Shown here: positions 1-64,000 of the stretch, piece after piece
Layout: every line of letters begins with the position of its first letter
How positions within the stretch are numbered: the first letter of the stretch is position 1
From: an uncultured Lachnospiraceae bacterium
GTDB lineage: Bacteria; Bacillota; Clostridia; Lachnospirales; Lachnospiraceae
Reading direction: 5' to 3'
Assembly (NCBI GenBank): GCA_947625775.1
Contig: CANQPM010000007.1
Span: forward strand, 124,001 to 188,000
DNA: 64,000 bases
Notes under the pieces: generated by a model
Databases searched by the model: none
The model's input: only the letters and a program-made list of their open reading frames with translations
What the model was told of the DNA's origin: nothing
Program-made: the position numbers and the translations under genes

Positions 1-1254
1 TCTCTTTACGCCAAGGAATTTTTTCGTAAATGCCAAGTCCTTCCTGCTGACCGCCGAAATCCAGCCCTCTACGGTATCGTTGTCATGCGTGCCCGTGTAA
101 ACCACACAGTTTTTCGGGTAATTATATGGAAGGTAATCGTTCTCCTCCCTCGAATCAAACGCGAACTGCAAAATCTTCATTCCTGGATATCCTGTCTTTT
201 TGACAAGCTTTAACACGCTCGGCGTAAGAAAGCCTAAATCCTCAGCAATAACCGCCTGATTGCCAAGCGTCTTTTTCATAGCCTCGAAAAGCTTGTAGCC
301 AGGTCCTTTTTTCCACTCGCCGTTCTCCGCCGTGTCGTCGCCGTAAGGCACTGACCAGTATTCGTCAAAGCCCCTGAAATGGTCGATGCGCACCACGTCA
401 TATATCTTGAAGCAGTACGCAAGGCGTCTCAGCCACCACGCAAAGCCCGTCTCCTCGTGGTAATCCCACCGATAAAGAGGATTGCCCCAGAGCTGTCCCG
501 TAGCTGAAAAAGAATCGGGCGGGCAGCCCGCCACGGCTGTCGGCACATTTTCCTCGTCAAGCTGGAAAAGCTCAGGGTTTGCCCAAGTGTCAGCGCTGTC
601 AAACGCCACATATATAGGTATATCCCCTATTATGCTTATGCCCTTTTTATTGGCGTATGCCTTCAGCTCGCCCCACTGCTTGGCGAAAAGATACTGCTGG
701 AAGCCGTAAAAAGATATTTCGCTGGAAAGCCTTTTCCCATACTCCGCCATAGCGTCAGGCCTGCGCAGCCTTATATCCTCGTCCCACTCTATCCATGAAA
801 CGCCGCCGAGTGAATCCTTGATTGCCATATACATAGCGTAATCCCTGATCCACTCCTTGTTCTCCTCCACAAATTCAAGATAGTCTGGTTTAGTCTTTAT
901 ATTAGCCCTCTCGTATGCTTTTCTGAGGAGCTTAAAGCGCGTATTGTAAATTTTTTCATAGTTTACCTTGTCAGGCTCGTCGCCGTAGTCAGCCTCCTCA
1001 CACTCCTCCTGCGTAAGAAGTCCCTCGTCAATTAGCGCGTCAAGGCTGATATAGTAAGGACTGCCCGCAAAGGTTGAAAAGGACTGGTATGGCGAATCGC
1101 CGTAGCCCGTAGGTCCGAGCGGCAGAATCTGCCACAGCGACTGTCCCGCGTCTGCAAGAAAATCAACAAAATCATATGCCTCCTTTGAAAAGCCGCCGAT
1201 TCCAAATCTTGACGGCAGGCTTGATATCGGCATCAAAACACCACATTTCCTCAT
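1..1254 (-). CDS. malQ: 4-alpha-glucanotransferase (amylomaltase), 3' end outside window
   Basis: GH77 amylomaltase, which transfers alpha-1,4-glucan segments between maltodextrins in the cytoplasm. The 418 visible codons run off the left edge. The N-terminal SSLPSRFGIG stretch and LWQILPLGPTGYGDSPYQ are hallmarks of the family. The catalytic residues can be placed by codon: nucleophile Asp291 in RIDHFRGF, acid/base Glu338 in AEDLG, and the transition-state Asp391 in GTHDND. The start chosen is ATG at 1254 (MRKCGVLMPISS); a second in-frame ATG seven codons later is possible. An operator-like palindrome and a promoter lie just upstream. It is transcribed separately from glgP, but both fit maltodextrin breakdown. 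Confidence 0.95.
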   Translation of the reverse strand, partial: MRKCGVLMPISSLPSRFGIGGFSKEAYDFVDFLADAGQSLWQILPLGPTGYGDSPYQSFSTFAGSPYYISLDALIDEGLLTQEECEEADYGDEPDKVNYEKIYNTRFKLLRKAYERANIKTKPDYLEFVEENKEWIRDYAMYMAIKDSLGGVSWIEWDEDIRLRRPDAMAEYGKRLSSEISFYGFQQYLFAKQWGELKAYANKKGISIIGDIPIYVAFDSADTWANPELFQLDEENVPTAVAGCPPDSFSATGQLWGNPLYRWDYHEETGFAWWLRRLAYCFKIYDVVRIDHFRGFDEYWSVPYGDDTAENGEWKKGPGYKLFEAMKKTLGNQAVIAEDLGFLTPSVLKLVKKTGYPGMKILQFAFDSREENDYLPYNYPKNCVVYTGTHDNDTVEGWISAVSRKDLAFTKKFLGVKR

Positions 1255-1391
1255 AAATATCCCCATTTCTGCGCTGCTCTTTATACAAAATCATACATAG
1301 ACTACAGCTTGCGCCAACAGCGCAGGCGCAAAGCCGTGCGTGAAAATCAGGTTTTCTTATGCGTATTCTAATGCATGTTTTTAACAAATCT

Positions 1392-1415
1392 GGTAACGTT
1401 TCCGAAAACGTTACC
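1392..1415. promoter_or_regulatory. LacI-family operator upstream of malQ
   Basis: A 24-bp near-perfect palindrome whose arms are GGTAACGTTT and AAACGTTACC, with AACGTT at the core of each half. It lies about 140 bp before the malQ start and downstream of the best promoter match, so a bound repressor would act as a roadblock. The LacI-type gene at 4296-5285 is the obvious candidate regulator (inference), since its own promoter region carries AACGTT-centred palindromes. Confidence 0.75.
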
Positions 1416-1431
1416 ATTACTTGCTACTATT

Positions 1432-1460
1432 ATGTTACCATTACGCCGATATAATTACAA
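1432..1460 (-). promoter_or_regulatory. Candidate malQ promoter
   Basis: On the minus strand TTGTAA (1455-1460) and TAACAT (1432-1437) are separated by 17 bp. This is a moderate sigma-A match 17 bp upstream of the 1392-1415 palindrome. Confidence 0.4.
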
Positions 1461-1553
1461 TATACAATAATACTGGAAAAATACCGAATTTTTTTATAAT
1501 ATTTGCACAAGTCTCTTTACTTTGGCTGCAATATTTATTAATCAATGAAACTC

Positions 1554-1653
1554 AGGGCTGCCGCAATAAGTATTACACATACAAGATATGATATTGTGTC
1601 TGAATTAAATAATGCCATATCTTGTGCTTATATTCCTTATTGCGACAGCCCCT
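1554..1653 (-). repeat. About 100-bp hairpin repeat, copy 1 of 3
   Basis: Imperfect inverted repeat. The left arm begins AGGGCTGCCGCAATAAG and the right arm is the complement, ending CTTATTGCGACAGCCCCT; complementarity continues inward through CAAGATATG. Read on the minus strand, its loop and 3' arm align with copy 3 (42803-42900). It sits downstream of the minus-strand glgP gene, beyond that gene's own terminator-like hairpin. No ORF lies inside it. Confidence 0.8.
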
Positions 1654-1762
1654 ATCAGCCTGAGACTCGCTCCGCTAGTCATTAGTTTGCTGCACAGCAG
1701 AACTGCGGGGAATTTACCCCGAAAGATTAAATCAGTCCTTTGCATTATTATTGCCATGCGCA

Positions 1763-1799
1763 TTAAACGGCGGCGGAAAACCTCACCGTCGCCGTTTAA
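1763..1799 (-). terminator. Terminator-like hairpin after glgP
   Basis: Stem TTAAACGGCG / CGCCGTTTAA with a 17-nt spacer, 20 bp past the glgP stop codon. There is no strong T-run, so termination strength is uncertain. Confidence 0.55.
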
Positions 1800-1819
1800 T
1801 AAAAATATTACTATACATT

Positions 1820-4090
1820 TTAGTTAAGCTTCCAGATGTCCCTGTTGTACTCCGCGATTGTCCTGTCTGATGAGAAAAAGCCTGCCTTTGCGATATTTAC
1901 AAGCATCATGCGTTTCCATTTCTCCTCATTCCTGTAGTCCTCAAACATGCGATCCTTTGTCGCGATATAGTCTTCGAGGTCAAGCAGCGTCATAAACCAG
2001 TCCTTGTTGATAAGCTCCTTTTGAAGCCTTACAAGACGCTCCTTGTTTCCTGCAAGCAGCGCGGGCTTGCTTGTGATAAAGTCAACCGCCTCTCTTATAA
2101 CCTTGCTGCCTTTGTAGTAGTCCTTCGCCACATAATCAGCCTTTGCGTAATGCTCAATAACCTGCTCTGACTTTTCGCCAAAGATGTAAATATTGTCGTC
2201 GCCTACAAGCTCATGAATTTCCACGTTCGCGCCGTCGCTTGTTCCGAGCGTCACAGCGCCGTTGAGCATAAATTTCATGTTGCCCGTGCCGCTTGCCTCC
2301 TTTGAAGCGAGTGAAATCTGCTCTGAAATGTCGCAGGCGGGGATAAGCTTTTCAGCGTAGCTTACGTTATAATTTTCAACCATTACGACCTTCATGTAGT
2401 CCTTTACGTCGGGATCGTTGTTCACTATCTCCTCCAATACAAGGAGCAGGTGTATGATGTCCTGCGCTATCGTGTATGCAGGAGCAGCCTTTGCGCCGAA
2501 GATAAATGTAATCGGCGTAGAAGGCTTTTTGCCGCCCTTGATTTCAAGGTACTTGTGTATGATGTAGAGCGCGTTCATCTGCTGGCGCTTGTACTCGTGA
2601 AGCCTCTTTATCTGGACATCAAAGATTGAATCAGGGTTAATCTCCTGCCCTTCATTTTCCTTGATGTACTTGGCAAGCTCGGATTTCTTTTCCTTCTTGA
2701 TTGCCTTTATCTTGGACAAAAGCGCCTCGTCGTCAATGTGCTGCATAAGCTTTTCAAGCTCCGCCGCGTCCTTCTTGTAGCCGTCGCCTATAGCATTTGA
2801 AATGCAAGCCGCAAGCTCCCTGTTGCACGAAAGCAGCCATCTTCTGAAGGTGATGCCGTTCGTCTTGTTGTTGAATTTTTCAGGATAAAGCTTGTAAAAA
2901 TGATTGAGCTCGCTGTTCTTCAAAATCTCCGTGTGGATAGCCGCCACGCCGTTTACCGAAAAACCATAGTGGATATCTATGTGCGCCATATGAACTCTTT
3001 CATTCTTGTCTATAATCTGCACTGCCTCCTCAGAATGCTTAACTGCCACGCGCCTGTCAAGCTCCTTGATGATAGGCATAAGCTGTGGCACAACCTTCTC
3101 GAGATACTCGACAGGCCATTTTTCGAGCGCCTCCGCAAGTATTGTGTGGTTTGTGTACGCGCAGGTCTTGCTTACGACGTCAATAGCTTCGTCCATGCTA
3201 AAGCCCTCCTGCTCCGTAAGGATTCGGATAAGCTCAGGGATAACCATTGTCGGATGCGTATCATTAATCTGGATAACGGCGTGCTCATTGAGCTTGTGAA
3301 GGTCGTAGCCATTGTCCTTCATCTCCTTTAAAATAAGCTGTGCGCCGTTGCATACCATAAAATACTGCTGGTAAATGCGGAGCTGCTGCCCTGCCTCGTC
3401 TGAATCGTCAGGATAGAGGAAAAGCGTAAGATTTTTTTCAATGTTTTCCTTATTAAAGTCTATGCCGTCCTCTACTATGCTCTCATCAACCGTCTCTATG
3501 TCAAATAAATGCAGCTTGTTTACGCCCTGCTCATATCCTACTACGTCAATGTCGTACAGCCTTGACATAACCTTTCTATTGCCAAAGTAAACAGGGAAGG
3601 AAATGTCTGTCTTTGTCAGCCACGACTGCTCCTCAATCCAGTCATTTTTCTCAGCCGTCTGCTGCCTGTCCTTAAATACCTGCTTGAAAAGCCCGAAGTG
3701 GTAGTTAAGACCTATGCCGTCGCCCGCAAGTCCAAGGCTTGCAATCGAGTCAAGAAAGCACGCCGCCAGCCTGCCAAGCCCGCCGTTGCCAAGCGAAGGC
3801 TCTGGCTCTATCTCCTCGATAACGCTAAGCGACTTGCCCTCCTCCTTCAAAGCCTGCTCCAGCTCGTCATATATGCCAAGATTTATCAGGTTGTTTGACA
3901 ACAGCTTGCCGATAAGAAACTCCGCTGAAATGTAGTAAACCTTTTTCGTGCCCTTAATCTGTCCCTTGCTGCTCATCATGTCCTTTGTCATGTTGAGAAC
4001 TGCAAAATAAAGCTGCCTGTCATCAAGTTCTTTGATGGCTTTGCCATACATTTTCTGCGCCACTGCCTCAAGATTCGTCTTTACGCTCAT
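1820..4090 (-). CDS. glgP: Glycogen/maltodextrin phosphorylase
   Basis: GT35 alpha-glucan phosphorylase of 756 aa, releasing glucose-1-phosphate from glycogen or maltodextrin. The PLP-binding signature [14 protein letters not shown] is at about residues 598-610 with Lys606 as the Schiff-base lysine. [20 protein letters not shown] near 96-115 is also diagnostic. Length is close to the shorter bacterial forms (about 750-850). The start at 4090 has AGAGGT upstream. It is flanked by malQ and a LacI-type regulator on the same strand, forming a glucan-utilisation cluster. A palindrome lies 65-81 bp upstream. GlgP and MalP cannot be told apart from sequence alone. Confidence 0.95.
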
Positions 4091-4154
4091 TTTTTACCTC
4101 TTTCCGCGCATTCTGCGCTTTTTGCTTATATTATTTTTACCAAATTGAAGCCTT

Positions 4155-4171
4155 ATGAAACAAAATTTCAT
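4155..4171. promoter_or_regulatory. Palindrome upstream of glgP
   Basis: ATGAAA-N5-TTTCAT, a perfect 6-bp inverted repeat 65 bp before the glgP start codon. It could be an operator; no regulator is assigned. Confidence 0.3.
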
Positions 4172-4295
4172 GAAAATCCGTCTATCATCTCCGCCTTCTG
4201 GTTTGCGTATCCGCCCACAATCGTCTTAGTATAATCTCACCCCGTCAATGTGAATATCCGCTCGCAATCGTTTTTAACACACTGCGGCAATCCGC

Positions 4296-5285
4296 TTATG
4301 ATATGACATCAAGATACTTTATCCTGATAAGCTCGTGCGGCATTATTATCTCCCTGCCGCTTTCGCCCTCCATAAGCCGTGAAAGCTCCTCGACTGCGCC
4401 TGCGGCTATGCTGCTGAAATCCTGCTTTACGGTATGCATCTGCTTGCCAGCGTAACCCATAAGGCTCACTCCGTCAAATCCGCATACTGGGCGGTATATG
4501 TCCATATCTATCAGCGCCTTCATAGCGCCTATCGCCATCAGGTCTGAGGCGCATATTATCGCGTCTTTGTTTTTGGCGTACTGCATTGTGAGCTTCCTTG
4601 CCTCGAGCTCGCTGAAATTTCCTGTCCTTATAAAGACTGTAAGCCCGAGCTCATCGGCAAGCTGTCTTATGCCCTTTAGCCTTTCCTCTGACACATAGCC
4701 GTTTTTCTTGCCTGCTATATATAATATTTTTCTGCTTCCGCTTTCAAGTACAAATTTTTTTGCCACCTCATACTGTGCTTTCGCGTTGTCAATATGGACA
4801 CTGGAGGTATTTGCGTCTACGCCTGGAGCATCTATAAGCACTGACTTGAATTTGCCGCTTTTGACAAGCTTGTAAATTGCCTTGTCGTGCTTTGACAGCC
4901 CGCATATTATCAGCCCTTCTATGCTCTGCGACTGGAAATAGCGTATCATCTCGTCTACGCTCATCTCCTGTATCATGGTGAAAAATACCGTGATTATATC
5001 GAGCCCCAGCTCCTTCGCCTTATTGATTGCGCCTATGATGTACTGCATGGGGATTTCGTCTACGCTCTGCGCATGCTTATCCATATCGAGCACCAGAGCC
5101 AGCCGTCCTGTCTTTTTTGAGGACAGGGCTGACGCTATGGAATTTGGCACGAAGCCAAGCTCCTCTATTGCCGCATTTACCTTTTCCCGCGTCTTTGCGC
5201 TGACATTGGGATAATGGTTCAGCACCTTTGAAACTGTAGAGATGGCAACTCCTGCCCGCTTTGCTACATCTCTGATTGAAACCAA
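4296..5285 (-). CDS. LacI-family transcriptional regulator (likely maltodextrin regulator)
   Basis: LacI/GalR-type repressor, 329 aa from the start chosen here. The N-terminal helix-turn-helix reads VSIRDVAKRAGVAISTVSKVLN, followed by the hinge (residues about 45-60) and a periplasmic-binding-protein-like effector domain. The start is taken as TTG at 5285 because AAAGGTGG lies 8 nt before it and the protein then begins at the usual family position; a GTG four codons upstream (5297) overlaps that Shine-Dalgarno site. Twin GAAAACGTTTTC palindromes lie about 90-110 bp upstream, suggesting autoregulation. The position beside glgP and malQ suggests it controls alpha-glucan genes (inference). Confidence 0.9.
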   Translation of the reverse strand: MVSIRDVAKRAGVAISTVSKVLNHYPNVSAKTREKVNAAIEELGFVPNSIASALSSKKTGRLALVLDMDKHAQSVDEIPMQYIIGAINKAKELGLDIITVFFTMIQEMSVDEMIRYFQSQSIEGLIICGLSKHDKAIYKLVKSGKFKSVLIDAPGVDANTSSVHIDNAKAQYEVAKKFVLESGSRKILYIAGKKNGYVSEERLKGIRQLADELGLTVFIRTGNFSELEARKLTMQYAKNKDAIICASDLMAIGAMKALIDMDIYRPVCGFDGVSLMGYAGKQMHTVKQDFSSIAAGAVEELSRLMEGESGREIIMPHELIRIKYLDVIS

Positions 5286-5370
5286 AATTTTTACCACCTT
5301 TGCGGTTTTATTTTTTTGACTGAATTTTATGTCGGGGGTATATTTTTTGCCGTATGTGTCTGAGTTGTTG

Positions 5371-5396
5371 GAAAACGTTTTCAGGAAAACGTTTTC
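5371..5396. promoter_or_regulatory. Twin LacI-type operators upstream of the regulator gene
   Basis: Two perfect 12-bp palindromes GAAAACGTTTTC at 5371-5382 and 5385-5396, separated by AG. The AACGTT core is shared with the malQ operator. Centre-to-centre spacing is 14 bp, so two dimers would sit on nearly adjacent helical turns. Confidence 0.8.
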
Positions 5397-5470
5397 TTAA
5401 TGATATAACATAAAATTGGTTTTGTCTAGGGGGTTTTGAAAAATTTTTGTGAAAAAATTGGCTGAAGGAC

Positions 5471-5695
5471 GAAGGCGGTCAGCAGTGGTGCGGTCGGACG
5501 AGGCGAAAACAGCGTATTTCCTAATACAATGGATATACGTGTTCTAATGAGGACGAGGTCGGCGCTAGTCGCCATCCGTGGCTCCGAGCGTCTCAATTTG
5601 CCGTCCGGGCAAATTGACCTCTGGTGTTCTTGCCATTGTATAAGGAAATACGCTGTTTCCGCCTATGCCCTCCCACACCACTGCTGACCACCTTC
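5471..5695 (-). repeat. Long foldback element, copy A (225 bp)
   Basis: Inverted arms at 5471-5531 and 5634-5695, both reading GGTCAGCAGTGGTG in the outer part and ending in CGTATTTCC-TATACAATG next to the centre. In between, on the minus strand, are hairpin I (CAATTTGCC, loop CGGA(C), GGCAAATTG) and hairpin II (GCCA, loop CGGA, TGGC inside an ACGCT/AGCG outer stem). The central 100 nt is nearly identical to copy B in reverse orientation. The outer arm sequence is particular to this copy yet self-complementary. Confidence 0.85.
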
Positions 5696-5822
5696 TGGGT
5701 ATTTTCTGCCTTGTGCCGCTGCTGGTGTTTTCTGGGTATTTTCTGCCCTGTACCGCTGTTGGCGCTTTCTGGGTATTTTCTGCCATGTATCACTACTGAC
5801 CGCCTTTTAGGTATTTTCTACA
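5693..5822. repeat. 37-bp tandem repeat abutting foldback copy A
   Basis: Units start at 5693, 5730, 5767 and 5804 (last one partial), each opening with TTCTGGGTATTTTCTGCC or a close variant and continuing with a diverged CTG-rich half. The first unit begins inside the last bases of the foldback arm, so the array seems to have grown from the element's edge. Reading frames through it are repetitive and not credible genes. Confidence 0.85.
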
Positions 5823-5986
5823 TTTTACTTTTTGTATTTTTACTTGTATATTGTTTTTCAAAAACTATTATCGATAATGAATATATTTGATATATATTAA
5901 ATAATCAAATATGATTGTACTTTTGTACAAAACACAGATTTTGTTCAAAATTCAAAAACATAAACGAAAAAACAAAAAGAGAGCAA

Positions 5987-6031
5987 ATGGTAGATACACA
6001 TAAAACAGTATCAACCAACAAGCTGAAATAA
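5987..6031 (+). CDS. Possible 14-aa leader peptide
   Basis: ATG at 5987 opens a 14-codon frame (MVDTHKTVSTNKLK) preceded by an AGAGAG purine stretch and followed after 25 nt by a strong hairpin-plus-T-run. The layout resembles a leader peptide and attenuator, but no plus-strand gene follows; the next genes are on the other strand. It may be what is left of an attenuated gene brought in and then lost. Low confidence that it is translated. Confidence 0.25.
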   Translation: MVDTHKTVSTNKLK

Positions 6032-6056
6032 GGTAGCTGCCGTACAGGGTGCAGAG

Positions 6057-6098
6057 AAAGACGAGTGGAAAGCGATTGCTTTTTGCCCGTCTTTTTCT
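6057..6098 (+). terminator. Intrinsic terminator / attenuator-like hairpin
   Basis: Nested stem AAAGACG ... AAAGC-GATT-GCTTT ... CGTCTTT followed by TTCTTT. Strong on the plus strand and weaker on the minus strand. Confidence 0.65.
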
Positions 6099-6152
6099 TT
6101 GCCTGTTACACAATAAACGCCCATTTTTGAGGGTAGACGTATAAAACCTTTA

Positions 6153-6350
6153 TTATATATTGTCTGAATTAAGATGAAGTCCCATTTTTGTAAATGCCAT
6201 ATATCCCTTTTCCGTAATTCTATATACTGTTTTTTTGCTTTCTTCTAATTCAATCCAACCATTCGAAATATAAAGCTTTAATAAAGCCGCACCTAAGTTT
6301 CCACCCAAATGGTCATAGCACTTTTTTCCGTAATGTTTTTTAGAATACAT
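6153..6350 (-). CDS. C-terminal fragment of an ArsR-like regulator (winged-helix protein)
   Basis: Small 65-aa protein from the ATG at 6350. That start is chosen because GAGGGAG, which forms the last codons of the upstream gene, sits 6 nt before it. KKCYDHLGGNLGAALLKLYI and the following YRITEKGYMAF resemble the C-terminal segment of longer ArsR-type regulators (typical form RTCYDHLAG, then GW and YRLT). The N-terminal helix-turn-helix of those proteins is absent. It is therefore either a stand-alone module or a truncated regulator. It overlaps the stop of the decarboxylase-like gene, so translation is probably coupled. Confidence 0.55.
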   Translation of the reverse strand: MYSKKHYGKKCYDHLGGNLGAALLKLYISNGWIELEESKKTVYRITEKGYMAFTKMGLHLNSDNI

Positions 6351-6351
6351 A

Positions 6352-6690
6352 TTATTCTCCCTCATCAAAAGCTAAGAGTGCAATTTCTAAAGCGTCAACT
6401 ACCGCAAGCCCTACTGCGGGGAGTCCAACTAAAACTGCACTTTTTATTTCCTCTTTTGTTGCTCCCATCTTTTTGGCAGACATTACATGAAACTTTAACC
6501 CACTAATCATTCTTGTTGCAGAAAGAACAGAGATATAAGCAAGCTCGTGCGTTTTTGGGTCTAAAACACTTTCTTGCGACAGTTTCATAGCCATACTCAT
6601 GTATGCTTTTCCAATGTTAGAAGTTTCAGTCATAAACATTTGAAATCCTCCAGAAGTTTTATCCATAGACTGTTGATAATTATTTTCCAT
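6352..6690 (-). CDS. Carboxymuconolactone decarboxylase family protein (AhpD-like fold)
   Basis: 112 aa from the ATG at 6690, which has GGAGGAG 7 nt upstream; an upstream in-frame start at 6726 lacks such a site. The core LAYISVLSATRMISGLKFHV followed by AKKMGATKEEI and GLPAVG is the CMD/AhpD helical signature. The CxxC redox pair of true AhpD is missing: the usual Cys positions hold Met and Ser. A peroxidase-linked role is therefore unlikely and the function is open. It forms a two-gene unit with the ArsR-like fragment; a PadR regulator lies upstream on the same strand. Confidence 0.8.
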   Translation of the reverse strand: MENNYQQSMDKTSGGFQMFMTETSNIGKAYMSMAMKLSQESVLDPKTHELAYISVLSATRMISGLKFHVMSAKKMGATKEEIKSAVLVGLPAVGLAVVDALEIALLAFDEGE

Positions 6691-6921
6691 TGTATTCTCC
6701 TCCATTAGATTATTCTGTAAAATCATTTGATGTGTTATCTATTTTCTTAATATCAACTATGTGGAATTTTTTACTTTAATCAAACATTCCTGCTTACATA
6801 ATTGACTGTTAATTTCCCGCTGCATGCGCTTTAAATTGACCCGCGGCTCGGCTACCTCTCATACAATCCAATCCAAAAAGGGGACAAACAAAACTGTTAA
6901 GCTACTTTTTGCAGTCATGCT

Positions 6922-7449
6922 CTAATCATTTCTATATTCTTTTTCAAAAGTATCTATCCACTCTAAAAGAGCATTATAGAGAAGCTGTTGCTGATCGAAA
7001 ATTGTTTTGCCGACAAGTGGCAAATACGAATAATATTCCTCCGCATATTCTTTGTTCGTTTGCTTAGAAATAGTAATACTGTTGCGTAATTGAGCAACTA
7101 AACCCATTGCCTTTTGTTTGTCCAACCTGTTAAGATTTGCAATCACCACATTAAAATCAAATAACAATGGCACTTGTTGATTTACAAAATCATTCATAAG
7201 CTGCTCAAAATAAGCGCGCCCCTTATCTGTAATCGAGTATATTGCCTTATCAGCAAATTTTTCACCTTTAACAACGTCGCTTTTCAGATACCCTTGATCC
7301 GCAAGTTTTATAACTTTTCGATAAATTGAGGGAACACTAATCTTTGTCCATCTCGAAAAATGATGATAATCTACATCCTTCTGAATGTCGTATGCGCTCT
7401 GGGATTTTTCTATTACCATGCCAAGTATGGCTAAATCTATTGATGACAT
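6922..7449 (-). CDS. PadR-family transcriptional regulator
   Basis: 175 aa. The ATG at 7449 is preferred over the upstream start at 7506 because GGAGGCG sits 6 nt before it and the protein then starts at the family's normal position (MSSIDLAILGMV). The N-terminal winged helix has YDIQKDV, SIYRKVIKLADQGYL and YSITDKGRAYFEQL, followed by a helical C-terminal PadR dimerisation domain. A perfect 9-1-9 palindrome lies 32-50 bp upstream of the start and is a likely autoregulatory operator. Its target may be the adjacent decarboxylase-like gene (inference from position only). Confidence 0.88.
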   Translation of the reverse strand: MSSIDLAILGMVIEKSQSAYDIQKDVDYHHFSRWTKISVPSIYRKVIKLADQGYLKSDVVKGEKFADKAIYSITDKGRAYFEQLMNDFVNQQVPLLFDFNVVIANLNRLDKQKAMGLVAQLRNSITISKQTNKEYAEEYYSYLPLVGKTIFDQQQLLYNALLEWIDTFEKEYRND

Positions 7450-7480
7450 ATCTACGCCTCCGTTTTTACTATCTTTAATA

Positions 7481-7499
7481 TTACTATTATTAATAGTAA
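7481..7499. promoter_or_regulatory. Operator-like palindrome of the PadR gene
   Basis: TTACTATTA-T-TAATAGTAA, a perfect 19-bp inverted repeat. PadR-type regulators commonly bind AT-rich palindromes containing an ACTAT...ATAGT pattern at their own promoters. Confidence 0.7.
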
Positions 7500-7515
7500 A
7501 AGTCAAGAGGAATGA

Positions 7516-7870
7516 TTAAAATAAAAACGGAAAGTACATTTGCAGATGTATATGCAAATACAGACTATCTATCCTCGCAGTCTTTGAAGCTTGTAAGGAT
7601 TTTTTCCCGGCTTTGACATTTACACACCTTTTCCGTTGCAAGAAGTAAAGAGAGGTTTCTGAAAAATTTTCCTCTGCCTTTTGCAAAATCGCCCTGCGCA
7701 GTGGCATAGATAGTGAGAGGAATTTCAGAGATTTTGGGACACTTTCCAACAAGCTAAAGCCTACAAAACGAAAAAACTTATGCTGTTTTATGAGCGCTGC
7801 CCTAAAATTACACTTGCTTTTTCTAAAAAACACAAAAATCCCCACCACAAAGACGGCACCCCAACACCCA
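7516..7870 (-). other. Gene-poor stretch with one doubtful ORF
   Basis: A 110-codon open frame at 7516-7848 has no recognisable domain, no Shine-Dalgarno site before its start and a composition heavy in Phe, Leu, Arg and Lys. It ends against the PadR promoter region. I regard it as probably non-coding and see nothing else convincing in this stretch. Confidence 0.3.
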
Positions 7871-8102
7871 GAAACCGCTTAGATATGTCTGCTGCGCATG
7901 CCTAGGCTGTGGAGGGGCGGATTTTCTTATACAATGATAAGTAACCAGAGGGCGATTTGCCCGGACGGCAAATCGAGGCGCTCGGAGCCACGGATGGCGA
8001 CTAGCGCCGACCTCGTCCTCATTAGAGTACCTATATTCATTGTATTAGAAAATCCGCCCCTCCACAGCCTCGCATGCAAAGCAGACATATCTAAGCGGTT
8101 TC
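7871..8102 (+). repeat. Long foldback element, copy B (232 bp)
   Basis: Arms at 7871-7936 and 8038-8102 are complementary over 65-66 bp with few mismatches (outer GAAACCGCTTAGATATGTCTG, inner GGATTTTCT-ATACAATG). The centre holds hairpin I CGATTTGCC-CGGA(C)-GGCAAATCG and hairpin II GGCGCT ... GCCA-CGGA-TGGC ... AGCGCC. Compared with copies A and C, hairpin I has an A:T to G:C change on both sides of the stem. It lies downstream of the cheY-like gene and contains no convincing ORF. Confidence 0.9.
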
Positions 8103-8135
8103 GTCCTGTTTTAAATCCCCTCCACACACATAACA

Positions 8136-8176
8136 AAAAGCCCCTCCAAACCGCTCCCCACGGTCCAGAGGGACTT
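8136..8176 (-). terminator. Terminator of the cheY-like gene
   Basis: On the minus strand AAGTCCCTC pairs with GGAGGGGCTT, followed by TTTTTG, 18 bp beyond the stop codon. Confidence 0.7.
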
Positions 8177-8193
8177 CCACATCTTCTCTAAAG

Positions 8194-8556
8194 CTATCTC
8201 GACATAACCTTATCAATCGCCGCAATCAACCTATCCTCCACAAACGGCTTGACAATAAAGTCCTTCGCCCCATATTGGATAGTCTGCGCCACCATAGCCT
8301 GCTGCCCCATAGCCGAACAGATAATGACCTTTGCCGTCGGCTGGATTTCCTTAATCCTCCTAAGCGCCTCGACGCCATTCATCTCTGGCATAGTAATGTC
8401 AAGCAGCACTACGTCTGGCTTAAATTCGATGAACTTCTTGACCGCCTCGACACCATTTTCAGCCTCAGCAATCACTGTATGTCCGTGCGGCTCAATCATC
8501 TTTTTAATAGTCATACGCATAAACGCCGCATCATCAACCACCAAAATCCTAGCCAT
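8194..8556 (-). CDS. CheY-like single-domain response regulator
   Basis: 120-aa receiver domain with no output domain. The acidic pocket is Asp8-Asp9, the phospho-acceptor Asp53 in DVVLLDITMP, with Ser81 and Lys103 in the usual positions. The GQQAMVAQTIQYGAKDFIVKPF region is typical of CheY or of chemotaxis-type adaptors in Clostridia. GGTGGAG lies upstream of the ATG. No kinase, chemotaxis or flagellar genes are adjacent, so it is an orphan here. It is followed by a good terminator and then foldback copy B. Confidence 0.9.
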   Translation of the reverse strand: MARILVVDDAAFMRMTIKKMIEPHGHTVIAEAENGVEAVKKFIEFKPDVVLLDITMPEMNGVEALRRIKEIQPTAKVIICSAMGQQAMVAQTIQYGAKDFIVKPFVEDRLIAAIDKVMSR

Positions 8557-8674
8557 AATCTACTCCACCTTTCGCCCTTTATTATAACGCCTCAATCGTA
8601 CAAACCTATTAACATAATAACATATTTTCCCAGCCAATGGAATAGAAAATTTTAAATTTCAAGTTAATTTCAAG

Positions 8675-10801
8675 CTAAATTCCACGCTTTTCGTTATATT
8701 TTGTGACAAGCGCGATAACAACGCTCCTCGGACACATAAGCAGCGTATCTTTCCCTGTCCACTTCGTAAGCTTGTGGTAGTCCGTATCCGCCGTGTGCTC
8801 AAACTCAGTGTTCATGACAATATGCCATTCCCTGCCAAGCGGGAGCTTTGGAAGCTGTATGTTCTGGTTTTCCCAAAACGTGTTTATGCCGATGTAAATA
8901 ATGTCGTCCTCTATGTTCCCCTCTGTACGCCCCGCAAACATAATGCCAATCATATGTGTATCGGGAGTGCAGACGCTGTTCCATGCCGTACCGTTATGGA
9001 TTGACACCTCAGGGAAGCCGCAGCCGCTGGGACCTGAGCGCCCGCGCAATATCGGATGCTTTTTGCGCAGCGCAATCATATACTTGCAAAATTCAAACAT
9101 CTCCTTATGCTGCTCTTTCCTGTTCCAGTCAAGCCATGAGATAATGTTGTCCTGACAGTAGGCGTTGTTGTTGCCAAACTGCGTGTTGCAGAACTCGTCG
9201 CCCGCAAGGAACATTGCCGAGCCGCGGCTGCACATCAGCACGGCAAACGCATTCTTGCGCATACGGTTTCTGAGCTTTAGAATCTCCTCATCATCAGTCT
9301 CGCCCTCGGCGCCGCAATTCCAACTGTTGTTGTCGTTTGCGCCGTCAGTGTTGTTCCAACCGTTCTTTTCATTGTGCTTTGTGTTGTAAGCGTACATATC
9401 ATAGAGCGTAAAACCGTCGTGACAGTTGAGAAAATTGACCGTGGCATTCTCACCGCGGTTTTCCTTGCCGTAAAGGTCAAGCGAGCCTGTGATGCGGTTT
9501 ATCGCCGCCTGCGCCATATTGTAATCGCCCTTCAAAAAGCAGCGCATATCGTCGCGGTATCTGCCGTTCCACTCCGACCACCTATTCCATGAGGGAAAAT
9601 TGCCCACCTGATAAAGTCCGCCCGCGTCCCATGCCTCGGCGATAAGCTTCACGCGCCCAAGAATAGGATCAAATGCAAGACTCTGCAGAAGCGGCGGTTT
9701 GCTCATAGGCGAGCCGTCCTCATTCCTTCCCATGATAGAGGCAAGGTCAAAGCGGAAGCCGTCAACCCTGTAATTAAGCACCCAGTAGCGCAGGCACTCC
9801 AAAATAAACTGCTGCACTATCGGATGATTACAGTTCATGACATTGCCGCAGCCGCTGAAATTGTAATATTTCCCATCAGGCGTGAGCATATAGTAGATAT
9901 TGTTGTCTATCCCCTTGAATGAAAAGCAAGGCCCCAGCTCATTACCCTCCGCCGTGTGGTTAAATACCACGTCAAGGATAACCTCTATGCCGCAGCTGTT
10001 TAGCTCGCGCACAAGCTCGCGCAGCTCTGTCCCCTCCTCATTGTATTCATGCTTTGATGCATAGCTCGTGTTTGGCGCAAAAAAGCACACAGGACTGTAA
10101 CCCCAGTAGTTTATCAGTCTTTCGCCGTCAACCACTCTCGTGTCCTCGAGCTCGTCAAACTCAAAAATCGGCATAAGCTCTACCGCGTTGACGCCAAGTT
10201 CCAGAAGATACGGGATTTTTTCCCTGATGCCGTCAAACGTACCCCTGTTTGCCACGCCAGAGGATTTATCCATCGTAAAGCCCCTTACGTGCATTTCGTA
10301 TATAATCATGTCCTTCGGCTCAAGGTTGGGGCGGTCAAAATTGCCCCAGTCGTCGCAGTCCTTTACGACACGCGCCTTGTAAAGATGCTTTTTGCTGCTC
10401 TTTTTCTCGCCCCATGTGCCCTGATCTGACACGGCTCTGGCATAGGGATCAAGAATATATTTGTTTTTATCAAAAATAAGTCCCTTCTTGGGGTTGTATT
10501 CTCCGTCAAACTGGTACGCGTACTCAAACTCGCTGGGATCAAGCCCCAGCACTACCATTGAATAGGTATTCCCTACGCGGAATTTTTCTGGAAACGGAAT
10601 GATGGCGTATGGTTCGTCCTCATACCTGTGAAACAGGCACAAATTACAGGATGTCGCTCCGTTTGAATGTATGGTGAAGCTCACACCGCCGTCAACAATC
10701 ATGGCTCCGTTTCTAAGGTACTTCCCTGGTCTTACCTTAAATCCGTTAATCACATCTGTCGCGGCATAGATGTCCTTATTGATGTAGGGTCTGCCAAACA
10801 T
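8675..10801 (-). CDS. glgX: Glycogen debranching enzyme (isoamylase / GlgX type)
   Basis: 708 aa, GH13 with an N-terminal CBM48-like domain (about 10-110). The barrel motifs are DVVFNHT (about 277-283), the nucleophile Asp352 in GFRFDLAS, acid/base Glu389 in AEAWD, and Asp462 in NCHDGF. It hydrolyses alpha-1,6 branch points, complementing GlgP and MalQ. The ATG at 10801 (MFGRPY) is preferred because AAGGGGG lies about 10 nt upstream; a TTG two codons earlier is too close to that site. It is monocistronic and separated from the kduI locus. GlgX and TreX-type isoamylases are not separable by eye. Confidence 0.93.
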   Translation of the reverse strand: MFGRPYINKDIYAATDVINGFKVRPGKYLRNGAMIVDGGVSFTIHSNGATSCNLCLFHRYEDEPYAIIPFPEKFRVGNTYSMVVLGLDPSEFEYAYQFDGEYNPKKGLIFDKNKYILDPYARAVSDQGTWGEKKSSKKHLYKARVVKDCDDWGNFDRPNLEPKDMIIYEMHVRGFTMDKSSGVANRGTFDGIREKIPYLLELGVNAVELMPIFEFDELEDTRVVDGERLINYWGYSPVCFFAPNTSYASKHEYNEEGTELRELVRELNSCGIEVILDVVFNHTAEGNELGPCFSFKGIDNNIYYMLTPDGKYYNFSGCGNVMNCNHPIVQQFILECLRYWVLNYRVDGFRFDLASIMGRNEDGSPMSKPPLLQSLAFDPILGRVKLIAEAWDAGGLYQVGNFPSWNRWSEWNGRYRDDMRCFLKGDYNMAQAAINRITGSLDLYGKENRGENATVNFLNCHDGFTLYDMYAYNTKHNEKNGWNNTDGANDNNSWNCGAEGETDDEEILKLRNRMRKNAFAVLMCSRGSAMFLAGDEFCNTQFGNNNAYCQDNIISWLDWNRKEQHKEMFEFCKYMIALRKKHPILRGRSGPSGCGFPEVSIHNGTAWNSVCTPDTHMIGIMFAGRTEGNIEDDIIYIGINTFWENQNIQLPKLPLGREWHIVMNTEFEHTADTDYHKLTKWTGKDTLLMCPRSVVIALVTKYNEKRGI

Positions 10802-10971
10802 ATTCAATTTTCCCCCTTATACAAATGCTGGTATATTCCTATATTACTTTAGTTTGTCAAACAATGCAACCTATTGTTTACTTTTTTTACAAAAACTGAC
10901 ACATATGCCCTGATGCATATGCCGCTTGTAAAACAAAAATATGCTTTTCGGGTTTTACATTGCCGTGAATT

Positions 10972-11005
10972 AAAAACAGGGCATCCACTTCCATGAACAC
11001 CCTGT
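10972..11005 (-). terminator. Terminator after kduI
   Basis: ACAGGG / CCCTGT stem with inner partial pairing and, on the minus strand, a trailing TTTTTAA. It starts about 30 bp beyond the kduI stop. Confidence 0.7.
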
Positions 11006-11033
11006 ATGTTTGCTGTCTGAATACAAGCTCGGA

Positions 11034-11894
11034 TTACATCAAATCCTGCATTGCCACGCCGTCCATATCGTCAAAGTCCTGATTTTCGCCTACCATGCCC
11101 CATATGAAGGTGTATGCGCGGCTGCCGCTGCCTGAGTGGATTGACCAGCTCGGAGAGATTACCGCCTGCTCATTTCTCATGACAATATGCCTTGTCTCCT
11201 GCGGCTCGCCCATATAGTGCATTACAAACGCGTCCTCTGGCATATCAAAATACAGATATACCTCCATGCGCCTGTCGTGGGTGTGGCACGGCATTGTGTT
11301 CCATACGCTGCCCGGCTTTAACGCTGTCATGCCCATGACAAGCTGGCAGCTTTCTACCTGTCCCGGCAATATGTATTTGTTGATTACCCTGTGGTTTGCG
11401 TCCTCAAGGCATCCAAGCTCTACCTTGTTCTCGTCCTTGATGATTACCACATCATCGCTTGGCTCGCCTTCGGGCTTGATAAGCTTTGTGGGGTACGCTT
11501 TATGCGCGGGTGCGCTGTTTAAGTAAAATTTAGCGGGATTTTGGGGATCGGCAGACTCGAATGTGATGTCCTTTGAGCCCATGCCGATGTACATGCCCTC
11601 CTTATGACCTACCTCATACTTTTTGCCGTCGATTGTGATTGTGCCTGCAGGTCCTATGTTTATGACGCCAAGCTCGCGCCTCTGGCAGAAGTATTCTGCT
11701 CTTAGCTCATCTCCCGCCGTGAGCTTAATCGGCTCGACAGGCACTGCAGAGCCTGTGATAATGCGGTCAATGTGGCTATATACAAGCTTGATTTCCCCTT
11801 TTTTAAACAAATCATCGATCAGAAATTCCTCTCTTAATCTCTGAGTAGTATAATTTTTAACATCTTTTGGTGACGCCGCTGTGCGTAACTCCAT
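11034..11894 (-). CDS. kduI: 5-dehydro-4-deoxy-D-glucuronate isomerase
   Basis: KduI, 286 aa, which converts the keto-uronate from unsaturated pectin or glycosaminoglycan disaccharides into 3-deoxy-D-glycero-2,5-hexodiulosonate. Diagnostic segments are AEYFCQRRELG, GKEGMYIGMGSKD-like (HKEGMYIGMG here) and the zinc-site motif MPCHTHDRRMEVYLYF with a later His in WSIHSG. The ATG at 11894 is chosen because AGGAAGG is correctly spaced for it, while the TTG three codons earlier abuts that site. It is transcribed divergently from lacI-uxaC and has an operator overlapping its -10 box. KduD is not in the window. Confidence 0.93.
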   Translation of the reverse strand: MELRTAASPKDVKNYTTQRLREEFLIDDLFKKGEIKLVYSHIDRIITGSAVPVEPIKLTAGDELRAEYFCQRRELGVINIGPAGTITIDGKKYEVGHKEGMYIGMGSKDITFESADPQNPAKFYLNSAPAHKAYPTKLIKPEGEPSDDVVIIKDENKVELGCLEDANHRVINKYILPGQVESCQLVMGMTALKPGSVWNTMPCHTHDRRMEVYLYFDMPEDAFVMHYMGEPQETRHIVMRNEQAVISPSWSIHSGSGSRAYTFIWGMVGENQDFDDMDGVAMQDLM

Positions 11895-11945
11895 AAATAT
11901 CAACCTTCCTTTTGCTTTATATTAAAACTTTATTAAATTAAATTT

Positions 11946-11959
11946 TGTAAGCACTTACA
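11946..11959. promoter_or_regulatory. cre/LacI-type operator at the kduI promoter
   Basis: TGTAAGCACTTACA, palindromic but for the two central bases. It abuts the kduI -10 hexamer on the downstream side and so would block initiation. It matches the CcpA cre consensus with one mismatch and could equally be the site of the adjacent LacI-family protein. Confidence 0.75.
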
Positions 11960-11987
11960 TTTTATCCTATTGCGGCGGCTTAGTCAA
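11959..11987 (-). promoter_or_regulatory. kduI promoter
   Basis: On the minus strand TTGACT (11982-11987), a 17-bp spacer and TAAAAT (11959-11964). A strong sigma-A match. Confidence 0.75.
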
Positions 11988-12051
11988 TAGAAATTACTCC
12001 AAATCGGCATAAATATTCTATAAACTGTGACAAATATTATGATTTTTATGC

Positions 12052-12080
12052 TTGATTTTAGCGCGTATTCATAGTACAAT
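12052..12080 (+). promoter_or_regulatory. Promoter of lacI-uxaC
   Basis: TTGATT (12052-12057), a 17-bp spacer and TACAAT (12075-12080). A second operator-like site begins 12 bp further on. Confidence 0.65.
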
Positions 12081-12092
12081 TTACTTGATTTA

Positions 12093-12106
12093 TGGTAGTG
12101 CTTACA
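12093..12106. promoter_or_regulatory. Second operator in the kduI/lacI intergenic region
   Basis: TGGTAGTGCTTACA: one half is identical to the kduI operator (GTGCTTACA) and the other degenerate. It lies between the lacI promoter -10 and its start codon. Confidence 0.55.
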
Positions 12107-12153
12107 TAGCTTTTTACATTACTATATTTTCAGAGCAGGGAGCGGGCTTTTCT

Positions 12154-13158
12154 ATGACTATTTATGATGTTTCCGAAAAAGCGGGTGTTTCCATAGCGAC
12201 TGTGTCGAGGGTTTTGAACGGCTCGGACAACGTAAGCCCCCAGACGCGCCAGAAAGTGCTTGACGTGATCGAGGCGTACGATTACACTCCGAATGTCTTT
12301 GCGTGCGGGCTTGGCTTAAACTCAATGAATACCATAGGTATTTTGTGCGCCGACGCGTCGGATCTGTATTCGGCAAACGCTATCTACAATATCGAGCAGG
12401 AGCTGCATAAGAATAATTACACCTGCATTTTGTGCTGCACGGGATATAAGCTCGCCGACAGGCAAAAATACCTTAATCTCCTTGTAAACCAGAAGGTTGA
12501 CAGCGTTATCCTTGTCGGCTCCACCTTCATCTATGACAACGAGGCGGAAAATGAATATATCCGCGAGGCGGCTAAGGAAATCCCTGTCCTGATGCTAAAC
12601 GCGGACTACGACTGCGAAAATGTTTACTGCGGTCTGTGCGATGATTTTAAGTCCACCCTGCAGGCGACTAATTTTATTCTTGACAAAGGCATCAGCGATA
12701 TCCTCTATCTCTACAATTCAAAATCGTACTCCGCCATGCGCAAGCTTTCGGGCTATCAGAGCGCTCTGGTGCAGAGAGGGCTGCCGCTGCGCATGGAATA
12801 TATGCAGTATTTCCCTGGAAATCACGCCGACCTTACTTCTGTCGCTGATTTTCTCTCGGAGCTTGACGGGACTTTGCGGTACGGCGCCGTGATTGCGGGT
12901 GATGACAACCTCGCAATCGGGGCGATGAAGTTTGCCCAGAAAAAGGGGCTTTCAATACCGCGCGACCTTTCGATTATCGGCTGCAACAACTCCATTCTGT
13001 CGAGGTGCTGCGAGCCTGAGCTTACTACCATTGACAACTGTCTAGAGACGCTCTGCCACCATATCGTGAAAACGCTTATCGGGATTTTGAACAACAGCGA
13101 GATGCCGCAGAAGGTTATTTTTTCAGGCGAATTGATAAAAAGAGGTACAACTCTTTAA
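12154..13158 (+). CDS. LacI-family regulator of hexuronate genes
   Basis: 334 aa from the ATG at 12154 (MTIYDVSEKAGVSIATVSRVLNG), the canonical start of the family; a start further upstream at 12052 would lie within the promoter. Residues 1-50 form the helix-turn-helix and hinge, and about 60-330 the effector-binding domain (GILCADASD, GDDNLAIGAMKFA, IIGCNN). It sits 31 bp before uxaC on the same strand and is divergent to kduI. The TGTAAG-N2-CTTACA sites between them make it the likely hexuronate repressor. The ligand is unknown. Confidence 0.88.
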   Translation: MTIYDVSEKAGVSIATVSRVLNGSDNVSPQTRQKVLDVIEAYDYTPNVFACGLGLNSMNTIGILCADASDLYSANAIYNIEQELHKNNYTCILCCTGYKLADRQKYLNLLVNQKVDSVILVGSTFIYDNEAENEYIREAAKEIPVLMLNADYDCENVYCGLCDDFKSTLQATNFILDKGISDILYLYNSKSYSAMRKLSGYQSALVQRGLPLRMEYMQYFPGNHADLTSVADFLSELDGTLRYGAVIAGDDNLAIGAMKFAQKKGLSIPRDLSIIGCNNSILSRCCEPELTTIDNCLETLCHHIVKTLIGILNNSEMPQKVIFSGELIKRGTTL

Positions 13159-13189
13159 ATAAAATAATATTTTTAGGAGGAATTTAATT

Positions 13190-14605
13190 ATGAAACCATT
13201 TATGGATAAGGACTTCCTGCTCCAGACAAAGACGGCAAGCGACCTTTATCACAAATTTGCGGAGACTGCCCCTGTGCTTGACTACCACTGCCACATAAAC
13301 CCTGCGGAAATCGCAAATGACCGCAAGTTTGACACAATCACTCAGGTATGGCTTGGCGGCGACCACTACAAATGGCGTTTCATGCGCTCGTGCGGCGTTG
13401 ACGAAAAGTATATCACGGGCGACGCGTCTGACAAGGAGAAGTTTTTCAAATGGGCTGAGTGCGTCGGAAAGGCTATCGGCAACCCGCTCTATCACTGGAC
13501 GCACCTCGAGCTGCAGCGATATTTCGGCTACAACGGCATATTGAATAAAAATACGGCTGAGGAGGTATGGAATCTCTGCAATGCTAAACTTAAAGAAAGC
13601 TCAATGAGCGTGCGCGGGCTGATCAAAAGCTCAAACGTGACGCTGATATGCACGACCGACGATCCTGTCGATTCGCTTGAATACCACAAGCAGATTGCCG
13701 AGGACAAGAGCTTTGACGTGCAGGTGCTGCCCGCATGGCGTCCTGACAAGGCTATGAATATTGAAAAGCCTGAATATTTTGACTATCTTGCTAAGCTCAG
13801 CGAAGTGAGCGGCGTAGCGATCAACACATTTGCCGACTTAAAGCAGGCGCTCTTAAAGAGGCTTGATTTCTTTGCGTCAATGGGCTGCTCTGTTTCAGAC
13901 CATGCGCTTGAATATGTAATGTACCAGCCTGCTTCCGACGAGGAGATTGAGAAGATTTTCGCCAAGAGAAAGAGCGGAGCTGCCGTGACAAGGCAGGAGG
14001 AGCTGCAGTTCAAGACAGCGTTTATGCTGTTTGTGGGTAGACAGTACCACAGACTCAACTGGGTAATGCAGCTGCATTATGGCTGCAAGAGGGACAACAA
14101 TACCCTGCGCTACGACCAGCTCGGTCCTGATACGGGTTATGACTGCATTAACAACTACGCGCCTTCCGCAGAGCTTGCTGATTTCCTCAATGCGCTGATT
14201 AAGACTGACGAGCTGCCAAAGACTATCATATACAGCCTTAATCCCAATGATAATCAGGCGATTGGCACGATACTCGGCTGCTTCCAGGATTCTACGGCAT
14301 GCGCTAAGATACAGCAGGGCAGCGCGTGGTGGTTCAACGACCACAAGACGGGTATGCAGGATCAGATGATTTCACTTGCCAACCTTGGCAACCTGTCGGG
14401 CTTTGTGGGAATGCTCACTGATTCAAGAAGCTTTTTGTCTTATACAAGGCATGAGTATTTCAGAAGGATTATGTGCAACCTGATCGGCGGCTGGGTTGAA
14501 AATGGAGAGTTCCCTGATGATATGGAAACGCTTGAGGAGATTGTAAAGGGAATTTCTTATAATAACGCTGTGAAGTATTTTGGGTTTGATTTGAAGACGG
14601 TTTAG
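13190..14605 (+). CDS. uxaC: Glucuronate/galacturonate isomerase
   Basis: UxaC, 471 aa, which isomerises D-glucuronate to fructuronate and D-galacturonate to tagaturonate. The amidohydrolase-fold metal motif DYHCHINP is at about residues 30-37, with RFMRSCGVDE and LHYGCKRDNN further on; the C-terminal DSRSFLSYTRHEYFRRI is a strong family marker. The length is normal (about 465-470). GGAGGAATT lies before the ATG. It follows the LacI-type gene as a probable two-gene operon. The next Ashwell-pathway enzymes (UxaA/B, UxuA/B) are not in this window. Confidence 0.96.
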   Translation: MKPFMDKDFLLQTKTASDLYHKFAETAPVLDYHCHINPAEIANDRKFDTITQVWLGGDHYKWRFMRSCGVDEKYITGDASDKEKFFKWAECVGKAIGNPLYHWTHLELQRYFGYNGILNKNTAEEVWNLCNAKLKESSMSVRGLIKSSNVTLICTTDDPVDSLEYHKQIAEDKSFDVQVLPAWRPDKAMNIEKPEYFDYLAKLSEVSGVAINTFADLKQALLKRLDFFASMGCSVSDHALEYVMYQPASDEEIEKIFAKRKSGAAVTRQEELQFKTAFMLFVGRQYHRLNWVMQLHYGCKRDNNTLRYDQLGPDTGYDCINNYAPSAELADFLNALIKTDELPKTIIYSLNPNDNQAIGTILGCFQDSTACAKIQQGSAWWFNDHKTGMQDQMISLANLGNLSGFVGMLTDSRSFLSYTRHEYFRRIMCNLIGGWVENGEFPDDMETLEEIVKGISYNNAVKYFGFDLKTV

Positions 14606-14695
14606 GTTTTAGCTTTTGTTTTTGTTTTCCGTTTTTGTTTGATTTTGAGGCTTGACAGCGGTTATTGATTTTTAAATGCAATGTAATAAAATTAT

Positions 14696-14741
14696 AAAGG
14701 GCTCTGGGGCTGTGTATGGACACTTGCCTCGGAGCCTTTTT
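14696..14741 (+). terminator. Terminator after uxaC
   Basis: AAGGGCTCTGGGGC pairs imperfectly with GCCTCGGAGCCTT, followed by TTTTT. It lies about 90 bp after the stop codon. Confidence 0.75.
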
Positions 14742-14812
14742 ATGACTGCTTTTTTGCGGCGTTTTTGTTGTTTTTATTTTAATTTTAGCGGCATTTTGTT
14801 ATTGCCGCGGTA

Positions 14813-15925
14813 TTATTTCAGCATGGCGCTGTTGTTAATGAGGATTGTGTTGTACATGAAAAGTATGTCGGCGTTTTCAAAGTCTGCGTAATCGCCTATC
14901 AGGGCTGAGCTTATATAGCGCAGATCTATGAGGGTTATTTCGCTGTATGCGTCTAAAAGCAGTGGGGCTAAGCTACTGGAATATGAGTCGCGGAATATTA
15001 TCAGGCGTCTGTCTGTGGCAGCTTTGGGGCTTTTTATTATTTGAAGCGCCTGCGCGCCGCCAAGGAAGATGTCGTATTTGTCTACGCTTTTTGCGTCTGT
15101 CAGTTTGCTTAGGTCGTAAACTTGGGTTGTAGTGTCGGTTTCCAGATTCCATACCGTGGCTGCGGATATTGCGTCGTCTGTTAAAAATGTGATTGTGTCA
15201 GGGTTCATCGGGAGGGCTGCCTGTCCATAGTAAACGCCGTAAAAGTCAGGGATTGTGTGCGTTTCGTAGGCGGATTTATCTGCGGGAAGGTATTCTGCCG
15301 CGCCCAGCGCCTCCGCGATTTTTTTCGCTGTGGGCAGGACTGCCTCCTGCCGCCAGTGGGTGTCGGTCTGGTAATAGCCGTCAAGTGTCAGGGTGTCGAA
15401 AATGTCTATATATTGATAATCAGCCTCGGATAGGTTTTCGCGCAAAAGAGCTGACATTTTGGCGTAATCTATTGATGGGTAGTTATCCTTTGCTGCCGTG
15501 AAATAGTTTTTGTCGGGGATTATGCTGTAGTATGCTTTTGTGTCTGAGAAATATTGGGCTTTTAGGGCGGTTAGTTTTTGGGCTGTGTTTAGGACTGAGT
15601 TTTCGTTTAGGGGGTATTCAAGTTTTATGGCGCTATTTTGGGTGACGTATATGCTGTTGTTTTCGTTTTGGCGTAAAATGTTGTATGCGTAAAGAGCCTT
15701 TAAGCGCCGGAGGGTTTCACGGCGCGGGAAGTGGTCTAAGAGGTAGGTTTCTGTGTCGTCCATGAAGGTTTTGGTTTGGAGGGTTTTGGCTGTCAGGGAA
15801 GGGAACGCGGCGAGGCGGCGGCGTTCGGAGGCGGAGATTTTTAATTTTGGAGTTAAAATTAGAAGGGTGGGGGTTAGGAAAATTATGGTTAAAAAGGTTA
15901 TGGTGGGGAAGGAGATTTTTTTCAT
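14813..15925 (-). CDS. DHHW/AlgX-like SGNH-fold protein, membrane-anchored
   Basis: 370 aa. One N-terminal hydrophobic anchor (about 5-25) is followed by a secreted domain. DTHW near residue 197 and RDSYSSSLAPLL near 303 are the paired catalytic-type motifs of the DHHW/AlgX-AlgJ family, which work with MBOAT acyltransferases to O-acetylate cell-surface polysaccharides. AAAGGAG lies before the ATG. The MBOAT/DUF4358 pair is 4.3 kb away at 20254-22247, so the set is split rather than contiguous. The partnership is inferred. Confidence 0.8.
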   Translation of the reverse strand: MKKISFPTITFLTIIFLTPTLLILTPKLKISASERRRLAAFPSLTAKTLQTKTFMDDTETYLLDHFPRRETLRRLKALYAYNILRQNENNSIYVTQNSAIKLEYPLNENSVLNTAQKLTALKAQYFSDTKAYYSIIPDKNYFTAAKDNYPSIDYAKMSALLRENLSEADYQYIDIFDTLTLDGYYQTDTHWRQEAVLPTAKKIAEALGAAEYLPADKSAYETHTIPDFYGVYYGQAALPMNPDTITFLTDDAISAATVWNLETDTTTQVYDLSKLTDAKSVDKYDIFLGGAQALQIIKSPKAATDRRLIIFRDSYSSSLAPLLLDAYSEITLIDLRYISSALIGDYADFENADILFMYNTILINNSAMLK

Positions 15926-16147
15926 TTGGGGAAGCTCCTTTCGTAGGTGGAGTTTTTAGTTATAGTTTTTGCCTTTTTTTGTTGATTATGCGGACGGCAG
16001 GATGGGTGCTATAATACTATTGGATGCTTTAGACGGCAACGGGGACTTTTTTGCGGTTTCACGAGGGATGTGAGGATTTTATGCCTATTAGGTGACTCTG
16101 GATGTCAGTAATAACTTTTTCGGGTTCTGGGTATATGAGATATAAAT

Positions 16148-17524
16148 TTAGTGGTTTCGTGGTTTCCAGCGGCCGCTTAGGTAGTGTATGGTGAACATTA
16201 CGAAAAGCAGCATATTGTGGGCAATCATGCATGCCCAAGCGGAGATTAAGCCGTAGCCAAGGATTTGGGTGCAGATGAAGGTGCCTGTAATTCTGGCGCA
16301 CCACATTCCGAGGACGTTGTATATGAATGGCGGGACTGTGTTGCCTACTCCTTGCATAATTCCCTCGATTACTATAGGTACTCCGTAAAATGGTTCCGAT
16401 ATGGCGACCATTCTGAGTACGGATGTGCCGAGGGTGATTACCTGGGTATCCTTTGAAAACAGGTGCATTAGCTGCGGTGCAAAGGCGAAGAGCATGCCGC
16501 CTGATATTACCATAAGACCTACTTCCAGCGGAAGTATGCTGCGGGCAAGACCGTTTAGCCTGTCCTCGTTTTTGGCGCCCCATGCATTTCCCGCCAGTGT
16601 TGCCGCGGCGGTCTGCATGCCCCAGCCTGGTATATAAAATGCGGATTCGACTGTGTTGGCTATGGTATGCGCCGCTGTCGCCGTCTCACCGAGTGAGTTA
16701 ATCATTGAGGCGAAAAATACATAGCCCAGAGACGTGGCAAAGCGCTGAAGCATATTTGGGAACGCTACACGCATGCAGGGCGCGAGTACATGCGGATTGG
16801 GTGTAAAGCTCTGACCGTGCGGCGATATTTCTTTATGCCGCCATAGCATATATGTAATGGCTATTCCGCCGAAGGTGTATGCGACGGCGCTTGCTATTGC
16901 GGCGCCTTCTATGCCTTTTCCCGCGCCGAAAATATTTATGCTCATACCGCCTATTGTGAGTGTGCGCGTCGGATATATCAGGAAGAAATTCAGCACTATG
17001 TTTATCAGATTTACGATAATTCCAACCTTCATAGGCGTTTTCGTGTCGCCTGCCGCCCGAAGGAGCGTGCCGAAAATAATGCTTGCTGTCCTAAACAGCA
17101 TTGGAAGATACAGTATCAGGAAATACCGTGACGCCATTGCGCGTATGTTTGTGTCAACGCGCATCCAGACGGGTATTTTTCCGCTCAGCCCTGTAGTCAC
17201 AAGAGTAAAGAAAAGCCCTGCGATAACCACGACAAGCACTGCCTGTCCTGACGCTTTCCTTGCCCTGTCTATATCACGCGCGCCGATCGCCTGTGCGATA
17301 TAGGCAAGGAAGCCCACGCCAATTGCCGACAGCGTGCTGCCAATCAGCCAGTTGACTGTGCTTGTCGCGCCTACTGCCGCCATCGCCTGAGTGCCAAGCG
17401 AGCCGACCATAGCCGTGTCAATATACTGCACTGCGGTCTGCATAAGCTGCTCGAGCATTGTCGGTCCCGCAAGCATTAAAATTTCCTTATACATAGCCAG
17501 TCGGCTTTTCTTTAAATCAGGCAT
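16148..17524 (-). CDS. MATE-family efflux transporter
   Basis: About 458 aa with 12 predicted hydrophobic segments in two homologous halves (GPTMLEQLMQTAVQYIDTAMVG near the start; FPNMLQRFATSLGYVFFASMIN at the start of the second half). Such proteins export cationic drugs or metabolites using H+ or Na+ gradients. The start is uncertain: ATG at 17524 gives the family-typical N-terminus, a GTG at 17530 is better placed relative to GGACGGAG, and the longest frame begins at 17569. A long frame in the opposite register (16059-16583) is a shadow. The substrate is unknown. Confidence 0.92.
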   Translation of the reverse strand: MPDLKKSRLAMYKEILMLAGPTMLEQLMQTAVQYIDTAMVGSLGTQAMAAVGATSTVNWLIGSTLSAIGVGFLAYIAQAIGARDIDRARKASGQAVLVVVIAGLFFTLVTTGLSGKIPVWMRVDTNIRAMASRYFLILYLPMLFRTASIIFGTLLRAAGDTKTPMKVGIIVNLINIVLNFFLIYPTRTLTIGGMSINIFGAGKGIEGAAIASAVAYTFGGIAITYMLWRHKEISPHGQSFTPNPHVLAPCMRVAFPNMLQRFATSLGYVFFASMINSLGETATAAHTIANTVESAFYIPGWGMQTAAATLAGNAWGAKNEDRLNGLARSILPLEVGLMVISGGMLFAFAPQLMHLFSKDTQVITLGTSVLRMVAISEPFYGVPIVIEGIMQGVGNTVPPFIYNVLGMWCARITGTFICTQILGYGLISAWACMIAHNMLLFVMFTIHYLSGRWKPRNH

Positions 17525-17587
17525 TGGCACTTTTGATATCCACTCCGTCCTTATTTTTATACGCTGCAAAACGCGGTATTCCCGTTT

Positions 17588-18409
17588 CTAATGCGCAGTC
17601 TTATTTATCAATTTCTCAATTAGCGCATTAACCCGTTTCGGTGCGTCCGTATTGGAATTATGTCCTGCGTTTTTAATCCATGCAATCGGTATGCCTGTCT
17701 TTCTGTGCCATGCCTTATTGTATCTGATGCAGGAACCGGCATGGTCTTTCTCGCCGCAAATCAGCAGCGCTGGACATTTAATTTCATAAGGAAACTTCTT
17801 CTCTATCGTTTCCGCAAGAATCTTAAATCCATGCCCTGCAAGTTTTGCATACCTCTCCTTGTCGCCGTCATAAACCATCATCATGCTCCGCATCAGCGCC
17901 CGCCCATATTCGGAAACGGCAACGCCGTTTGTCCCCTGCTCCAAAAGCCATTTCCATGGATAATAGCGGTAAACCAGTCCCATGCGCTTTAACAGCCAAA
18001 GTTCTGCGGCAGTAATATAATCTCTCTGCAGAGGGGCAGAGTCAATTGAAATAAATCCCCGCAGCTTTTCAGGAAAAAGCTGTGCATACATCTGCCCCAC
18101 ATAACCGCCCATAGACTGCCCCACAATGACAACATTCTGCATATTTTCCCGTATCAGAATTTCATTCAGCCACCTCGCCTTATCCTCAAGGGAAAAAGTC
18201 AAATCAAAAGGCCACGACGCGGCATGTCCCGGCGCGTCCCAGACAAAAACAGGACACTTCTTTTTAAAATATGCAATCTGCCGATTGAATAATCTGTGGT
18301 CGGCAGTCAGCCCCGGTAGAAACACAAGGGAAGCACCCATAGCGTCTGCTTCTTTTTCTACCCAATAATGAATCGTACCACAAGGCGTTTTATATGTTTT
18401 TTCTGTCAT
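17588..18409 (-). CDS. Alpha/beta hydrolase
   Basis: 273 aa from ATG 18409, with GGAGGAAAG about 11 nt upstream; the in-frame extension to 18475 has no ribosome site. The fold is marked by VFLPGLTADHRLF (oxyanion region), WDAPGHAASWP, the nucleophile elbow GQSMGGYVG, Asp in CGEKDHAG and His in NAGHNSN, giving a complete Ser-Asp-His triad. Substrate unknown; it may be an esterase or a MEST/proline-iminopeptidase-like hydrolase. Only 3 bp separate its longest frame from tag upstream, so the two may be cotranscribed. Confidence 0.88.
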   Translation of the reverse strand: MTEKTYKTPCGTIHYWVEKEADAMGASLVFLPGLTADHRLFNRQIAYFKKKCPVFVWDAPGHAASWPFDLTFSLEDKARWLNEILIRENMQNVVIVGQSMGGYVGQMYAQLFPEKLRGFISIDSAPLQRDYITAAELWLLKRMGLVYRYYPWKWLLEQGTNGVAVSEYGRALMRSMMMVYDGDKERYAKLAGHGFKILAETIEKKFPYEIKCPALLICGEKDHAGSCIRYNKAWHRKTGIPIAWIKNAGHNSNTDAPKRVNALIEKLINKTAH

Positions 18410-18478
18410 TTTCCGACTTTCCTCCAATAAACAAGCATAAAGCATTGACAACGCAAAAAATAAGGTATCATGCACTAA

Positions 18479-19051
18479 CTACCTGTATTCGCAGTATTCC
18501 CAATGGTCATTGATGACTCCGATGCCTTGAAGATAGGAATAGATTATCGTCGCTCCTGTGAATTTAAAGCCGCGCTTTTTCAAGTCTTTGCTTATCCGCT
18601 CGGAAAGGTCGTTTTTAGCGGGCATATCCTTACTGTCCATCAAATGGTGGTCTATGACTTTACCGTCGGTAAATCCCCATATGTAGCTGTCAAAGCTGCC
18701 AAACTCCTTCTGCACCTTTAAAAATGCCTGCGCGTTTGTGACTGCCGCCTTGATTTTGCTTTTGTTGCGGATAATGCCCGCATTCTGCATAAGCTTCTCT
18801 ATTTTTGCCTCATCATATGCCGCCACAAGCTCTGGATCAAACCCGTCAAAGGCTTTTCTGAAATTATCCTCTTTATTAAGAATCAAATCCCAGCTTACCC
18901 CAGCCTGCATCCCTTCAAGGACAAGCATCGCATAAAGTTCCTTATCATTGTGCTCAGGCTTGCACCATCTGGTATCATGGTAAAGAAGGGATTTTTCTGA
19001 AACACGATGCTCTTTTGTACCCAAGCTAAAGCTGCATCTCTTTTTTTCCAT
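18479..19051 (-). CDS. tag: DNA-3-methyladenine glycosylase I
   Basis: 190 aa from ATG 19051, preceded by AGGAGGT. Tag is a helix-hairpin-helix superfamily base-excision enzyme removing 3-methyladenine. Conserved features seen are the N-terminal Cys in KRCSF, LVLEGMQAGVSWDLIL, NAGIIRNKSKIKAAV and the C-terminal GFKFTGATIIYSYLQGIG followed by HWEYC; the early Cys/His and last His/Cys would form the structural zinc site. The length matches the family (about 185-195). It is followed closely by the hydrolase gene. Confidence 0.94.
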   Translation of the reverse strand: MEKKRCSFSLGTKEHRVSEKSLLYHDTRWCKPEHNDKELYAMLVLEGMQAGVSWDLILNKEDNFRKAFDGFDPELVAAYDEAKIEKLMQNAGIIRNKSKIKAAVTNAQAFLKVQKEFGSFDSYIWGFTDGKVIDHHLMDSKDMPAKNDLSERISKDLKKRGFKFTGATIIYSYLQGIGVINDHWEYCEYR

Positions 19052-19112
19052 AGATGACCTCCTAATCAATAACAGGTGTATGCCTTATATCAGATTTTGA
19101 GATTGAAATAAT

Positions 19113-19679
19113 TTATCCGTTTAGCTTTGTTCCGTCGTGAAACGCCTCACCTACGCGCTCCGACACCTTGTAATAGCCATGCGTATATGGATCAAAGGCA
19201 ATGGCGTTTACTAATGACATATCAAGCTTTCCGTCTAGCATAACGCTCTCGTCAGCAGTGACATTCACGACCTTGCCGATAACGCCGCAGCCGTATTCGT
19301 TATTTTGGTATTCAATAAATTTACATTCAAGACAAAGCGGAAATTCATTTATGACGGGCGCATCTACGCTTTCTGCCCTGGAAGCAGTAAGCCCTGCTTT
19401 TTCCAGCTTATTTGCAACCTTATTGCCTGATGCAATGCCAAAATAGTCTGCCTCTACTACATGCGCGGCATCAGCGATGCTAACTGTAAAAGCGCCCCTT
19501 GCCTTTATGTTTTCGACTGTCTTGTGAGTCTCGGTGAGGTTTAGGACTACAGTGTCACGCTCCTGCATTGTGCCCCATGCGGCATTCATAACATTCACGC
19601 TGCCGTCCTCATTGTACGTGGCAATCATCAGCACTGGCATAGGAAAAATTCCCTCTGTGATATTCAATTTCTTTCTCAT
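19113..19679 (-). CDS. Flavin reductase-like (FMN-binding split barrel) protein
   Basis: 188 aa from ATG 19679 with AAGGAG 9 nt upstream; the longer frame to 19751 is not supported. The split-barrel signature is spread over VLMIATYNEDGSVNVMNAAWG, NLTETHKTVENI, GAFTVSIAD and the C-terminal FDPYTHGYYKVSERVGEAF. Relatives bind FMN and reduce flavins or other acceptors with NAD(P)H. No partner monooxygenase is next to it. Confidence 0.88.
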   Translation of the reverse strand: MRKKLNITEGIFPMPVLMIATYNEDGSVNVMNAAWGTMQERDTVVLNLTETHKTVENIKARGAFTVSIADAAHVVEADYFGIASGNKVANKLEKAGLTASRAESVDAPVINEFPLCLECKFIEYQNNEYGCGVIGKVVNVTADESVMLDGKLDMSLVNAIAFDPYTHGYYKVSERVGEAFHDGTKLNG

Positions 19680-19751
19680 AAACAATACTCCTTTTCCGTG
19701 GATTATTAACAGATTATTGCCGTTAAATATAATTATAACTGACAAGCGCAA

Positions 19752-20000
19752 AATAGCAAGAATGTTTTTTGCAGATTGATGCGCATTTTATCATCAACCG
19801 CCCTCAAAAGACAACAAATCTACAATTTCGCTTTGTCAACTATGCGTTTTCGCATCAATTTTATAATCTCCAAAACATCAAAAAACACAACCACCCCCAT
19901 ATATCTCCCGCAAACTTCTTCCAACCCTAAAAAACCATTCAACCATATCACACAAATTCACAACCATAAACCACCATTTACCTTACAGCCAACAACCTAA
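19752..20000. other. Intergenic stretch without a gene
   Basis: AT- and C-rich sequence between the flavin reductase-like gene and foldback copy C. I see no credible ORF, RNA gene or promoter in it. Confidence 0.4.
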
Positions 20001-20228
20001 GAAGTCAGCCGACTATGTCCGCGCAAGTGCCTTGGCGCGAATGGCGTATTTTCTTATGTAATGCTCAACACCTTAGAGGACAATTTGCCCGGACGGCAAA
20101 TTGAGGCGCACGGAGCCACGGATGGCGACTTGCGCCGTGCCTCGTCGCCCGAAAACACCTACAAGCATTACATTAGAAAATACGCCATTCACGCCACCGC
20201 ACGCGCACGGACATAGTCGGCTGACTTC
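20001..20228 (+). repeat. Long foldback element, copy C (228 bp)
   Basis: Arms of exactly 63 bp each (20001-20063 and 20166-20228), outermost GAAGTCAGCCGACTATGTCCG and innermost CGTATTTTCT-ATGTAATG. The centre has hairpin I CAATTTGCC-CGGA(C)-GGCAAATTG and hairpin II GGCGCA ... GCCA-CGGA-TGGC ... TGCGCC; the closing pair T:A of copy B is A:T here. The right edge is 25 bp from the stop codon of the MBOAT gene. Similarity to copy D continues about 12 bp past the right arm. Confidence 0.92.
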
Positions 20229-20253
20229 GCCGCCTGCCAGCATCCCAACCCAT

Positions 20254-21645
20254 TCAAAATCGAAAATACAAAAACGGATTAAACGATCCATCAATAATAT
20301 AAGCCGTACAAAGCCCCAAAATCCCCACCACGCCAAGACTCTCAACCACCTGCAAAACCCCTCTCCCATACTTATACCCTACAATCCACCCACAAAACCG
20401 CTTCCACGCCATCGCAGGCAGCGGCGTAGCCGCCACAATCCCTACAGCCAGCACCACAAACCTATTCCTCACCATAAACTCCGACACCATCAGCATATTC
20501 ACATCATCCGTAACCAACCCGCCACAATTCACCAGACTTGCAACATCCAAAACCGCCCTCCCCAAATCCGTATTATGAAAAACAAGAAAACTCACAATCA
20601 CAAACCATAACACATAAACATGCCTCACAATCAAAACCCCAGCCGCCGCCGCGCCATTTCTAAAACCGCCGCCTATCTTTTCCCAAGCCCGCTTCACCAT
20701 CTTCTCAAACACCAAAAGCCCCGCAAACATCAGCCCCCACAACACAAAATTCCACTCCGCCCCATGCCATAACCCAGTAAACGCCCACACCGCCAAAACA
20801 TTAAAAATCCACCTCGCAAACCCGACACGACTCCCGCCCATCGGAATATACACATAGTCCCTAAACCACGCCCCCAGCGTAATATGCCACCTTCTCCAAA
20901 ACTCCCCAATACTCCCCGAAATAAACGGATACCTGAAATTTTCAGGAAACTTAAACCCAAGCATCGCCCCAAGCCCGATAGCCATATCCGAATACCCCGA
21001 AAAGTCAAAATATATCTGCAGCGCCACAGCCACGGCATAGCACCACGACGCCAAAAGCCCCCTGCCCGAAAGCCCCGACACCTCCGCCACAAACTCACCA
21101 AGCACATTCGCCAGCAAAACCTTCTTTCCAAGCCCCAGCGCAAACCGTATAACCCCGTATTCAAAACTGACACCACTGTCACTTTTCTCCCTGCCGCCAC
21201 CGACAAGCGCCCCTTCAACATCACTGTACCTGACAATAGGCCCCGCCACAAGCTGCGGAAACAAAGTAACATACGCGGCAAGCGTAATCAGGTTTTTCTG
21301 CCTCTCCACGCGCCCCCTATGTACATCTATGCAGTAGCTCACAAGCTGAAAAGTATAAAACGAAATCCCAATCGGAAATGTATCAGAAAACTTAAAGAAA
21401 AACAAAAGCCCAAAAGGTACAATAACAGAAAGGGCATAAAAAACCTTCCCCTTTAGCCCCGTCACAAAAAAACAGAATACAATCTCCGCCAGCATAAGGA
21501 AAACAAACTTGGGCTCGCCCCATGCATAAAACAGCACGGACACCACGAATAAAAATAAATTTCTGCCCCTCCCCCGCACGATAAAATTTAAAAGCAGGAC
21601 AAAGGGCAGAAAAAAATACAAAAAAGTTATGCTCGAAAAAATCAT
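20254..21645 (-). CDS. MBOAT-family O-acyltransferase (AlgI-like)
   Basis: 463 aa, about ten hydrophobic segments. Conserved features are FPIGISFYTFQLVSYCID, YVTLFPQLVAGPIVRY, IYFDFSGYSDMAIGLG, FWRRWHITLGAWFRDYVYIP and the catalytic-type His in FTGLWHGAEWNF. AlgI relatives move acyl groups across the membrane to an extracellular acetylation partner. Its start overlaps the DUF4358 lipoprotein stop by 4 bp (ATGA), indicating translational coupling. The DHHW protein at 14813-15925 is a plausible partner. Foldback copy C follows 25 bp after the stop. Confidence 0.92.
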   Translation of the reverse strand: MIFSSITFLYFFLPFVLLLNFIVRGRGRNLFLFVVSVLFYAWGEPKFVFLMLAEIVFCFFVTGLKGKVFYALSVIVPFGLLFFFKFSDTFPIGISFYTFQLVSYCIDVHRGRVERQKNLITLAAYVTLFPQLVAGPIVRYSDVEGALVGGGREKSDSGVSFEYGVIRFALGLGKKVLLANVLGEFVAEVSGLSGRGLLASWCYAVAVALQIYFDFSGYSDMAIGLGAMLGFKFPENFRYPFISGSIGEFWRRWHITLGAWFRDYVYIPMGGSRVGFARWIFNVLAVWAFTGLWHGAEWNFVLWGLMFAGLLVFEKMVKRAWEKIGGGFRNGAAAAGVLIVRHVYVLWFVIVSFLVFHNTDLGRAVLDVASLVNCGGLVTDDVNMLMVSEFMVRNRFVVLAVGIVAATPLPAMAWKRFCGWIVGYKYGRGVLQVVESLGVVGILGLCTAYIIDGSFNPFLYFRF

Positions 21646-22247
21646 AACGGATTTACCTTTTCAACACTCTCAGAAACAGCCATGCCACGGCTTTCAGCCG
21701 CCTTAGACGCATTTGAAAATACATCGTCAGCCGCATCAGCCGCGCCCATCACAAAGAACACATCGTTTCCAAACACGGCGCCAATCTCCTTTTCAGCCGT
21801 CACGCAAATCCATTTAGCGGGATTTACCTTTTCCATAAGCGCATCAAGTATCTGCTGCGCGTCTGCTTCGTCATTGGTTCTGATGTACATTGCACTGTAT
21901 GCAACTGAGCTAATCATGGACTCCGATATATAAATACCCTCAATACCGCTCAAGTCCTCAAGCCCCGTATGATATGAAACCATATCCGCGTCTGCAAGGT
22001 CAAGCTCCGATGTCTCAAGATTGGCGGGGAGCAGGTCCTGCGCCGCTCCCCCATACACCTCGTCAAAAAGTGCCGAAACCTCATCAAGTCCCTCCAAATG
22101 CACCATTCCCGAAGTGTCCATGCCCTGCTGTGTTTCAACCTCGTCAGAGCTCCTCTCGCTTCCCGAACAGCCCGTAAGCACAGCCGCCATCACTGCCAAT
22201 ATCGCAAATGCCAAAGTAAATTTGTTTTTAATAATTTTTCTTTTCAT
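21642..22247 (-). CDS. DUF4358 lipoprotein
   Basis: 201 aa. A lipoprotein signal peptide (basic start, hydrophobic stretch, lipobox LTGC with Cys27) is followed by an acidic linker and a DUF4358 domain. The gene overlaps the MBOAT gene by 4 bp; DUF4358 proteins are often found beside MBOAT/DHHW acyl-transfer systems in Firmicutes, which suggests an accessory role in surface polysaccharide modification (inference). AAAGGAG lies before the ATG. Confidence 0.8.
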   Translation of the reverse strand: MKRKIIKNKFTLAFAILAVMAAVLTGCSGSERSSDEVETQQGMDTSGMVHLEGLDEVSALFDEVYGGAAQDLLPANLETSELDLADADMVSYHTGLEDLSGIEGIYISESMISSVAYSAMYIRTNDEADAQQILDALMEKVNPAKWICVTAEKEIGAVFGNDVFFVMGAADAADDVFSNASKAAESRGMAVSESVEKVNPL

Positions 22248-22519
22248 ATATTTTCATCTCCTTTTTTTGTTTATCTTTTCAAATTTATGTAAATATTATA
22301 CATAATTTTTACAAATAAAATATATTTACCGCTTTTCAAAATACAGCCTAATCAAACCTAACCTTTCCTAATTATATGGCTGCCACTAAACCTTCCAAAA
22401 CATCTTTTCCAAATGCATAATTTCACTTTTTTAACACACACTACCTCTGTAACAAATTCATCACCGCGCTCAAAGCCATCGGCTCCAAGCCGCGGCGCAG
22501 GCGCAGAAACGAGGTAAAT

Positions 22520-22705
22520 ATGACACAATTAACTGAAAAAGAATTATCCTCAATCCACAGCCTTTTATCAGAGGAGGAGCTGCTGATCAAAAAATTCAAA
22601 ATGCTTGCCAATCAGACCTCTGACGAGGAAATCAAAAGCAAGTTTGAGGAAATTTCAAACAAGCACCAGGGACATTTCAATGCCCTCTACTCACAGCTTA
22701 AATAA
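22520..22705 (+). CDS. Small CotF-like helical protein
   Basis: 61 aa, all helical by eye (LTEKELSSIHSLLSEEELLIKKF then SDEEIKSKFEEISNKHQGHF). The pattern of two helices with a late KHQGHF motif is that of short spore-coat CotF-type or ferritin-like stubs in Clostridia, which commonly occur as pairs. GAGGT precedes the ATG, and the second coat-like gene follows after 18 bp. A role in the spore coat is inferred from the pairing. Confidence 0.7.
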   Translation: MTQLTEKELSSIHSLLSEEELLIKKFKMLANQTSDEEIKSKFEEISNKHQGHFNALYSQLK

Positions 22706-22723
22706 AACCAGAGGAGGTAAGCC

Positions 22724-23011
22724 ATGACATCGAATTTATCAAATTTTTCGGACAAGGAAATACTGTCCGACGCGCTCAACACTCAAAAGGCAACTACAGC
22801 CAACTATAATTCCTTTTCAAATGAATGTCTTCATGAGGATCTAAGGCACACTATGCTCAACTGTCTCTCGCAGGAGCACGACATTCAGCAAGACTTATTT
22901 GAGATTATGCACTCAAGGGGCTACTACCCCACGCCCGCCGCTGATGAAAAGAAAATCAAGGACGCAATCCAGACCTTTTCATCTACTGCCACGAGCGGCT
23001 CAATGAGATAG
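22724..23011 (+). CDS. Spore coat protein, CotF family
   Basis: 95 aa. SDKEILSDALNTQKATTANYNSF, followed by HEDLRHTMLNCLSQEHDIQQDLFEIMHSRGYYP, is the Coat_F domain signature. The C-terminal tail is short and Ser/Thr-rich. GAGGAGGT is placed before the ATG. With the 61-aa protein upstream it forms a two-gene unit ending in a strong terminator. Expression is likely restricted to sporulation, though I did not identify a mother-cell sigma promoter. Confidence 0.85.
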   Translation: MTSNLSNFSDKEILSDALNTQKATTANYNSFSNECLHEDLRHTMLNCLSQEHDIQQDLFEIMHSRGYYPTPAADEKKIKDAIQTFSSTATSGSMR

Positions 23012-23036
23012 AAACAGCTCCCTATCAGCATAGCAG

Positions 23037-23091
23037 AAAAATCCCGAATTTTCAAGGCTTTTGGCAAATCCTTGCATTCGGGATTTTTATT
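23037..23091. terminator. Bidirectional terminator between cotF-like gene and GH35 gene
   Basis: AAATCCCGAA ... CAAGG ... CCTTG ... TTCGGGATTT with T-rich tails on both strands. It serves the coat genes (plus) and the convergent beta-galactosidase gene (minus). Confidence 0.85.
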
Positions 23092-23107
23092 TTTAACTTG
23101 GCATAAT

Positions 23108-25270
23108 TTAATTCTGCCCAAGCTCCATGCTATATTCCGCATAAGCCTCCGCGGACAGCAGCTCACAGCCCTTTTTGCGAGGCAAATCATAATATACTTC
23201 ATCTTTGTATGGATAAACCACAAGCTGCAGCTCCTTTGGATATCCGTATCTTTTCAATGCGACATACCACTCATCGCCATTTGAAAACCAGTCATCAATA
23301 AGCCTGTCCCCGCAAAAAAGCTGCGCCTTGTCGCCGCCAAACGATAAATTCAGATAAATCTCATTCAAAGCCGCTCCCTGTGGCAAAACTTCATTATATT
23401 GATAATCAAGCGACACTTTGTATGTTCTGCAGCTTTTATCGGCTGGAGCGTCATTGTAATTATCCGCAGCCGCCAGTATCTTTTCCTTTTCCTCGTCTCC
23501 GCTTTCCTGCGTTTCCACAGATACTCTTGCTGCTTCTGTGTCTATATCAATGCTCTTTTCAAAAAAGCCGTTCTCCTTATATATGCTGCAGCTCACAGAA
23601 CCGCAATCTCCGTCAAAAAGCATATATAACCTGCCGTCTTTTTCATACAGCAGATACTCAGAAATATAAAGCGTATCTTTGAAAACATACGCGTTTTCCG
23701 CCTGCTCCTTTGTCAAAAGCACAATATCCCTGCTGGGCATAGCTTCAAACTCAAAATGCGGCTTTTGCGGAAATTTTTCGCTGTCATAATAAAAGAAATA
23801 CCGTGAGCCTGCCTTTGTCAAGAGCGAGGCATTTGTGCTTATAAGCCTGCTTTCGCCCATTTTCAGGTTAAATGGTATTACCGCGCACTCGCCGCCCGTG
23901 CAGTTTATGTCCTTTATGGAAAGCCTTCTGCCGTCTGCAAATTCAAGCTCAGCCTCCAGCCTGATTATGTCCTTCATTTCTCTAAGGCGCTGGTGATTGT
24001 TTACAAATAAAAAGCCCTCGCCTGTATCGTGATTGTATCTCGCGCTTATCCTCGGCGTCTGCATATCCTCCGCGTCTTTGGGCTGTTCGTCGGGAAAATA
24101 CGCTTCTGCGGGGGCAAGCCGCTCCTCAAAAGCGTTTATCATCAGATGCAACTTTTTTAGCCTGCTAAAGCTTTCGTTTAACCTGCCGCTCTCGCGTATC
24201 GGCGCCTCAAAATCATAGCCCTTTATCGGCAGGTCGTTGAAATAATTTGTCGCCTTTGACTCCTGATATGTAGAGTATTTATTTTCACCGTTTCCGTCGG
24301 GATTGAAGCCCCCGTGATACATATAATAGCCTAAAAGATTCGCGCCCGCGGCAAGCATGCATAAGCTCTGCGCCTCGATATCCTCTGCAAACGGATATGT
24401 CCGCCTGTGCGCCGTCGCCTGCAGACCGCCGCCAAGCTCCGCCGTAAGGTATGGATTATCCATTTTAGCCTCCTCGTCAGGCGGGATTATGAGGAAATTT
24501 TCCGACGCGGGCAGCTCATTTATACTGTCCTCCCACGGCGCGTCAACATAACCGCCAAATACTGGAAGCGTTTCATTATATACCGAAACCGCGCCGCCCC
24601 AGCCTGTGGTCGTATAATACGGCACATCCAAGCCAAGCTCCCGCGCGAGCGCCTTTAATGTCATAATGTGTTTTCTGCCCTCGTCCTTGTCGCTTGGTCC
24701 TCCCACATGGCAATATTCGTTTTCAAGCTGAATGCCTATCACCGCGCCGCCGTCTTTGCACATCTGCCCCTTTGTCTCATCTGCAAGCCTTTTCCAAAAG
24801 CTTCTCACGTAGCTTAAATACGGCTCGCTGTCTGTCCTTGCGACATTGCCAAAGCCTCTGTCGCCAAGCTCCTCCACAAGCCAGTCGGGAAAGCCTCCGT
24901 TCCTACATTCGCCGTGCGCCCAAGGACCTATGCGCAGCCATACGGGCATGTTTACCTCTTTGCATATTTCCAGAAATCTTCTGATGTCGCGGTTTCCTGT
25001 AAAGTCAAATTCGCCCTTTTTCTCCTCGTGGTGAATCCAGAATACGTATGTCGCCAATATTCTGATACCGCCCGCCTGCATTTTTAGGATTTCGTCCCTC
25101 CACTCGTCCGCCGCGTAGCGCGAATAGTGGAACTCGCCCATTACAGGCAGTATTGGCTTGCCGTTTTTAGTCAAATATCTGCTGTTTGCCCCATATTCGT
25201 TTTTGTCACTGTCGCTGCCGCCTATTTTAAGCTTTGTTATCGTTGGCTTTTTTCCTATTTTTATTACCAT
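23108..25270 (-). CDS. GH35 beta-galactosidase
   Basis: 720 aa, cytoplasmic (no signal peptide). The TIM-barrel lies in about residues 30-380: GEFHYSRYAADEW, IGPWAHGECRNGGFPDW, acid/base Glu185 in QLENEY and nucleophile Glu278 in LTAELGGG. A C-terminal half with beta-rich domains follows, as is normal for bacterial GH35. GGAGGG precedes the ATG. It would release terminal beta-galactose (or exo-beta-glucosamine-type residues) from imported oligosaccharides; no transporter or regulator is adjacent, so the substrate cannot be narrowed. Confidence 0.93.
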   Translation of the reverse strand: MVIKIGKKPTITKLKIGGSDSDKNEYGANSRYLTKNGKPILPVMGEFHYSRYAADEWRDEILKMQAGGIRILATYVFWIHHEEKKGEFDFTGNRDIRRFLEICKEVNMPVWLRIGPWAHGECRNGGFPDWLVEELGDRGFGNVARTDSEPYLSYVRSFWKRLADETKGQMCKDGGAVIGIQLENEYCHVGGPSDKDEGRKHIMTLKALARELGLDVPYYTTTGWGGAVSVYNETLPVFGGYVDAPWEDSINELPASENFLIIPPDEEAKMDNPYLTAELGGGLQATAHRRTYPFAEDIEAQSLCMLAAGANLLGYYMYHGGFNPDGNGENKYSTYQESKATNYFNDLPIKGYDFEAPIRESGRLNESFSRLKKLHLMINAFEERLAPAEAYFPDEQPKDAEDMQTPRISARYNHDTGEGFLFVNNHQRLREMKDIIRLEAELEFADGRRLSIKDINCTGGECAVIPFNLKMGESRLISTNASLLTKAGSRYFFYYDSEKFPQKPHFEFEAMPSRDIVLLTKEQAENAYVFKDTLYISEYLLYEKDGRLYMLFDGDCGSVSCSIYKENGFFEKSIDIDTEAARVSVETQESGDEEKEKILAAADNYNDAPADKSCRTYKVSLDYQYNEVLPQGAALNEIYLNLSFGGDKAQLFCGDRLIDDWFSNGDEWYVALKRYGYPKELQLVVYPYKDEVYYDLPRKKGCELLSAEAYAEYSMELGQN

Positions 25271-25406
25271 CTGAGCCCTCCGTTGCCATATATCGTTGTG
25301 TTTTCATTCTGTACCAGCTGCATATTATTAAAGCGCTTGATTTTTAAATCTTATTGCCAAGACAGGCTGCCAGCCAGCCGCCTGCATTTCGGTATGGTAA
25401 ATCCGG

Positions 25407-26543
25407 TTAATTATCAAGATTTATTATATCACATATTTTATATGCTTTCTTCAATATATCAGCGTCTGGCGAATTTATCCTCACCGCCGCCCTAAGCGCT
25501 ATATCGCTCACGTTGTTTTTCCTAAGACAATCCGCGTATTCATTTATTTCATCTGGTGTAATGCCTGCATTTTTGTCCGCGATTTTTACCGCTATGTCGT
25601 TGAGCCCCCTGAAAAATCTGACAACCGTGTCATAATCATTTATGCGCTCCAAAAAGCTTTGCCCGTACTTTTCAAGCTCAAGTCCCGCCGTGGAAACCGC
25701 CTGCAGGCACAGCTTACATTCACCCGTGATGTCAGACGCCTCCATAAGTACGTCGGGACGCTGCTTTAAGCACAAAGCGAAATATTCCCTTGCGCCCGCA
25801 GCGTCTTTTTTGCGGAAAAACTCCGCCATTTTTTCCTTTATTTCACGCGTTTCAGTCTTTTCACCGATAATAGCCACGCGGCACTCATACGCCTTTAGTT
25901 TACGCACAGTCACCCACACATAAAGAAGAAACTCCGAGACAAAGCCAAACACCCTCTTGTGGTAGTCGTCCCCAAAGCTTAAATCTATGCGGTTTTGCAG
26001 TTCAAACAGTATATCAAAAAGCCACTTTGCGTACTCGTCAAAAAGCGTCTTTTTTGCCACCATTATGTTTCCAAAATATGTTTTATTTTTATTAGACAAA
26101 CTGACAAATGTGTCATAATATTCGGGATATTTTTCCATGATTATATCGCCCGTCCTGTCAAGCGTCGATATATCATGATGCGCGCCAAACCCATAGCGGT
26201 ATGAATTTGGCAGTTCAAGCTGTTTGGTAGTGATTATGTCATAGCTTTTAAGCAGCTGCTCATACTGGCTTTGCGTGAATACATAGCCGTCCTCCCGCGT
26301 GAGGTATCTCCTGTAATGGCATACGCCCACGCTGTCGACATCATGCACGTTTTTCCAAACCCAATATACACCCGAAAGCTCGGCGTAATAACAGTTTAAA
26401 TCCGATATGTTGTCGCCCGTATCGTCACCGATATAGCCAAAATCCTCCTTCGCATTTGCATGTCCTAGATGAAGCGGGACATAAAGCGCGTCATTTGGCG
26501 CGTCAAATCGTTTGTGTGTCATTGCGTATATATGTAGTGACAT
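25407..26543 (-). CDS. DUF4422 protein (capsular polysaccharide glycosyltransferase-like)
   Basis: 378 aa. The DUF4422 domain covers about residues 1-240, with LHLGHANAKEDFGYIGDDTG, ISDLNCYYAELSGVYWVWKN and VGVCHYRRYL as the typical motifs; DUF4422 proteins are putative glycosyltransferases of surface polysaccharide loci. The last 130 residues are helical and not typical of the domain. AAGGAG lies upstream of the ATG. No other glycan assembly genes are adjacent. Confidence 0.85.
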   Translation of the reverse strand: MSLHIYAMTHKRFDAPNDALYVPLHLGHANAKEDFGYIGDDTGDNISDLNCYYAELSGVYWVWKNVHDVDSVGVCHYRRYLTREDGYVFTQSQYEQLLKSYDIITTKQLELPNSYRYGFGAHHDISTLDRTGDIIMEKYPEYYDTFVSLSNKNKTYFGNIMVAKKTLFDEYAKWLFDILFELQNRIDLSFGDDYHKRVFGFVSEFLLYVWVTVRKLKAYECRVAIIGEKTETREIKEKMAEFFRKKDAAGAREYFALCLKQRPDVLMEASDITGECKLCLQAVSTAGLELEKYGQSFLERINDYDTVVRFFRGLNDIAVKIADKNAGITPDEINEYADCLRKNNVSDIALRAAVRINSPDADILKKAYKICDIINLDN

Positions 26544-26690
26544 TTCTGATAAATCTCCTTGTCGGCGTTTTGTGCATTATACATTCGCAAATCCCTGTCT
26601 GATAACACAAAGACAGCCCCTCAGCCTTAATTTTTTCATTGGATTTTTTAATTGTAAATTTCAAAAATCTGCCAAACTGCACGGAAATTT

Positions 26691-26724
26691 AGGCAGACCG
26701 CCGCTTTTATGCGGCAGCCTGCCT
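26691..26724 (-). terminator. Hairpin downstream of the hydrogenase operon
   Basis: AGGCAG-GCT-GCCGC / GCGGC-GGT-CTGCCT stem with a 6-nt loop; the tail AAATTTCC is only weakly T-rich. It lies 82 bp past the hydA stop. Confidence 0.55.
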
Positions 26725-26805
26725 GACTGTTTACAACGTATCGCGTCTGCATAGATAGTCTATCTGGCATATCTGACAGACTTTATCCGCAGCCAATACC
26801 CTCTA

Positions 26806-28551
26806 TTACCGATTAACCTGCGGCATCTCCCATGCATTATGGTCTGTATGCAGCAGCATATGCGCTTTATGCGAAAGCGGCTTTTCCATAAACTCCTCAT
26901 ACAGCTTCAGCACCGAAGGATTTTCATGTGAAAACCTGATTGGCGCGTTCTCGTCAAGCTGCCTCAAATTAACGCTTCTGTCCGTCGCAAGCTCGTACCC
27001 GTCTTTTATCGGCTGACCGCCGCCGCCGACGCACCCGCCTGGACATGCCATAACCTCAACAAAGTCATAGTGAACCTCGCCCTTTTCAAGCGCGTCAATA
27101 AGCTCCCTCGTATTGGCAAGTCCGTTGACAACCGCAGTCTTGACAGTGATATCATCAATTTTAAACAGCGCTTCCTTCCACTTAGGCTGCTCCCTGCTGC
27201 TCCTTACCTCCTCAAAGGCATCGGCATCAGGATTTGCTCCCTTAATCAGATAGTAAGCCGACCTAAGCGCCGCCTCCATAACGCCGCCCGTAGTGCCAAA
27301 GATAACGCCCGCGCCTGTGCCGTCCGTCATAGGCTCGTCGCAGGGCACGTCCTTCAAAGTCTTAGGGTCAATATGCGCCATGCGAATCATGCGCGTAAGC
27401 TCCCTCGTAGTAAGCACGATATCAACGTCCTTGCCCGCATACTCCTCGTAGAAAAGCTCCATATTGCTCTCGCCCTTCTTCGCAAGGCACGGCATTATCG
27501 AAACAGTCACCATATCCTCAGGCGCTACGCCGATCTTCTTTGCAAAATAGCTTTTCATTACCGCGCCGAACATCTGCTGCGGTGACTTTGCCGTAGAAAG
27601 GCGCGATACAAGATGGGGATATTGTGATTTCACAAACCTTATCCATCCTGGACAGCATGAGGTAAACATAGGCATCTGCTTTGTGTCGCCCTTTTTAAAG
27701 CGCTCTACAAACTCATTGCCTTCCTCCATAATAGTAAGGTCAGCCGAAAATACAGTATCAAAAACATAGTCAAAGCCTATGCGCTTCAAAGCGTCGGCAA
27801 TCTTGCCCATAGTCGCTTCCTCTCTGGGAATGCCGAATACCTCGCCCCATGCGGCGCGCACGGCAGGCGCTACCTGCACAACCGTCACCTTTTTCTTGTT
27901 TTCGATTGCCCACCAAGCCTTTTCAGTGTCGTCACGCTCACGCAGCGCGCCGACGGGACAATGAGTGATGCACTGTCCGCAAAGCACGCAGTCCGACTCC
28001 TCAATCTTTCTGTTGCCCGATACATAGACGCCCGTGCGCGAGCCCGTTCCTCCGACATCCCAAATCTTTACGCTCTGGATTTTGTCGCAGACCTGTATGC
28101 AGCGCATGCACTTTATGCACTTGTCCGCGTCCCTGATAAGCGGGAAATTTTTGTTCCACGGCAGCGGGAAAAGCTCCTTTTCATACGGAACGTCTAAAAT
28201 ATTCAAATCCCTCGTGATTGTCTGCAGCGAGCAGTTTCTGTTTCTCGCGCAGGTCACGCAGTTGCTGTTGTGCTGGGAAAGTATCATCTCCACAGTCTTT
28301 TTGCGGTTTCTGCGCACCTTGGGGCTGTTGGTATAGACCACCATTCCCTCTTCCACCTGATTGTTGCAGGACGTGACAAGCTTTTCCTTGCCCTCTATCT
28401 CCACCACGCACACGCGGCACGCGCCGATTTCATTTATATCCTTTAAAAAGCAGAGCTTTGGTATGGGAATACCCGCGATATTAGCCGCATCCATAATGGT
28501 GCTTCCCTCTGGCACCTCCACAGCTTTATTGTCTATTGTAAGCTTTACCAT
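26806..28551 (-). CDS. hydA: NADH-dependent [FeFe] hydrogenase catalytic subunit
   Basis: 581 aa. Domain order: N-terminal [2Fe-2S] ferredoxin (about 1-78, CRVC), His-ligated 4Fe-4S segment (HNSNCVTCARNRNC), two 4Fe-4S motifs (CIKCMRCIQVC and CVLCGQCITHCPVGAL), then the H-cluster domain with L1 TSCCPGW, L2 MPCLAKKGE and L3 ACPGGCVGGGGQP. All cluster-binding Cys residues are present. It forms or consumes H2 in the cytoplasm. The start overlaps the upstream flavoprotein stop by 7 bp (ATGGTAA), so the two are coupled. Maturases HydEFG are not in the window. Confidence 0.96.
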   Translation of the reverse strand: MVKLTIDNKAVEVPEGSTIMDAANIAGIPIPKLCFLKDINEIGACRVCVVEIEGKEKLVTSCNNQVEEGMVVYTNSPKVRRNRKKTVEMILSQHNSNCVTCARNRNCSLQTITRDLNILDVPYEKELFPLPWNKNFPLIRDADKCIKCMRCIQVCDKIQSVKIWDVGGTGSRTGVYVSGNRKIEESDCVLCGQCITHCPVGALRERDDTEKAWWAIENKKKVTVVQVAPAVRAAWGEVFGIPREEATMGKIADALKRIGFDYVFDTVFSADLTIMEEGNEFVERFKKGDTKQMPMFTSCCPGWIRFVKSQYPHLVSRLSTAKSPQQMFGAVMKSYFAKKIGVAPEDMVTVSIMPCLAKKGESNMELFYEEYAGKDVDIVLTTRELTRMIRMAHIDPKTLKDVPCDEPMTDGTGAGVIFGTTGGVMEAALRSAYYLIKGANPDADAFEEVRSSREQPKWKEALFKIDDITVKTAVVNGLANTRELIDALEKGEVHYDFVEVMACPGGCVGGGGQPIKDGYELATDRSVNLRQLDENAPIRFSHENPSVLKLYEEFMEKPLSHKAHMLLHTDHNAWEMPQVNR

Positions 28552-30377
28552 AATGTTTTGCGCCCTCCTTTAAATACTCCATATCCAAAATGATCGCAGC
28601 GTAAGCACCTTGATGCCTCCTGCTTGCACTCCGCCTCCGTCATAGGCAGCTCTACGCCGTCAAAGTCGCATATTCTCTCGCACGCCTCACGCTCTGTCAT
28701 ATTCACGCGCCCGCACGGATTTCTGTCCGCGAGATTTGGCTGCGGCACCTCCACGCCGCTCTGTATGATATGGTGAAAACCAAGGTACTCGTCAATATTT
28801 GCCGCGATAACCTTAGCCGCGCCTATCGCCTTGATAACAGTGGCAGGTCCCGTCGCGCAGTCGCCGCCCGCAAATACGCCTGGCAGTAAATCAAAGCCCG
28901 CATTCCTTCCCGTCTGAATTACTCCTCTGTTTACAGGCACGCCCGCGTCCGCAAAGTGCTTTGACTCGATATCCTGACCGATAGCCACTATCACGGTAGT
29001 GCATGGCAGAAGCACCTCTGGCTCGCCCGTAGACTTGACGCTCGCGCGCCCTCCTTTTATCTCGCTGATCATCTGCGGCTGTACCCACAGCCCCTTGACG
29101 TTGTTGTCTCCGTCTGTCTCTATTCTCACTGGCGCTTTGAGCGTCTGCACCTCCACGCCCTCGGCTATCGCGCCCTCTATCTCGTCATGCAGCGCCGTCA
29201 TATCAGCGACGCGCCTGCGGTACACGATGCTGACCTTCTTCGCGCCAAGCCTTACCGCAGTCCTGACAGCGTCCATTGACACGTTGCCGCCGCCGACTAC
29301 GCATACCTCCTGCCCTTTGAGATCTATAGCCGCGTCCTTTCCGACATCGCGCAGGAACTTGACAGCGGAGATTACTCCGTTTGCGTCCTCGCCGTCTATG
29401 CCGAGCTTTTTGTCCGTGCTTGCGCCGATAGTGATGAGCACAGCGTCATATTGCTCCCTTAGCTCATTTATCGTTATATCTATGCCTATCCTAAGACCGT
29501 GCTTTACCTGTACGCCCGTCTCCAAAATGGCATTTATGTCGTCGTCGAGCCTGTCCTTTGGCAGGCGGTAGTTAGGAATACCGTAGCGCAGCATACCGCC
29601 AAGCTTTGGCAGCATCTCATACACTACCACCTGATGCCCCATAAGCTGTAAATAATAAGCAGCGCTCAAACCGCCTGGACCTCCGCCCACGATGGCAACC
29701 TTCTTGCCTGTAGAGGGCTCGCACGCGGGAGGCGCGACTTTTCCAGCCAAATCCGCCGCCATGCGCTTTAAGCCGCGGATATTGATGGCGTCGTCAACCA
29801 TATTTCTGCGGCATCTCGCCTCGCAGGGATGCTCGCATATAAAGCCGCAGGTCGTGGGGAAAGGATTGTCCTTCCTGATAAGCCTTATAGCGTCCTGATA
29901 GCGTCCTTCAAGCACAAGCGCGATATAGCCAGGTATGTCCACGCCCGCGGGACACAGCGACACGCACGGCACGGGCTGCTTGTATGTACAGTTGCATCTG
30001 CCAAGCTCGATATGCGACACATACTCGTCATAAAAGCCGATAAGCCCTTTATAAACCATATTTGCCGCCTCATAGCCAATCGCGCAGTCTGCCGTCTCCA
30101 TAATGGAAACCGCTGTCTCCTTCATCTCGTCAAGAGTCTCCATTGTCGCCTTGCCGTCAAGCACGTCTGCAATCATGTTTTTCAGTTGTTTCAGCCCGAC
30201 GCGGCACGGCACGCACTTTCCGCAGGTCTGCGCATGGCAGAGCTCCAAGAAAGCCTTTGTCATATCTATCGGACATAATCCCAGCGGGCTTGCCTCGATC
30301 CTTCTCTCCAAGTCCTTATAAAGCTGCTCTACCACTGTCTGCGCTTTATCAGGCACAGGAATTTCAAGTCTGCTCAT
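28545..30377 (-). CDS. Hydrogenase-associated NAD(P)-binding flavoprotein (NuoF C-terminus-like + GltD-like fusion)
   Basis: 610 aa from ATG 30377 (AGGAGG six nt upstream); the 45-codon extension to 30512 would run through the promoter. Residues about 40-110 carry CGKCVPCRVG with a further Cys, as at the 4Fe-4S end of NuoF/HydB subunits. Next come an FeS region (CVSLCPAGVDIP, CGFICEHPCEARCRR) and a GltD-type flavoprotein with an FAD site (GGGPGGLSAAYYL) and a NAD(P)H site (VVGGGNVSMDAV, YRRR). It probably passes electrons between NAD(P)H and HydA. Such a fusion takes the place of separate HydB/HydC subunits. The transcript appears to start at the promoter at 30484-30512. Confidence 0.85.
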   Translation of the reverse strand: MSRLEIPVPDKAQTVVEQLYKDLERRIEASPLGLCPIDMTKAFLELCHAQTCGKCVPCRVGLKQLKNMIADVLDGKATMETLDEMKETAVSIMETADCAIGYEAANMVYKGLIGFYDEYVSHIELGRCNCTYKQPVPCVSLCPAGVDIPGYIALVLEGRYQDAIRLIRKDNPFPTTCGFICEHPCEARCRRNMVDDAINIRGLKRMAADLAGKVAPPACEPSTGKKVAIVGGGPGGLSAAYYLQLMGHQVVVYEMLPKLGGMLRYGIPNYRLPKDRLDDDINAILETGVQVKHGLRIGIDITINELREQYDAVLITIGASTDKKLGIDGEDANGVISAVKFLRDVGKDAAIDLKGQEVCVVGGGNVSMDAVRTAVRLGAKKVSIVYRRRVADMTALHDEIEGAIAEGVEVQTLKAPVRIETDGDNNVKGLWVQPQMISEIKGGRASVKSTGEPEVLLPCTTVIVAIGQDIESKHFADAGVPVNRGVIQTGRNAGFDLLPGVFAGGDCATGPATVIKAIGAAKVIAANIDEYLGFHHIIQSGVEVPQPNLADRNPCGRVNMTEREACERICDFDGVELPMTEAECKQEASRCLRCDHFGYGVFKGGRKTLW

Positions 30378-30465
30378 TATTAACCTCCTAATATAAAATA
30401 TTTTAAAACGCCACAGCCACATACCATACCGCTGGCTCAGCCCAAACACGGCGCAAATACAGGTA

Positions 30466-30479
30466 TGTAAGCTCTTACA
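30466..30479. promoter_or_regulatory. cre/LacI-type operator of the hydrogenase operon
   Basis: TGTAAGCTCTTACA, a 6-2-6 inverted repeat overlapping the expected transcription start. It has the same half-sites as the kduI operator. Confidence 0.7.
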
Positions 30480-30483
30480 TTTT

Positions 30484-30512
30484 ATTTTACACTGAAATGC
30501 GCAAAATGACAA
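30484..30512 (-). promoter_or_regulatory. Hydrogenase operon promoter
   Basis: Minus strand TTGTCA (30507-30512), a 17-bp spacer and TAAAAT (30484-30489), followed 4 bp later by the operator palindrome. Confidence 0.75.
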
Positions 30513-30639
30513 TAATTGTTATTTTATAAACAATTTTTAAACAATTTTCGCCGTATTCATTTTTTAATGATGGAAAACACGCCATGCGGGGCTTTCTATT
30601 GTCATGAATTAAAATATATGCGGATATATTGCAAAAAAA

Positions 30640-30737
30640 GGGACTGCCACATTAAGGATATAAGTGCATGATATAGTATCATATAATTGAAACATCATAC
30701 TATATCTTGTATGCTTAATCCTTATTGCGGCAGTCCC
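30640..30737. repeat. About 100-bp hairpin repeat, copy 2 of 3
   Basis: Arms GGGACTGCCACATTAAGGAT and the complement ending CCTTATTGCGGCAGTCCC, with complementarity continuing through ATGATATAGTATCAT-like inner segments. Read toward the minus strand it is followed by TTTTTTT, so it can act as terminator for the LysM gene (stop at 30861). Internal sequence aligns better with copy 3 in plus orientation, but the near-symmetry makes orientation uncertain. Confidence 0.8.
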
Positions 30738-30860
30738 TAAATTCAGACTGCGGCTTCTCCAGCCGCGTATCATTTCTGACAGCTTCAGAAAAACGTCATC
30801 TATTGCCTACTCCCCTCTTTTGTGCATGGAAGTGTTCAGTTTTGGGAATTTTGTTTTGGT

Positions 30861-31916
30861 CTAATAATTCGCTGCAAAGCCAACAATGCCCTCTGTTCCA
30901 TTTGAATCATAATTAAACCAGTAAAAATACCCGCTGTCACCACCATCACCGCCGTCACCAACATCAAAATAATAAAATGCGTCATACGCAGCTACCTTTT
31001 TTTCACCGTTTTCATGCTCTGAAAGATATGAATCATTTACACCCCAATCATAAACGACGTTATAAAGAAATTCTTCTGTTACATCCTCAACAACTTGACC
31101 ATTATTTGCCGTAAATGACAAATCAAAATTATAATCAAACCTTGCGTCATATACTATGTCGCTTACTTTGCCATTCCATAAGCCGTTCACAAGGTTTCCG
31201 TTTATTGTTGTGTTATGACTTCCATCTAAATAAATATACTTTACTGTGCCATTGCCATTTGGTGCATCATTGCTCCATGTGCCTGTGAACAGATAATAGT
31301 AATCGCCGCAATCCATAAAGATTATGCCGTCACCTGTCCTGCCGCCACCCGCGTAGCCGCCGTAGTAGAAGTAATAGCCGCCATCATTTGGAATCTTATA
31401 TACGCCAGCGCCTACGCCGTTCCCGCTGCCGTCGGGCGTATATACGGCACGGTCACTTACCATCGCGCTCACATATGCTTCTGCTTCGTCTGAACCGTCT
31501 ACTTCAAGCATTGAAGTATAATCCTGCGCTGACATCAGGGCATACACCTTTTTGATAAAATCAGATGCATCTGCCGCGTTTACAGGAGATGTAACGTCTA
31601 CTGTTGTCTGTGTCGTATCCGTTGCCTGCGTCGTATCTGTCGTCTGTGTCGTGTCTGTTGCCTGCGTCGTGTCTGCATTAGGGATAATCAAGGTCTGGTT
31701 TGCCCAGATTATGTTGGGATTCTTTATCTGATCCTTGTTGCTGTTGTAGATGTCCTCCCACTTGTCTGCGTCCCCATAAAACTGCTTTGCAATCTTGCTC
31801 AGGCTGTCGCCTGTCTGCGTGGTGTACGTCTCATCTGCAAATACAGTCATGCCTGACATCAGCATTGTTGCTGCCGCGGTAAATGCCGCAAGCTTCTTTA
31901 AAGCCTTTTTCTTCAT
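30861..31916 (-). CDS. Secreted LysM protein with MORN-like repeats
   Basis: 351 aa. Signal peptide 1-27 (MKKKALKKLA start, cleavage after VFA), LysM domain about 30-78 (YTTQTGDSLSKIAKQFYGDADKW ... NQTLIIPNA), a six-residue Thr-rich tandem linker (TTQATD/TTQTTD, about 83-107), then a domain with Gly/Tyr-rich MORN-like motifs (GTWSNDAPNGNGTVKY, GNLVNGLWNGKV). It is expected to sit in peptidoglycan outside the cell. No catalytic motif was found. The promoter spacer is a G12 run, suggesting phase-variable expression. The three-part design resembles other wall-attached LysM proteins of gut Clostridia. Confidence 0.85.
   Translation of the reverse strand: MKKKALKKLAAFTAAATMLMSGMTVFADETYTTQTGDSLSKIAKQFYGDADKWEDIYNSNKDQIKNPNIIWANQTLIIPNADTTQATDTTQTTDTTQATDTTQTTVDVTSPVNAADASDFIKKVYALMSAQDYTSMLEVDGSDEAEAYVSAMVSDRAVYTPDGSGNGVGAGVYKIPNDGGYYFYYGGYAGGGRTGDGIIFMDCGDYYYLFTGTWSNDAPNGNGTVKYIYLDGSHNTTINGNLVNGLWNGKVSDIVYDARFDYNFDLSFTANNGQVVEDVTEEFLYNVVYDWGVNDSYLSEHENGEKKVAAYDAFYYFDVGDGGDGGDSGYFYWFNYDSNGTEGIVGFAANY
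31600..31674 (-). repeat. 18-bp tandem repeat encoding the TTQ(A/T)TD linker
   Basis: About four 18-bp units within the LysM gene. Changes of whole units would keep the frame and alter linker length. Confidence 0.7.
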
Positions 31917-32014
31917 TGTTTTTTACCTTTTCCTTTCTGCTATTTAGTCATGGACAACTGCGGGGCGTTCCCGCAATCATCTGATGTACAGCGGTATAAT
32001 CGCTATCACATCCA

Positions 32015-32047
32015 ATTATACCCCCCCCCCCCGTACCGTTTTGTCAA
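32015..32047 (-). promoter_or_regulatory. LysM gene promoter with poly-G spacer
   Basis: On the minus strand a perfect TTGACA (32042-32047) and a perfect TATAAT (32015-32020) are separated by 21 bp, the last 12 of which are an uninterrupted G run (C12 on the given strand, 32021-32032). With eight or nine G the spacer would be the optimal 17-18 bp. The -10 box lies about 100 bp before the start codon. Confidence 0.8.
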
Positions 32048-32156
32048 TATAAATTTTACTTTCCTCATTAAAAATTTTAAAAAATTTTAATTTTAAAACC
32101 GTTGAAAATTTCAAATTTCCATACAGGCAGATAAAATAGACGAAGGCTTTACACAA

Positions 32157-32200
32157 AAAGCGGATATATGCTATTACACATAAGGCATTATATCCGCTTT
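32157..32200. terminator. Terminator between LysM promoter and aminopeptidase gene
   Basis: AAAGCGGATATA pairs with TATATCCGCTTT around a CATAAGG-type loop; T-rich on both sides. It serves the minus-strand aminopeptidase gene (stop at 32255). Confidence 0.8.
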
Positions 32201-32254
32201 ATTTTTAATAAATCAGTCTGTTATTATCGAGCCAATCCCGCTTTTCCAAGCTTT

Positions 32255-33649
32255 TTACCATCTCAGGAATGCCCTGTAGCCCCTTACTGCCTCATATACA
32301 TCAGCCTTGCTGCTGACCTCATACGGCGCATGCATATTCAGCACTGCCACTCCGCTGTCGATTACATTCATGCCGTACTTAGCCATGATATACGCAATCG
32401 TGCCGCCTCCGCCCGCGTCAACGCTGCCAAGCTCTGAAAACTGGTATGAAACCTCCGCCTCGTCCATAACCTTTCTAAGCTGCGCGATATACTCCGCATT
32501 GGCGTCATTGGAGCCGCTCTTGCCGCGCGCGCCTGTATATTTATTAAACGAAATGCCCTTGGACAAAAATGCCGCGTTATTTTTGTTAAACACGTCTGCA
32601 TAAAGCGGATCATAGCCTGCGCTTACGTCTGATGAAAGCATTCTTGACCTCGCAAGCGCTCTTCTCACAAGGAGCTGTGACTCGCCCTCCGTAGCCGCTA
32701 TAAGCTCTGCGACGACATTTTCAAAAAATCTCGACTGCATGCCTGTAGCGCCGACGCTGCCAATCTCCTCCTTGTCCACAAGCAGGCAGCATGCCGTCAT
32801 CTCGGGATTTTCAACATCAAGCATGGCAAAAAGCGAGGTAAACGCGCATATCCTGTCATCCTGCCCATATGCCAAAATCATGCTCCTGTCCAGACCTAAA
32901 TCGCGCGCCTTGCCCGCGGGTACAATCTCAAGCTCCGCCGAAAGGAAATCCTCCTCCTCAATGCCGTAAGTCTCCTCAAGGATTTTGAGCATATTCGCCC
33001 TGATATTTTCCTTTTCCTCTTTTTCAAGCTCCTCGTTTGACTCAAGCGGACAGTTGCCGATGAGAATGTCGAGGTTCTCGCCTGTCACAACCTCTGTCGC
33101 TTTCTTGTCAAGCTGCTTGCCCGCAAGGTGAACGAGCAAATCAGTGATGACAAATACAGGCTCGTCTTCTTTCTCGCCGATGCTTATGGAAACATTTGTC
33201 CCGTCTTTTTTTGCCACTACGCCATGAATCGCAAGCGGCACGGTCGTCCACTGGTATTTTTTGATGCCGCCATAATAATGCGTGTCAAAATAGGCAAAGC
33301 CTTCCTTTTCATAGAGCGGATTCTGCTTGACGTCAAGACGCGGCGAATCAATATGCGCACCAAGGATATTCATTCCCTCAGAAACAGGCTTTTTGCCGAG
33401 CACAAAGAGCGCAATGCTCTTGTTCATCTGAACCACATAGAGCTTGTCGCCCGCCTTTAGCTTTTCGCCCTTCTCAAGCGCGCCGTAAAGCTCTCTGTAG
33501 CCTTTTTCCTCCGCCATCTTTACTGAAAGCGCCACACATTCCCGCTCTGTCTTTCCTTCGTCAAGGCACTTTTTGTACAGGTCGCAGATTTTGTTCAGCT
33601 CCTCGCTGTTCTCCTTTGCTTTTCCAAGCCATAGGCTTTCTTTTTTCAT
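32255..33649 (-). CDS. M18-family aminopeptidase
   Basis: 464 aa from ATG 33649; the longer frame to 33685 lacks support. M18 di-zinc aminopeptidases (aspartyl aminopeptidase/Lap4 type) remove N-terminal residues from cytoplasmic peptides. Metal-site motifs in order: GAHIDSPRLDVKQNP, LLVDKEEIGSVGATGMQS, a central YDPLYADVFNKNN region and the C-terminal LNMHAPYEVSSKADVYEA. The length is normal. It appears monocistronic, with a terminator downstream. Specificity (Asp versus neutral residues) cannot be read from sequence alone. Confidence 0.92.
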   Translation of the reverse strand: MKKESLWLGKAKENSEELNKICDLYKKCLDEGKTERECVALSVKMAEEKGYRELYGALEKGEKLKAGDKLYVVQMNKSIALFVLGKKPVSEGMNILGAHIDSPRLDVKQNPLYEKEGFAYFDTHYYGGIKKYQWTTVPLAIHGVVAKKDGTNVSISIGEKEDEPVFVITDLLVHLAGKQLDKKATEVVTGENLDILIGNCPLESNEELEKEEKENIRANMLKILEETYGIEEEDFLSAELEIVPAGKARDLGLDRSMILAYGQDDRICAFTSLFAMLDVENPEMTACCLLVDKEEIGSVGATGMQSRFFENVVAELIAATEGESQLLVRRALARSRMLSSDVSAGYDPLYADVFNKNNAAFLSKGISFNKYTGARGKSGSNDANAEYIAQLRKVMDEAEVSYQFSELGSVDAGGGGTIAYIMAKYGMNVIDSGVAVLNMHAPYEVSSKADVYEAVRGYRAFLRW

Positions 33650-33696
33650 AATTTTATTTCCCCCATTTCTATATAAGTATGGCAATATATTATAAA

Positions 33697-33712
33697 GGAG
33701 CCATGGCGCTCC
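33697..33712 (-). terminator. Short hairpin after the epimerase gene
   Basis: GGAGC-GCCATG-GCTCC followed on the minus strand by TTTATAAT, 13 bp past the stop. A weak intrinsic terminator. Confidence 0.45.
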
Positions 33713-33724
33713 CCATAACCTGTA

Positions 33725-34795
33725 TTATCCGTAAAACTCCCTGTACCACTCCGCGAATCTGCGCAGACCGTCACGCAGGTTTGTCGAGGGCTTAAATCCA
33801 AAGTCGCGTTCGAGCTCGCTCACGTCAGCATAAGTAATCTCCACGTCGCCTGGCTGCATGCCTACAAGCTCCTTATGCGCCTCAAAATCATAGTCCTGCG
33901 GCAGCACCTTTGCGCGTTTCAGCTCGTCCTGCAGTATCTCCACAAAATCAAGGAGATTTTCAGGCTGATTGTTGCCTATATTATAGACCTTGTATTTGAC
34001 GCCGTCGTCATTTGGCAGCGGCGAACGCTGCATAACCGCCGTAATGCCTGTCACTATATCATCAATATAAGTGAAATCCCGCTTACAGTTCCCGTAATTG
34101 AAAATCTTTATCGTCTCATTTTTTACAAGCTTGTTTGTAAAGCCGAAATACGCCATATCGGGGCGTCCCGCAGGACCATAGACCGTGAAAAAGCGGAGCC
34201 CTGTTGACGGTATGCCGTAAAGCTTTGAATACGCGTGCGCCAGAAGCTCGTTTGATTTTTTTGTCGCGGCGTAGAGCGACACGGGATTGTCAACCTTGTC
34301 ATCTGTGGAATACGGGATTTTTTTGTTGCTGCCGTAGACTGACGACGAGCTTGCGTATACGAGGTGCTCCACCCCCGCCACGCCGCCGTCATAGCTGTGG
34401 CGGCAGGCTTCAAGTATATTGTAAAAGCCGATTAGGTTTGCCTCAATATACGCGTCAGGGTTTTCTATGCTGTAACGCACTCCCGCCTGCGCCGCGAGGT
34501 TTACGACTATCTGAGGTCTGTATTCTGAAAATATTCTGTTTATCTCAGGCTTATCCGCGATATTTCCCTTGATAAACTCAAAGCTGCCACTCACGGTCTT
34601 TTCAAGCCCGTAAATCTGCTTTAGGCGAAATTCCTTTAATGACACGTCATAGTAATCGTTCATATTGTCGATGCCAATGACATGTACATTGTCAAAGCTC
34701 TTGAAGAGCGAAAGGGCAAGGTTTGATCCTATAAAACCTGACACTCCTGTCACAAATATTGTTTTTCCATTGATGCTTACGTTTTTTTCTAACAT
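33725..34795 (-). CDS. NAD-dependent epimerase, UDP-glucuronate 4-epimerase-like
   Basis: 356 aa from ATG 34795 (GGGAG upstream). Extended SDR: nucleotide-binding TGVSGFIGSNLA near 16-27, GIDNMNDYYDVSLKEFRL (typical of CapI/GAE-type UDP-glucuronate 4-epimerases), active-site Ser region YASSSSVYG and YAATKKS with catalytic Tyr/Lys, then RFFTVYGPAGRPDMA. It would supply UDP-galacturonate for surface glycans. It lies alone on the minus strand, without other glycan genes next to it. Confidence 0.9.
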   Translation of the reverse strand: MLEKNVSINGKTIFVTGVSGFIGSNLALSLFKSFDNVHVIGIDNMNDYYDVSLKEFRLKQIYGLEKTVSGSFEFIKGNIADKPEINRIFSEYRPQIVVNLAAQAGVRYSIENPDAYIEANLIGFYNILEACRHSYDGGVAGVEHLVYASSSSVYGSNKKIPYSTDDKVDNPVSLYAATKKSNELLAHAYSKLYGIPSTGLRFFTVYGPAGRPDMAYFGFTNKLVKNETIKIFNYGNCKRDFTYIDDIVTGITAVMQRSPLPNDDGVKYKVYNIGNNQPENLLDFVEILQDELKRAKVLPQDYDFEAHKELVGMQPGDVEITYADVSELERDFGFKPSTNLRDGLRRFAEWYREFYG

Positions 34796-34874
34796 ATTAA
34801 TCTCCCATTCTTGATGCACCCGCAAATTTGCGCCCTAATCACAAATTTGCAGGTGAAAAATTTATTTTGCCGTT

Positions 34875-35522
34875 TTACCGAAAATAAATCCCCGCAAGCT
34901 TCATATCCGCATCAAACGTTATAGTATATGAAACCGTCACGTTTTCGTATGACGCCTTTATCTGCGCCACGGCGTATTTTTCGCCCTTTTGCTCCGCCTG
35001 TGAAAACGCTTTTTCCTCTATCCCTTTGAATGCGCCAAAGTTGCCGTTGAACTGGGCTTTTGCATAGGAGAGCTTTGCGGCGTTTAATGTTTCCTGCATT
35101 TCATCATTCATGCACTCAACTATACTGTCATAATCGCCGCTGTTAAAAAAGTCGATTATCCTCAGTGCCTCGTCTTCCACCTGCGCGGCTTCAAAAATGC
35201 CGCCGTCTTCTATCGCGCTCCAGCTTGGAAGATTTATCCTCGCTATAACTATTATAACCGCAATTATGGCGGCAACTATCAGCGCGCGCCTTATATTTTT
35301 TTCACGCTTTGCCTTTTTTCTCTCCGCCCTGTCAAAACGGTCATTGTAAAGATTTGCGTAATCCCACGGGATTCCAAGCCCCCCCAAAACCTTGTCGAGC
35401 GGCTCTCCTTTGTCGGTCTTTTCGTTTATTTGCGCCAAAAGCTGCGCCTTGACCTCCTTCTTTTTTGACGAGCTGCATTTTAAGAGCTTACCAACCTCAC
35501 TGACATACCTCTGCGCAGTCAT
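34875..35522 (-). CDS. Membrane protein with HAAS-like N-terminus and DUF3887 domain
   Basis: 215 aa from ATG 35522 (GAGGT upstream). Residues 1-70 are helical and resemble the HAAS/DUF1700 signalling-associated domain (LLAQINEKTDKGEPLDKVLGGLGIP). One transmembrane helix lies at about 88-105 (ALIVAAIIAVIIVIARI), and the remainder outside fits DUF3887 (IIDFFNSGDYDSIVECMNDEM ... FSQAEQKGEKYAV). No PadR gene is adjacent, although HAAS proteins often have one. Function unknown. Confidence 0.7.
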   Translation of the reverse strand: MTAQRYVSEVGKLLKCSSSKKKEVKAQLLAQINEKTDKGEPLDKVLGGLGIPWDYANLYNDRFDRAERKKAKREKNIRRALIVAAIIAVIIVIARINLPSWSAIEDGGIFEAAQVEDEALRIIDFFNSGDYDSIVECMNDEMQETLNAAKLSYAKAQFNGNFGAFKGIEEKAFSQAEQKGEKYAVAQIKASYENVTVSYTITFDADMKLAGIYFR

Positions 35523-35664
35523 TTTTACCTCACATTCCGCCGTTTTCAAGCTGTTTTTACAGTTAATTGCCTATCTAAAACATTATACTTTATTTTCTGT
35601 AACATTTCCATAATTTTCCGCATATAATAAAATAATTAAAGCCTCCGTGGGATCTGTTTTGATT

Positions 35665-36354
35665 ATGAACAGCAGAGTTTTCAGGATTTTATATGCGCTG
35701 TGCCTTGTCCTTTCGCTGTCTGCGCTCGGCAGGCAGGCGCGGATTTATGCGCATAACTGCGCTGTCATAAATGACGGACAAATTTCTGATGCGGGCGAGC
35801 TAAAGCGCATAGCAATCACATTTGACGACGGACCGCACCCTGTCTACACAAAAAGGCTGCTTGACGGATTAAAGGAGCGCAATGTCAAGGCGACATTTTT
35901 TGTCACGGGCGAACATGCGGAGCAATGCCCTGACATTATTAAGCGCATGCACGATGAAGGCCATCTTATCGGCAACCACACCTACAGCCATATACAGCTT
36001 ACCTCGTCAAACCGTGAAAAATTCAGCAGTGAGCTGTTAAAAACAAGCGAAATCATAAAAAGCATTACGGGCGAGGAGACGCAGTACGTAAGACCGCCCT
36101 ACGGTTTGTGGGATAAGTCGCTCGAAGCGCAGCTCAATATGTTTCCTGTCCTGTGGAATGTCGATCCTCTTGACTGGTGTACGTCAAACGCGTCAAAGGT
36201 GGCGCGCTCCGTCATACGCGACGCGGAGGAAAATGACATTATCCTGATGCACGATTATTACGCCTCCTCTGTAAGCGCCGCGCTTATGATTATTGACGAG
36301 CTTACAAAGGAGGGCTATTCGTTTGTGACTGTAGATGAAATTCTTTTTGATTAA
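35665..36354 (+). CDS. Polysaccharide deacetylase (NodB domain), exported
   Basis: 229 aa from ATG 35665; a GTG at 35647 is also possible, and neither has a strong ribosome site. An N-terminal hydrophobic segment (about 3-22) acts as signal or anchor. CE4 motifs: ITFDDGPHP, HLIGNHTYSH, RPPYGLWD, NVDPLDW and ILMHDYY, giving the Asp-His-His metal triad and catalytic base. Likely N-deacetylates peptidoglycan or another wall glycan. The size fits PdaA/PdaB-type sporulation or housekeeping deacetylases; which one is not decidable here. Confidence 0.9.
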   Translation: MNSRVFRILYALCLVLSLSALGRQARIYAHNCAVINDGQISDAGELKRIAITFDDGPHPVYTKRLLDGLKERNVKATFFVTGEHAEQCPDIIKRMHDEGHLIGNHTYSHIQLTSSNREKFSSELLKTSEIIKSITGEETQYVRPPYGLWDKSLEAQLNMFPVLWNVDPLDWCTSNASKVARSVIRDAEENDIILMHDYYASSVSAALMIIDELTKEGYSFVTVDEILFD

Positions 36355-36362
36355 ACCGCCCT

Positions 36363-36536
36363 CTAGACAAAACGGTTTCCAGCGCTGTCATAGTGATAGC
36401 CTATGCCTTCAAGCGCTGATATTATGGCTTCTTTGTCCTCGTCCATATCCTCGCACAGCGCGTCAAGACTTGGATAAAAGTCTCGCAGCTTTAAATTTAT
36501 GAAGCTTAAAAGCATTGCAGGATCCTTTGGGAGCAT
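36363..36536 (-). CDS. DUF4250 small protein
   Basis: 57-aa protein (MLPKDPAMLLSFINLKLRDFY ...). The ATG at 36536 has GGAGG eight nt upstream. The pattern MLPKDP-MLLS---LRD-Y-SLD-LC-D is that of DUF4250, a short family found in Firmicutes and Bacteroidetes. It ends 8 bp from the convergent deacetylase stop and begins 17 bp after the holA stop, so it is probably cotranscribed with holA. Function unknown. Confidence 0.8.
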   Translation of the reverse strand: MLPKDPAMLLSFINLKLRDFYPSLDALCEDMDEDKEAIISALEGIGYHYDSAGNRFV

Positions 36537-36552
36537 AGTGCCGCCTCCTTTT

Positions 36553-37536
36553 TTATTTTGAACTTAGTCCGACTATTATAAGCTCCACGCTCATAATGTC
36601 CGACATTTTTCCCGTCTTTACGCTTTCCTCCGCCTCAACGCACTTTTTCAGCGCGCTTTTAAGCTGCGGCAGCTCGAAGCTTGCCGCCTGAGGAATATAT
36701 TTTTTTTTGAGGTAATATGCGTTCAGCCCTGTCTGCGCCGCGATATTTGCCTCAGAATATCCTTTGCCGCGCATCTCCTTTACCTGCAGGAGCATATTGA
36801 ACTGGCGGGCAATCAGGGAAAGTATTTTCATAGGCGCTTCCTTCAGGGCTATCAAATCATAATACATGTCAAGCGCCTGCTTTTGATCCTTTCTTGCGAC
36901 CGCCTCTACCATGTCAAAAATTTTGTTCTGAACCTGTACAATGCACAAATCCTCCACGTCCTTCGCCGTTATGCCCTCCTCGTAATATTTATAGCATATA
37001 AGCTTTTCGACCTCGCGCCTTATGTTTTCCATATTCGTGCCTGTCCTGTCGAGCAGAAGGTCAAGGGCGTCTGACGTTATCTGTTTGTTCTCCTTTTTGA
37101 GCATGCCCAGCACCCATTTTTTGAGCGCCGCCTCGTCCTGCGCCCCGCACAGGGCGGCATACCCGTTTGAGGCCACAGCCTTGTACAGCCTGCCGCGCTT
37201 GTCCGCCTCCTCCTCCACAAATATAATGTATGTGGTATCGGGAATATTTTTTACAAGCTCAATCACTCTGTCGTCTGCCGCCTTAAACCAGCCGCTGTCC
37301 TCAATAATGATAACCCTGCGCTCCGCAAAAAAAGGCATTGCGCCCGCCATATCTAAAACCTCGTTTATGTCTATATCTTTTCCCGAATATACGGTGCAGT
37401 TCATCGTGTCGCCCTCCGCCGCCAAAGCGTCTTTAAGCTTATCGCGGTACTGTTTCCTAAGGTAAGCCTCCTCACCGTAGAGAAGGTAAACATGGCTGAA
37501 TTCGCCGCTTTTTATGTCCTGCGTTATGCGCTTCAT
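36553..37536 (-). CDS. holA: DNA polymerase III subunit delta
   Basis: 327-aa clamp-loader delta subunit. YLLYGEEAYLRKQYRDKL at the N-terminus, then the AAA-like domain (MAGAMPFFAERRVIIIEDSGWF), the TNMENIRREVEKLICY region, and a C-terminal helical collar (ALKEAPMKILSLIARQFNMLLQVKEMRGKG). It opens the beta clamp with tau and delta'. The length is standard (about 330-345). Only a weakly spaced AAAGGA lies upstream of the ATG. It is followed by the DUF4250 gene. Confidence 0.93.
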   Translation of the reverse strand: MKRITQDIKSGEFSHVYLLYGEEAYLRKQYRDKLKDALAAEGDTMNCTVYSGKDIDINEVLDMAGAMPFFAERRVIIIEDSGWFKAADDRVIELVKNIPDTTYIIFVEEEADKRGRLYKAVASNGYAALCGAQDEAALKKWVLGMLKKENKQITSDALDLLLDRTGTNMENIRREVEKLICYKYYEEGITAKDVEDLCIVQVQNKIFDMVEAVARKDQKQALDMYYDLIALKEAPMKILSLIARQFNMLLQVKEMRGKGYSEANIAAQTGLNAYYLKKKYIPQAASFELPQLKSALKKCVEAEESVKTGKMSDIMSVELIIVGLSSK

Positions 37537-37605
37537 TTTATGTGTTTATCCTTTCAAAAATTATGTATTAGTATTATATCATCTTAGCAGCAAAAATACA
37601 ATTTT

Positions 37606-39168
37606 TTATATGGCAAACGGATTTTCAGGCGAAAAATCCACCACCTTAGTCGCAATCCTCTCGCAAAACCTCTCATCATGCTCTACGACAAGCATTGTCG
37701 GCTTATACGCAAGTATCAGCTCCTCTAACTGTATTCTTGAAAACACGTCAATATAATTAAGCGGCTCGTCCCAAATATACAGATGCGCGGGCGTAAGAAG
37801 ACTCGCGGCTATCAGCACTTTCTTTTTCTGTCCCTCGGAAAAATCAGCCATATCCTTTGAAAACTGCACTCTCTCAAAATCAAGCTGGCGGAGCAGCGCA
37901 CAGAAAAGGCTCTCATCAAACCCTTTTTCCCTGCAAAAATCCGCGACACTTCCCTTTAAAAAAGATGTATCCTGATTTATATACGATATGATAATCCCCG
38001 ACGCTATACCAAGCTCTCCCGACTGAAAAAAGCCTCCGCCAAAGCCACTCAAATCGCTTTCACCCCTGCTGCCCGCGACAATCATTTTGATAAGGCTGGA
38101 CTTGCCGCACCCATTACTCCCGCGCAAAAATACACGATCGCCCTGATTAATCCCAAAACTAAGCCCATCAAACACAGGCGGCTTGCCGCGCTCATACCCC
38201 ATACCGTAATCCCGCGCCAAAACCAGCGTGTCCTTATGATATTTAAGCGGAAAAAGCTTTAAATCCACTGGCGTTTCTATGTCGCGCAAAAGCCCTTCTT
38301 TCTCACTTATTTCCCTGTCAAGACGCTCCTCTATCTGCTTTACGCGGCTTTGAAGCTTTTTGGTTTTTGCTCCAATATACGCCCTTGCGCCTTTGCCCCT
38401 GTCGTGCTCCTTCACTGGATCAAAACCAATCTTTGAACGCTCGCTTTTGTCCGCCCATTGCCTTGTCTGCTCCGAAGCGCGCTTTAATTTGCCTATCTCT
38501 CGCCTGTGCCTGTCATTCTCCGCCCGCGCAAACGCATCGCCTTTCTGCTTATTTTCCCACCAGCTTGAAAAATTCCCGCTCTGCACCTCAATAGTACAGC
38601 GGTTCAGCGCTAAAATATGATCCGCACACGCATCAAGCAGATCCCTGTCATGCGACACCAGTATGAAACCCCTCTTTGTGCGCAGATATTTTTTGACCGT
38701 ATCACGCGCCGCCATATCCAAATGGTTCGTCGGCTCATCTATCAGCAGGAAATCATTCTCACCCGAAAACAGTACGGCAAGCATCACCTTCGTGCGCTCC
38801 CCATAGCTTAATGTCCCAAACGGGCGGTACAAAAGCTCTGCATCAGCGTCAAGCCCGTCCAATTCGCATACCACGCGCCAAAGCTCGCACCCAGCCTTTA
38901 AATCCTCAACAAAATCGGCAGCGCACATGCGCATCATATCATCCGTTATCCGATATGGAAAATAGTCAAAATCCGTTCCCGCGCTTATTTTCCCCACATA
39001 TTCGTATTCACCCATCAGAAGCTTTAGAAACGTCGTCTTACCTTTCCCATTCCTTCCGATAAATCCAAGACGCCAATCAGTATCTATCGAAAACGATACA
39101 TCTTCAAAAACATTGTCCGCACTGCCCTCATAATAAAATGTCAGATTACTAACGCTTATCTGCGCCAT
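37606..39168 (-). CDS. ABC-F family ATPase (Lsa/Vga-like ribosome protection type)
   Basis: 520 aa from ATG 39168 (GGAGGGG upstream). Two ABC cassettes without membrane segments: Walker A GRNGKGKTT and GSNGCGKSS, signatures LSYGERTK and FSEGQKKK, Walker B LLIDEPTNHLD and LYIWDEPLNYID, joined by a charged linker (about 190-320). N-terminal ISVSNLTFYYEGSADNVFEDV and DTDWRLGFIGRNG resemble Lsa/Vga-type antibiotic-resistance ABC-F proteins more than housekeeping EttA/Uup. A hairpin with a 14-codon frame lies just upstream, as in drug-inducible ABC-F genes. The drug spectrum is not predictable. Confidence 0.88.
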   Translation of the reverse strand: MAQISVSNLTFYYEGSADNVFEDVSFSIDTDWRLGFIGRNGKGKTTFLKLLMGEYEYVGKISAGTDFDYFPYRITDDMMRMCAADFVEDLKAGCELWRVVCELDGLDADAELLYRPFGTLSYGERTKVMLAVLFSGENDFLLIDEPTNHLDMAARDTVKKYLRTKRGFILVSHDRDLLDACADHILALNRCTIEVQSGNFSSWWENKQKGDAFARAENDRHRREIGKLKRASEQTRQWADKSERSKIGFDPVKEHDRGKGARAYIGAKTKKLQSRVKQIEERLDREISEKEGLLRDIETPVDLKLFPLKYHKDTLVLARDYGMGYERGKPPVFDGLSFGINQGDRVFLRGSNGCGKSSLIKMIVAGSRGESDLSGFGGGFFQSGELGIASGIIISYINQDTSFLKGSVADFCREKGFDESLFCALLRQLDFERVQFSKDMADFSEGQKKKVLIAASLLTPAHLYIWDEPLNYIDVFSRIQLEELILAYKPTMLVVEHDERFCERIATKVVDFSPENPFAI

Positions 39169-39203
39169 AAGCCCCTCCATTCCCGCCGCCAAACCAGCCG
39201 CCG

Positions 39204-39253
39204 ACAGCCTAAAGAGCGCATTTTGGGCGCAAAAAAGAAGGCTGTGCGGACAT
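39204..39253 (-). promoter_or_regulatory. Candidate attenuator and 14-aa leader peptide of the ABC-F gene
   Basis: A 14-codon frame at 39209-39253 (MSAQPSFLRPKCAL, stop TAG) lies 40 bp before the ABC-F start. It runs through a nested hairpin (ACAGCC/GGCTGT at 39204-39245, inner GCGC/GCGC). No good Shine-Dalgarno site precedes the ATG and no clear T-run terminator follows, so the regulatory reading is tentative. Confidence 0.35.
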
Positions 39254-39518
39254 AATCAGCTTTTGGCAGCGTATCATAAAAAGCATTGTCCGATTTATAA
39301 CCAAACCGAACAACACACATTTAAACAAGCTGCAATTCTTCAAAAGCAGATTATCTTCGCATCTTAGCCTCCATAAATAATAATTTAACAAATTCAATTA
39401 TGTCTAAATTTTACATACCCCACGAACATTTGTCAAGCATTTTCATTACCTAATTCTAATCTCATTCCGTTCTTATTCCCTCCATTTAAACTAAACATTC
39501 CAACCTGCCAAAACCAAA

Positions 39519-39749
39519 GAAGTCAGCCGTCTATGTCCGTGCAAGCGCCTTGGTGCGGGCGGCGTATTTTCTTATGTAATGCCCAACACCCCAGGCGGAA
39601 ATTTGCACGGATGCAAATTTCAGTCGCGACTGCGGCACGGACGCCGCACTCGCGACGGCGCCGACCGCCCGAAAACACCTATACTGCATTACATTAGAAA
39701 ATCCGCTGCCCACACCACAGCGCGCGCACGGACATAGACGGCTGACTTC
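39519..39749 (+). repeat. Long foldback element, copy D (231 bp)
   Basis: 63-bp arms at 39519-39581 and 39687-39749, sharing GAAGTCAGCCG-CTATGTCCG with copy C. The centre is the most diverged copy, yet all pairings are kept: hairpin I is AAATTTGCA-CGGA-TGCAAATTT and hairpin II has outer stem GTCGCGA/TCGCGAC and inner GCGGC/GCCGC around A-CGGA-C. The right edge is 27 bp from the stop of the DUF5688 gene. Confidence 0.92.
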
Positions 39750-39776
39750 GCCGCTCCAGCAAGAAACTCTCACCCG

Positions 39777-40778
39777 TTACAATTCCAACATAATAAGCTC
39801 CTTCTTCTCCCTCTCATACAAATAAACCTTCCTACTCAAAATCTCATCCTTAGGAAACGCCTTATTAACCCCCTTAATATTCCGCAAAACCTCTATCGGC
39901 GCAATACTCCCCTTCACATGAATCTTCACATCATGTATGCTCGTAAACGCCACATAATAGTCCTTATCTCCCGCCATCTGCGCAATCTTCTCCATCACCC
40001 CAGGATAAAAAAACGCAATCGCCCCGTTCATCTGACTGGTCGTAGTCAGCGTCGGCACATCATACATTCCAAAAGAAGTCACATCAGGATTTAACGCCAT
40101 AAACGCCCCTTTCTCATAAGGAGGATCCATCAAATCCTTAAGCTTTACATACAGGCGCGGCGGCGACATAATATTCGTGTTGAGCAGCGCCGCCTGCCAA
40201 GTCTCCTCCTCATCAACATTCCAATATTCAAAAATCTCCCTTTTAACCTTTACACTGATAACATTATGCTGATTATTGATGTTTTCATCAGACGCAATCA
40301 GATACAGCACAAGCACAATATCTCCAATGCGCTTGTAAATCGCGTCCTTGAGATCATAACGCCTGTCCGTGAAATTAAGCGGCCTGATAATCAAATGGTC
40401 CTTTATAGCCTCATAATCGTAAAGCATATCCAAAATTCCCGTCTGATCTATCTTTTTCACCATTTCAATATTCTGTTTCACAATGTCAACAACAGCGTCC
40501 CACCCATTCTTCTGCCATTCGTCATACAAATATTTCAGGTAAAAGCGGCACGTCTGTGAAAACTCATCCTTTTCCGATATCACAAGAAAATCCCCAATCA
40601 GCATATCACTCTCCGTCTTGTGGTACTTGATATTAGTCTCCCGCACCAGCTGCAAGCCATAATCGTCCTCGGGCGTATAGCCGTCATCATAAAAATACAG
40701 CATACCAGAGGTAAGCATCAGCTCCTGCTGCTGTACTAAGTAATTACCCAGTTCCTGTTTAAATGTTTCGTAAGTCAT
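39777..40778 (-). CDS. DUF5688 family protein
   Basis: 333 aa, soluble. MTYETFKQELGNYLVQQ at the start, LIIRPLNFTDRRYDLKDAIYKRIGDIVLVLYLI in the middle and PTLTTTSQMNGAIAFFYPGVMEKIAQMAG toward the end are the conserved stretches of this Lachnospiraceae-rich family. No enzymatic motif is visible. AAAGGCGG precedes the ATG. It is divergent from the amylase gene at 40969 and has foldback copy D immediately 3' of its stop. Function unknown. Confidence 0.75.
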   Translation of the reverse strand: MTYETFKQELGNYLVQQQELMLTSGMLYFYDDGYTPEDDYGLQLVRETNIKYHKTESDMLIGDFLVISEKDEFSQTCRFYLKYLYDEWQKNGWDAVVDIVKQNIEMVKKIDQTGILDMLYDYEAIKDHLIIRPLNFTDRRYDLKDAIYKRIGDIVLVLYLIASDENINNQHNVISVKVKREIFEYWNVDEEETWQAALLNTNIMSPPRLYVKLKDLMDPPYEKGAFMALNPDVTSFGMYDVPTLTTTSQMNGAIAFFYPGVMEKIAQMAGDKDYYVAFTSIHDVKIHVKGSIAPIEVLRNIKGVNKAFPKDEILSRKVYLYEREKKELIMLEL

Positions 40779-40968
40779 AAATTTCCGCCTTTCCGTTTAA
40801 AAATTCCTTCATATATAAAACCAAATCCTGTGCCGTGGACAGCAACAGCTATCACATTATACCACCCCTGCCATTTCGGCGCAAGCTCAAATACTTGCGA
40901 AAAAAGCATAATTATAGTATAATCAATTTAGTTTTTGCAAATTTATACAAATTTAGGGGGAATATTTT

Positions 40969-42783
40969 ATGGCTTGGTACGATGAGGCAGTATTTTATCA
41001 CATTTATCCATTAGGACTCACAGGCGCTCCAAAACAAAATTCATACGGCGCACCCGAGCATCGTCTCAACACATTGATTCCATGGATAGGACATATAAAG
41101 GAAATAGGCTGCAATGCGCTCTACATAGGACCGCTCTTTGAATCAGTCGGACACGGTTATGAAACCACTGATTACAAAAATCTTGACAGCCGTTTAGGCG
41201 ACAATGAAGATTTAAAAAATTTCGTTTCCGAATGTCACAGGCAAGGCGTCAAGGTAATATTTGACGGAGTTTTCAACCACACAGGGCGCGACTTTTTTGC
41301 CTTCAAGGACTTAAAGGAAAAGCGGGAAGGCTCCCAGTACAAAGACTGGTACTGCAATGTAAACTTCTGGGGCAACAATGAATACAACGACGGCTTCTCA
41401 TACGAAAACTGGGGCGGCTACAACCTGCTTGTAAAGCTCAACCAGCGCAATCCTGCCGTAAGGGACTACATATGCGATGTCATACGTTTTTGGGTTAAAG
41501 AGTTTGACATTGACGGCATCCGCCTTGATGCCGCGGACGTGCTTGACTTTGATTTCATGAAAGCGCTCCGCGCCACGGCAAACGACGTAAAGCCCGATTT
41601 CTGGCTTATGGGCGAGGTTATCCATGGCGACTACACGCGCTGGGTAAACGAGGGCACACTCCATTCAGTGACGAATTACCAGCTCCACAAGGCGCTCTAC
41701 TCAGGTCACAACGACCACAACTATTTTGAGATTGCACACACGGTCAAGCGTCTTTATGAAATGGGTGGCAGCAGACCTGACGGCTTGAAGCTTTACAATT
41801 TCGCGGACAACCATGACGTAGAGCGCATTTACACAAAGCTAAACAATAAGGCTCATTTTGCTCCCGTGCATATCCTTATGTATACGCTCCCCGGCGTGCC
41901 GTCGATTTACTACGGCTCAGAGTTTGCCATTGAGGGCAAAAAAGAGCGTTTCTCCGACGATTCACTCAGACCTGCGCTCAATCTGTCCGATTTTAAAGAC
42001 GCCGTGAAAACCAATCCAAACACTGCGCTGATTGCTGCTCTTGGTAAGGTAAGGCAGAAGTCAAAGGCGCTCTCATATGGCGATTACAAGGAGCTTATGC
42101 TCACAAACCGCCAGTACGCTTTTTCAAGGAGCTTTAATGGCGAAACGGCAGTTATCACGATAAACAATGACGACAGCGACTACACAATGACAGTCGCGGC
42201 GGGAAATTGCGCTGAATATATCGGCGCTCTGTCAGGGCAGCGCGTGTCTGTTTCAAATGGGCATATCTGCGTAAATGTAAAGGCTAACTCAGGCGAGGTA
42301 TGGATTCCGTACAATGAAAATGCGGCGGAGAGCATTTCTCCTGTAGAGATAACAGCGGCGGAAATCAAACCGCTGGAAAGCGCTACTGCTCCTTCCAACA
42401 ATGAAAATGTCCAGAGCGTTCAACCTGAAAATAATGCGGCTGACAATAAAGCCAACAGTGAAACAACAGATAACGCATATGCAGCAGAGAATAATACAAA
42501 CGAAAGTGCTACATCCGATACACAAGCTGCGGCTGCAGCCACAAACACTGATGCCGCAAATGTAGCAACAGCTTCTAACGAGCCAGACGATCCGCAGGCT
42601 TCAAACAATTCACAAACGCAGGCTGCAAGCGAAGATTTTGAAAAAGGCAAGATTGCAGGACTTCAAGAGGCTATCATAGCTATTATGGAAAAGAAAGGAC
42701 CTGTAACAGACCAGATGAAGCGCGACGTGTACAACAACACACATCATGACTCGCTGATTAACTGGGTGAAAAGCTTTAACTAA
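40969..42783 (+). CDS. GH13 alpha-amylase-family enzyme with Ala/Asn/Thr-rich linker and C-terminal helical tail
   Basis: 604 aa. A neopullulanase/cyclomaltodextrinase-like barrel occupies about 1-400: DGVFNHT (99-105), nucleophile Asp187 in DGIRLDAAD, acid/base Glu216 in MGEV, Asp283 in NFADNHD. A beta domain follows to about 455. Residues about 470-555 are a low-complexity Ala/Asn/Thr/Gln linker and 556-604 a helical tail (DFEKGKIAGLQEAIIAIMEKKG ...). There is no signal peptide, so it works inside the cell on maltodextrins. GGGGGAA precedes the ATG. The linker plus tail is not usual for intracellular GH13 enzymes. Confidence 0.9.
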   Translation: MAWYDEAVFYHIYPLGLTGAPKQNSYGAPEHRLNTLIPWIGHIKEIGCNALYIGPLFESVGHGYETTDYKNLDSRLGDNEDLKNFVSECHRQGVKVIFDGVFNHTGRDFFAFKDLKEKREGSQYKDWYCNVNFWGNNEYNDGFSYENWGGYNLLVKLNQRNPAVRDYICDVIRFWVKEFDIDGIRLDAADVLDFDFMKALRATANDVKPDFWLMGEVIHGDYTRWVNEGTLHSVTNYQLHKALYSGHNDHNYFEIAHTVKRLYEMGGSRPDGLKLYNFADNHDVERIYTKLNNKAHFAPVHILMYTLPGVPSIYYGSEFAIEGKKERFSDDSLRPALNLSDFKDAVKTNPNTALIAALGKVRQKSKALSYGDYKELMLTNRQYAFSRSFNGETAVITINNDDSDYTMTVAAGNCAEYIGALSGQRVSVSNGHICVNVKANSGEVWIPYNENAAESISPVEITAAEIKPLESATAPSNNENVQSVQPENNAADNKANSETTDNAYAAENNTNESATSDTQAAAAATNTDAANVATASNEPDDPQASNNSQTQAASEDFEKGKIAGLQEAIIAIMEKKGPVTDQMKRDVYNNTHHDSLINWVKSFN

Positions 42784-42802
42784 ACCAAAAAGCTGATAAA
42801 AT

Positions 42803-42900
42803 GGGGCTGTCGCAACAAGAAAAACAAGTACAAGATATAGTATAATTACTTTAGACACAATACCATGTCTTATATGTTTAATTCTTATTGCGACAGCCCC
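42803..42900 (+). repeat. About 100-bp hairpin repeat, copy 3 of 3
   Basis: Arms GGGGCTGTCGCAACAAG and CTTATTGCGACAGCCCC with further inner pairing (ACAAGATATAG with the CATGTCTTAT region). It starts 19 bp after the amylase stop codon and is followed by ATTTTTC, so it can terminate that transcript. The loop CAGACACAATA-like sequence matches copy 1 read on the minus strand. Confidence 0.85.
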
Positions 42901-42913
42901 ATTTTTCAAACCT

Positions 42914-43264
42914 TTATTTATCTGCGTAATAAGGAAGCAGGCTGCGTAACCTCTCCAAATCCCGCTTCGTAGTAACTTTGAAATTATTTTCGTCTCCTGG
43001 AATCATTACAATGTCCATGCCCGCCATTACCGCAGGCTCTGTGGAGCCGTTAATTGCCGCTAGACGCTCCTGTGTCAATGCCATATTCGCATTGTAATAT
43101 TTTTTGAAAAGGAACAATTCTGGCGCCTGTTCCGCAAAAAGCCGATTTCGGTCAAGCAATTCCAAAAAAAAAATCAAACATTTTCGCCCAAAATTTCCTG
43201 CGCCATAAATTGCAATTCTGTTTTGCCTCAATCTTAACACCTCCAAGCTGAATAAAATTTGCAT
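42914..43264 (-). pseudogene. Remnant of an IspD/TarI-type nucleotidyltransferase gene
   Basis: The last 55 residues (NMALTQERLAAINGSTEPAV, MAGMDIVMIPGDENNFKVTTKRDL) match the C-terminus of IspD/TarI cytidylyltransferases. The N-terminal part carries IAIYGAGNFGRKC, which looks like a nucleotide-binding start from another protein or domain. The catalytic nucleotidyltransferase core is missing, so the frame seems to join the ends of a larger gene or gene pair after an internal deletion. No good ribosome site. Confidence 0.55.
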
Positions 43265-43282
43265 TCATTTAAAAATAATAAA

Positions 43283-43323
43283 ACTCCTGATATAAAGCCA
43301 ATCCCATACTTTATATCAGGAGT
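43283..43323 (-). terminator. Perfect 15-bp hairpin, terminator
   Basis: ACTCCTGATATAAAG and its exact complement around an 11-nt loop. On the minus strand it is followed by TTTATTATTTTT, so it should terminate the gene at 43430-43945. Confidence 0.75.
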
Positions 43324-43429
43324 CTTAAAGAAGCTCTTTATTCAGTTTCCAATTATTTCAAAAGTGCTTGCGCATGTCGCATTGGCGTGTATTCCAAATT
43401 CGTAAAACGGACACATGAATTAACCATTA

Positions 43430-43945
43430 TTAGGGCATTGCCCCTGCCTCATTAAGCCTCCGCCTCAGTTCCGCAATCACTGCGTCCTTTTCTGCAAGCT
43501 CAGCATCTTTTCCCGCAAGCTCCATCTGATTTGCAGCAAGAAGCCGTTTCAGCTCGCCAAGCTCTGGCAGCAGCATTTCCTTCAACTCTTCGTTCATTTT
43601 TCCACCTCCCAAAATTATCTGCTTAAACACAAATGTATTTACATCTGATGCTAGGCTTACAACCGCCCTTGCCTTAGAATGGTACTTGTCATCAGGTGAC
43701 TTAAACTCGACTATGTTATAGCCTCGGAAGAATGCGCCAAGTTCGTTCTTTACCTTTTCGTATGGGTTCTTTTTGATTATAAGCAGGTCGATTCTAAGCG
43801 GCTCTTTGCTCAAGCTGTATTCCTTCTCGTAATTAAGACCACTTTCGTTTTCCATCAGCTCAAGCTCCATGCTCATGCAGAATGTTGAGTGCCATTGTGT
43901 CCTGTTTTCAATCTCCAAACCGATGTCCTTTCCGCAGCCGCACAT
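43430..43945 (-). pseudogene. Internally deleted PD-(D/E)XK nuclease-family protein
   Basis: 171 aa. The N-terminal part (QWHSTFCMSMELELMENESG, RIDLLIIKKNPYEKVKNELG, GYNIVEFKSPDDKYH) matches a family of about 300-aa Lachnospiraceae proteins with a PD-(D/E)XK fold. Right after SPDD the frame jumps to a segment typical of the family's C-terminus (GGGKMNEELKEMLLPELGELK) followed by a coiled coil. Some 130-150 middle residues seem to be lost in frame. It may still be translated, but is probably inactive. Confidence 0.6.
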
Positions 43946-44376
43946 CTGCTGTCCGCCTGTCTTTATTATATGATGTTCTTGATTGTTTTACAATAGTCTG
44001 CCTTAGTTTTAATGTCAAATATCTTCCTCCCTTTCTGCATAGCGCTGTCTGCGTATGCCCTGTTATGTTTTACTCCATTCGCGGGGAATTTTGCTTAAGA
44101 TTTCTAAAATGAAGATTAAGCGTGAGTCCGTTTACGAAATTTAGAATGTGTGCATTGACAGATATTCTGTCAGCGACGCTCATTATTATAACAAGACAGC
44201 AGCCAACTGGCAAGCATTTTAAGGAAAATAGTGCTTAAACTTCATTTGCTTGATTTTTTGCAATCATTATCTGCCTTGCCTACTCCTTCTGCTTGTCACT
44301 TTGCTTTATCTGCTCTTTTTTGTATGGCAGGGAATCAATGTATATTGCGTTAAATATTTAAAAATTTTATACTATA
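43946..44376. other. Gene-free stretch before the sigma/ABC island
   Basis: AT-rich sequence of about 430 bp with only short broken frames. I see no RNA gene or repeat family member; it may hold decayed coding sequence from the neighbouring nuclease-family remnant. Confidence 0.4.
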
Positions 44377-44403
44377 TGCAACTTTTTCACGTTTTGATAC
44401 GAA
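44377..44403 (+). promoter_or_regulatory. Candidate ECF-type promoter of the sigma/ABC operon
   Basis: TGCAAC (44377-44382) and CGAA (44400-44403) are separated by 17 bp, with the start codon 20 bp further on. The AAC -35 motif and CG-starting -10 are typical for ECF sigma factors that control their own operon. Confidence 0.45.
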
Positions 44404-44422
44404 TATAAAAAGAGAAAGGGGG

Positions 44423-44995
44423 ATGAAAGAAGCATTGAAGGAACAGGAAGAAATAAAATGGATCCGAAATATCAGATTATTCGGTTCTAAAAAAGACGCT
44501 GACTTTTTAATCCGTTCCTATTATGACGAAATTTACAGATACGTATTCCGTCAACTATCCGGGAACGCCGATACCTATGATCTGACACAGGAAATATTCA
44601 TTTCAATGCTGCGATCCATAAAAACATACAAAAAAGAACAGGCTTCCTTTCGGACGTGGCTGTATCACATTGCCACAAACAAAATTATAGATTACCGCCG
44701 AAAAAAAGTACCGCAGATGATTGCATTAGATGAAACCGAGGCAACAGATGAAAATGATTTTACACAGCAAATCGGACAATCAGAGCTACTGTATAAAATA
44801 GAAGCCTATGTAAGCTGTTTTCCGCTTAACGTACAGCAGGTCTACAGGCTTCATGTTTATGGTGATTTTACGTTTGAACAGATTTCACTAAATCTGGACA
44901 TTTCGGAAGGAACCGTAAAATCTTATTATTATAGGCTGCAGAAAAAAATCAAAAAGGAGTTTTATGATGAATATAGAGATGTTACCAGAGGATAA
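44423..44995 (+). CDS. ECF-type sigma-70 family RNA polymerase sigma factor
   Basis: 190 aa. Sigma region 2 (IRSYYDEIYRYVFRQLSGNADTYDLTQEIFISML) at about 28-65 and region 4 (QQVYRLHVYGDFTFEQISLNLDISEGTVKSYYYRLQKKIK) at about 138-180; regions 1 and 3 are absent, as in ECF factors. AAAGGGGG precedes the ATG. Its 3' end overlaps the next gene by 32 bp, so the two are coupled. It heads a five-gene operon ending in an ABC transporter, and the product probably drives the operon. The composition is more AT-rich than the neighbouring genes, suggesting acquisition. Confidence 0.9.
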   Translation: MKEALKEQEEIKWIRNIRLFGSKKDADFLIRSYYDEIYRYVFRQLSGNADTYDLTQEIFISMLRSIKTYKKEQASFRTWLYHIATNKIIDYRRKKVPQMIALDETEATDENDFTQQIGQSELLYKIEAYVSCFPLNVQQVYRLHVYGDFTFEQISLNLDISEGTVKSYYYRLQKKIKKEFYDEYRDVTRG

Positions 44996-45710
44996 AAAGA
45001 ATCTTGCGATTCAGCAAATCATAGAAAAAGGAATTGCTTCGCCACATGACAGATTAAGGAAACTGACAACAGCGTTTCGTTTCTGTATCCCCAAGTATCT
45101 TTTTTTTGATATGGGCGACTGTATTTTCATAGGACTGTTGGCGGCATTTATAAGCTGGGTTGTTCTCTGGAGGGTAAATGATAACTTTTTATGCTGTTCT
45201 TTATTAGCTGCTTCTCCGTTTGCATATATGGCTGTTTATCTTTTAACAACATGGAAAGAATACCAGCAGCAAATGTATGAGATGAAAATGGTCTGTTTTT
45301 TTGACCTGTATAAGGTAACGGCTCTCAGAATGTTATACTTCAGCAGCCTTAATCTTGTCCTGAATTTCATTATACTACTTTCAGAGCGCAGCTTCTTTCA
45401 CTCTGATATATTATTTTGGCGATTACTGGGTATTTCATTTTCAGCCATTTTTCTCTATGGGCTTTTACTCATTCTTTTCCAATTAAAGGGGCAGGGACGA
45501 AAATCATTTATTTTACCACCCCTCCTTTGGATTATCGCAAACAGCATTGCCTTTATATTTTTTAATGAACACATAGAGAAATTTATTATGGAATTGTCTA
45601 TTACTATTGTGTACACCGCAACCGCAGTATTGCTGCTGCTGTATCTTGCAGCATTATACATTTATATGATAGCTGGCAAGGGAGGAAAAGAATATGCTGT
45701 CAGTAAATAA
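44964..45710 (+). CDS. Membrane protein, possible anti-sigma factor
   Basis: 248 aa. A soluble N-terminal stretch of about 45 residues (MLPEDKKNLAIQQIIEKG ...) is followed by six hydrophobic segments. Its position directly after an ECF sigma gene, with a 32-bp overlap and AAGGAG for its own ATG, is that of a membrane anti-sigma factor. The N-terminus has no recognisable zinc-binding HxxxCxxC motif, so it would not be a ZAS-type anti-sigma. The function rests on position alone. Confidence 0.6.
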   Translation: MMNIEMLPEDKKNLAIQQIIEKGIASPHDRLRKLTTAFRFCIPKYLFFDMGDCIFIGLLAAFISWVVLWRVNDNFLCCSLLAASPFAYMAVYLLTTWKEYQQQMYEMKMVCFFDLYKVTALRMLYFSSLNLVLNFIILLSERSFFHSDILFWRLLGISFSAIFLYGLLLILFQLKGQGRKSFILPPLLWIIANSIAFIFFNEHIEKFIMELSITIVYTATAVLLLLYLAALYIYMIAGKGGKEYAVSK

Positions 45711-46545
45711 TGTCACCAAAAAATATGGTAATTTCATGGCGCTAAAAAATATCAATATTGAATTTGACCATGGCGTATATGGATTACTGGCTCCTAACGG
45801 AGCTGGAAAAACCACCTTGATGAAAATGCTTGCAACTCTTTCTTTCCCAACTAAAGGTGAAATTCTTTGGGACGGTACGGATATACGTCAGTTAGATGAG
45901 GGATATCGAAATATCCTCGGATTTCTGCCGCAACAATTTGGATATTATAAAAACTATTCTCCGCGGCAGTTCCTTCGCTATATGGCGGCGTTGAAAGGAA
46001 TCAGTAAACGCACCGCGGATAAAAAAATAGATATGCTTCTTGAAAAGGTTTATTTGAAGGATTCTGCGGATAAAAAAATGAAACAGTTTTCCGGCGGCAT
46101 GATTCAAAGGGTTGGAATTGCACAGGCTCTGCTCAACGATCCAAAATTACTTATACTGGACGAGCCGACAGCAGGGCTTGATCCGAAAGAACGGGTGCGT
46201 TTTCGCTCTATGCTTCATTCACTGGCAGGGGACCGAATTGTGATCCTGTCTACGCATATTGTTTCAGACATTGAGACAATCGCGGATAAGATTATTCTGC
46301 TGAAAAATCATAAGCTGCTTTGCTGCGAAGCTCCGACAAAAATATGTTCCTCTTTAAGCGGAAATGTCTTTGAAATACCTGTCGGAAGCCAAGTGCAGTC
46401 ATCCTATGAAATTCTATATGAACGCCAGACTGATATGGGAACCGTGCTGCGTGTTTACAGTGAAACATACCCAGAAGGAGCCGTAAAAGTGTCCCCCAAT
46501 TTGGAAGATGTGTTCCTGATCGTTTATCGTGATGAAAGGAAATAA
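45694..46545 (+). CDS. ABC transporter ATP-binding protein
   Basis: 283 aa. Walker A APNGAGKTTLMK, Q-loop GFLPQQFGYY, signature FSGGMIQRVGIAQ, Walker B LLILDEPTAGLDP and H-loop STHIVSDIETI. The family is the multidrug/lantibiotic-immunity type that pairs with separate multi-spanning permeases. The start lies within the upstream gene (17-bp overlap) with GGAGG before it, and the permease follows 2 bp after the stop. Likely exports or resists a membrane-active compound sensed by the sigma system (inference). Confidence 0.93.
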   Translation: MLSVNNVTKKYGNFMALKNINIEFDHGVYGLLAPNGAGKTTLMKMLATLSFPTKGEILWDGTDIRQLDEGYRNILGFLPQQFGYYKNYSPRQFLRYMAALKGISKRTADKKIDMLLEKVYLKDSADKKMKQFSGGMIQRVGIAQALLNDPKLLILDEPTAGLDPKERVRFRSMLHSLAGDRIVILSTHIVSDIETIADKIILLKNHKLLCCEAPTKICSSLSGNVFEIPVGSQVQSSYEILYERQTDMGTVLRVYSETYPEGAVKVSPNLEDVFLIVYRDERK

Positions 46546-46547
46546 CA

Positions 46548-47702
46548 GTGAAGCTGATAGGATTGGAAATAAAAAAATTACTGCTGAATAAAGTGTTATA
46601 TTTATTTATTGGGGCATGCCTCATATTTAATTTTGCAGTAATTGCTTTAACAAGTGATGAACGCGACTTTGTAAGCTATGTGAGTGAAACAGTCAATATC
46701 ACTGGAGATCAGGCTAACGCTTCCTTTTTAGAATATCTTAATGCGCAGCCAGAGAATCCCTTTCGTAACCGCCTTATAGCAAATTGCGCTGATGCGGCAA
46801 AAATATATGATTCCTTTGACGCTGTGACAATGGGAAAAGACTGGTATTATGACGAATATTATACGGGAGCGCCCTTCCTTACTGGGCTGCTCATGAAAAA
46901 ATACGGGAAATTAAACAATTCTGTACAACAGTTAAATTTAGACAACGCTGATCTGTCTGTCTATGCAGCCGACGCCACGAACAAGGTGCATGATGCATTG
47001 TTCACCTATGTGCTAAAATCGCTCCTGGTTGAAGGATTTATACTGATTTCCTTTTTAACCATTTATACTATGGGTATGGAACGACAAAATTCTACGACAG
47101 CGATTGTATATTGCAGCCGCAGAGGACGGTCGCTTGTCAAAGATAAAATGGTTGCTACGGGAATTGTAAACGCCTGCTGTATTCTGTTTTTATACGTCAT
47201 AACTTTACTGATTCTGTTCTCTGTATGGGATTTGGGCAGGATATGGGATTCCAATGTGGCAAGCTGTTTTCATAAGGTACGTGACGACAACCTTCCTTTT
47301 GACAAGCCTTTTCTTACATGGGCGAGTTTCACGGTTAAAGAATATTTCGTGGCTTCCCTGCTTTTAGAAATAATATTGCTTGCAGTCTGGCAGCTCATTT
47401 CTTCGTGCGTCAGTATTTTGGTCTGCCATTCAGCAAATGGCTTTTTGATTAATGCGGCCATTTTGATTTCCCCGTATTTTTTGTCCGTTTTCTTTGTGAA
47501 TCAGGAGTTGTGGTGGCTGTTCTATTTGAATACCTTTTCCATCTCTATGCTCACCCTTCATCAACATTTGTGGTTTACAGACTTAGGCGCCTATGAGCTG
47601 ATACCCTGGCAGGAGGTTTGGTCGGCTGCCATTCATTTATTGGTCTGCGTTATTTTCTTTTTTGCCACGGTTAAAAGATTTAAGAGAAAGGAGCTTTTGT
47701 AA
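46548..47702 (+). CDS. ABC transporter permease 1
   Basis: 384 aa starting at GTG 46548, with GAAAGGAAAT just before it. One N-terminal membrane helix (NKVLYLFIGACLIFNFAVIAL), a large extracytoplasmic loop of about 110 residues, then five hydrophobic segments ending in FFFATVKRFKRK. This is the ABC-2 layout. The stop is directly followed by the next permease ATG with no gap, so it forms a heteromeric transporter with the second permease and the ATPase. Substrate unknown. Confidence 0.8.
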   Translation: MKLIGLEIKKLLLNKVLYLFIGACLIFNFAVIALTSDERDFVSYVSETVNITGDQANASFLEYLNAQPENPFRNRLIANCADAAKIYDSFDAVTMGKDWYYDEYYTGAPFLTGLLMKKYGKLNNSVQQLNLDNADLSVYAADATNKVHDALFTYVLKSLLVEGFILISFLTIYTMGMERQNSTTAIVYCSRRGRSLVKDKMVATGIVNACCILFLYVITLLILFSVWDLGRIWDSNVASCFHKVRDDNLPFDKPFLTWASFTVKEYFVASLLLEIILLAVWQLISSCVSILVCHSANGFLINAAILISPYFLSVFFVNQELWWLFYLNTFSISMLTLHQHLWFTDLGAYELIPWQEVWSAAIHLLVCVIFFFATVKRFKRKELL

Positions 47703-48905
47703 ATGTTCGGTCAGGAGCTTAAAAAAATTTGGAAAAAAGAACGTCTTTTATTGATTGCGCTTATTGTGTTTGCTTATACCTCCACTTTTTTACTTCCGCA
47801 GATTCGCTCCGTAACGGTAACGCATGACGGAGAAGACGCTTTTGGAACAAGAACAGGTATTACCCGTGATTGGCTTTCCCGATATGGGGAAGATATTACC
47901 CCACAGGAATTTGAAAAAATTAAGCAGTGTTATTCACAAAGCCTTTCCGCAGGGCAGATTGTTATTTCCACAGAACCATATTTTGCGGAAAATCATGTGT
48001 TTACTTATGACGATTATCTTTCCTATATGCAAAACGCCTTAAACGGGGCAGACGGCTATTCCTATGATGCTTTAAGGAAAATGAGGGATTTTATATCAGC
48101 AAATACAGAATATTCCGCCATGTATTATCAGGAGTACGAACGGCTGATGCAGGACTATGAAAACAGCATTGAAAGAAAAGAATACGCAAATGAAATGAAA
48201 TTGTCCGGCAGGGCAAAAGAAAACGCTGCGTCCATCCTTTCCACATTACAGCAGGCAAAGGGACAGGGAAGCCTTCTGCCCAATGAGTTTGTATTTTATG
48301 CAAACCGATATTTTGTAAATATTTCTATTTTATGTATGATATTGACACTCTTTATTGCCGCTCCTGTTATGGTAAACGATAACGGAAGTAATATTCGGCA
48401 GGGACAATACAGCAGTAAGACAGGCAGAAAAATATATCGTCTGCAGTATCTAAGTATGCTGTTCTCCCTCTCTGTATTTACCGCGGCAATTTTGTTTTGC
48501 TATTTATTGCTTTGGCGCAGCACAGGCTCAAATGATTTTTTTAATTGCAGCATTTTTTCATTTCAGATTACGGAGATACCCGCTTTTACGGATATTGAAT
48601 ACGGCAAATATATTTATATAATGATGTGGCTTGTCTTTGTTCTCACAAATGGAATTGGTGGAATTGTATTTTATTTATCTGGGACAAGCCATAATTATAT
48701 TGAAATGCTGATGAAAACGCTCCCTGTTGTTTTCGCTGGAATTATTGTGTCATTATCTTTGGACAATAGCTTTTTCAATACCAATTACCTGTTCCGACTG
48801 ACGGGGATAAGGGGTATTGAAATCGTGCCTATTGCTATAGTTTTTGTGCTGGGAATATTTTTGAACGCAAAAGAAACCCATAAACAATATAAAACGCAGC
48901 TATAA
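47703..48905 (+). CDS. ABC transporter permease 2
   Basis: 400 aa. Same plan as the preceding permease: an N-terminal helix (LLLIALIVFAYTSTFLLPQI), an extracellular loop of about 170 residues, then five or six helices, ending in VFVLGIFLNAKETHKQYK. ATG immediately follows the upstream stop. It is the last gene of the sigma-antisigma-ATPase-permease-permease operon and converges on fruK, with only 19 bp between the stop codons. Confidence 0.8.
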   Translation: MFGQELKKIWKKERLLLIALIVFAYTSTFLLPQIRSVTVTHDGEDAFGTRTGITRDWLSRYGEDITPQEFEKIKQCYSQSLSAGQIVISTEPYFAENHVFTYDDYLSYMQNALNGADGYSYDALRKMRDFISANTEYSAMYYQEYERLMQDYENSIERKEYANEMKLSGRAKENAASILSTLQQAKGQGSLLPNEFVFYANRYFVNISILCMILTLFIAAPVMVNDNGSNIRQGQYSSKTGRKIYRLQYLSMLFSLSVFTAAILFCYLLLWRSTGSNDFFNCSIFSFQITEIPAFTDIEYGKYIYIMMWLVFVLTNGIGGIVFYLSGTSHNYIEMLMKTLPVVFAGIIVSLSLDNSFFNTNYLFRLTGIRGIEIVPIAIVFVLGIFLNAKETHKQYKTQL

Positions 48906-48924
48906 CTAATCCCCCCTTATGCTG

Positions 48925-49854
48925 TCAACCCACTCTCTCAACCACAACCTCTTTCTTCAATCTCTCCACCAGCTCCTTTGCAGGCGGCTTAGTCCCCACT
49001 GTCGTGACAGCTCCCGCTGATGCCGCCATGCACAGGCGCATCATCTCATCATCATCAAGCCCGTTTTCCCATGCATACGCCAGCGCTGCGACAAACGCGT
49101 CCCCCGCTCCCACCGTCGAATGTGCCTCGACTGAAAGCGCCCTGCTTTTGACAACGCAGTCTCCTTTTGCAATAATCGCTCCGTCACTCCCCATAGTAAC
49201 CGCCACAAGCCCTATCCCTTTACGGCTTAACTCTCCCGCCGCCTGCACAAGCTCACCCGTATTTTCGCACTTATGCCCTACATATTCTTCAAGCTCCTCA
49301 CGGTTCGGCTTTATCATATCAGGACAAACCTCCAGCGCATTTTTCAAAAGCTCACCGTCAGCGTCTAAAAGCACGCACGCGCCCTTTTTATGTGCCAGCC
49401 TGATTATATCAGCGTAAACCATCTTATCAACTCCCGACGGTACGCTCCCCGCAAGCACAAAAAGAGTATTTTCATCCGCATACCCCTCAAGCTTTTCCAA
49501 AAGCGCACCAATCCTTCCTTTATCTATCGCCGCTCCTGCCTCATTCAATTCCGTCACAGTGCCGTCCGCCTCAATCACCTTCGTGTTTGTCCGCGTCTCT
49601 CCGTCAACGTAAATAAAATCCGTCCGTATTCCCATTTCCCCCAGCGCGCGCTCAATCATTCTCCCAGTATTCCCCGCAAGAAATCCCACAGCAATACTCT
49701 CCCCGCCAAGCTCGCGTATGGTCTTTGATACATTTATCCCTTTTCCGCCGACGTCAAGCTCTATCCGCTTAATGCGGTTTAAGCCTCCCCTTTCAAGCCT
49801 CTCTATTTCCACAGTCTTGTCAACCGCAGGATTAAACGTCACAGTCACAATCAT
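48925..49854 (-). CDS. fruK: 1-phosphofructokinase (PfkB family)
   Basis: 309 aa from ATG 49854 (GGAGGAATT upstream). Ribokinase/PfkB fold: TVTFNPAVDKTVEI, the first glycine motif ELDVGGKGINVSKTI, KPNREELEEYVG and the catalytic AHSTVGAGDAFVAALA. It would phosphorylate fructose-1-phosphate to the bisphosphate; tagatose-6-phosphate kinase is an alternative in this family. No fruR or fruA gene is adjacent; it is flanked by the ABC island and the spoVA genes, from which a terminator separates it. Confidence 0.88.
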   Translation of the reverse strand: MIVTVTFNPAVDKTVEIERLERGGLNRIKRIELDVGGKGINVSKTIRELGGESIAVGFLAGNTGRMIERALGEMGIRTDFIYVDGETRTNTKVIEADGTVTELNEAGAAIDKGRIGALLEKLEGYADENTLFVLAGSVPSGVDKMVYADIIRLAHKKGACVLLDADGELLKNALEVCPDMIKPNREELEEYVGHKCENTGELVQAAGELSRKGIGLVAVTMGSDGAIIAKGDCVVKSRALSVEAHSTVGAGDAFVAALAYAWENGLDDDEMMRLCMAASAGAVTTVGTKPPAKELVERLKKEVVVERVG

Positions 49855-49913
49855 TGCAAATTCCTCCATACCCTATAATCAAAATAATAGATATTTTACA
49901 AAACTCTATTCGC

Positions 49914-49947
49914 AAAAAAATAAGAACGCTTTTCAACGTCCTTATTA
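49914..49947 (-). terminator. Terminator of the spoVA operon
   Basis: AATAAGGACG pairs with CGTTCTTATT, followed on the minus strand by TTTTTTT. It is 31 bp past the spoVAC stop. Confidence 0.85.
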
Positions 49948-49978
49948 TATCACAGTATGCTATTCCCCTCAATGCCGC

Positions 49979-50443
49979 TTATCCGATAAATCCTATGATT
50001 TTCCCAAGCCAGTAAATCACCCCAAGCCCCCAGCTCGTCACTATTCCAAAGAGTATCACAGGTCCCGCAATCGTAAAAATCTTCGTCCCGATTCCAAATA
50101 CCTGCCCTTCCGTCTTGTACTCAATCGCCGACGATACCACGGAATTTGCAAAGCCCGTAATCGGCACAAGCGCGCCCGCTCCGCCCCATTTCACAAGCCC
50201 GCCGTAAATATTAAAGCCCGTCAAAACCGCGCTGAGCAAAATCAGCAGCATTGAACACCAGCTCGCCGCCGTATCCTTGTCAAGCCCGAAGCTGTCCTGC
50301 GCTACATTTACAATCAATTGCCCCAGACAGCATATAAGCCCGCCCATCACAAACGCCTTCGCCATCTGAACCGCCAGATTTGTTTTGGGAGAATTTTTCT
50401 CCACGTAATTCTGATATTCCTTCTTTTTTTCCTGAGTCGCCAT
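49979..50443 (-). CDS. spoVAC: Stage V sporulation protein AC
   Basis: 154 aa from ATG 50443 (AAAGGAGG upstream); the frame extends to 50470 but without a ribosome site. The SpoVAC signature is YVEKNSPKTNLAVQMAKAF, FVMGGLICCLGQ and GGAGALVPITGFANSVVSSAIEYKTEGQVFGIG. It has four or five membrane helices and is an inner-membrane component of the DPA channel used in spore formation and germination. It is the last gene of spoVAA-AB-AC; a terminator follows, so spoVAD and spoVAE are not linked here. Confidence 0.95.
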   Translation of the reverse strand: MATQEKKKEYQNYVEKNSPKTNLAVQMAKAFVMGGLICCLGQLIVNVAQDSFGLDKDTAASWCSMLLILLSAVLTGFNIYGGLVKWGGAGALVPITGFANSVVSSAIEYKTEGQVFGIGTKIFTIAGPVILFGIVTSWGLGVIYWLGKIIGFIG

Positions 50444-50466
50444 TACATTTCCTCCTTTAACCAGCG

Positions 50467-50907
50467 TCATACACCATTAAAAAATCCCGCCGCAAAATAA
50501 ACAAACGAACCCGCCGCCTTTCCAAGCGCTATTGAAGCCACAGCAACGGTCACTCCTTTTTTCAGCTTTATGCGCCTTGCAAAAATCGGCAGTCCGTCAA
50601 GCACCTCTGCAAGCGCTATCGAAAGACACCCGACAAAAATTCCCGAAAAAACTCCTATAACCGCCAGCAGCGCTATTCCCGCCGCACCCGCAGAAAGGCT
50701 GCAGCCCTCCAGCGGAAACGCGCTCAAAAGCCCGCCAAGCACAGCACCCGCGATAAGACACTCCTCATAAAAAATCTCATACTTTGCAGTGTTAGTCCTG
50801 CCCGCAAACCTCGGCACAAGCCCCACCACGAAAAGCACGGTAAACACTCCTGCCGATACCATAAGCCCAAAGCTTATCCCCAAAACCCAAAGTAAAATTG
50901 TCCTCAT
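50467..50907 (-). CDS. spoVAB: Stage V sporulation protein AB
   Basis: 146 aa with four or five hydrophobic segments. ISFGLMVSAGVFTVLFVVGLVPR and FVGCLSIALAEVLDGLPIFARR are typical of SpoVAB. The start codon overlaps the spoVAA stop (TAATG), and the stop lies 24 bp before the spoVAC start. Membrane protein of the spore DPA-uptake system. Confidence 0.92.
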   Translation of the reverse strand: MRTILLWVLGISFGLMVSAGVFTVLFVVGLVPRFAGRTNTAKYEIFYEECLIAGAVLGGLLSAFPLEGCSLSAGAAGIALLAVIGVFSGIFVGCLSIALAEVLDGLPIFARRIKLKKGVTVAVASIALGKAAGSFVYFAAGFFNGV

Positions 50908-51536
50908 TACTCTTTCCCGCCAACGCTTTCTTCCACCTTCTGCCTGTCTGCCATTTCCACTATCGCCTGATTTACGTCGCGCTCATAATTTCGCATCTCC
51001 ACCTCGAGCGGCGTAGGATCAGACGTAAGCCTTTTCCCGCCGATATGGTTGTAAAAAATGATAATCCCCGCGGCAAGCCCTATGGAATACGATATTTCAA
51101 GCGCCGTGTACCCGTCTGACTCCGCTCCTGTCACAAGCCTGTAAATCCTTGAAAGTATGTCAAAAAGCGCAATATCATTGTGAAACGCCATAATCGTAAA
51201 GGCTGAGCCAAAAAAGCAGACAAGCGCGACAAAAATAATCTTTACAATCTCGCCTATACTTGTCTTGTCCTCCTCCCTGTCCTTCTGGAAAGCGGCTTTT
51301 TCTACTATAATGTCCGTCTCGCCGATGCTTTCCACAGTTATTCCAGGGCTTAAACCGTCGAGCTCCTCTATGATTTTGAGTATGCTGATTACCACCCTCG
51401 GAGGCTTTCCCGACTTGAAATGATGTATTTTGAGCGCATTTGCCTTTGCAAGCAGCGTCTTATCCTCACAGTAAAGCTCCGCCGCGTCCGCAAGCTCTAC
51501 ATCATCCTGCGAAACAGAGACATTCTGCTTTGCCAT
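50907..51536 (-). CDS. spoVAA: Stage V sporulation protein AA
   Basis: 209 aa from ATG 51536 (AAGGTG upstream). The N-terminal soluble domain (about 1-95, VSVSQDDVELADAAELYCED ... ITVESIGETDIIV) is followed by two hydrophobic segments (IVKIIFVALVCFFGSAFTIM and SIGLAAGIIIFY) and a conserved GGKRLTSDPTPLEVEMRNYE near the end. First gene of the operon, likely under the forespore sigma factor G, though I did not identify its promoter. Confidence 0.93.
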   Translation of the reverse strand: MAKQNVSVSQDDVELADAAELYCEDKTLLAKANALKIHHFKSGKPPRVVISILKIIEELDGLSPGITVESIGETDIIVEKAAFQKDREEDKTSIGEIVKIIFVALVCFFGSAFTIMAFHNDIALFDILSRIYRLVTGAESDGYTALEISYSIGLAAGIIIFYNHIGGKRLTSDPTPLEVEMRNYERDVNQAIVEMADRQKVEESVGGKE

Positions 51537-51632
51537 AATGTACAACACCTTATTTGCCACAAAAACCATGCCTTTCCGCGCTATTCCTTATCCGCCCTAG
51601 TGCCTCTAAATGTCCTGCGCATAAAAAAAATA

Positions 51633-51678
51633 AACAATGATAATCTGCCAAATATTAATCCAGCAGACCATCATTGTT
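51633..51678 (-). terminator. Strong terminator upstream of spoVAA
   Basis: AACAATGAT ... ATCATTGTT with inner CTGC/GCAG pairing, followed on the minus strand by TATTTTTTTT. No recognisable minus-strand gene ends just before it. Confidence 0.75.
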
Positions 51679-51952
51679 ATCTTTTACAGTATTTTACTTA
51701 TTTATTCTAAAATTTTAAATCATCTCGATTTATGGCTTTCTTATTGCTTTCTTATTGCAGGCAAAAAGCCACGCAAAGCCGCTCCTGACGGCTTCACACC
51801 TCCGCCAAGCTGTTTCACATGGCTTGAAAACTCATATATTTATACCATCTGCAAAATCCTGTTGCAGCTTATCAAGAACATATGCAAACAGGGCATTAAT
51901 CTCTTTATGGTGTTGGTCTAAATATTGTCGCTTATGTTTCTCTTTTGAGTAA

Positions 51953-51991
51953 CAAAAAGCGCATGGTTTACATTTTACTGTTTCCATGCGC
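51953..51991 (-). terminator. Terminator of the Rpn-type nuclease gene
   Basis: GGCGCATGG / CCATGCGC stem with a 17-nt loop and a following TTTTTG on the minus strand, 34 bp past the stop. Confidence 0.8.
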
Positions 51992-52024
51992 CTTTACGTC
52001 GTTATTTTGATATTAAATTGTTGG

Positions 52025-52933
52025 CTATGCTAACTGCATAACCTCGGCTTCAATCTCCTTTAATTCGTCAAATGACAATAGAGAAACACAATCCGCAATT
52101 TCTTCCAATGTCATTTTTCCTTTTCTTATCATTCTTTCGGCTGTCTTTCTTTCCGTTTCCTTTTCAATATCTTTTGCATAAGTCATCATAATCTGCTCCT
52201 CATCAAATAAACTCATCATAATCGTTACTACCTCCACTTCCTTGCTGCTCAAATACTGTTTTAGGATATTCCTGTCCTTGCAAATACGGATTGTTTCTGC
52301 AACTGCCTGTTTTGTCATTCCATATTCTTTTATCTGCTCATTAAAAACCTTGCAAAAAACAATGTACTCATTGATAATGTTGTCCTTGTCGCTCTCATAA
52401 ATCACTTTGGCTTTTACCTCAATATCAATATTCTCACCGTCAAAAAATTCTTTTGATAAAGATATGGTATCGGGTTTTCTGCCTCTGTTGCCTGTGTATA
52501 TAATATACAGCTCAGGCTTTGGAATTTTTACTTTCCTGCTCTTATACAGGCTTTGGCTGGTTCGCACAAAATATTCATGGTAACTCTGTGCCAAATACAA
52601 TAATATTCTGATTAAAATATTCATTGTCCAACTTGCCTGCGCTTCCAAAAGCAATAGTAATCTGTTGTTACCTACCATTATGCCCAAATCATTGTATAAA
52701 TTATCTGTCAATACATTGTCTATCGTGACAATATCCAATGTATCCTCTGTGGCTTCCGTATCTTCTGGGTGCAATGTTTTATATAACGCAAGTAAATTCT
52801 TCTTATCTTGAAAAAGGTCTAAAAACACACTGTTTTTTGCGGTACGCTTTGCCATGCGACGTGTCGCATTGGGACGTGTCGCATTGGAACGTGTCACATT
52901 GACTTCCTGAGCTCGTTTTGTATCGTCCTGCAC
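52025..52933 (-). CDS. Rpn-family recombination-promoting nuclease / PD-(D/E)XK transposase-type protein
   Basis: 302 aa starting at GTG 52933, where AGAGGTG is well placed. The domain starts near residue 28 (FLDLFQDKKNLLALYKTLHPED) and includes NDLGIMVGNNRLLLLLEAQASWTMNILIRILLYLA, which provides the E-x-Q-like part of the PD-(D/E)XK site, and PELYIIYTGN. The C-terminus has a charged helix with MTLEEIADCV. Residues 11-26 are a five-residue repeat (NVTRS/NATRP/NATRR) encoded by a 15-bp tandem repeat. Rpn proteins promote RecA-independent exchange and often vary at their ends. Confidence 0.82.
   Translation of the reverse strand: MQDDTKRAQEVNVTRSNATRPNATRRMAKRTAKNSVFLDLFQDKKNLLALYKTLHPEDTEATEDTLDIVTIDNVLTDNLYNDLGIMVGNNRLLLLLEAQASWTMNILIRILLYLAQSYHEYFVRTSQSLYKSRKVKIPKPELYIIYTGNRGRKPDTISLSKEFFDGENIDIEVKAKVIYESDKDNIINEYIVFCKVFNEQIKEYGMTKQAVAETIRICKDRNILKQYLSSKEVEVVTIMMSLFDEEQIMMTYAKDIEKETERKTAERMIRKGKMTLEEIADCVSLLSFDELKEIEAEVMQLA
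52858..52902. repeat. 15-bp tandem repeat inside the Rpn gene
   Basis: Three units: GACGTGTCGCATTGG twice (52858-52887), then AACGTGTCACATTGA. The unit is a multiple of three, so copy-number change keeps the frame. Confidence 0.85.
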
Positions 52934-53202
52934 TTTAACACCTCTATTTTTAAAAATCTATGATGTCTGCCATACTTCAATTATACAAAAAAACATCTAT
53001 CTTTACAACAAAATTCACATTAAATTCCTTTCTAAATTTCTTCCTCCTTCTGTTTCATATTCACAATGTCAAACTCATATCCTATAATATAAAAATATCC
53101 GGCATCAGCAAACTCAACAATGTCAATATAATGATCGCACCATGCAGGAACTGAACTATATTAATATTGATAAAGACAGTCAACGACTGTAAAATTGCCA
53201 AA

Positions 53203-53601
53203 TTATTTTTTGGCAGTATTGAATACAATATACACTTCACACATTCCACTTTCATTCATTATCTGTTCATAACAAGTTTTTAATACTTCATCTTTTGTAT
53301 TACACACATTTAGTTCCTCTATATATTCATCATACCACATCGCAAAACAAATTTTATTGTCTATTAAAAAATTGATTATCTTATATATCTGCGTATCCTC
53401 AAATCGTATTCCATTATGCATTTGACTTTGTGCATCAGTAATAAAAGTATCTATATCCTTTCCCATATACTTAAATGTCCATATATCACTTGTTCCACCT
53501 AACCAAAACGCACCCCGCATCAGAAAATCACTCGCATCAACTATTGAAAAACCCAAAGCATTTAATTGAGCACTTCCTTTACAAATTATACATTCACTCA
53601 T
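53203..53601 (-). CDS. Hypothetical protein, possible immunity protein
   Basis: 132 aa, acidic, no signal peptide or membrane segment. It begins MSECIICKGSAQLNALGFSI with GGGAG upstream of the ATG. I do not recognise the family. It is small, soluble and follows Rhs/toxin fragments, which is the usual setting of immunity genes of polymorphic toxin systems. AT-rich relative to the core genes. Confidence 0.55.
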   Translation of the reverse strand: MSECIICKGSAQLNALGFSIVDASDFLMRGAFWLGGTSDIWTFKYMGKDIDTFITDAQSQMHNGIRFEDTQIYKIINFLIDNKICFAMWYDEYIEELNVCNTKDEVLKTCYEQIMNESGMCEVYIVFNTAKK

Positions 53602-53644
53602 TTGTTATTGTCTCCCTTTTGCTCTTAAAACCATCTTAGCTGTT

Positions 53645-54460
53645 CTAACTGTACTGAGAGCTGCTGTACTGTTCGTAAACTCTAACTTTCTTATGCAGCA
53701 GTTCCCCACTATGGTAGACAAAACCTGTACGTTTTCCGTTCTCCAGCAGTTCTAAGCACAGACTTTCCGCATCGTTGCCATACAGGATATGACTGATGCG
53801 GTTCAGCGCATCGTAGCCATAGCGTACTTCTAGCCCATCCTCGTTATAAATACGGATCCGCCTTCCTATGACATCGTACTTATAGCGAGTGCATACTCCT
53901 GCGGGATCTTTGATCTCCGTTACCTGGCCCATCTTATCATAGGTATAAGAAATCAAGCGTCTCCCGCTGGAACGCTTTTCCTTTAGATTGCCCTGCTCGT
54001 CATATACATACTCATAGGAATGCCCGTCACGCACAGCACGGGTGACTCTGCCAAGGCTGTCAATTTGCATCTCAAATCCTTTACAAAGTACGAAATATAT
54101 AAAATCATATGTTTCAATAATTAAGTGTTTATAAACATTGTTGTCTATCTTATATTCCTTATGCCATTCAGAATTAATCACTTCTGAAAATGGACTATTA
54201 CAATTCCACTCCTTCCATGCATAAACTTCAATGTTTTCACATTTATATACTTTAACATTCTTTAAAATTAACTGATATGAATACCATTTATATTTTTGAT
54301 ATTCAGGCAAACAAAATCTACTATTGATTTCTCCTTTAAATATTAATATATTGTTTTTTTGTTCTAAGCTGTCAATATAAACTGCCCCTCTCCCTGACAT
54401 AATATAACCTAACGGAGTTTCTATACTTTTAAACTCTTTGTTACATTTCCTATCTGACAT
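53645..54460 (-). CDS. Immunity-like domain fused in frame to an Rhs-repeat fragment
   Basis: 271 aa. Residues 1-130 are an unrecognised acidic, aromatic-rich domain (ETPLGYIMSGRGAVYI ... WKEWNCNSPFSEVI). From about 131 the protein turns abruptly into Rhs/YD repeats (GRVTRAVRDGHSYEYVYDEQGN, SYTYDKMGQVTEIKDPAG, YKYDVIGRRIRI, VRYGYDALNRISHILYG) and stops after about 140 residues. A full Rhs toxin would be over 1000 aa. AGGAGGT precedes the ATG. The junction looks like a recombination scar between an immunity gene and an Rhs coding region. Translated but probably not a working toxin. Confidence 0.7.
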   Translation of the reverse strand: MSDRKCNKEFKSIETPLGYIMSGRGAVYIDSLEQKNNILIFKGEINSRFCLPEYQKYKWYSYQLILKNVKVYKCENIEVYAWKEWNCNSPFSEVINSEWHKEYKIDNNVYKHLIIETYDFIYFVLCKGFEMQIDSLGRVTRAVRDGHSYEYVYDEQGNLKEKRSSGRRLISYTYDKMGQVTEIKDPAGVCTRYKYDVIGRRIRIYNEDGLEVRYGYDALNRISHILYGNDAESLCLELLENGKRTGFVYHSGELLHKKVRVYEQYSSSQYS

Positions 54461-54689
54461 CTATGCTCTTACCTCCTGTAATTGTAGAGAAGCGCTTAAC
54501 TAAATCAATCAAATCTAAATCTTCTAAAGTTACCCAAACAGAATTAACATCTACGCCAGCTTGTCCTGCCGCATATAATCTTCTATTATCTATTGCAAAC
54601 ACAGCAAATGGACTTACATTCTGCTGACTTAAATATTCTTGAATTTCTTCAGGTAAATTCTCAAATTTTACAGACTTTTCTTCATACAC
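54450..54689 (-). CDS. Hypothetical 79-aa protein, probably a 5'-truncated fragment
   Basis: It begins at a GTG immediately after an in-frame stop and without a ribosome site, so it is likely the tail of something longer. The sequence (LPEEIQEYLSQQNVSPFAVFAIDNRR ...) is unrecognised. It overlaps the start of the Rhs-fusion gene by 11 bp. Confidence 0.45.
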   Translation of the reverse strand: MYEEKSVKFENLPEEIQEYLSQQNVSPFAVFAIDNRRLYAAGQAGVDVNSVWVTLEDLDLIDLVKRFSTITGGKSIDVR

Positions 54690-54712
54690 TCAAACATACT
54701 AATAGAAATTTT

Positions 54713-55234
54713 TTACAGTTTTATATTATTTTCTAAAATTTTTCCTTTAATTGTGTATTCTTCTTTTTCCTCCTCTCTTGCCATAGTATGTTTCAAAATT
54801 CTCAACATCACTGATTTGAAATCTGTAGAACAACTTTTACTTATCGACTCTCCAAATAACACCATATCTTTTTCTTTATATCTCAATATAGTCATACCAA
54901 TATATCTATCTATAAACTCCTCATAACTAGAACCATACCAGTTTTTCCATGTATCTTTTTTCCCTTCATTGTATATTTCTTCTAACCCCTTTACCAACTC
55001 CTCTAATCCCTCTTTTATATTTTTTTCAACTGCCCATAAAGTCATTCGGGCTATTTCTATTATTTGACTATACTCTATATATTCGGAATCCAAAATAATT
55101 AGCTTGCACAATGGCACTATGTCTTCTGTTGATAATTCTATATCTCCTCTCTTTATGCTATCCTCAATCTCATCAAATAACCCCACATTTCCTTCTTGAA
55201 TAGCTTGATACATTTGTTGAATAAATTCTTTCAT
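54713..55234 (-). CDS. Imm30-like immunity protein candidate
   Basis: 173 aa from ATG 55234 (GAGGG upstream). It is almost entirely helical with alternating charged and hydrophobic stretches (FIQQMYQAIQEGNVGLFDEIEDSIKRGDI ... EIARMTLWAVEKNI). This HEAT-like helical build recalls Imm30-type immunity proteins, but I cannot confirm the family. It directly follows the 55234-55446 fragment. Confidence 0.55.
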   Translation of the reverse strand: MKEFIQQMYQAIQEGNVGLFDEIEDSIKRGDIELSTEDIVPLCKLIILDSEYIEYSQIIEIARMTLWAVEKNIKEGLEELVKGLEEIYNEGKKDTWKNWYGSSYEEFIDRYIGMTILRYKEKDMVLFGESISKSCSTDFKSVMLRILKHTMAREEEKEEYTIKGKILENNIKL

Positions 55235-55482
55235 TAACATCCCTCATCTTTCATTTCTTCTAGTCTGCTCATATCATTTTCCCCTTCTAGTTCTAGCGTT
55301 TCCTTTACTTCTCTCATTCCCATTGCCATATCATATTCTTCTTGCAGCTTACTTTCTACAACATTTATGTCAACATTCGGTCTTGTTTCTGCATAGACTC
55401 TTTGCAAATCATACTGTTCAAATGCAAGTCTATCTTCATATGACAATCCAAAAAAGAGATTTTGTCCCTGTTGCTGTTTATA
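55234..55482 (-). pseudogene. Toxin- or secretion-protein C-terminal remnant
   Basis: An open frame from a stop at 55483-55485 reads YKQQQGQNLFFGLSYEDRL and goes on to AFEQYDLQRVYAETRPNVDI and a charged helical end. The only start codon is an internal TTG at 55446 with no ribosome site. It is best read as the tail of a larger protein, placed just before an immunity-like gene, as toxin tails usually are. Confidence 0.45.
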
Positions 55483-55491
55483 CTAATTCTT

Positions 55492-55968
55492 TCAAGATAA
55501 TCTATACTTTTCAGTATTCAAGCAAAAATCCTTTGCATCAATTAATGCTTTTTCATTAAAAATCAATTCAACATTTCCCCTACAGTAAACTTTAAACTCA
55601 GCGTAACCTATATTCCTGCCTAATATACCTCCTATATTATATTCTTTGCAATTAAAAACATTATGTTTTTTCCCTAGTTCCAATTTCATATGGGTATCAT
55701 GTCCATCCATATTATTGACAAATCTTGTACCCTGATCATCTGCATATATACCATAATTCATAACAATATACACAACATCCTCAAACACCATATCAGATGT
55801 AGCAACAATATAGGAATCTTTTTCTGAAATCCCCAATTCATGCATTAATGTAACACCCCATATTTTAAGCTTAAACATCTCTCCCTCAGAAAATTTTTCA
55901 AAAAATATGTTACTTTCTGAGCAATCTAAAAGATCAAATTTCTCTCCCGTTATATTTATGATTTTCAT
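55492..55968 (-). CDS. Hypothetical protein, possible immunity protein
   Basis: 158 aa with AGGTGG just before the ATG. Mixed alpha/beta composition (MKIINITGEKFDLLDCSESNI ...) with a conserved-looking YIVATSDMVFEDVVYIVMNYG. Family not recognised. Its start overlaps the stop of a short upstream frame ending ... EIILKIIGGK, itself a likely toxin-tail remnant at about 55968-56075. This is the same remnant-plus-immunity order as in the next cassette. Confidence 0.55.
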   Translation of the reverse strand: MKIINITGEKFDLLDCSESNIFFEKFSEGEMFKLKIWGVTLMHELGISEKDSYIVATSDMVFEDVVYIVMNYGIYADDQGTRFVNNMDGHDTHMKLELGKKHNVFNCKEYNIGGILGRNIGYAEFKVYCRGNVELIFNEKALIDAKDFCLNTEKYRLS

Positions 55969-56157
55969 TTTCCACCTATTATTTTCAAAATTATTTCAAG
56001 AACCTTTCCCATTGTTTCTCTAAATCCACCTGATACTTTTCCTCCATACTGTGCAAAGATACTTACTGGCTCTCATATACTGATTAATACAAATCCAGAT
56101 TCTTCCAATGACTCAGCAGAGACCTTAAATATTATACAAAAATCCAATTAATATTTA

Positions 56158-57660
56158 TCAGACATTGACCTTATCAGCAATCACCTTTACCATGTCAAGC
56201 TTCCCGTTTACTCCCCCATGAATGTGCCTGCCGTCTCTGCGGAAGCTTTCTATATATTCCCACGCCTCGGCGCTTATCCGCTCGCCCGCACATACTATCG
56301 GTATTCCAGGCGGATACGGCGCAATCGGCTGAGCCGCAATTCTTCCTGCTGCCTTGCCCCACTCAATCTCCTCAGTTTCTGAAAAGTAAGCCTCCCTCGG
56401 CGTAAGCGCTTGCTCTGGAACTGGCGGCAGCGGCATATTTGTGACATATATGTCATTTTTTTTGTTGTAACCGTGTCCTCCAATTCCCCTTACTTTCTCC
56501 ATGCTGATCATACGGCACGCCTCTATAAGCCTGTCCATATCATCACGGGTATTGGCATATGTCACTATTGCAAGCGCATTTTCATAATCCGAAAGCTCCA
56601 TATTCACATCATATTTCTCAAACAGCAGCGCATCAAGCTCAAAGCCCGTAAGCCCGATATCCTTTGCAGAGATAACAAGCCTCGTCAGGTCAACCCCGTC
56701 AATTTGTGACACGCCTGTCACTTCTTCTCCCATACAGCGAAAACCGTCTATTTTCCGTATCTCATTCCTTGCATACTCTGCAAGCTCCAGCGCTGACGAC
56801 ATCATTTTTTTTCCGTTTACCGCAAGCTCTTTTCTTGCGCAGTCAAGCGAAATCATAAGCAGATAGCTCGGACTCGTGCTCTGCACAAGCTGCAGGCTGG
56901 AAACCACCCTTTCCACATCAAGCTCTGTCCCCGCATGGCGCTTTATGTGCAGCACAGAACTCTGCGTAAGCGCCCCCGTCACCTTATGCATGCTTTGCAC
57001 GCACATATCCGCCCCCGCCTCAAGCGCTCCCACAGGCAGGCGGCTGCTGAAATACAAATGCCCCCCATGCGCCTCATCTACAAGCAAAAGCGCGCCAAAC
57101 TCATGGCATATATTTGCTATCTCCTTTAAATTGCTCGCCACTCCATAATAGCTCGGGCTAACGAGAAAAAGCGCCTTGCAGTCAGGATTTTTTTCAAAAG
57201 TCCTGCGCACCATGAGCGGAGAAATCCCGCCCTGAATCCCCCAGTCCGAAAGCACATCAGGCATAACGTACACTGGCTCTGCCCCCGAAAGCACAAGCCC
57301 CATCATAGCTGATTTGTGGGCATTCCTCGCAATCATTATCTTCTGTCCCGCAAACGCCGCGCTCATTATCATAGCCTCATTTCCGCAGGTAGTACCGTTC
57401 ACCAAAAAAAAGCTCCTGTCAGCGCCATAAAGCCTGCTCAAAAGCTCCTGCGCCTCCATTATCGCCCCTTCGGGACAATGCAAATCGTCAGTAAAAGGCG
57501 TTTCCGTCACATCATATGCAAATATCCCTGTCCCCGTCTTTCTGGTCCAGTCCTCACATATCCCGCGCTCCAGACGATGACCAGGTATCCTAAAATACGC
57601 AGGTTTCGTATCAATAAGCCTATCAACCGCCTCCAGCAGCGGCACGCGTGTCTGCTCCAT
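56158..57660 (-). CDS. speA: PLP-dependent Orn/Lys/Arg decarboxylase family protein
   Basis: 500 aa, the short (SpeA/YaaO-type) fold-type-I decarboxylase. FRIPGHRLERGI at the N-terminus, FFLVNGTTCGNEAMIM, LLVDEAHGGHLYF and the PLP lysine in QSMHKVTGALTQSS, with C-terminal APYPPGIPIVCAGERI. Probably arginine or lysine decarboxylation for polyamine synthesis; substrate choice cannot be read off. AGGAAAGG lies before the ATG. It stands alone, with no speE/speB next to it. Confidence 0.9.
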   Translation of the reverse strand: MEQTRVPLLEAVDRLIDTKPAYFRIPGHRLERGICEDWTRKTGTGIFAYDVTETPFTDDLHCPEGAIMEAQELLSRLYGADRSFFLVNGTTCGNEAMIMSAAFAGQKIMIARNAHKSAMMGLVLSGAEPVYVMPDVLSDWGIQGGISPLMVRRTFEKNPDCKALFLVSPSYYGVASNLKEIANICHEFGALLLVDEAHGGHLYFSSRLPVGALEAGADMCVQSMHKVTGALTQSSVLHIKRHAGTELDVERVVSSLQLVQSTSPSYLLMISLDCARKELAVNGKKMMSSALELAEYARNEIRKIDGFRCMGEEVTGVSQIDGVDLTRLVISAKDIGLTGFELDALLFEKYDVNMELSDYENALAIVTYANTRDDMDRLIEACRMISMEKVRGIGGHGYNKKNDIYVTNMPLPPVPEQALTPREAYFSETEEIEWGKAAGRIAAQPIAPYPPGIPIVCAGERISAEAWEYIESFRRDGRHIHGGVNGKLDMVKVIADKVNV

Positions 57661-57803
57661 ACGCCTTTCCTCCTTCGCGCCCTAAACCCGTCAAATAATA
57701 AGGCTTTAATCCAAATGCACTGCATTATAACACTTAGTTAAAATACTTAATTATATAAAAAGAGTTGCATTATTTTTTTAAATATGATATATAATAATTA
57801 AGC

Positions 57804-57869
57804 AAAGGTCATTTCCTGCCCCCATTGTCCCGATTCTTAATCGGTTGACCGGGCGGGAAAATGGCCTTT
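57804..57869 (-). terminator. Hairpin terminator after the toxin-like nuclease gene
   Basis: AAAGGTCATTTCCTGCCC pairs with GGGCGGGAAAATGGCCTTT, with an inner CCGATT/AATCGG stem. It begins right at the stop codon of the gene at 57871. Confidence 0.65.
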
Positions 57870-57870
57870 C

Positions 57871-58350
57871 TTATTGTCTGCTATATACATTTAATATTTC
57901 TCCGCTGCGCATTATTACAATCTTATCAATAAACCTTGTATGTCTTGAATAATATAACGCCATTGCCTGTTGCCTAATTTCATCATTTGACAGTGGACAG
58001 TCAGTAATATCAAAAATAAAATTTGAGGATTGCCTTCTTTTTCTAACCACCATATTATAGAGAAGCTGTTTTCCGCTTCCAATCGGTGATTTCAAATCAA
58101 ACCGTTCACCATCAATAAGATAATCTGGTGTCTGCATTCCCTGAGGATAAACAACCCTCGGCACAAGCTCCACAGTCTTGCCATATTTTTCACTCAAAAT
58201 CTTAGCGACATTTCTTTCCTTCTCCGACGGCTTTAAAATAACATGTATTCCATCTACAGCATAAGCTGTCCCATTGCTTACATATGACAACTTTTCGATA
58301 ATGCAGCCTTTTCTTTCTTGTACCTTAGTCCAATCTCCTGTTATCTCCAT
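57871..58350 (-). CDS. Stand-alone CdiA-CT/phage-toxin-type nuclease domain protein
   Basis: 159 aa from ATG 58350; a TTG at 58386 is an alternative, and neither has a clear ribosome site. The core KILSEKYGKTVELVPRVVYP, GMQTPDYLIDGERFDLKSP and SNFIFDITDCPLSNDE resembles the nuclease domains found at the C-termini of CdiA and phage MuF-type toxins, with Asp/Glu-Lys residues (TPDYLIDG, FDLKSP) in a PD-(D/E)XK-like arrangement. Here it is not attached to a delivery protein, and no immunity gene is evident next to it. Function inferred. Confidence 0.6.
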   Translation of the reverse strand: MEITGDWTKVQERKGCIIEKLSYVSNGTAYAVDGIHVILKPSEKERNVAKILSEKYGKTVELVPRVVYPQGMQTPDYLIDGERFDLKSPIGSGKQLLYNMVVRKRRQSSNFIFDITDCPLSNDEIRQQAMALYYSRHTRFIDKIVIMRSGEILNVYSRQ

Positions 58351-58469
58351 ACGTTTGATTATATCACCATGTTTTTCGTCTTGCAATCGCGATTTTTACC
58401 AAATCCTCTACCCTTCCCACGCATTATATGATATACTGTTTTCCATAAAATACGAAAAGAGGAATACCC

Positions 58470-59279
58470 ATGCCATACATATACGAAACCCACCTGCACA
58501 CATCAGCCGCCAGCAAATGCGCGCGCAGCGGCGGAGCTGAATATATATCATATTACAAAGAGCTTGGCTACAGTGGCATAATCGTCACAGACCATTTTTT
58601 CAACGGCAACTGCAGCATTCCCAAAAATCTTCCCTGGGAGGAAAGGGTAGACCTTTTCTGCCGCGGCTACGAGGACGCCAAGGCAGAGGGCGACAGACAG
58701 GGGCTACAGGTATTTTTTGCATGGGAAGCGCGCTTTTGGGGCGACGAGTTTCTCGTATACGGTCTTGACAAAGAATGGCTCAAAAACCACCCCGATATGC
58801 TCGAATGGGATCATATCACGCATTACCAGAAAATAAAGGCAGACGGCGGGCTCGTCGTACAGGCGCACCCATTCAGAGAGCGCGGGTATCTGTCCGAGGT
58901 CTATGTCCACCCTTTTCAATGCGATGCCTTTGAAGTCGCAAACGCAGGAAATCCTTATGAGCAAAACCGCATGGCATACCGCTATGCCCGCGAAAACAAC
59001 ATCACCATGACAGCAGGCTCCGACATACACACAGTAGGCGTCACCGACTGCGGCGATATTTACGGCATGGAATTTGACACCCCGCTTTCTTCTATTACAG
59101 ACTACGTAAACCGCATAAAAAACGGCAGCGGCTTTTCGCTCCATGCCCCGCACGATGCACTCACCTGGACTGACGGCACGACAAACCATCTGCCTGTATT
59201 TATTTTTGACAATGAAAATATTCCTCACGCAACTAGCGGCTTAGACGATATTTTCCACATGCCGCCAGCGAAATATTAA
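58470..59279 (+). CDS. PHP-domain metal-dependent phosphoesterase
   Basis: 269 aa. PHP motifs: I ETHLHTSAASKCARSG, II GIIVTDHFFNG, III VQAHPFRERGY, IV AGSDIHTVG, supplying His/Asp ligands for a two- or three-metal centre. This subgroup resembles histidinol-phosphatase and other small PHP hydrolases. AGAGGAA precedes the ATG. Substrate unknown. It stands alone between minus-strand genes. Confidence 0.88.
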   Translation: MPYIYETHLHTSAASKCARSGGAEYISYYKELGYSGIIVTDHFFNGNCSIPKNLPWEERVDLFCRGYEDAKAEGDRQGLQVFFAWEARFWGDEFLVYGLDKEWLKNHPDMLEWDHITHYQKIKADGGLVVQAHPFRERGYLSEVYVHPFQCDAFEVANAGNPYEQNRMAYRYARENNITMTAGSDIHTVGVTDCGDIYGMEFDTPLSSITDYVNRIKNGSGFSLHAPHDALTWTDGTTNHLPVFIFDNENIPHATSGLDDIFHMPPAKY

Positions 59280-59477
59280 CGCTAAAATATTCCACTCCGC
59301 ATTTGGAATATCCACAGCATAAAACAAACTGCTGCCAATCATAGCAATAGAAAATAGAAATCCCGCTTTGCAAATTTTCCATTGCCATAAATCAAAAAGA
59401 AGGACACCGCTCCCCTTCATCACAGGCGCGATGCCCTTCCATTACTTTTCTCACATTTCTGCCAATGCAAATCCTTC

Positions 59478-60347
59478 TTAATTCATTCCAGCCTCAGCAA
59501 TAACTACCTTCTCTGCCTCCTGCTCCTCAACATTCTCATCTTCTTTTTCAACAGTCTCAGGATGCAGCTTCTCCTTTACAGCCTCAATAAGCTCCTCAAT
59601 CGACTCAGCCTCTACTTTTTCAAGCCGTTCCTTTTCCGCCTTTTTCTTTTCCTCGCGTCTTTCCTCTATGCGCTCCTCCTGAGTCTTCTCAGCGTTTGCC
59701 CTGCTGCTCTCTGCGATATCCTTCATAAGCTTTACAGCATAAGATACCTCGCCGTCAGCGTCAATCGTAATGCTAAAGCCCTTGATACGCTCAGCGTCCT
59801 CGCCAAGGCCTTCCTTCAAAGCGCTAAACTTATCGTCTGCCCCGCCAAGGACATCCATATATTTCTGCTTAACCTCATCATCATTTGCCATCTGCTCCAA
59901 AAGCTCAGGATTAATCAACACGCTGTATGCCTTGTCTGTGAGGCTCGCATAATAGTCCTGCTCGTCATCGCTTGACCACTCAGCAACGGCAATCTCCATC
60001 TGGTCGCCGTACTTTTCTTTAAGCTCTTTGAGCACTGCCTTAGCCTTATCGCTGAGCTCTATGCCCTCCTGAACGCCGTCTGCATCAAGCGCCTTGTACT
60101 TTGTCTCCGTCTCTGTCCTTGTATTATTCCTTATATAACTCGGTCTGCTGTAGCCTGCCTTATTTGCGCCCGCGCTGTGCTCGTATGTATCCTTATCCGC
60201 GTTTGCCTGCCTGTTGTCAGTCTTCTTTTCAGCAGCCTTAGCGCCTGCTGCTGTCGCGTTCTTGACTGCTTCCTCCAAAATTGAGCTTGACTGATTTGAG
60301 TAAAGTCCTGAATTTCCCATTAATGCATTATAATTGATTCCATTCAT
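59478..60347 (-). CDS. DUF6033 family protein
   Basis: 289 aa from ATG 60347 (AAAGGTTGG upstream). A Ser/Asn-rich start (MNGINYNALMGNSGLYSNQ), a conserved middle (YKALDADGVQEGIELSDKAKAVLKELKEKYGDQMEI ... AEWSSDDEQDYYASLTDKAYSVLINPELLEQM) and a highly charged coiled coil from about 220 onward. No signal peptide. The family is common in Lachnospiraceae and of unknown function. It lies 92 bp after sigF on the same strand and might be read from that operon. Confidence 0.75.
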   Translation of the reverse strand: MNGINYNALMGNSGLYSNQSSSILEEAVKNATAAGAKAAEKKTDNRQANADKDTYEHSAGANKAGYSRPSYIRNNTRTETETKYKALDADGVQEGIELSDKAKAVLKELKEKYGDQMEIAVAEWSSDDEQDYYASLTDKAYSVLINPELLEQMANDDEVKQKYMDVLGGADDKFSALKEGLGEDAERIKGFSITIDADGEVSYAVKLMKDIAESSRANAEKTQEERIEERREEKKKAEKERLEKVEAESIEELIEAVKEKLHPETVEKEDENVEEQEAEKVVIAEAGMN

Positions 60348-60438
60348 TATTAATACCAACCTTTCTCAATATGTGAATTAAAGATTTACCTGGCATCATG
60401 CCTACTATTTTATATCTTATTTATCGGACAATTTCCAG

Positions 60439-61161
60439 CTAAACTTTATAGCCCGCAGCATCTTTTCTCATCTGCAGCAGCACTTTTTTTTCCATACGGC
60501 TCACCTGCACCTGGCTCATTCCAAGCGCCTTCGCCGTCTGCACCTGCGTGCGGTTTTCAAAAAACCGAAGCACAATAAGCCTGCGCTCCCTCTCTCCCAG
60601 CCCTTCAAGCAGCCCCTCCACAAAGAGCCTGTCCAGCACATCATCGCTCTCCGCGTCTTCCCCAAGCATATCCACCAGACAAAGCTCGCTGTCGTCAGTC
60701 TCATACACCGTCTTATATATCGACTCCACCTCCCTGCCTGACTCAAAAGCAAGCACAATGTCCTCCGCGCTGATGCCCGACTCGGCGGAAAGCTCCGCAA
60801 TCGTCGGCTCTCTGCCAAGCCTTTGCGCAAGCTGCTCGCGCACTCCCCTAAGCTTATTTAAATTTTCCTTTATGCCGCGGCTCACCTTTATCAGACCGTC
60901 GTCACGCAGAAAGCGCTGTACCTCGCCCACAATCATCGGCACAGCATAAGTCGAAAAACACACTCCATAATCAGTGTCAAACTTGTCAATCGCCTTCAAA
61001 AGCCCCACGGCTCCTATCTGGAAAAGATCCTCCGCCTCCAGCCCCCTTGACAAAAAGCGCTTCATCACATGGCGGACAAGCCCCGTGTTTTTATTAAAAA
61101 GTATATCCCTTGCCTCCTTTTCTCCCCTTTGCGCCCTCAAAAAAAGCTCCTTATCCTCCAT
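60439..61161 (-). CDS. sigF: RNA polymerase sporulation sigma factor SigF
   Basis: 240 aa from ATG 61161, two bases after the spoIIAB stop, which matches the usual N-terminus (MEDKELFLRAQRGEKEARD); an ATG at 61188 overlaps spoIIAB and is an alternative. Region 2 (GLEAEDLFQIGAVGLLKAIDKFDTDYGVCFSTYAVPMIVGE), region 3 (KVSRGIKENL) and region 4 (RERRLIVLRFFENRTQVQTAKALGMSQVQVSRMEKK) are all present. It directs early forespore transcription and is held by SpoIIAB. Third gene of spoIIAA-spoIIAB-sigF. Confidence 0.95.
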   Translation of the reverse strand: MEDKELFLRAQRGEKEARDILFNKNTGLVRHVMKRFLSRGLEAEDLFQIGAVGLLKAIDKFDTDYGVCFSTYAVPMIVGEVQRFLRDDGLIKVSRGIKENLNKLRGVREQLAQRLGREPTIAELSAESGISAEDIVLAFESGREVESIYKTVYETDDSELCLVDMLGEDAESDDVLDRLFVEGLLEGLGERERRLIVLRFFENRTQVQTAKALGMSQVQVSRMEKKVLLQMRKDAAGYKV

Positions 61162-61163
61162 AG

Positions 61164-61655
61164 CTACAACCTGCCGTCGCTGTTCCATACCGCCGCCTGC
61201 AGTATAGGCTGCGTTTCCGCCGCGCAGTCGTCAAAAACCTTCCACATATGTACCTTAGTGCCTTCGCCAAGCTTACTCTCCACTGATACCTTGTCCATAA
61301 ACGACTCCATAAAGGAAAAGCCCATGCCCGACCTTTCCCTGTCTGCGTCTGTCGTAAAAAGCGGCTGCATCGCCTGCTTTATGTCCGCAATTCCGACACC
61401 CGTGTCACAAATATGCACCTCAAGCACTCCCCCGCTGGAAATAGACGCCTGCATAACCACCTTTCCGCCCTTTTCCTTGTAGCCGTGTATTATCGCATTC
61501 GTCACAGCCTCCGACACTGCCGTTTTGACGTCCTCGACCTGCTCCACAGTAGGATCAAGCCTTGTCAGAAACGCCGCAATCACCACGCGCGCAAGGCTTT
61601 CATTCTCAGATACCGCGTCAAACTCAAAATAAATCTCATTTTTTACACTATTCAT
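61164..61655 (-). CDS. spoIIAB: Anti-sigma F factor / serine kinase SpoIIAB
   Basis: 163 aa. GHKL ATPase fold: the N-box DVKTAVSEAVTNAIIHGY, the G1 motif CDTGVGIADIKQAMQPLFTT and the G2 ERSGMGFSFMESFMD. It binds SigF and phosphorylates SpoIIAA. The C-terminus is about 15 residues longer than the typical 145-aa protein (after LGEGTKVHMWKVFDD). Its start lies 106 bp after the spoIIAA stop, a wider gap than usual for this operon. Confidence 0.94.
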   Translation of the reverse strand: MNSVKNEIYFEFDAVSENESLARVVIAAFLTRLDPTVEQVEDVKTAVSEAVTNAIIHGYKEKGGKVVMQASISSGGVLEVHICDTGVGIADIKQAMQPLFTTDADRERSGMGFSFMESFMDKVSVESKLGEGTKVHMWKVFDDCAAETQPILQAAVWNSDGRL

Positions 61656-61761
61656 CTTTTTATCTCCTCTAACAAATCAAACTGCTTTTTTTACGTATGT
61701 TCAACATCACAGAGCTTAAGCGCGTTTTCATACCGCTCGCGCCCTCTACGCACACTCACCT

Positions 61762-62079
61762 TCACGACAAAATCTCTATTATAGACGCCATGCCCGCCCC
61801 CTTCAATATTCGCTTTATCCTCTCATTTGTATTTACCGCATACACCTTCCCCCCAAAGCAGGAGATTTTTCTGTAGCGCCCTATTATTATCCCGAGCCCC
61901 GAGCTGTCCATAAACGTAGTATTTTCAAAATCAAAAACAATGTTTTTTACATTATCGTCAAGTATAAGCCTGTCCGCGCTTTCCTTTATGCCCACCGCCC
62001 CGTGGTGGTCAACCTCCCTCGGCATTTTAATGCATAAATAGTTGTCAATCACAGCAAGCTCCTGCGTCTTTTGATCCAT
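61762..62079 (-). CDS. spoIIAA: Anti-sigma F factor antagonist SpoIIAA
   Basis: 105 aa from ATG 62079 (GGGAGG eight nt upstream); the 16-codon extension to 62127 runs into the upstream terminator. STAS domain with the phosphorylatable Ser in FMDSSGLGIIIGRY (DSSG at 58-61). Dephosphorylated SpoIIAA frees SigF from SpoIIAB. A terminator separates it from the TPR gene upstream, so its own (expected sigma-H type) promoter should lie within about 80 bp; I did not find a clear match. Confidence 0.94.
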   Translation of the reverse strand: MDQKTQELAVIDNYLCIKMPREVDHHGAVGIKESADRLILDDNVKNIVFDFENTTFMDSSGLGIIIGRYRKISCFGGKVYAVNTNERIKRILKGAGMASIIEILS

Positions 62080-62124
62080 ATCCGTGTCCTCCCTATAAAA
62101 GCTTTTGAGCCTATTTCTTTGCAC

Positions 62125-62158
62125 CAAAAAAGGACTTGTCCCTTTAGGACAAAGCCCT
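62125..62158 (-). terminator. Terminator between TPR gene and spoIIA operon
   Basis: AGGGCTTTGTCC-TAAA-GGGACAAGTCCT on the minus strand followed by TTTTT, 13 bp after the TPR gene stop. Confidence 0.85.
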
Positions 62159-62170
62159 CTTTCGTGAATA

Positions 62171-63565
62171 TCAGCCTCCCCTGATTTCCTCTATGTAGCC
62201 TTGAGACCTCCGCGCCTTTTCGGTGTTTGGAAATTTCTCAATGACATCTTCGTATATCTCAATCGCGGAAGTAGTGTCGCCGCTCTTGTAGTACGCGTTT
62301 CCAAGATTGTAAAGCGCGTCGCCGTTTTCATTGTCGTACTCATATGACCTTGTCAAATCAGTTATCGCCGTATCGTATTCCTCCGCCTTGTATGCGCTGA
62401 AGCCTGTATCATAGCTGTTTTTTGACACCTTTTTCGCAATGCCTTCCCTGATTATGCCATACAGGCTCTTAAAGCTCTCCGTCGCGTCATTTTCCAGATA
62501 TTGCGCGTCTATAAGCTCCAGATTGTCTGCAATCTCCATTACATCACTGTCCTCGCTTGAAAACAGCAGCGCCGCCTCTATCAAATCCGTATTCGCCTCA
62601 AGCGCGGAGCCGTTTCCCTGCGCAGCCGTAAGGCTTTCGGAAAGCGAATCCTTTTCCGACATAAGCTCGTCTATCTGCGACATAAGCTCATTCACCTGCG
62701 CCGTTTTAGCATCAAGCTGCCCATTTACTGCATTTAGCTTTGTGTTTGACGCAATCTGTTCCTGCTGAACCTTTTCAGGCACCACCAGAAACCATGTTAT
62801 GCCCGCGCCTATCGCTATGCCTATCAGCACATTCAAAAGCATGGACAAGCCGACTGTCTCTTTTTTCTTGACAGGCTGTATCACAGTGTCGTTGCCGCTC
62901 TTATATACCACCGCTTCTTTCTTGCGCTTTGAGGGGCGCTCCTCGTCTGTCGGCAGCATTGCCTCAATCTCTTTAAGGTATCTGAGCGCCATCGTGTTGT
63001 TTGCGTCTATTTTAAGCACCCGCTCCGCCTCACGCTTTGCCCTGTCCCATTCCTGATTGTTTATGAAAAGCAGCGTCAGAAGGTTTCTCGCCTGCACAAA
63101 ATGCGGGTTCATGGAAATAACCTTTTTAAGCTGTATGACCGCCAAATCAAGGCTGTCCTGATTACAGTACGTAAGCGCCATATTGTACTTTTTAATCGTC
63201 TGGTTGTATGTGTCAAGCCGCCCTGGGTTGTTCTGCAGCATATCTATATAATCGTCGGCAATGTTTTTCTCGCCTCTGATGTTTTTACTTATAACCCACT
63301 CGCTCAGCGCGGCAACCACCTCTCCGCGCTCATAATAAATCAGCCCTATCAGGTTTCTTGCCTCTATATGGTTTTTATTAAGCTTTATGCACTGCCTGAG
63401 ACTTGAAACAGCCCCCGACAAGTCCCTCACATTAGCTTTTTCAAGACCGTCATTGTAAAAACGGTTTGCCATATACATAATCTTCTTGTATATGCCGACA
63501 TCTGCGCCACAGTTAGTACAGAAGTTCTTCTCCGATAATTGACAGCCGCAATTATAGCATATCAT
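62171..63565 (-). CDS. Membrane-anchored TPR protein with N-terminal zinc ribbon
   Basis: 464 aa. Zinc ribbon at 1-20 (CYNCGC ... CTNCG), four or so TPR units (about 30-205), a basic linker, one transmembrane helix near 240-260 (LLNVLIGIAIGAGITWFLV), a coiled coil (about 265-315) and further TPR units near the C-terminus (FSAYKAEEYDTAITDLTRSYEYD, ALYNLGNAYYKSGDTTSAIEIYEDVIEKFP). A scaffold linking cytoplasmic and outside partners is plausible; the partners are unknown. It follows the 50-aa gene and folC on the same strand. Confidence 0.8.
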   Translation of the reverse strand: MICYNCGCQLSEKNFCTNCGADVGIYKKIMYMANRFYNDGLEKANVRDLSGAVSSLRQCIKLNKNHIEARNLIGLIYYERGEVVAALSEWVISKNIRGEKNIADDYIDMLQNNPGRLDTYNQTIKKYNMALTYCNQDSLDLAVIQLKKVISMNPHFVQARNLLTLLFINNQEWDRAKREAERVLKIDANNTMALRYLKEIEAMLPTDEERPSKRKKEAVVYKSGNDTVIQPVKKKETVGLSMLLNVLIGIAIGAGITWFLVVPEKVQQEQIASNTKLNAVNGQLDAKTAQVNELMSQIDELMSEKDSLSESLTAAQGNGSALEANTDLIEAALLFSSEDSDVMEIADNLELIDAQYLENDATESFKSLYGIIREGIAKKVSKNSYDTGFSAYKAEEYDTAITDLTRSYEYDNENGDALYNLGNAYYKSGDTTSAIEIYEDVIEKFPNTEKARRSQGYIEEIRGG

Positions 63566-63592
63566 CTAAGTTCCCCCATTCTATCCGTGCTG

Positions 63593-63745
63593 CTATTCCT
63601 CGATGTTCTCCTCGTTTGCTTCCTTAATCAACTTTACCAGTATGTCCGCCATATCCGTTATATCCTGGCTGTAAATCGCATTCTCCGCGTCCTCTACCTC
63701 TAGACTGGGGTGAAATTTCTTTAATTCTTCCTCAAAATTTATCAT
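63593..63745 (-). CDS. Small acidic hypothetical protein (50 aa)
   Basis: MINFEEELKKFHPSLEVEDA and onward to a Glu/Asn-rich end, 50 aa in all. GGAGG is six nt before the ATG at 63745. It starts 16 bp after the folC stop and ends 27 bp before the TPR gene, a typical operon position, so it is probably real. Family not recognised. Confidence 0.65.
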   Translation of the reverse strand: MINFEEELKKFHPSLEVEDAENAIYSQDITDMADILVKLIKEANEENIEE

Positions 63746-63761
63746 AAGCTTCCTCCAAAAA

Positions 63762-64000
63762 TCACAACCTGGACACCCGCTCCTTTATAAATCCTACCAA
63801 ATAGAGCGAGCCGACAATATACACGCGCCCGCGCTCTCCCCTGCTTAAAAGCGCGTATTCAAGCGCATCTTCGGGCTTTTCAAACGCCCTGACTTTTTTC
63901 TTTGAATACATTCTGAATTTATCCGTAAGCTCTGCCAGATCAGCCCCGCGCTCATCAGGTATATGCGTAACCACAAACTCCGTAACCGCCAAAAGCCCCG
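63762..64000 (-). CDS. folC: C-terminal end of folylpolyglutamate synthase, 5' part outside window
   Basis: The last 78 codons of a gene that enters from the right edge with no stop before it. AVTEFVVTHIPDERG, EKPEDALEYAL and the closing VYIVGSLYLVGFIKERV match the C-terminal Mur-ligase domain of FolC (dihydrofolate/folylpolyglutamate synthase). It adds glutamate to folates in the cytoplasm. The 50-aa gene follows 16 bp downstream. Confidence 0.8.
   Translation of the reverse strand, partial: GLLAVTEFVVTHIPDERGADLAELTDKFRMYSKKKVRAFEKPEDALEYALLSRGERGRVYIVGSLYLVGFIKERVSRL

Follow-up and report, generated by a model that had tools for sequence, protein, structure and literature searches.

The window, the whole 64,000-nt stretch of Lachnospiraceae DNA that was analysed, contains four foldback elements (A to D), which were recovered, by reading of the sequence and by an inverted-repeat search, at the positions and with the arms, hairpins and matched stem differences that a preliminary description had given them. 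Element A occupies 5471..5695 on the minus strand, with inverted arms at 5471-5493/5673-5695 and 5501-5532/5633-5664, hairpin I at 5594..5616 (loop CGGAC) and hairpin II at 5561..5592 (loop ACGGAT), both on the minus strand. The other three elements and their hairpins lie on the plus strand. Element B, at 7871..8102, has its arms at 7871-7901/8072-8102 and 7904-7937/8037-8070, and its hairpins I and II at 7953..7975 (CGGAC) and 7977..8008 (ACGGAT), respectively. Element C (20001..20228) is bounded by arms of 65 nt that are 89% complementary (20001-20065/20164-20228), with hairpin I at 20081..20103 (CGGAC) and hairpin II at 20105..20136 (ACGGAT), and element D (39519..39749) by 64-nt arms of 88% complementarity (39519-39582/39686-39749), with hairpin I at 39598..39621 (ACGGAT) and hairpin II at 39623..39656 (ACGGAC); all the hairpins were placed from the sequence together with the predicted structure. 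The stem variants of hairpin I had been read correctly, namely CAATTTGCC/GGCAAATTG in A and C, CGATTTGCC/GGCAAATCG in B and AAATTTGCA/TGCAAATTT in D, as had the closing pair of hairpin II, T:A in B and A:T in C. No common theme was seen among the genes beside A-D, which include those for LacI, CMD, PadR, a response regulator, alpha-amylase/CBM48, flavin reductase, MBOAT, ABC and DUF5688, one of the ten neighbours being without a match.

All four elements belong to TwoAYGGAY (Rfam RF01731), whose gathering score is 43 bits; their cmscan scores range from 77.4 to 104.5 bits and their E-values from 1.5e-17 to 2.1e-11. The Rfam core covers positions 5501-5664 in A (77.4 bits), 7904-8070 in B (85.8 bits), 20032-20197 in C (78.6 bits) and 39550-39718 in D (104.5 bits), in each case with outer arms added to it, and these are exactly the four matches above gathering scores that the window has in Rfam 15. 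The earlier statement that no named family fits was wrong, the family having been catalogued in 2010 and all four copies scoring above its gathering score. The source genome (3.75 Mb in 42 contigs) contains 16 TwoAYGGAY matches, every one of them above the cut-off. Thus, elements A-D are not a chance pattern but are shown to be copies of a known RNA family, found here in a host from the expected group. In the parts of the literature at hand, the 2010 publication of TwoAYGGAY describes it as a probable RNA that is probably neither cis-regulatory nor a riboswitch, with the human gut, gamma-Proteobacteria and Clostridiales as its sources (Weinberg et al., PMC2864571); later work improved its structure, the helix gaining further covarying pairs (PMC11701678, PMC7657543), and one paper proposed TwoAYGGAY, from motif matches, as a CsrA-binding sRNA (PMC4333381). 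It has stood as an RNA without an assigned function since 2010, and no experiment on it appeared in the titles and abstracts found on TwoAYGGAY, on CsrA/FliW/flagellin and on Lachnospiraceae palindromes. The window copies share with the Rfam family the two hairpins with AYGGAY-type loops within a longer stem, but differ from it in that the outer arm is shown to lengthen the stem of the window clade by about 30 bp past the Rfam model on each side, in variable sequence and with mismatches that have no strand preference.

The search with the exact inner-arm pattern, the centre being left free, returned 61 stretches from the named genome collection, all 61 with Lachnospiraceae in their titles and with isolate names referring to rabbit and deer gut, plus one other MAG; the same pattern had no match in the viral contigs. 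Among the relatives sampled, the family was found in 19 of 116 genomes (18 above the cut-off), and in an even sample of the order in 34 of 392 genomes, which represent 20 of 173 genera (32 genomes above the Rfam cut-off); the two samples overlap partly, and the stricter filters of the large searches lose weak matches.

The proposal that selection acts on structure, as in an ncRNA, was supported by a covariation set of 23 sequences, comprising the 16 of the source genome and one each from seven other genomes. In this set, 28 of the 35 predicted pairs vary on both sides, which was equalled by none of 500 shuffles, and 87.3% of the pairing cells are paired versus a shuffle mean of 64.2% and versus at most 46.5% with the partner slid; these numbers are generous, as the shuffles ignore relatedness (the slid registers keep it) and the alignment being scored is also the one that yielded the predicted structure. 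The covariance model built from this alignment gave 120 matches of at least 44 bits among 100 loci, besides 18 weaker opposite-strand matches that the palindrome produces at the same sites; the working set of 117 unique elements was obtained by dropping the latter and removing three identical copies.

The loop CGGA had been described as constant, and this holds for the GGA of both hairpins, which is kept in 98 of the 117 unique elements in hairpin I and in 112 in hairpin II, the usual form being rather a hexaloop, C-ANGGAN-G. The longer motif A[CT]GGA is kept in 63/117 and 101/117, respectively, and the closing pair C-G in 115/117 for each hairpin, while hairpin I of A, B and C, with its 5-nt loop CGGAC, is short of the full ANGGAN. 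Since the 117-element set was found by a model that rewards the loop, the loop count was repeated on 63 centres retrieved with a search pattern that specified the arms alone, more than half of them from one genome. Of these 63 arms-only centres, 62 contain two or more hairpins that are capped by GGA and have stems of at least 3 bp, the commonest capped loops being CATGGATG, CATGGACG, CACGGACG and CACGGATG. On the reverse strands of the same centres two GGA hairpins were never found (0/63), 57 having none and six having one. A hexaloop ANGGAX set directly on a stem is described as the high-affinity ligand of Csr/Rsm proteins, and ACGGAU forms the loop of the RsmE-hcnA complex whose structure has been solved (PMC4005645).

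A working RNA transcribed as the GGA strand would be expected to allow G-U pairs in its stems and not A-C. In hairpin I, 16 G-U cells were counted, which correspond to 13 events that differ in clade, column or type, versus no A-C at all; hairpin II shows no strand asymmetry (five G-U versus four A-C events), and the two hairpins together give 18 G-U versus four A-C events (p 0.004). The strand signal rests on hairpin I. Cells that are neither a standard pair nor G-U nor A-C number 67 in hairpin I and 61 in hairpin II and are partly due to alignment error. Isolated mismatches in the outer arms, counted after trimming, have no strand preference in the window clade (19 G-T versus 29 A-C) or in the deer-gut genome (29 versus 31), and lean to G-T in the other clades (90 versus 60, p 0.018). 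The extension of arms by gapped alignment was used for the window clade only, as it overruns in distant clades, and an untrimmed count (G-T 137, A-C 267; 78 elements) was dropped because the alignments had overrun the arms into A/C-rich flank. The self-complementarity of the outer arms that had been pointed out is present, but as evidence for an RNA it is weaker than hairpin I, being without a strand-specific signal in the window clade, where the extended arms could equally be explained as palindromes kept at the DNA level. Among orthologous copies (four loci, five comparisons), 28 changed pairs comprise three double compensations, three one-sided changes to Watson-Crick pairs, three G-U, eight A-C and 11 otherwise broken pairs; with A-C exceeding G-U and only three double compensations in 28, the recent record does not speak for strand-specific selection on the stem as a whole.

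Such self-complementary outer arms without strand preference agree with a non-autonomous mobile palindrome of the MITE or REPIN-like kind, whose structure would be kept for DNA transposition, as do the 16 copies in the source genome and the 54 model matches in 37 loci of the deer-gut genome, where the loci have no common 200-mer and composite back-to-back units recur. REP/REPIN sequences are dispersed intergenic palindromes, as the TwoAYGGAY elements are. However, such an origin is regarded as improbable, the asymmetry of hairpin I favouring an RNA and each of the copies A-D having counterparts at the same locus in related species (A and B in relative G020, C in G017 and G020, and D in G027). 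The Y1 (IS200/REP-type) transposases, the transposase family examined, showed no association with the elements, being present in 18 of the 34 family-positive genomes versus 233 of 392 overall, and this absent co-occurrence rules against mobilization by a Y1/RAYT transposase; the elements differ from REP/REPIN with RAYT in this respect and in occupying loci common to several species. Carriage by plasmids or phages was likewise rejected, as the plasmid and phage sequences queried with element B gave no match and the exact pattern was absent from the viral contigs. The folded single-stranded transposition intermediate that had been considered at the outset is, on these grounds, not supported. At 15960..16150 (minus strand), the site that is occupied by a TwoAYGGAY element in the G017 orthologue (L115 3943-4214), the window has the boundary motifs, recognised by eye, around an unrelated and weakly folded interior. 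The comparison of this site with G017, and by eye with the G020 and G027 stretches, gave no clean empty site, the boundary motifs being present both in the window and in G017, and no target-site duplication was found at this one occupied/unoccupied orthologous site or demonstrated for the family. Spread through duplication and rearrangement is plausible.

The distribution of the family was compared with that of CsrA (PF02599), a bacterial regulator of motility genes. In the order sample, CsrA is encoded by each of the 34 family-positive genomes, compared with 225 among all 392 (hypergeometric p 2e-9), and the count by genus gives 20/20 versus 109/173 (p 5e-5), this genus count being the sole correction for phylogeny. 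In the relatives sample, CsrA was found in 19/19 family-positive genomes versus 87/116 overall, and in 8/8 versus 50/74 genera (p 0.04); the source genome has seven csrA genes. The presence of CsrA is not sufficient for the family, 191 of the 225 CsrA genomes being without it. Flagellin is an equal correlate, encoded in 34/34 family-positive genomes versus 242/392 overall, so that motility and CsrA are inseparable as correlates in the order sample. All seven flagellin leaders examined in the source genome carry ACAAGGAGGT just 5' of the start codon, which resembles a CsrA site.

We consider, with moderate confidence, that the TwoAYGGAY elements are most likely RNAs that bind CsrA, their many copies titrating the protein off mRNA targets. 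The long base-paired stem would set the two hairpins side by side, each of them ending in a GGA loop that would be gripped by the CsrA dimer, and the numerous copies would jointly draw CsrA away from such mRNAs as those of flagellin. The hypothesis of CsrA binding and titration is already in print, and what is new here is the evidence from the strand, from the loops of the arms-only centres and from co-occurrence. Two properties of the CsrA-sequestering sRNAs are found in TwoAYGGAY, namely GGA in hairpin loops and CsrA in the host. The CsrB, CsrC and RsmX/Y/Z RNAs of Gammaproteobacteria likewise bear GGA in hairpin loops as CsrA ligands, and sequestration has been proposed for them (PMC4333381, PMC4005645); TwoAYGGAY, in contrast, has only two sites per RNA and many loci, belongs to another phylum, and has no promoter or terminator signal seen around it. 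An own sigma-70 promoter was rejected as a candidate, the best upstream matches being at chance level in three element groups (7 versus 7.6, 3 versus 3.8 and 17 versus 14 expected from mononucleotide shuffles), and the downstream T-runs were not in excess, so there is no intrinsic terminator signal. In the source at hand, the mechanism of CsrA-sequestering sRNAs is so far tied to Gammaproteobacteria (PMC4333381). The binding of CsrA by TwoAYGGAY would place the motility and flagellin production of gut bacteria under a layer of control by RNA, and would account for the constancy of the loops amid near-total variation elsewhere in the element.

That neither a promoter nor a terminator of its own was seen also agrees with a structured RNA other than a CsrA sponge, such as a 3'-end or antisense element of stability or processing, the GGA loops of which might bind another protein. 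The neighbouring genes are in line with this, as the gene on the 3' side is oriented towards the element in 86 of 136 cases; the window clade contributes 34 of 42 (in 26 of these 34 the gene ends at most 100 nt from the core) and the source genome alone 12 of 15 (p 0.035), with the qualification that these counts rest on simple ORF calling and include orthologous loci. However, no such bias is seen in the other clades (52/94, p 0.35), the loop form is the one stated to be the high-affinity Csr/Rsm ligand (PMC4005645), and CsrA is present in every family-positive genome sampled, so such an RNA is held to be rather unlikely. Long ORFs were called across the element in 11 of 137 cases and were taken for miscalls. 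The very stable predicted stem, its intergenic position and, in the window clade, its frequent location just 3' of a stop codon might suggest a bidirectional terminator or attenuator of transcription between genes, which is nevertheless very improbable, as only 6 of the 44 elements of the window clade have a T-run of at least five within 110 nt 3' of the core, versus 15 of 44 with A-runs, and the constant GGA loops would be left unexplained.

In several related genomes the copies occur in divergent pairs, and among the loci searched 25 pairs within 1.2 kb are divergent, with their 5' ends facing, none is convergent and two are tandem. The divergent pairs occur in seven genomes and the convergent ones in none of these loci; 14 of the 25 belong to the deer-gut genome and resemble one repeated composite unit, and the G017 pair appears to be orthologous to one of those in G020, so that the independent divergent cases are fewer than 25. 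CsrA binding as such leaves the divergent pairing unexplained. In the portions of the TwoAYGGAY literature available, no description was found of the divergent pairing, of the extended palindromic arms or of the copy number per genome. Returning to the RNAs as probable ligands of CsrA, a wider picture is advanced tentatively, as possible but doubtful: the elements may serve motile Lachnospirales as a system for titrating CsrA, in which dispersed RNAs, each with two CsrA-binding sites and duplicated into back-to-back divergent pairs with outward transcription from a short spacer between them, would buffer CsrA, including in genomes with csrA before each of several flagellin genes. The composite unit of the deer-gut genome has a look-alike in another genome, G008, where its two members are distinguishable, and the cores of A and B, about 2.2 kb apart here with other genes between them, stand back to back in G020, 291 nt apart.

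In several copies of TwoAYGGAY (Rfam RF01731), the RNA family to which the four window elements A-D belong, a motif resembling AACACCCAG...CGTCCTCATTAGAAC was seen by eye to border the central hairpins and also the outer stem, as if, judging from the sequence, one boundary were nested inside the other. Directly upstream of element A, at 5690-5850 of the window, lie imperfect tandem repeats similar to the 5' arm of A (CAGAAAATACCCAGAA...), and in the fetched locus L159 the spacer of the A/B pair is filled by other repeats. The window contains, besides A-D, hairpins with the common end type GGGCTGYCGCAATAAG / CTTATTGCGACAGCCC at 1555-1651 and 42798-42905, and at 30639-30738, where this end type is only partial.

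A repeated unit of the deer-gut genome JAGAQJ consists of two different TwoAYGGAY types paired back to back, with a core-to-core distance of about 100-190 nt (loci L063, L066, L069, L073, L075-L078, L087, L088, L091, L098, L104 and L117).

As to the genes for CsrA, the protein that these RNAs are proposed to bind, a flagellin gene is located just downstream of csrA in all seven cases in the window genome (L187-L191; G000 contigs C9, C8, C14 and C19). One of the seven loci has the usual order flgL-fliW-csrA-flagellin, with the names assigned by eye, while an ORF of 196-237 aa adjoins csrA at the remaining six, the three of these ORFs that were scanned all being tyrosine recombinases of the Phage_integrase family (PF00589). 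Three such csrA cassettes follow one another in this genome at a spacing of about 4.66 kb.
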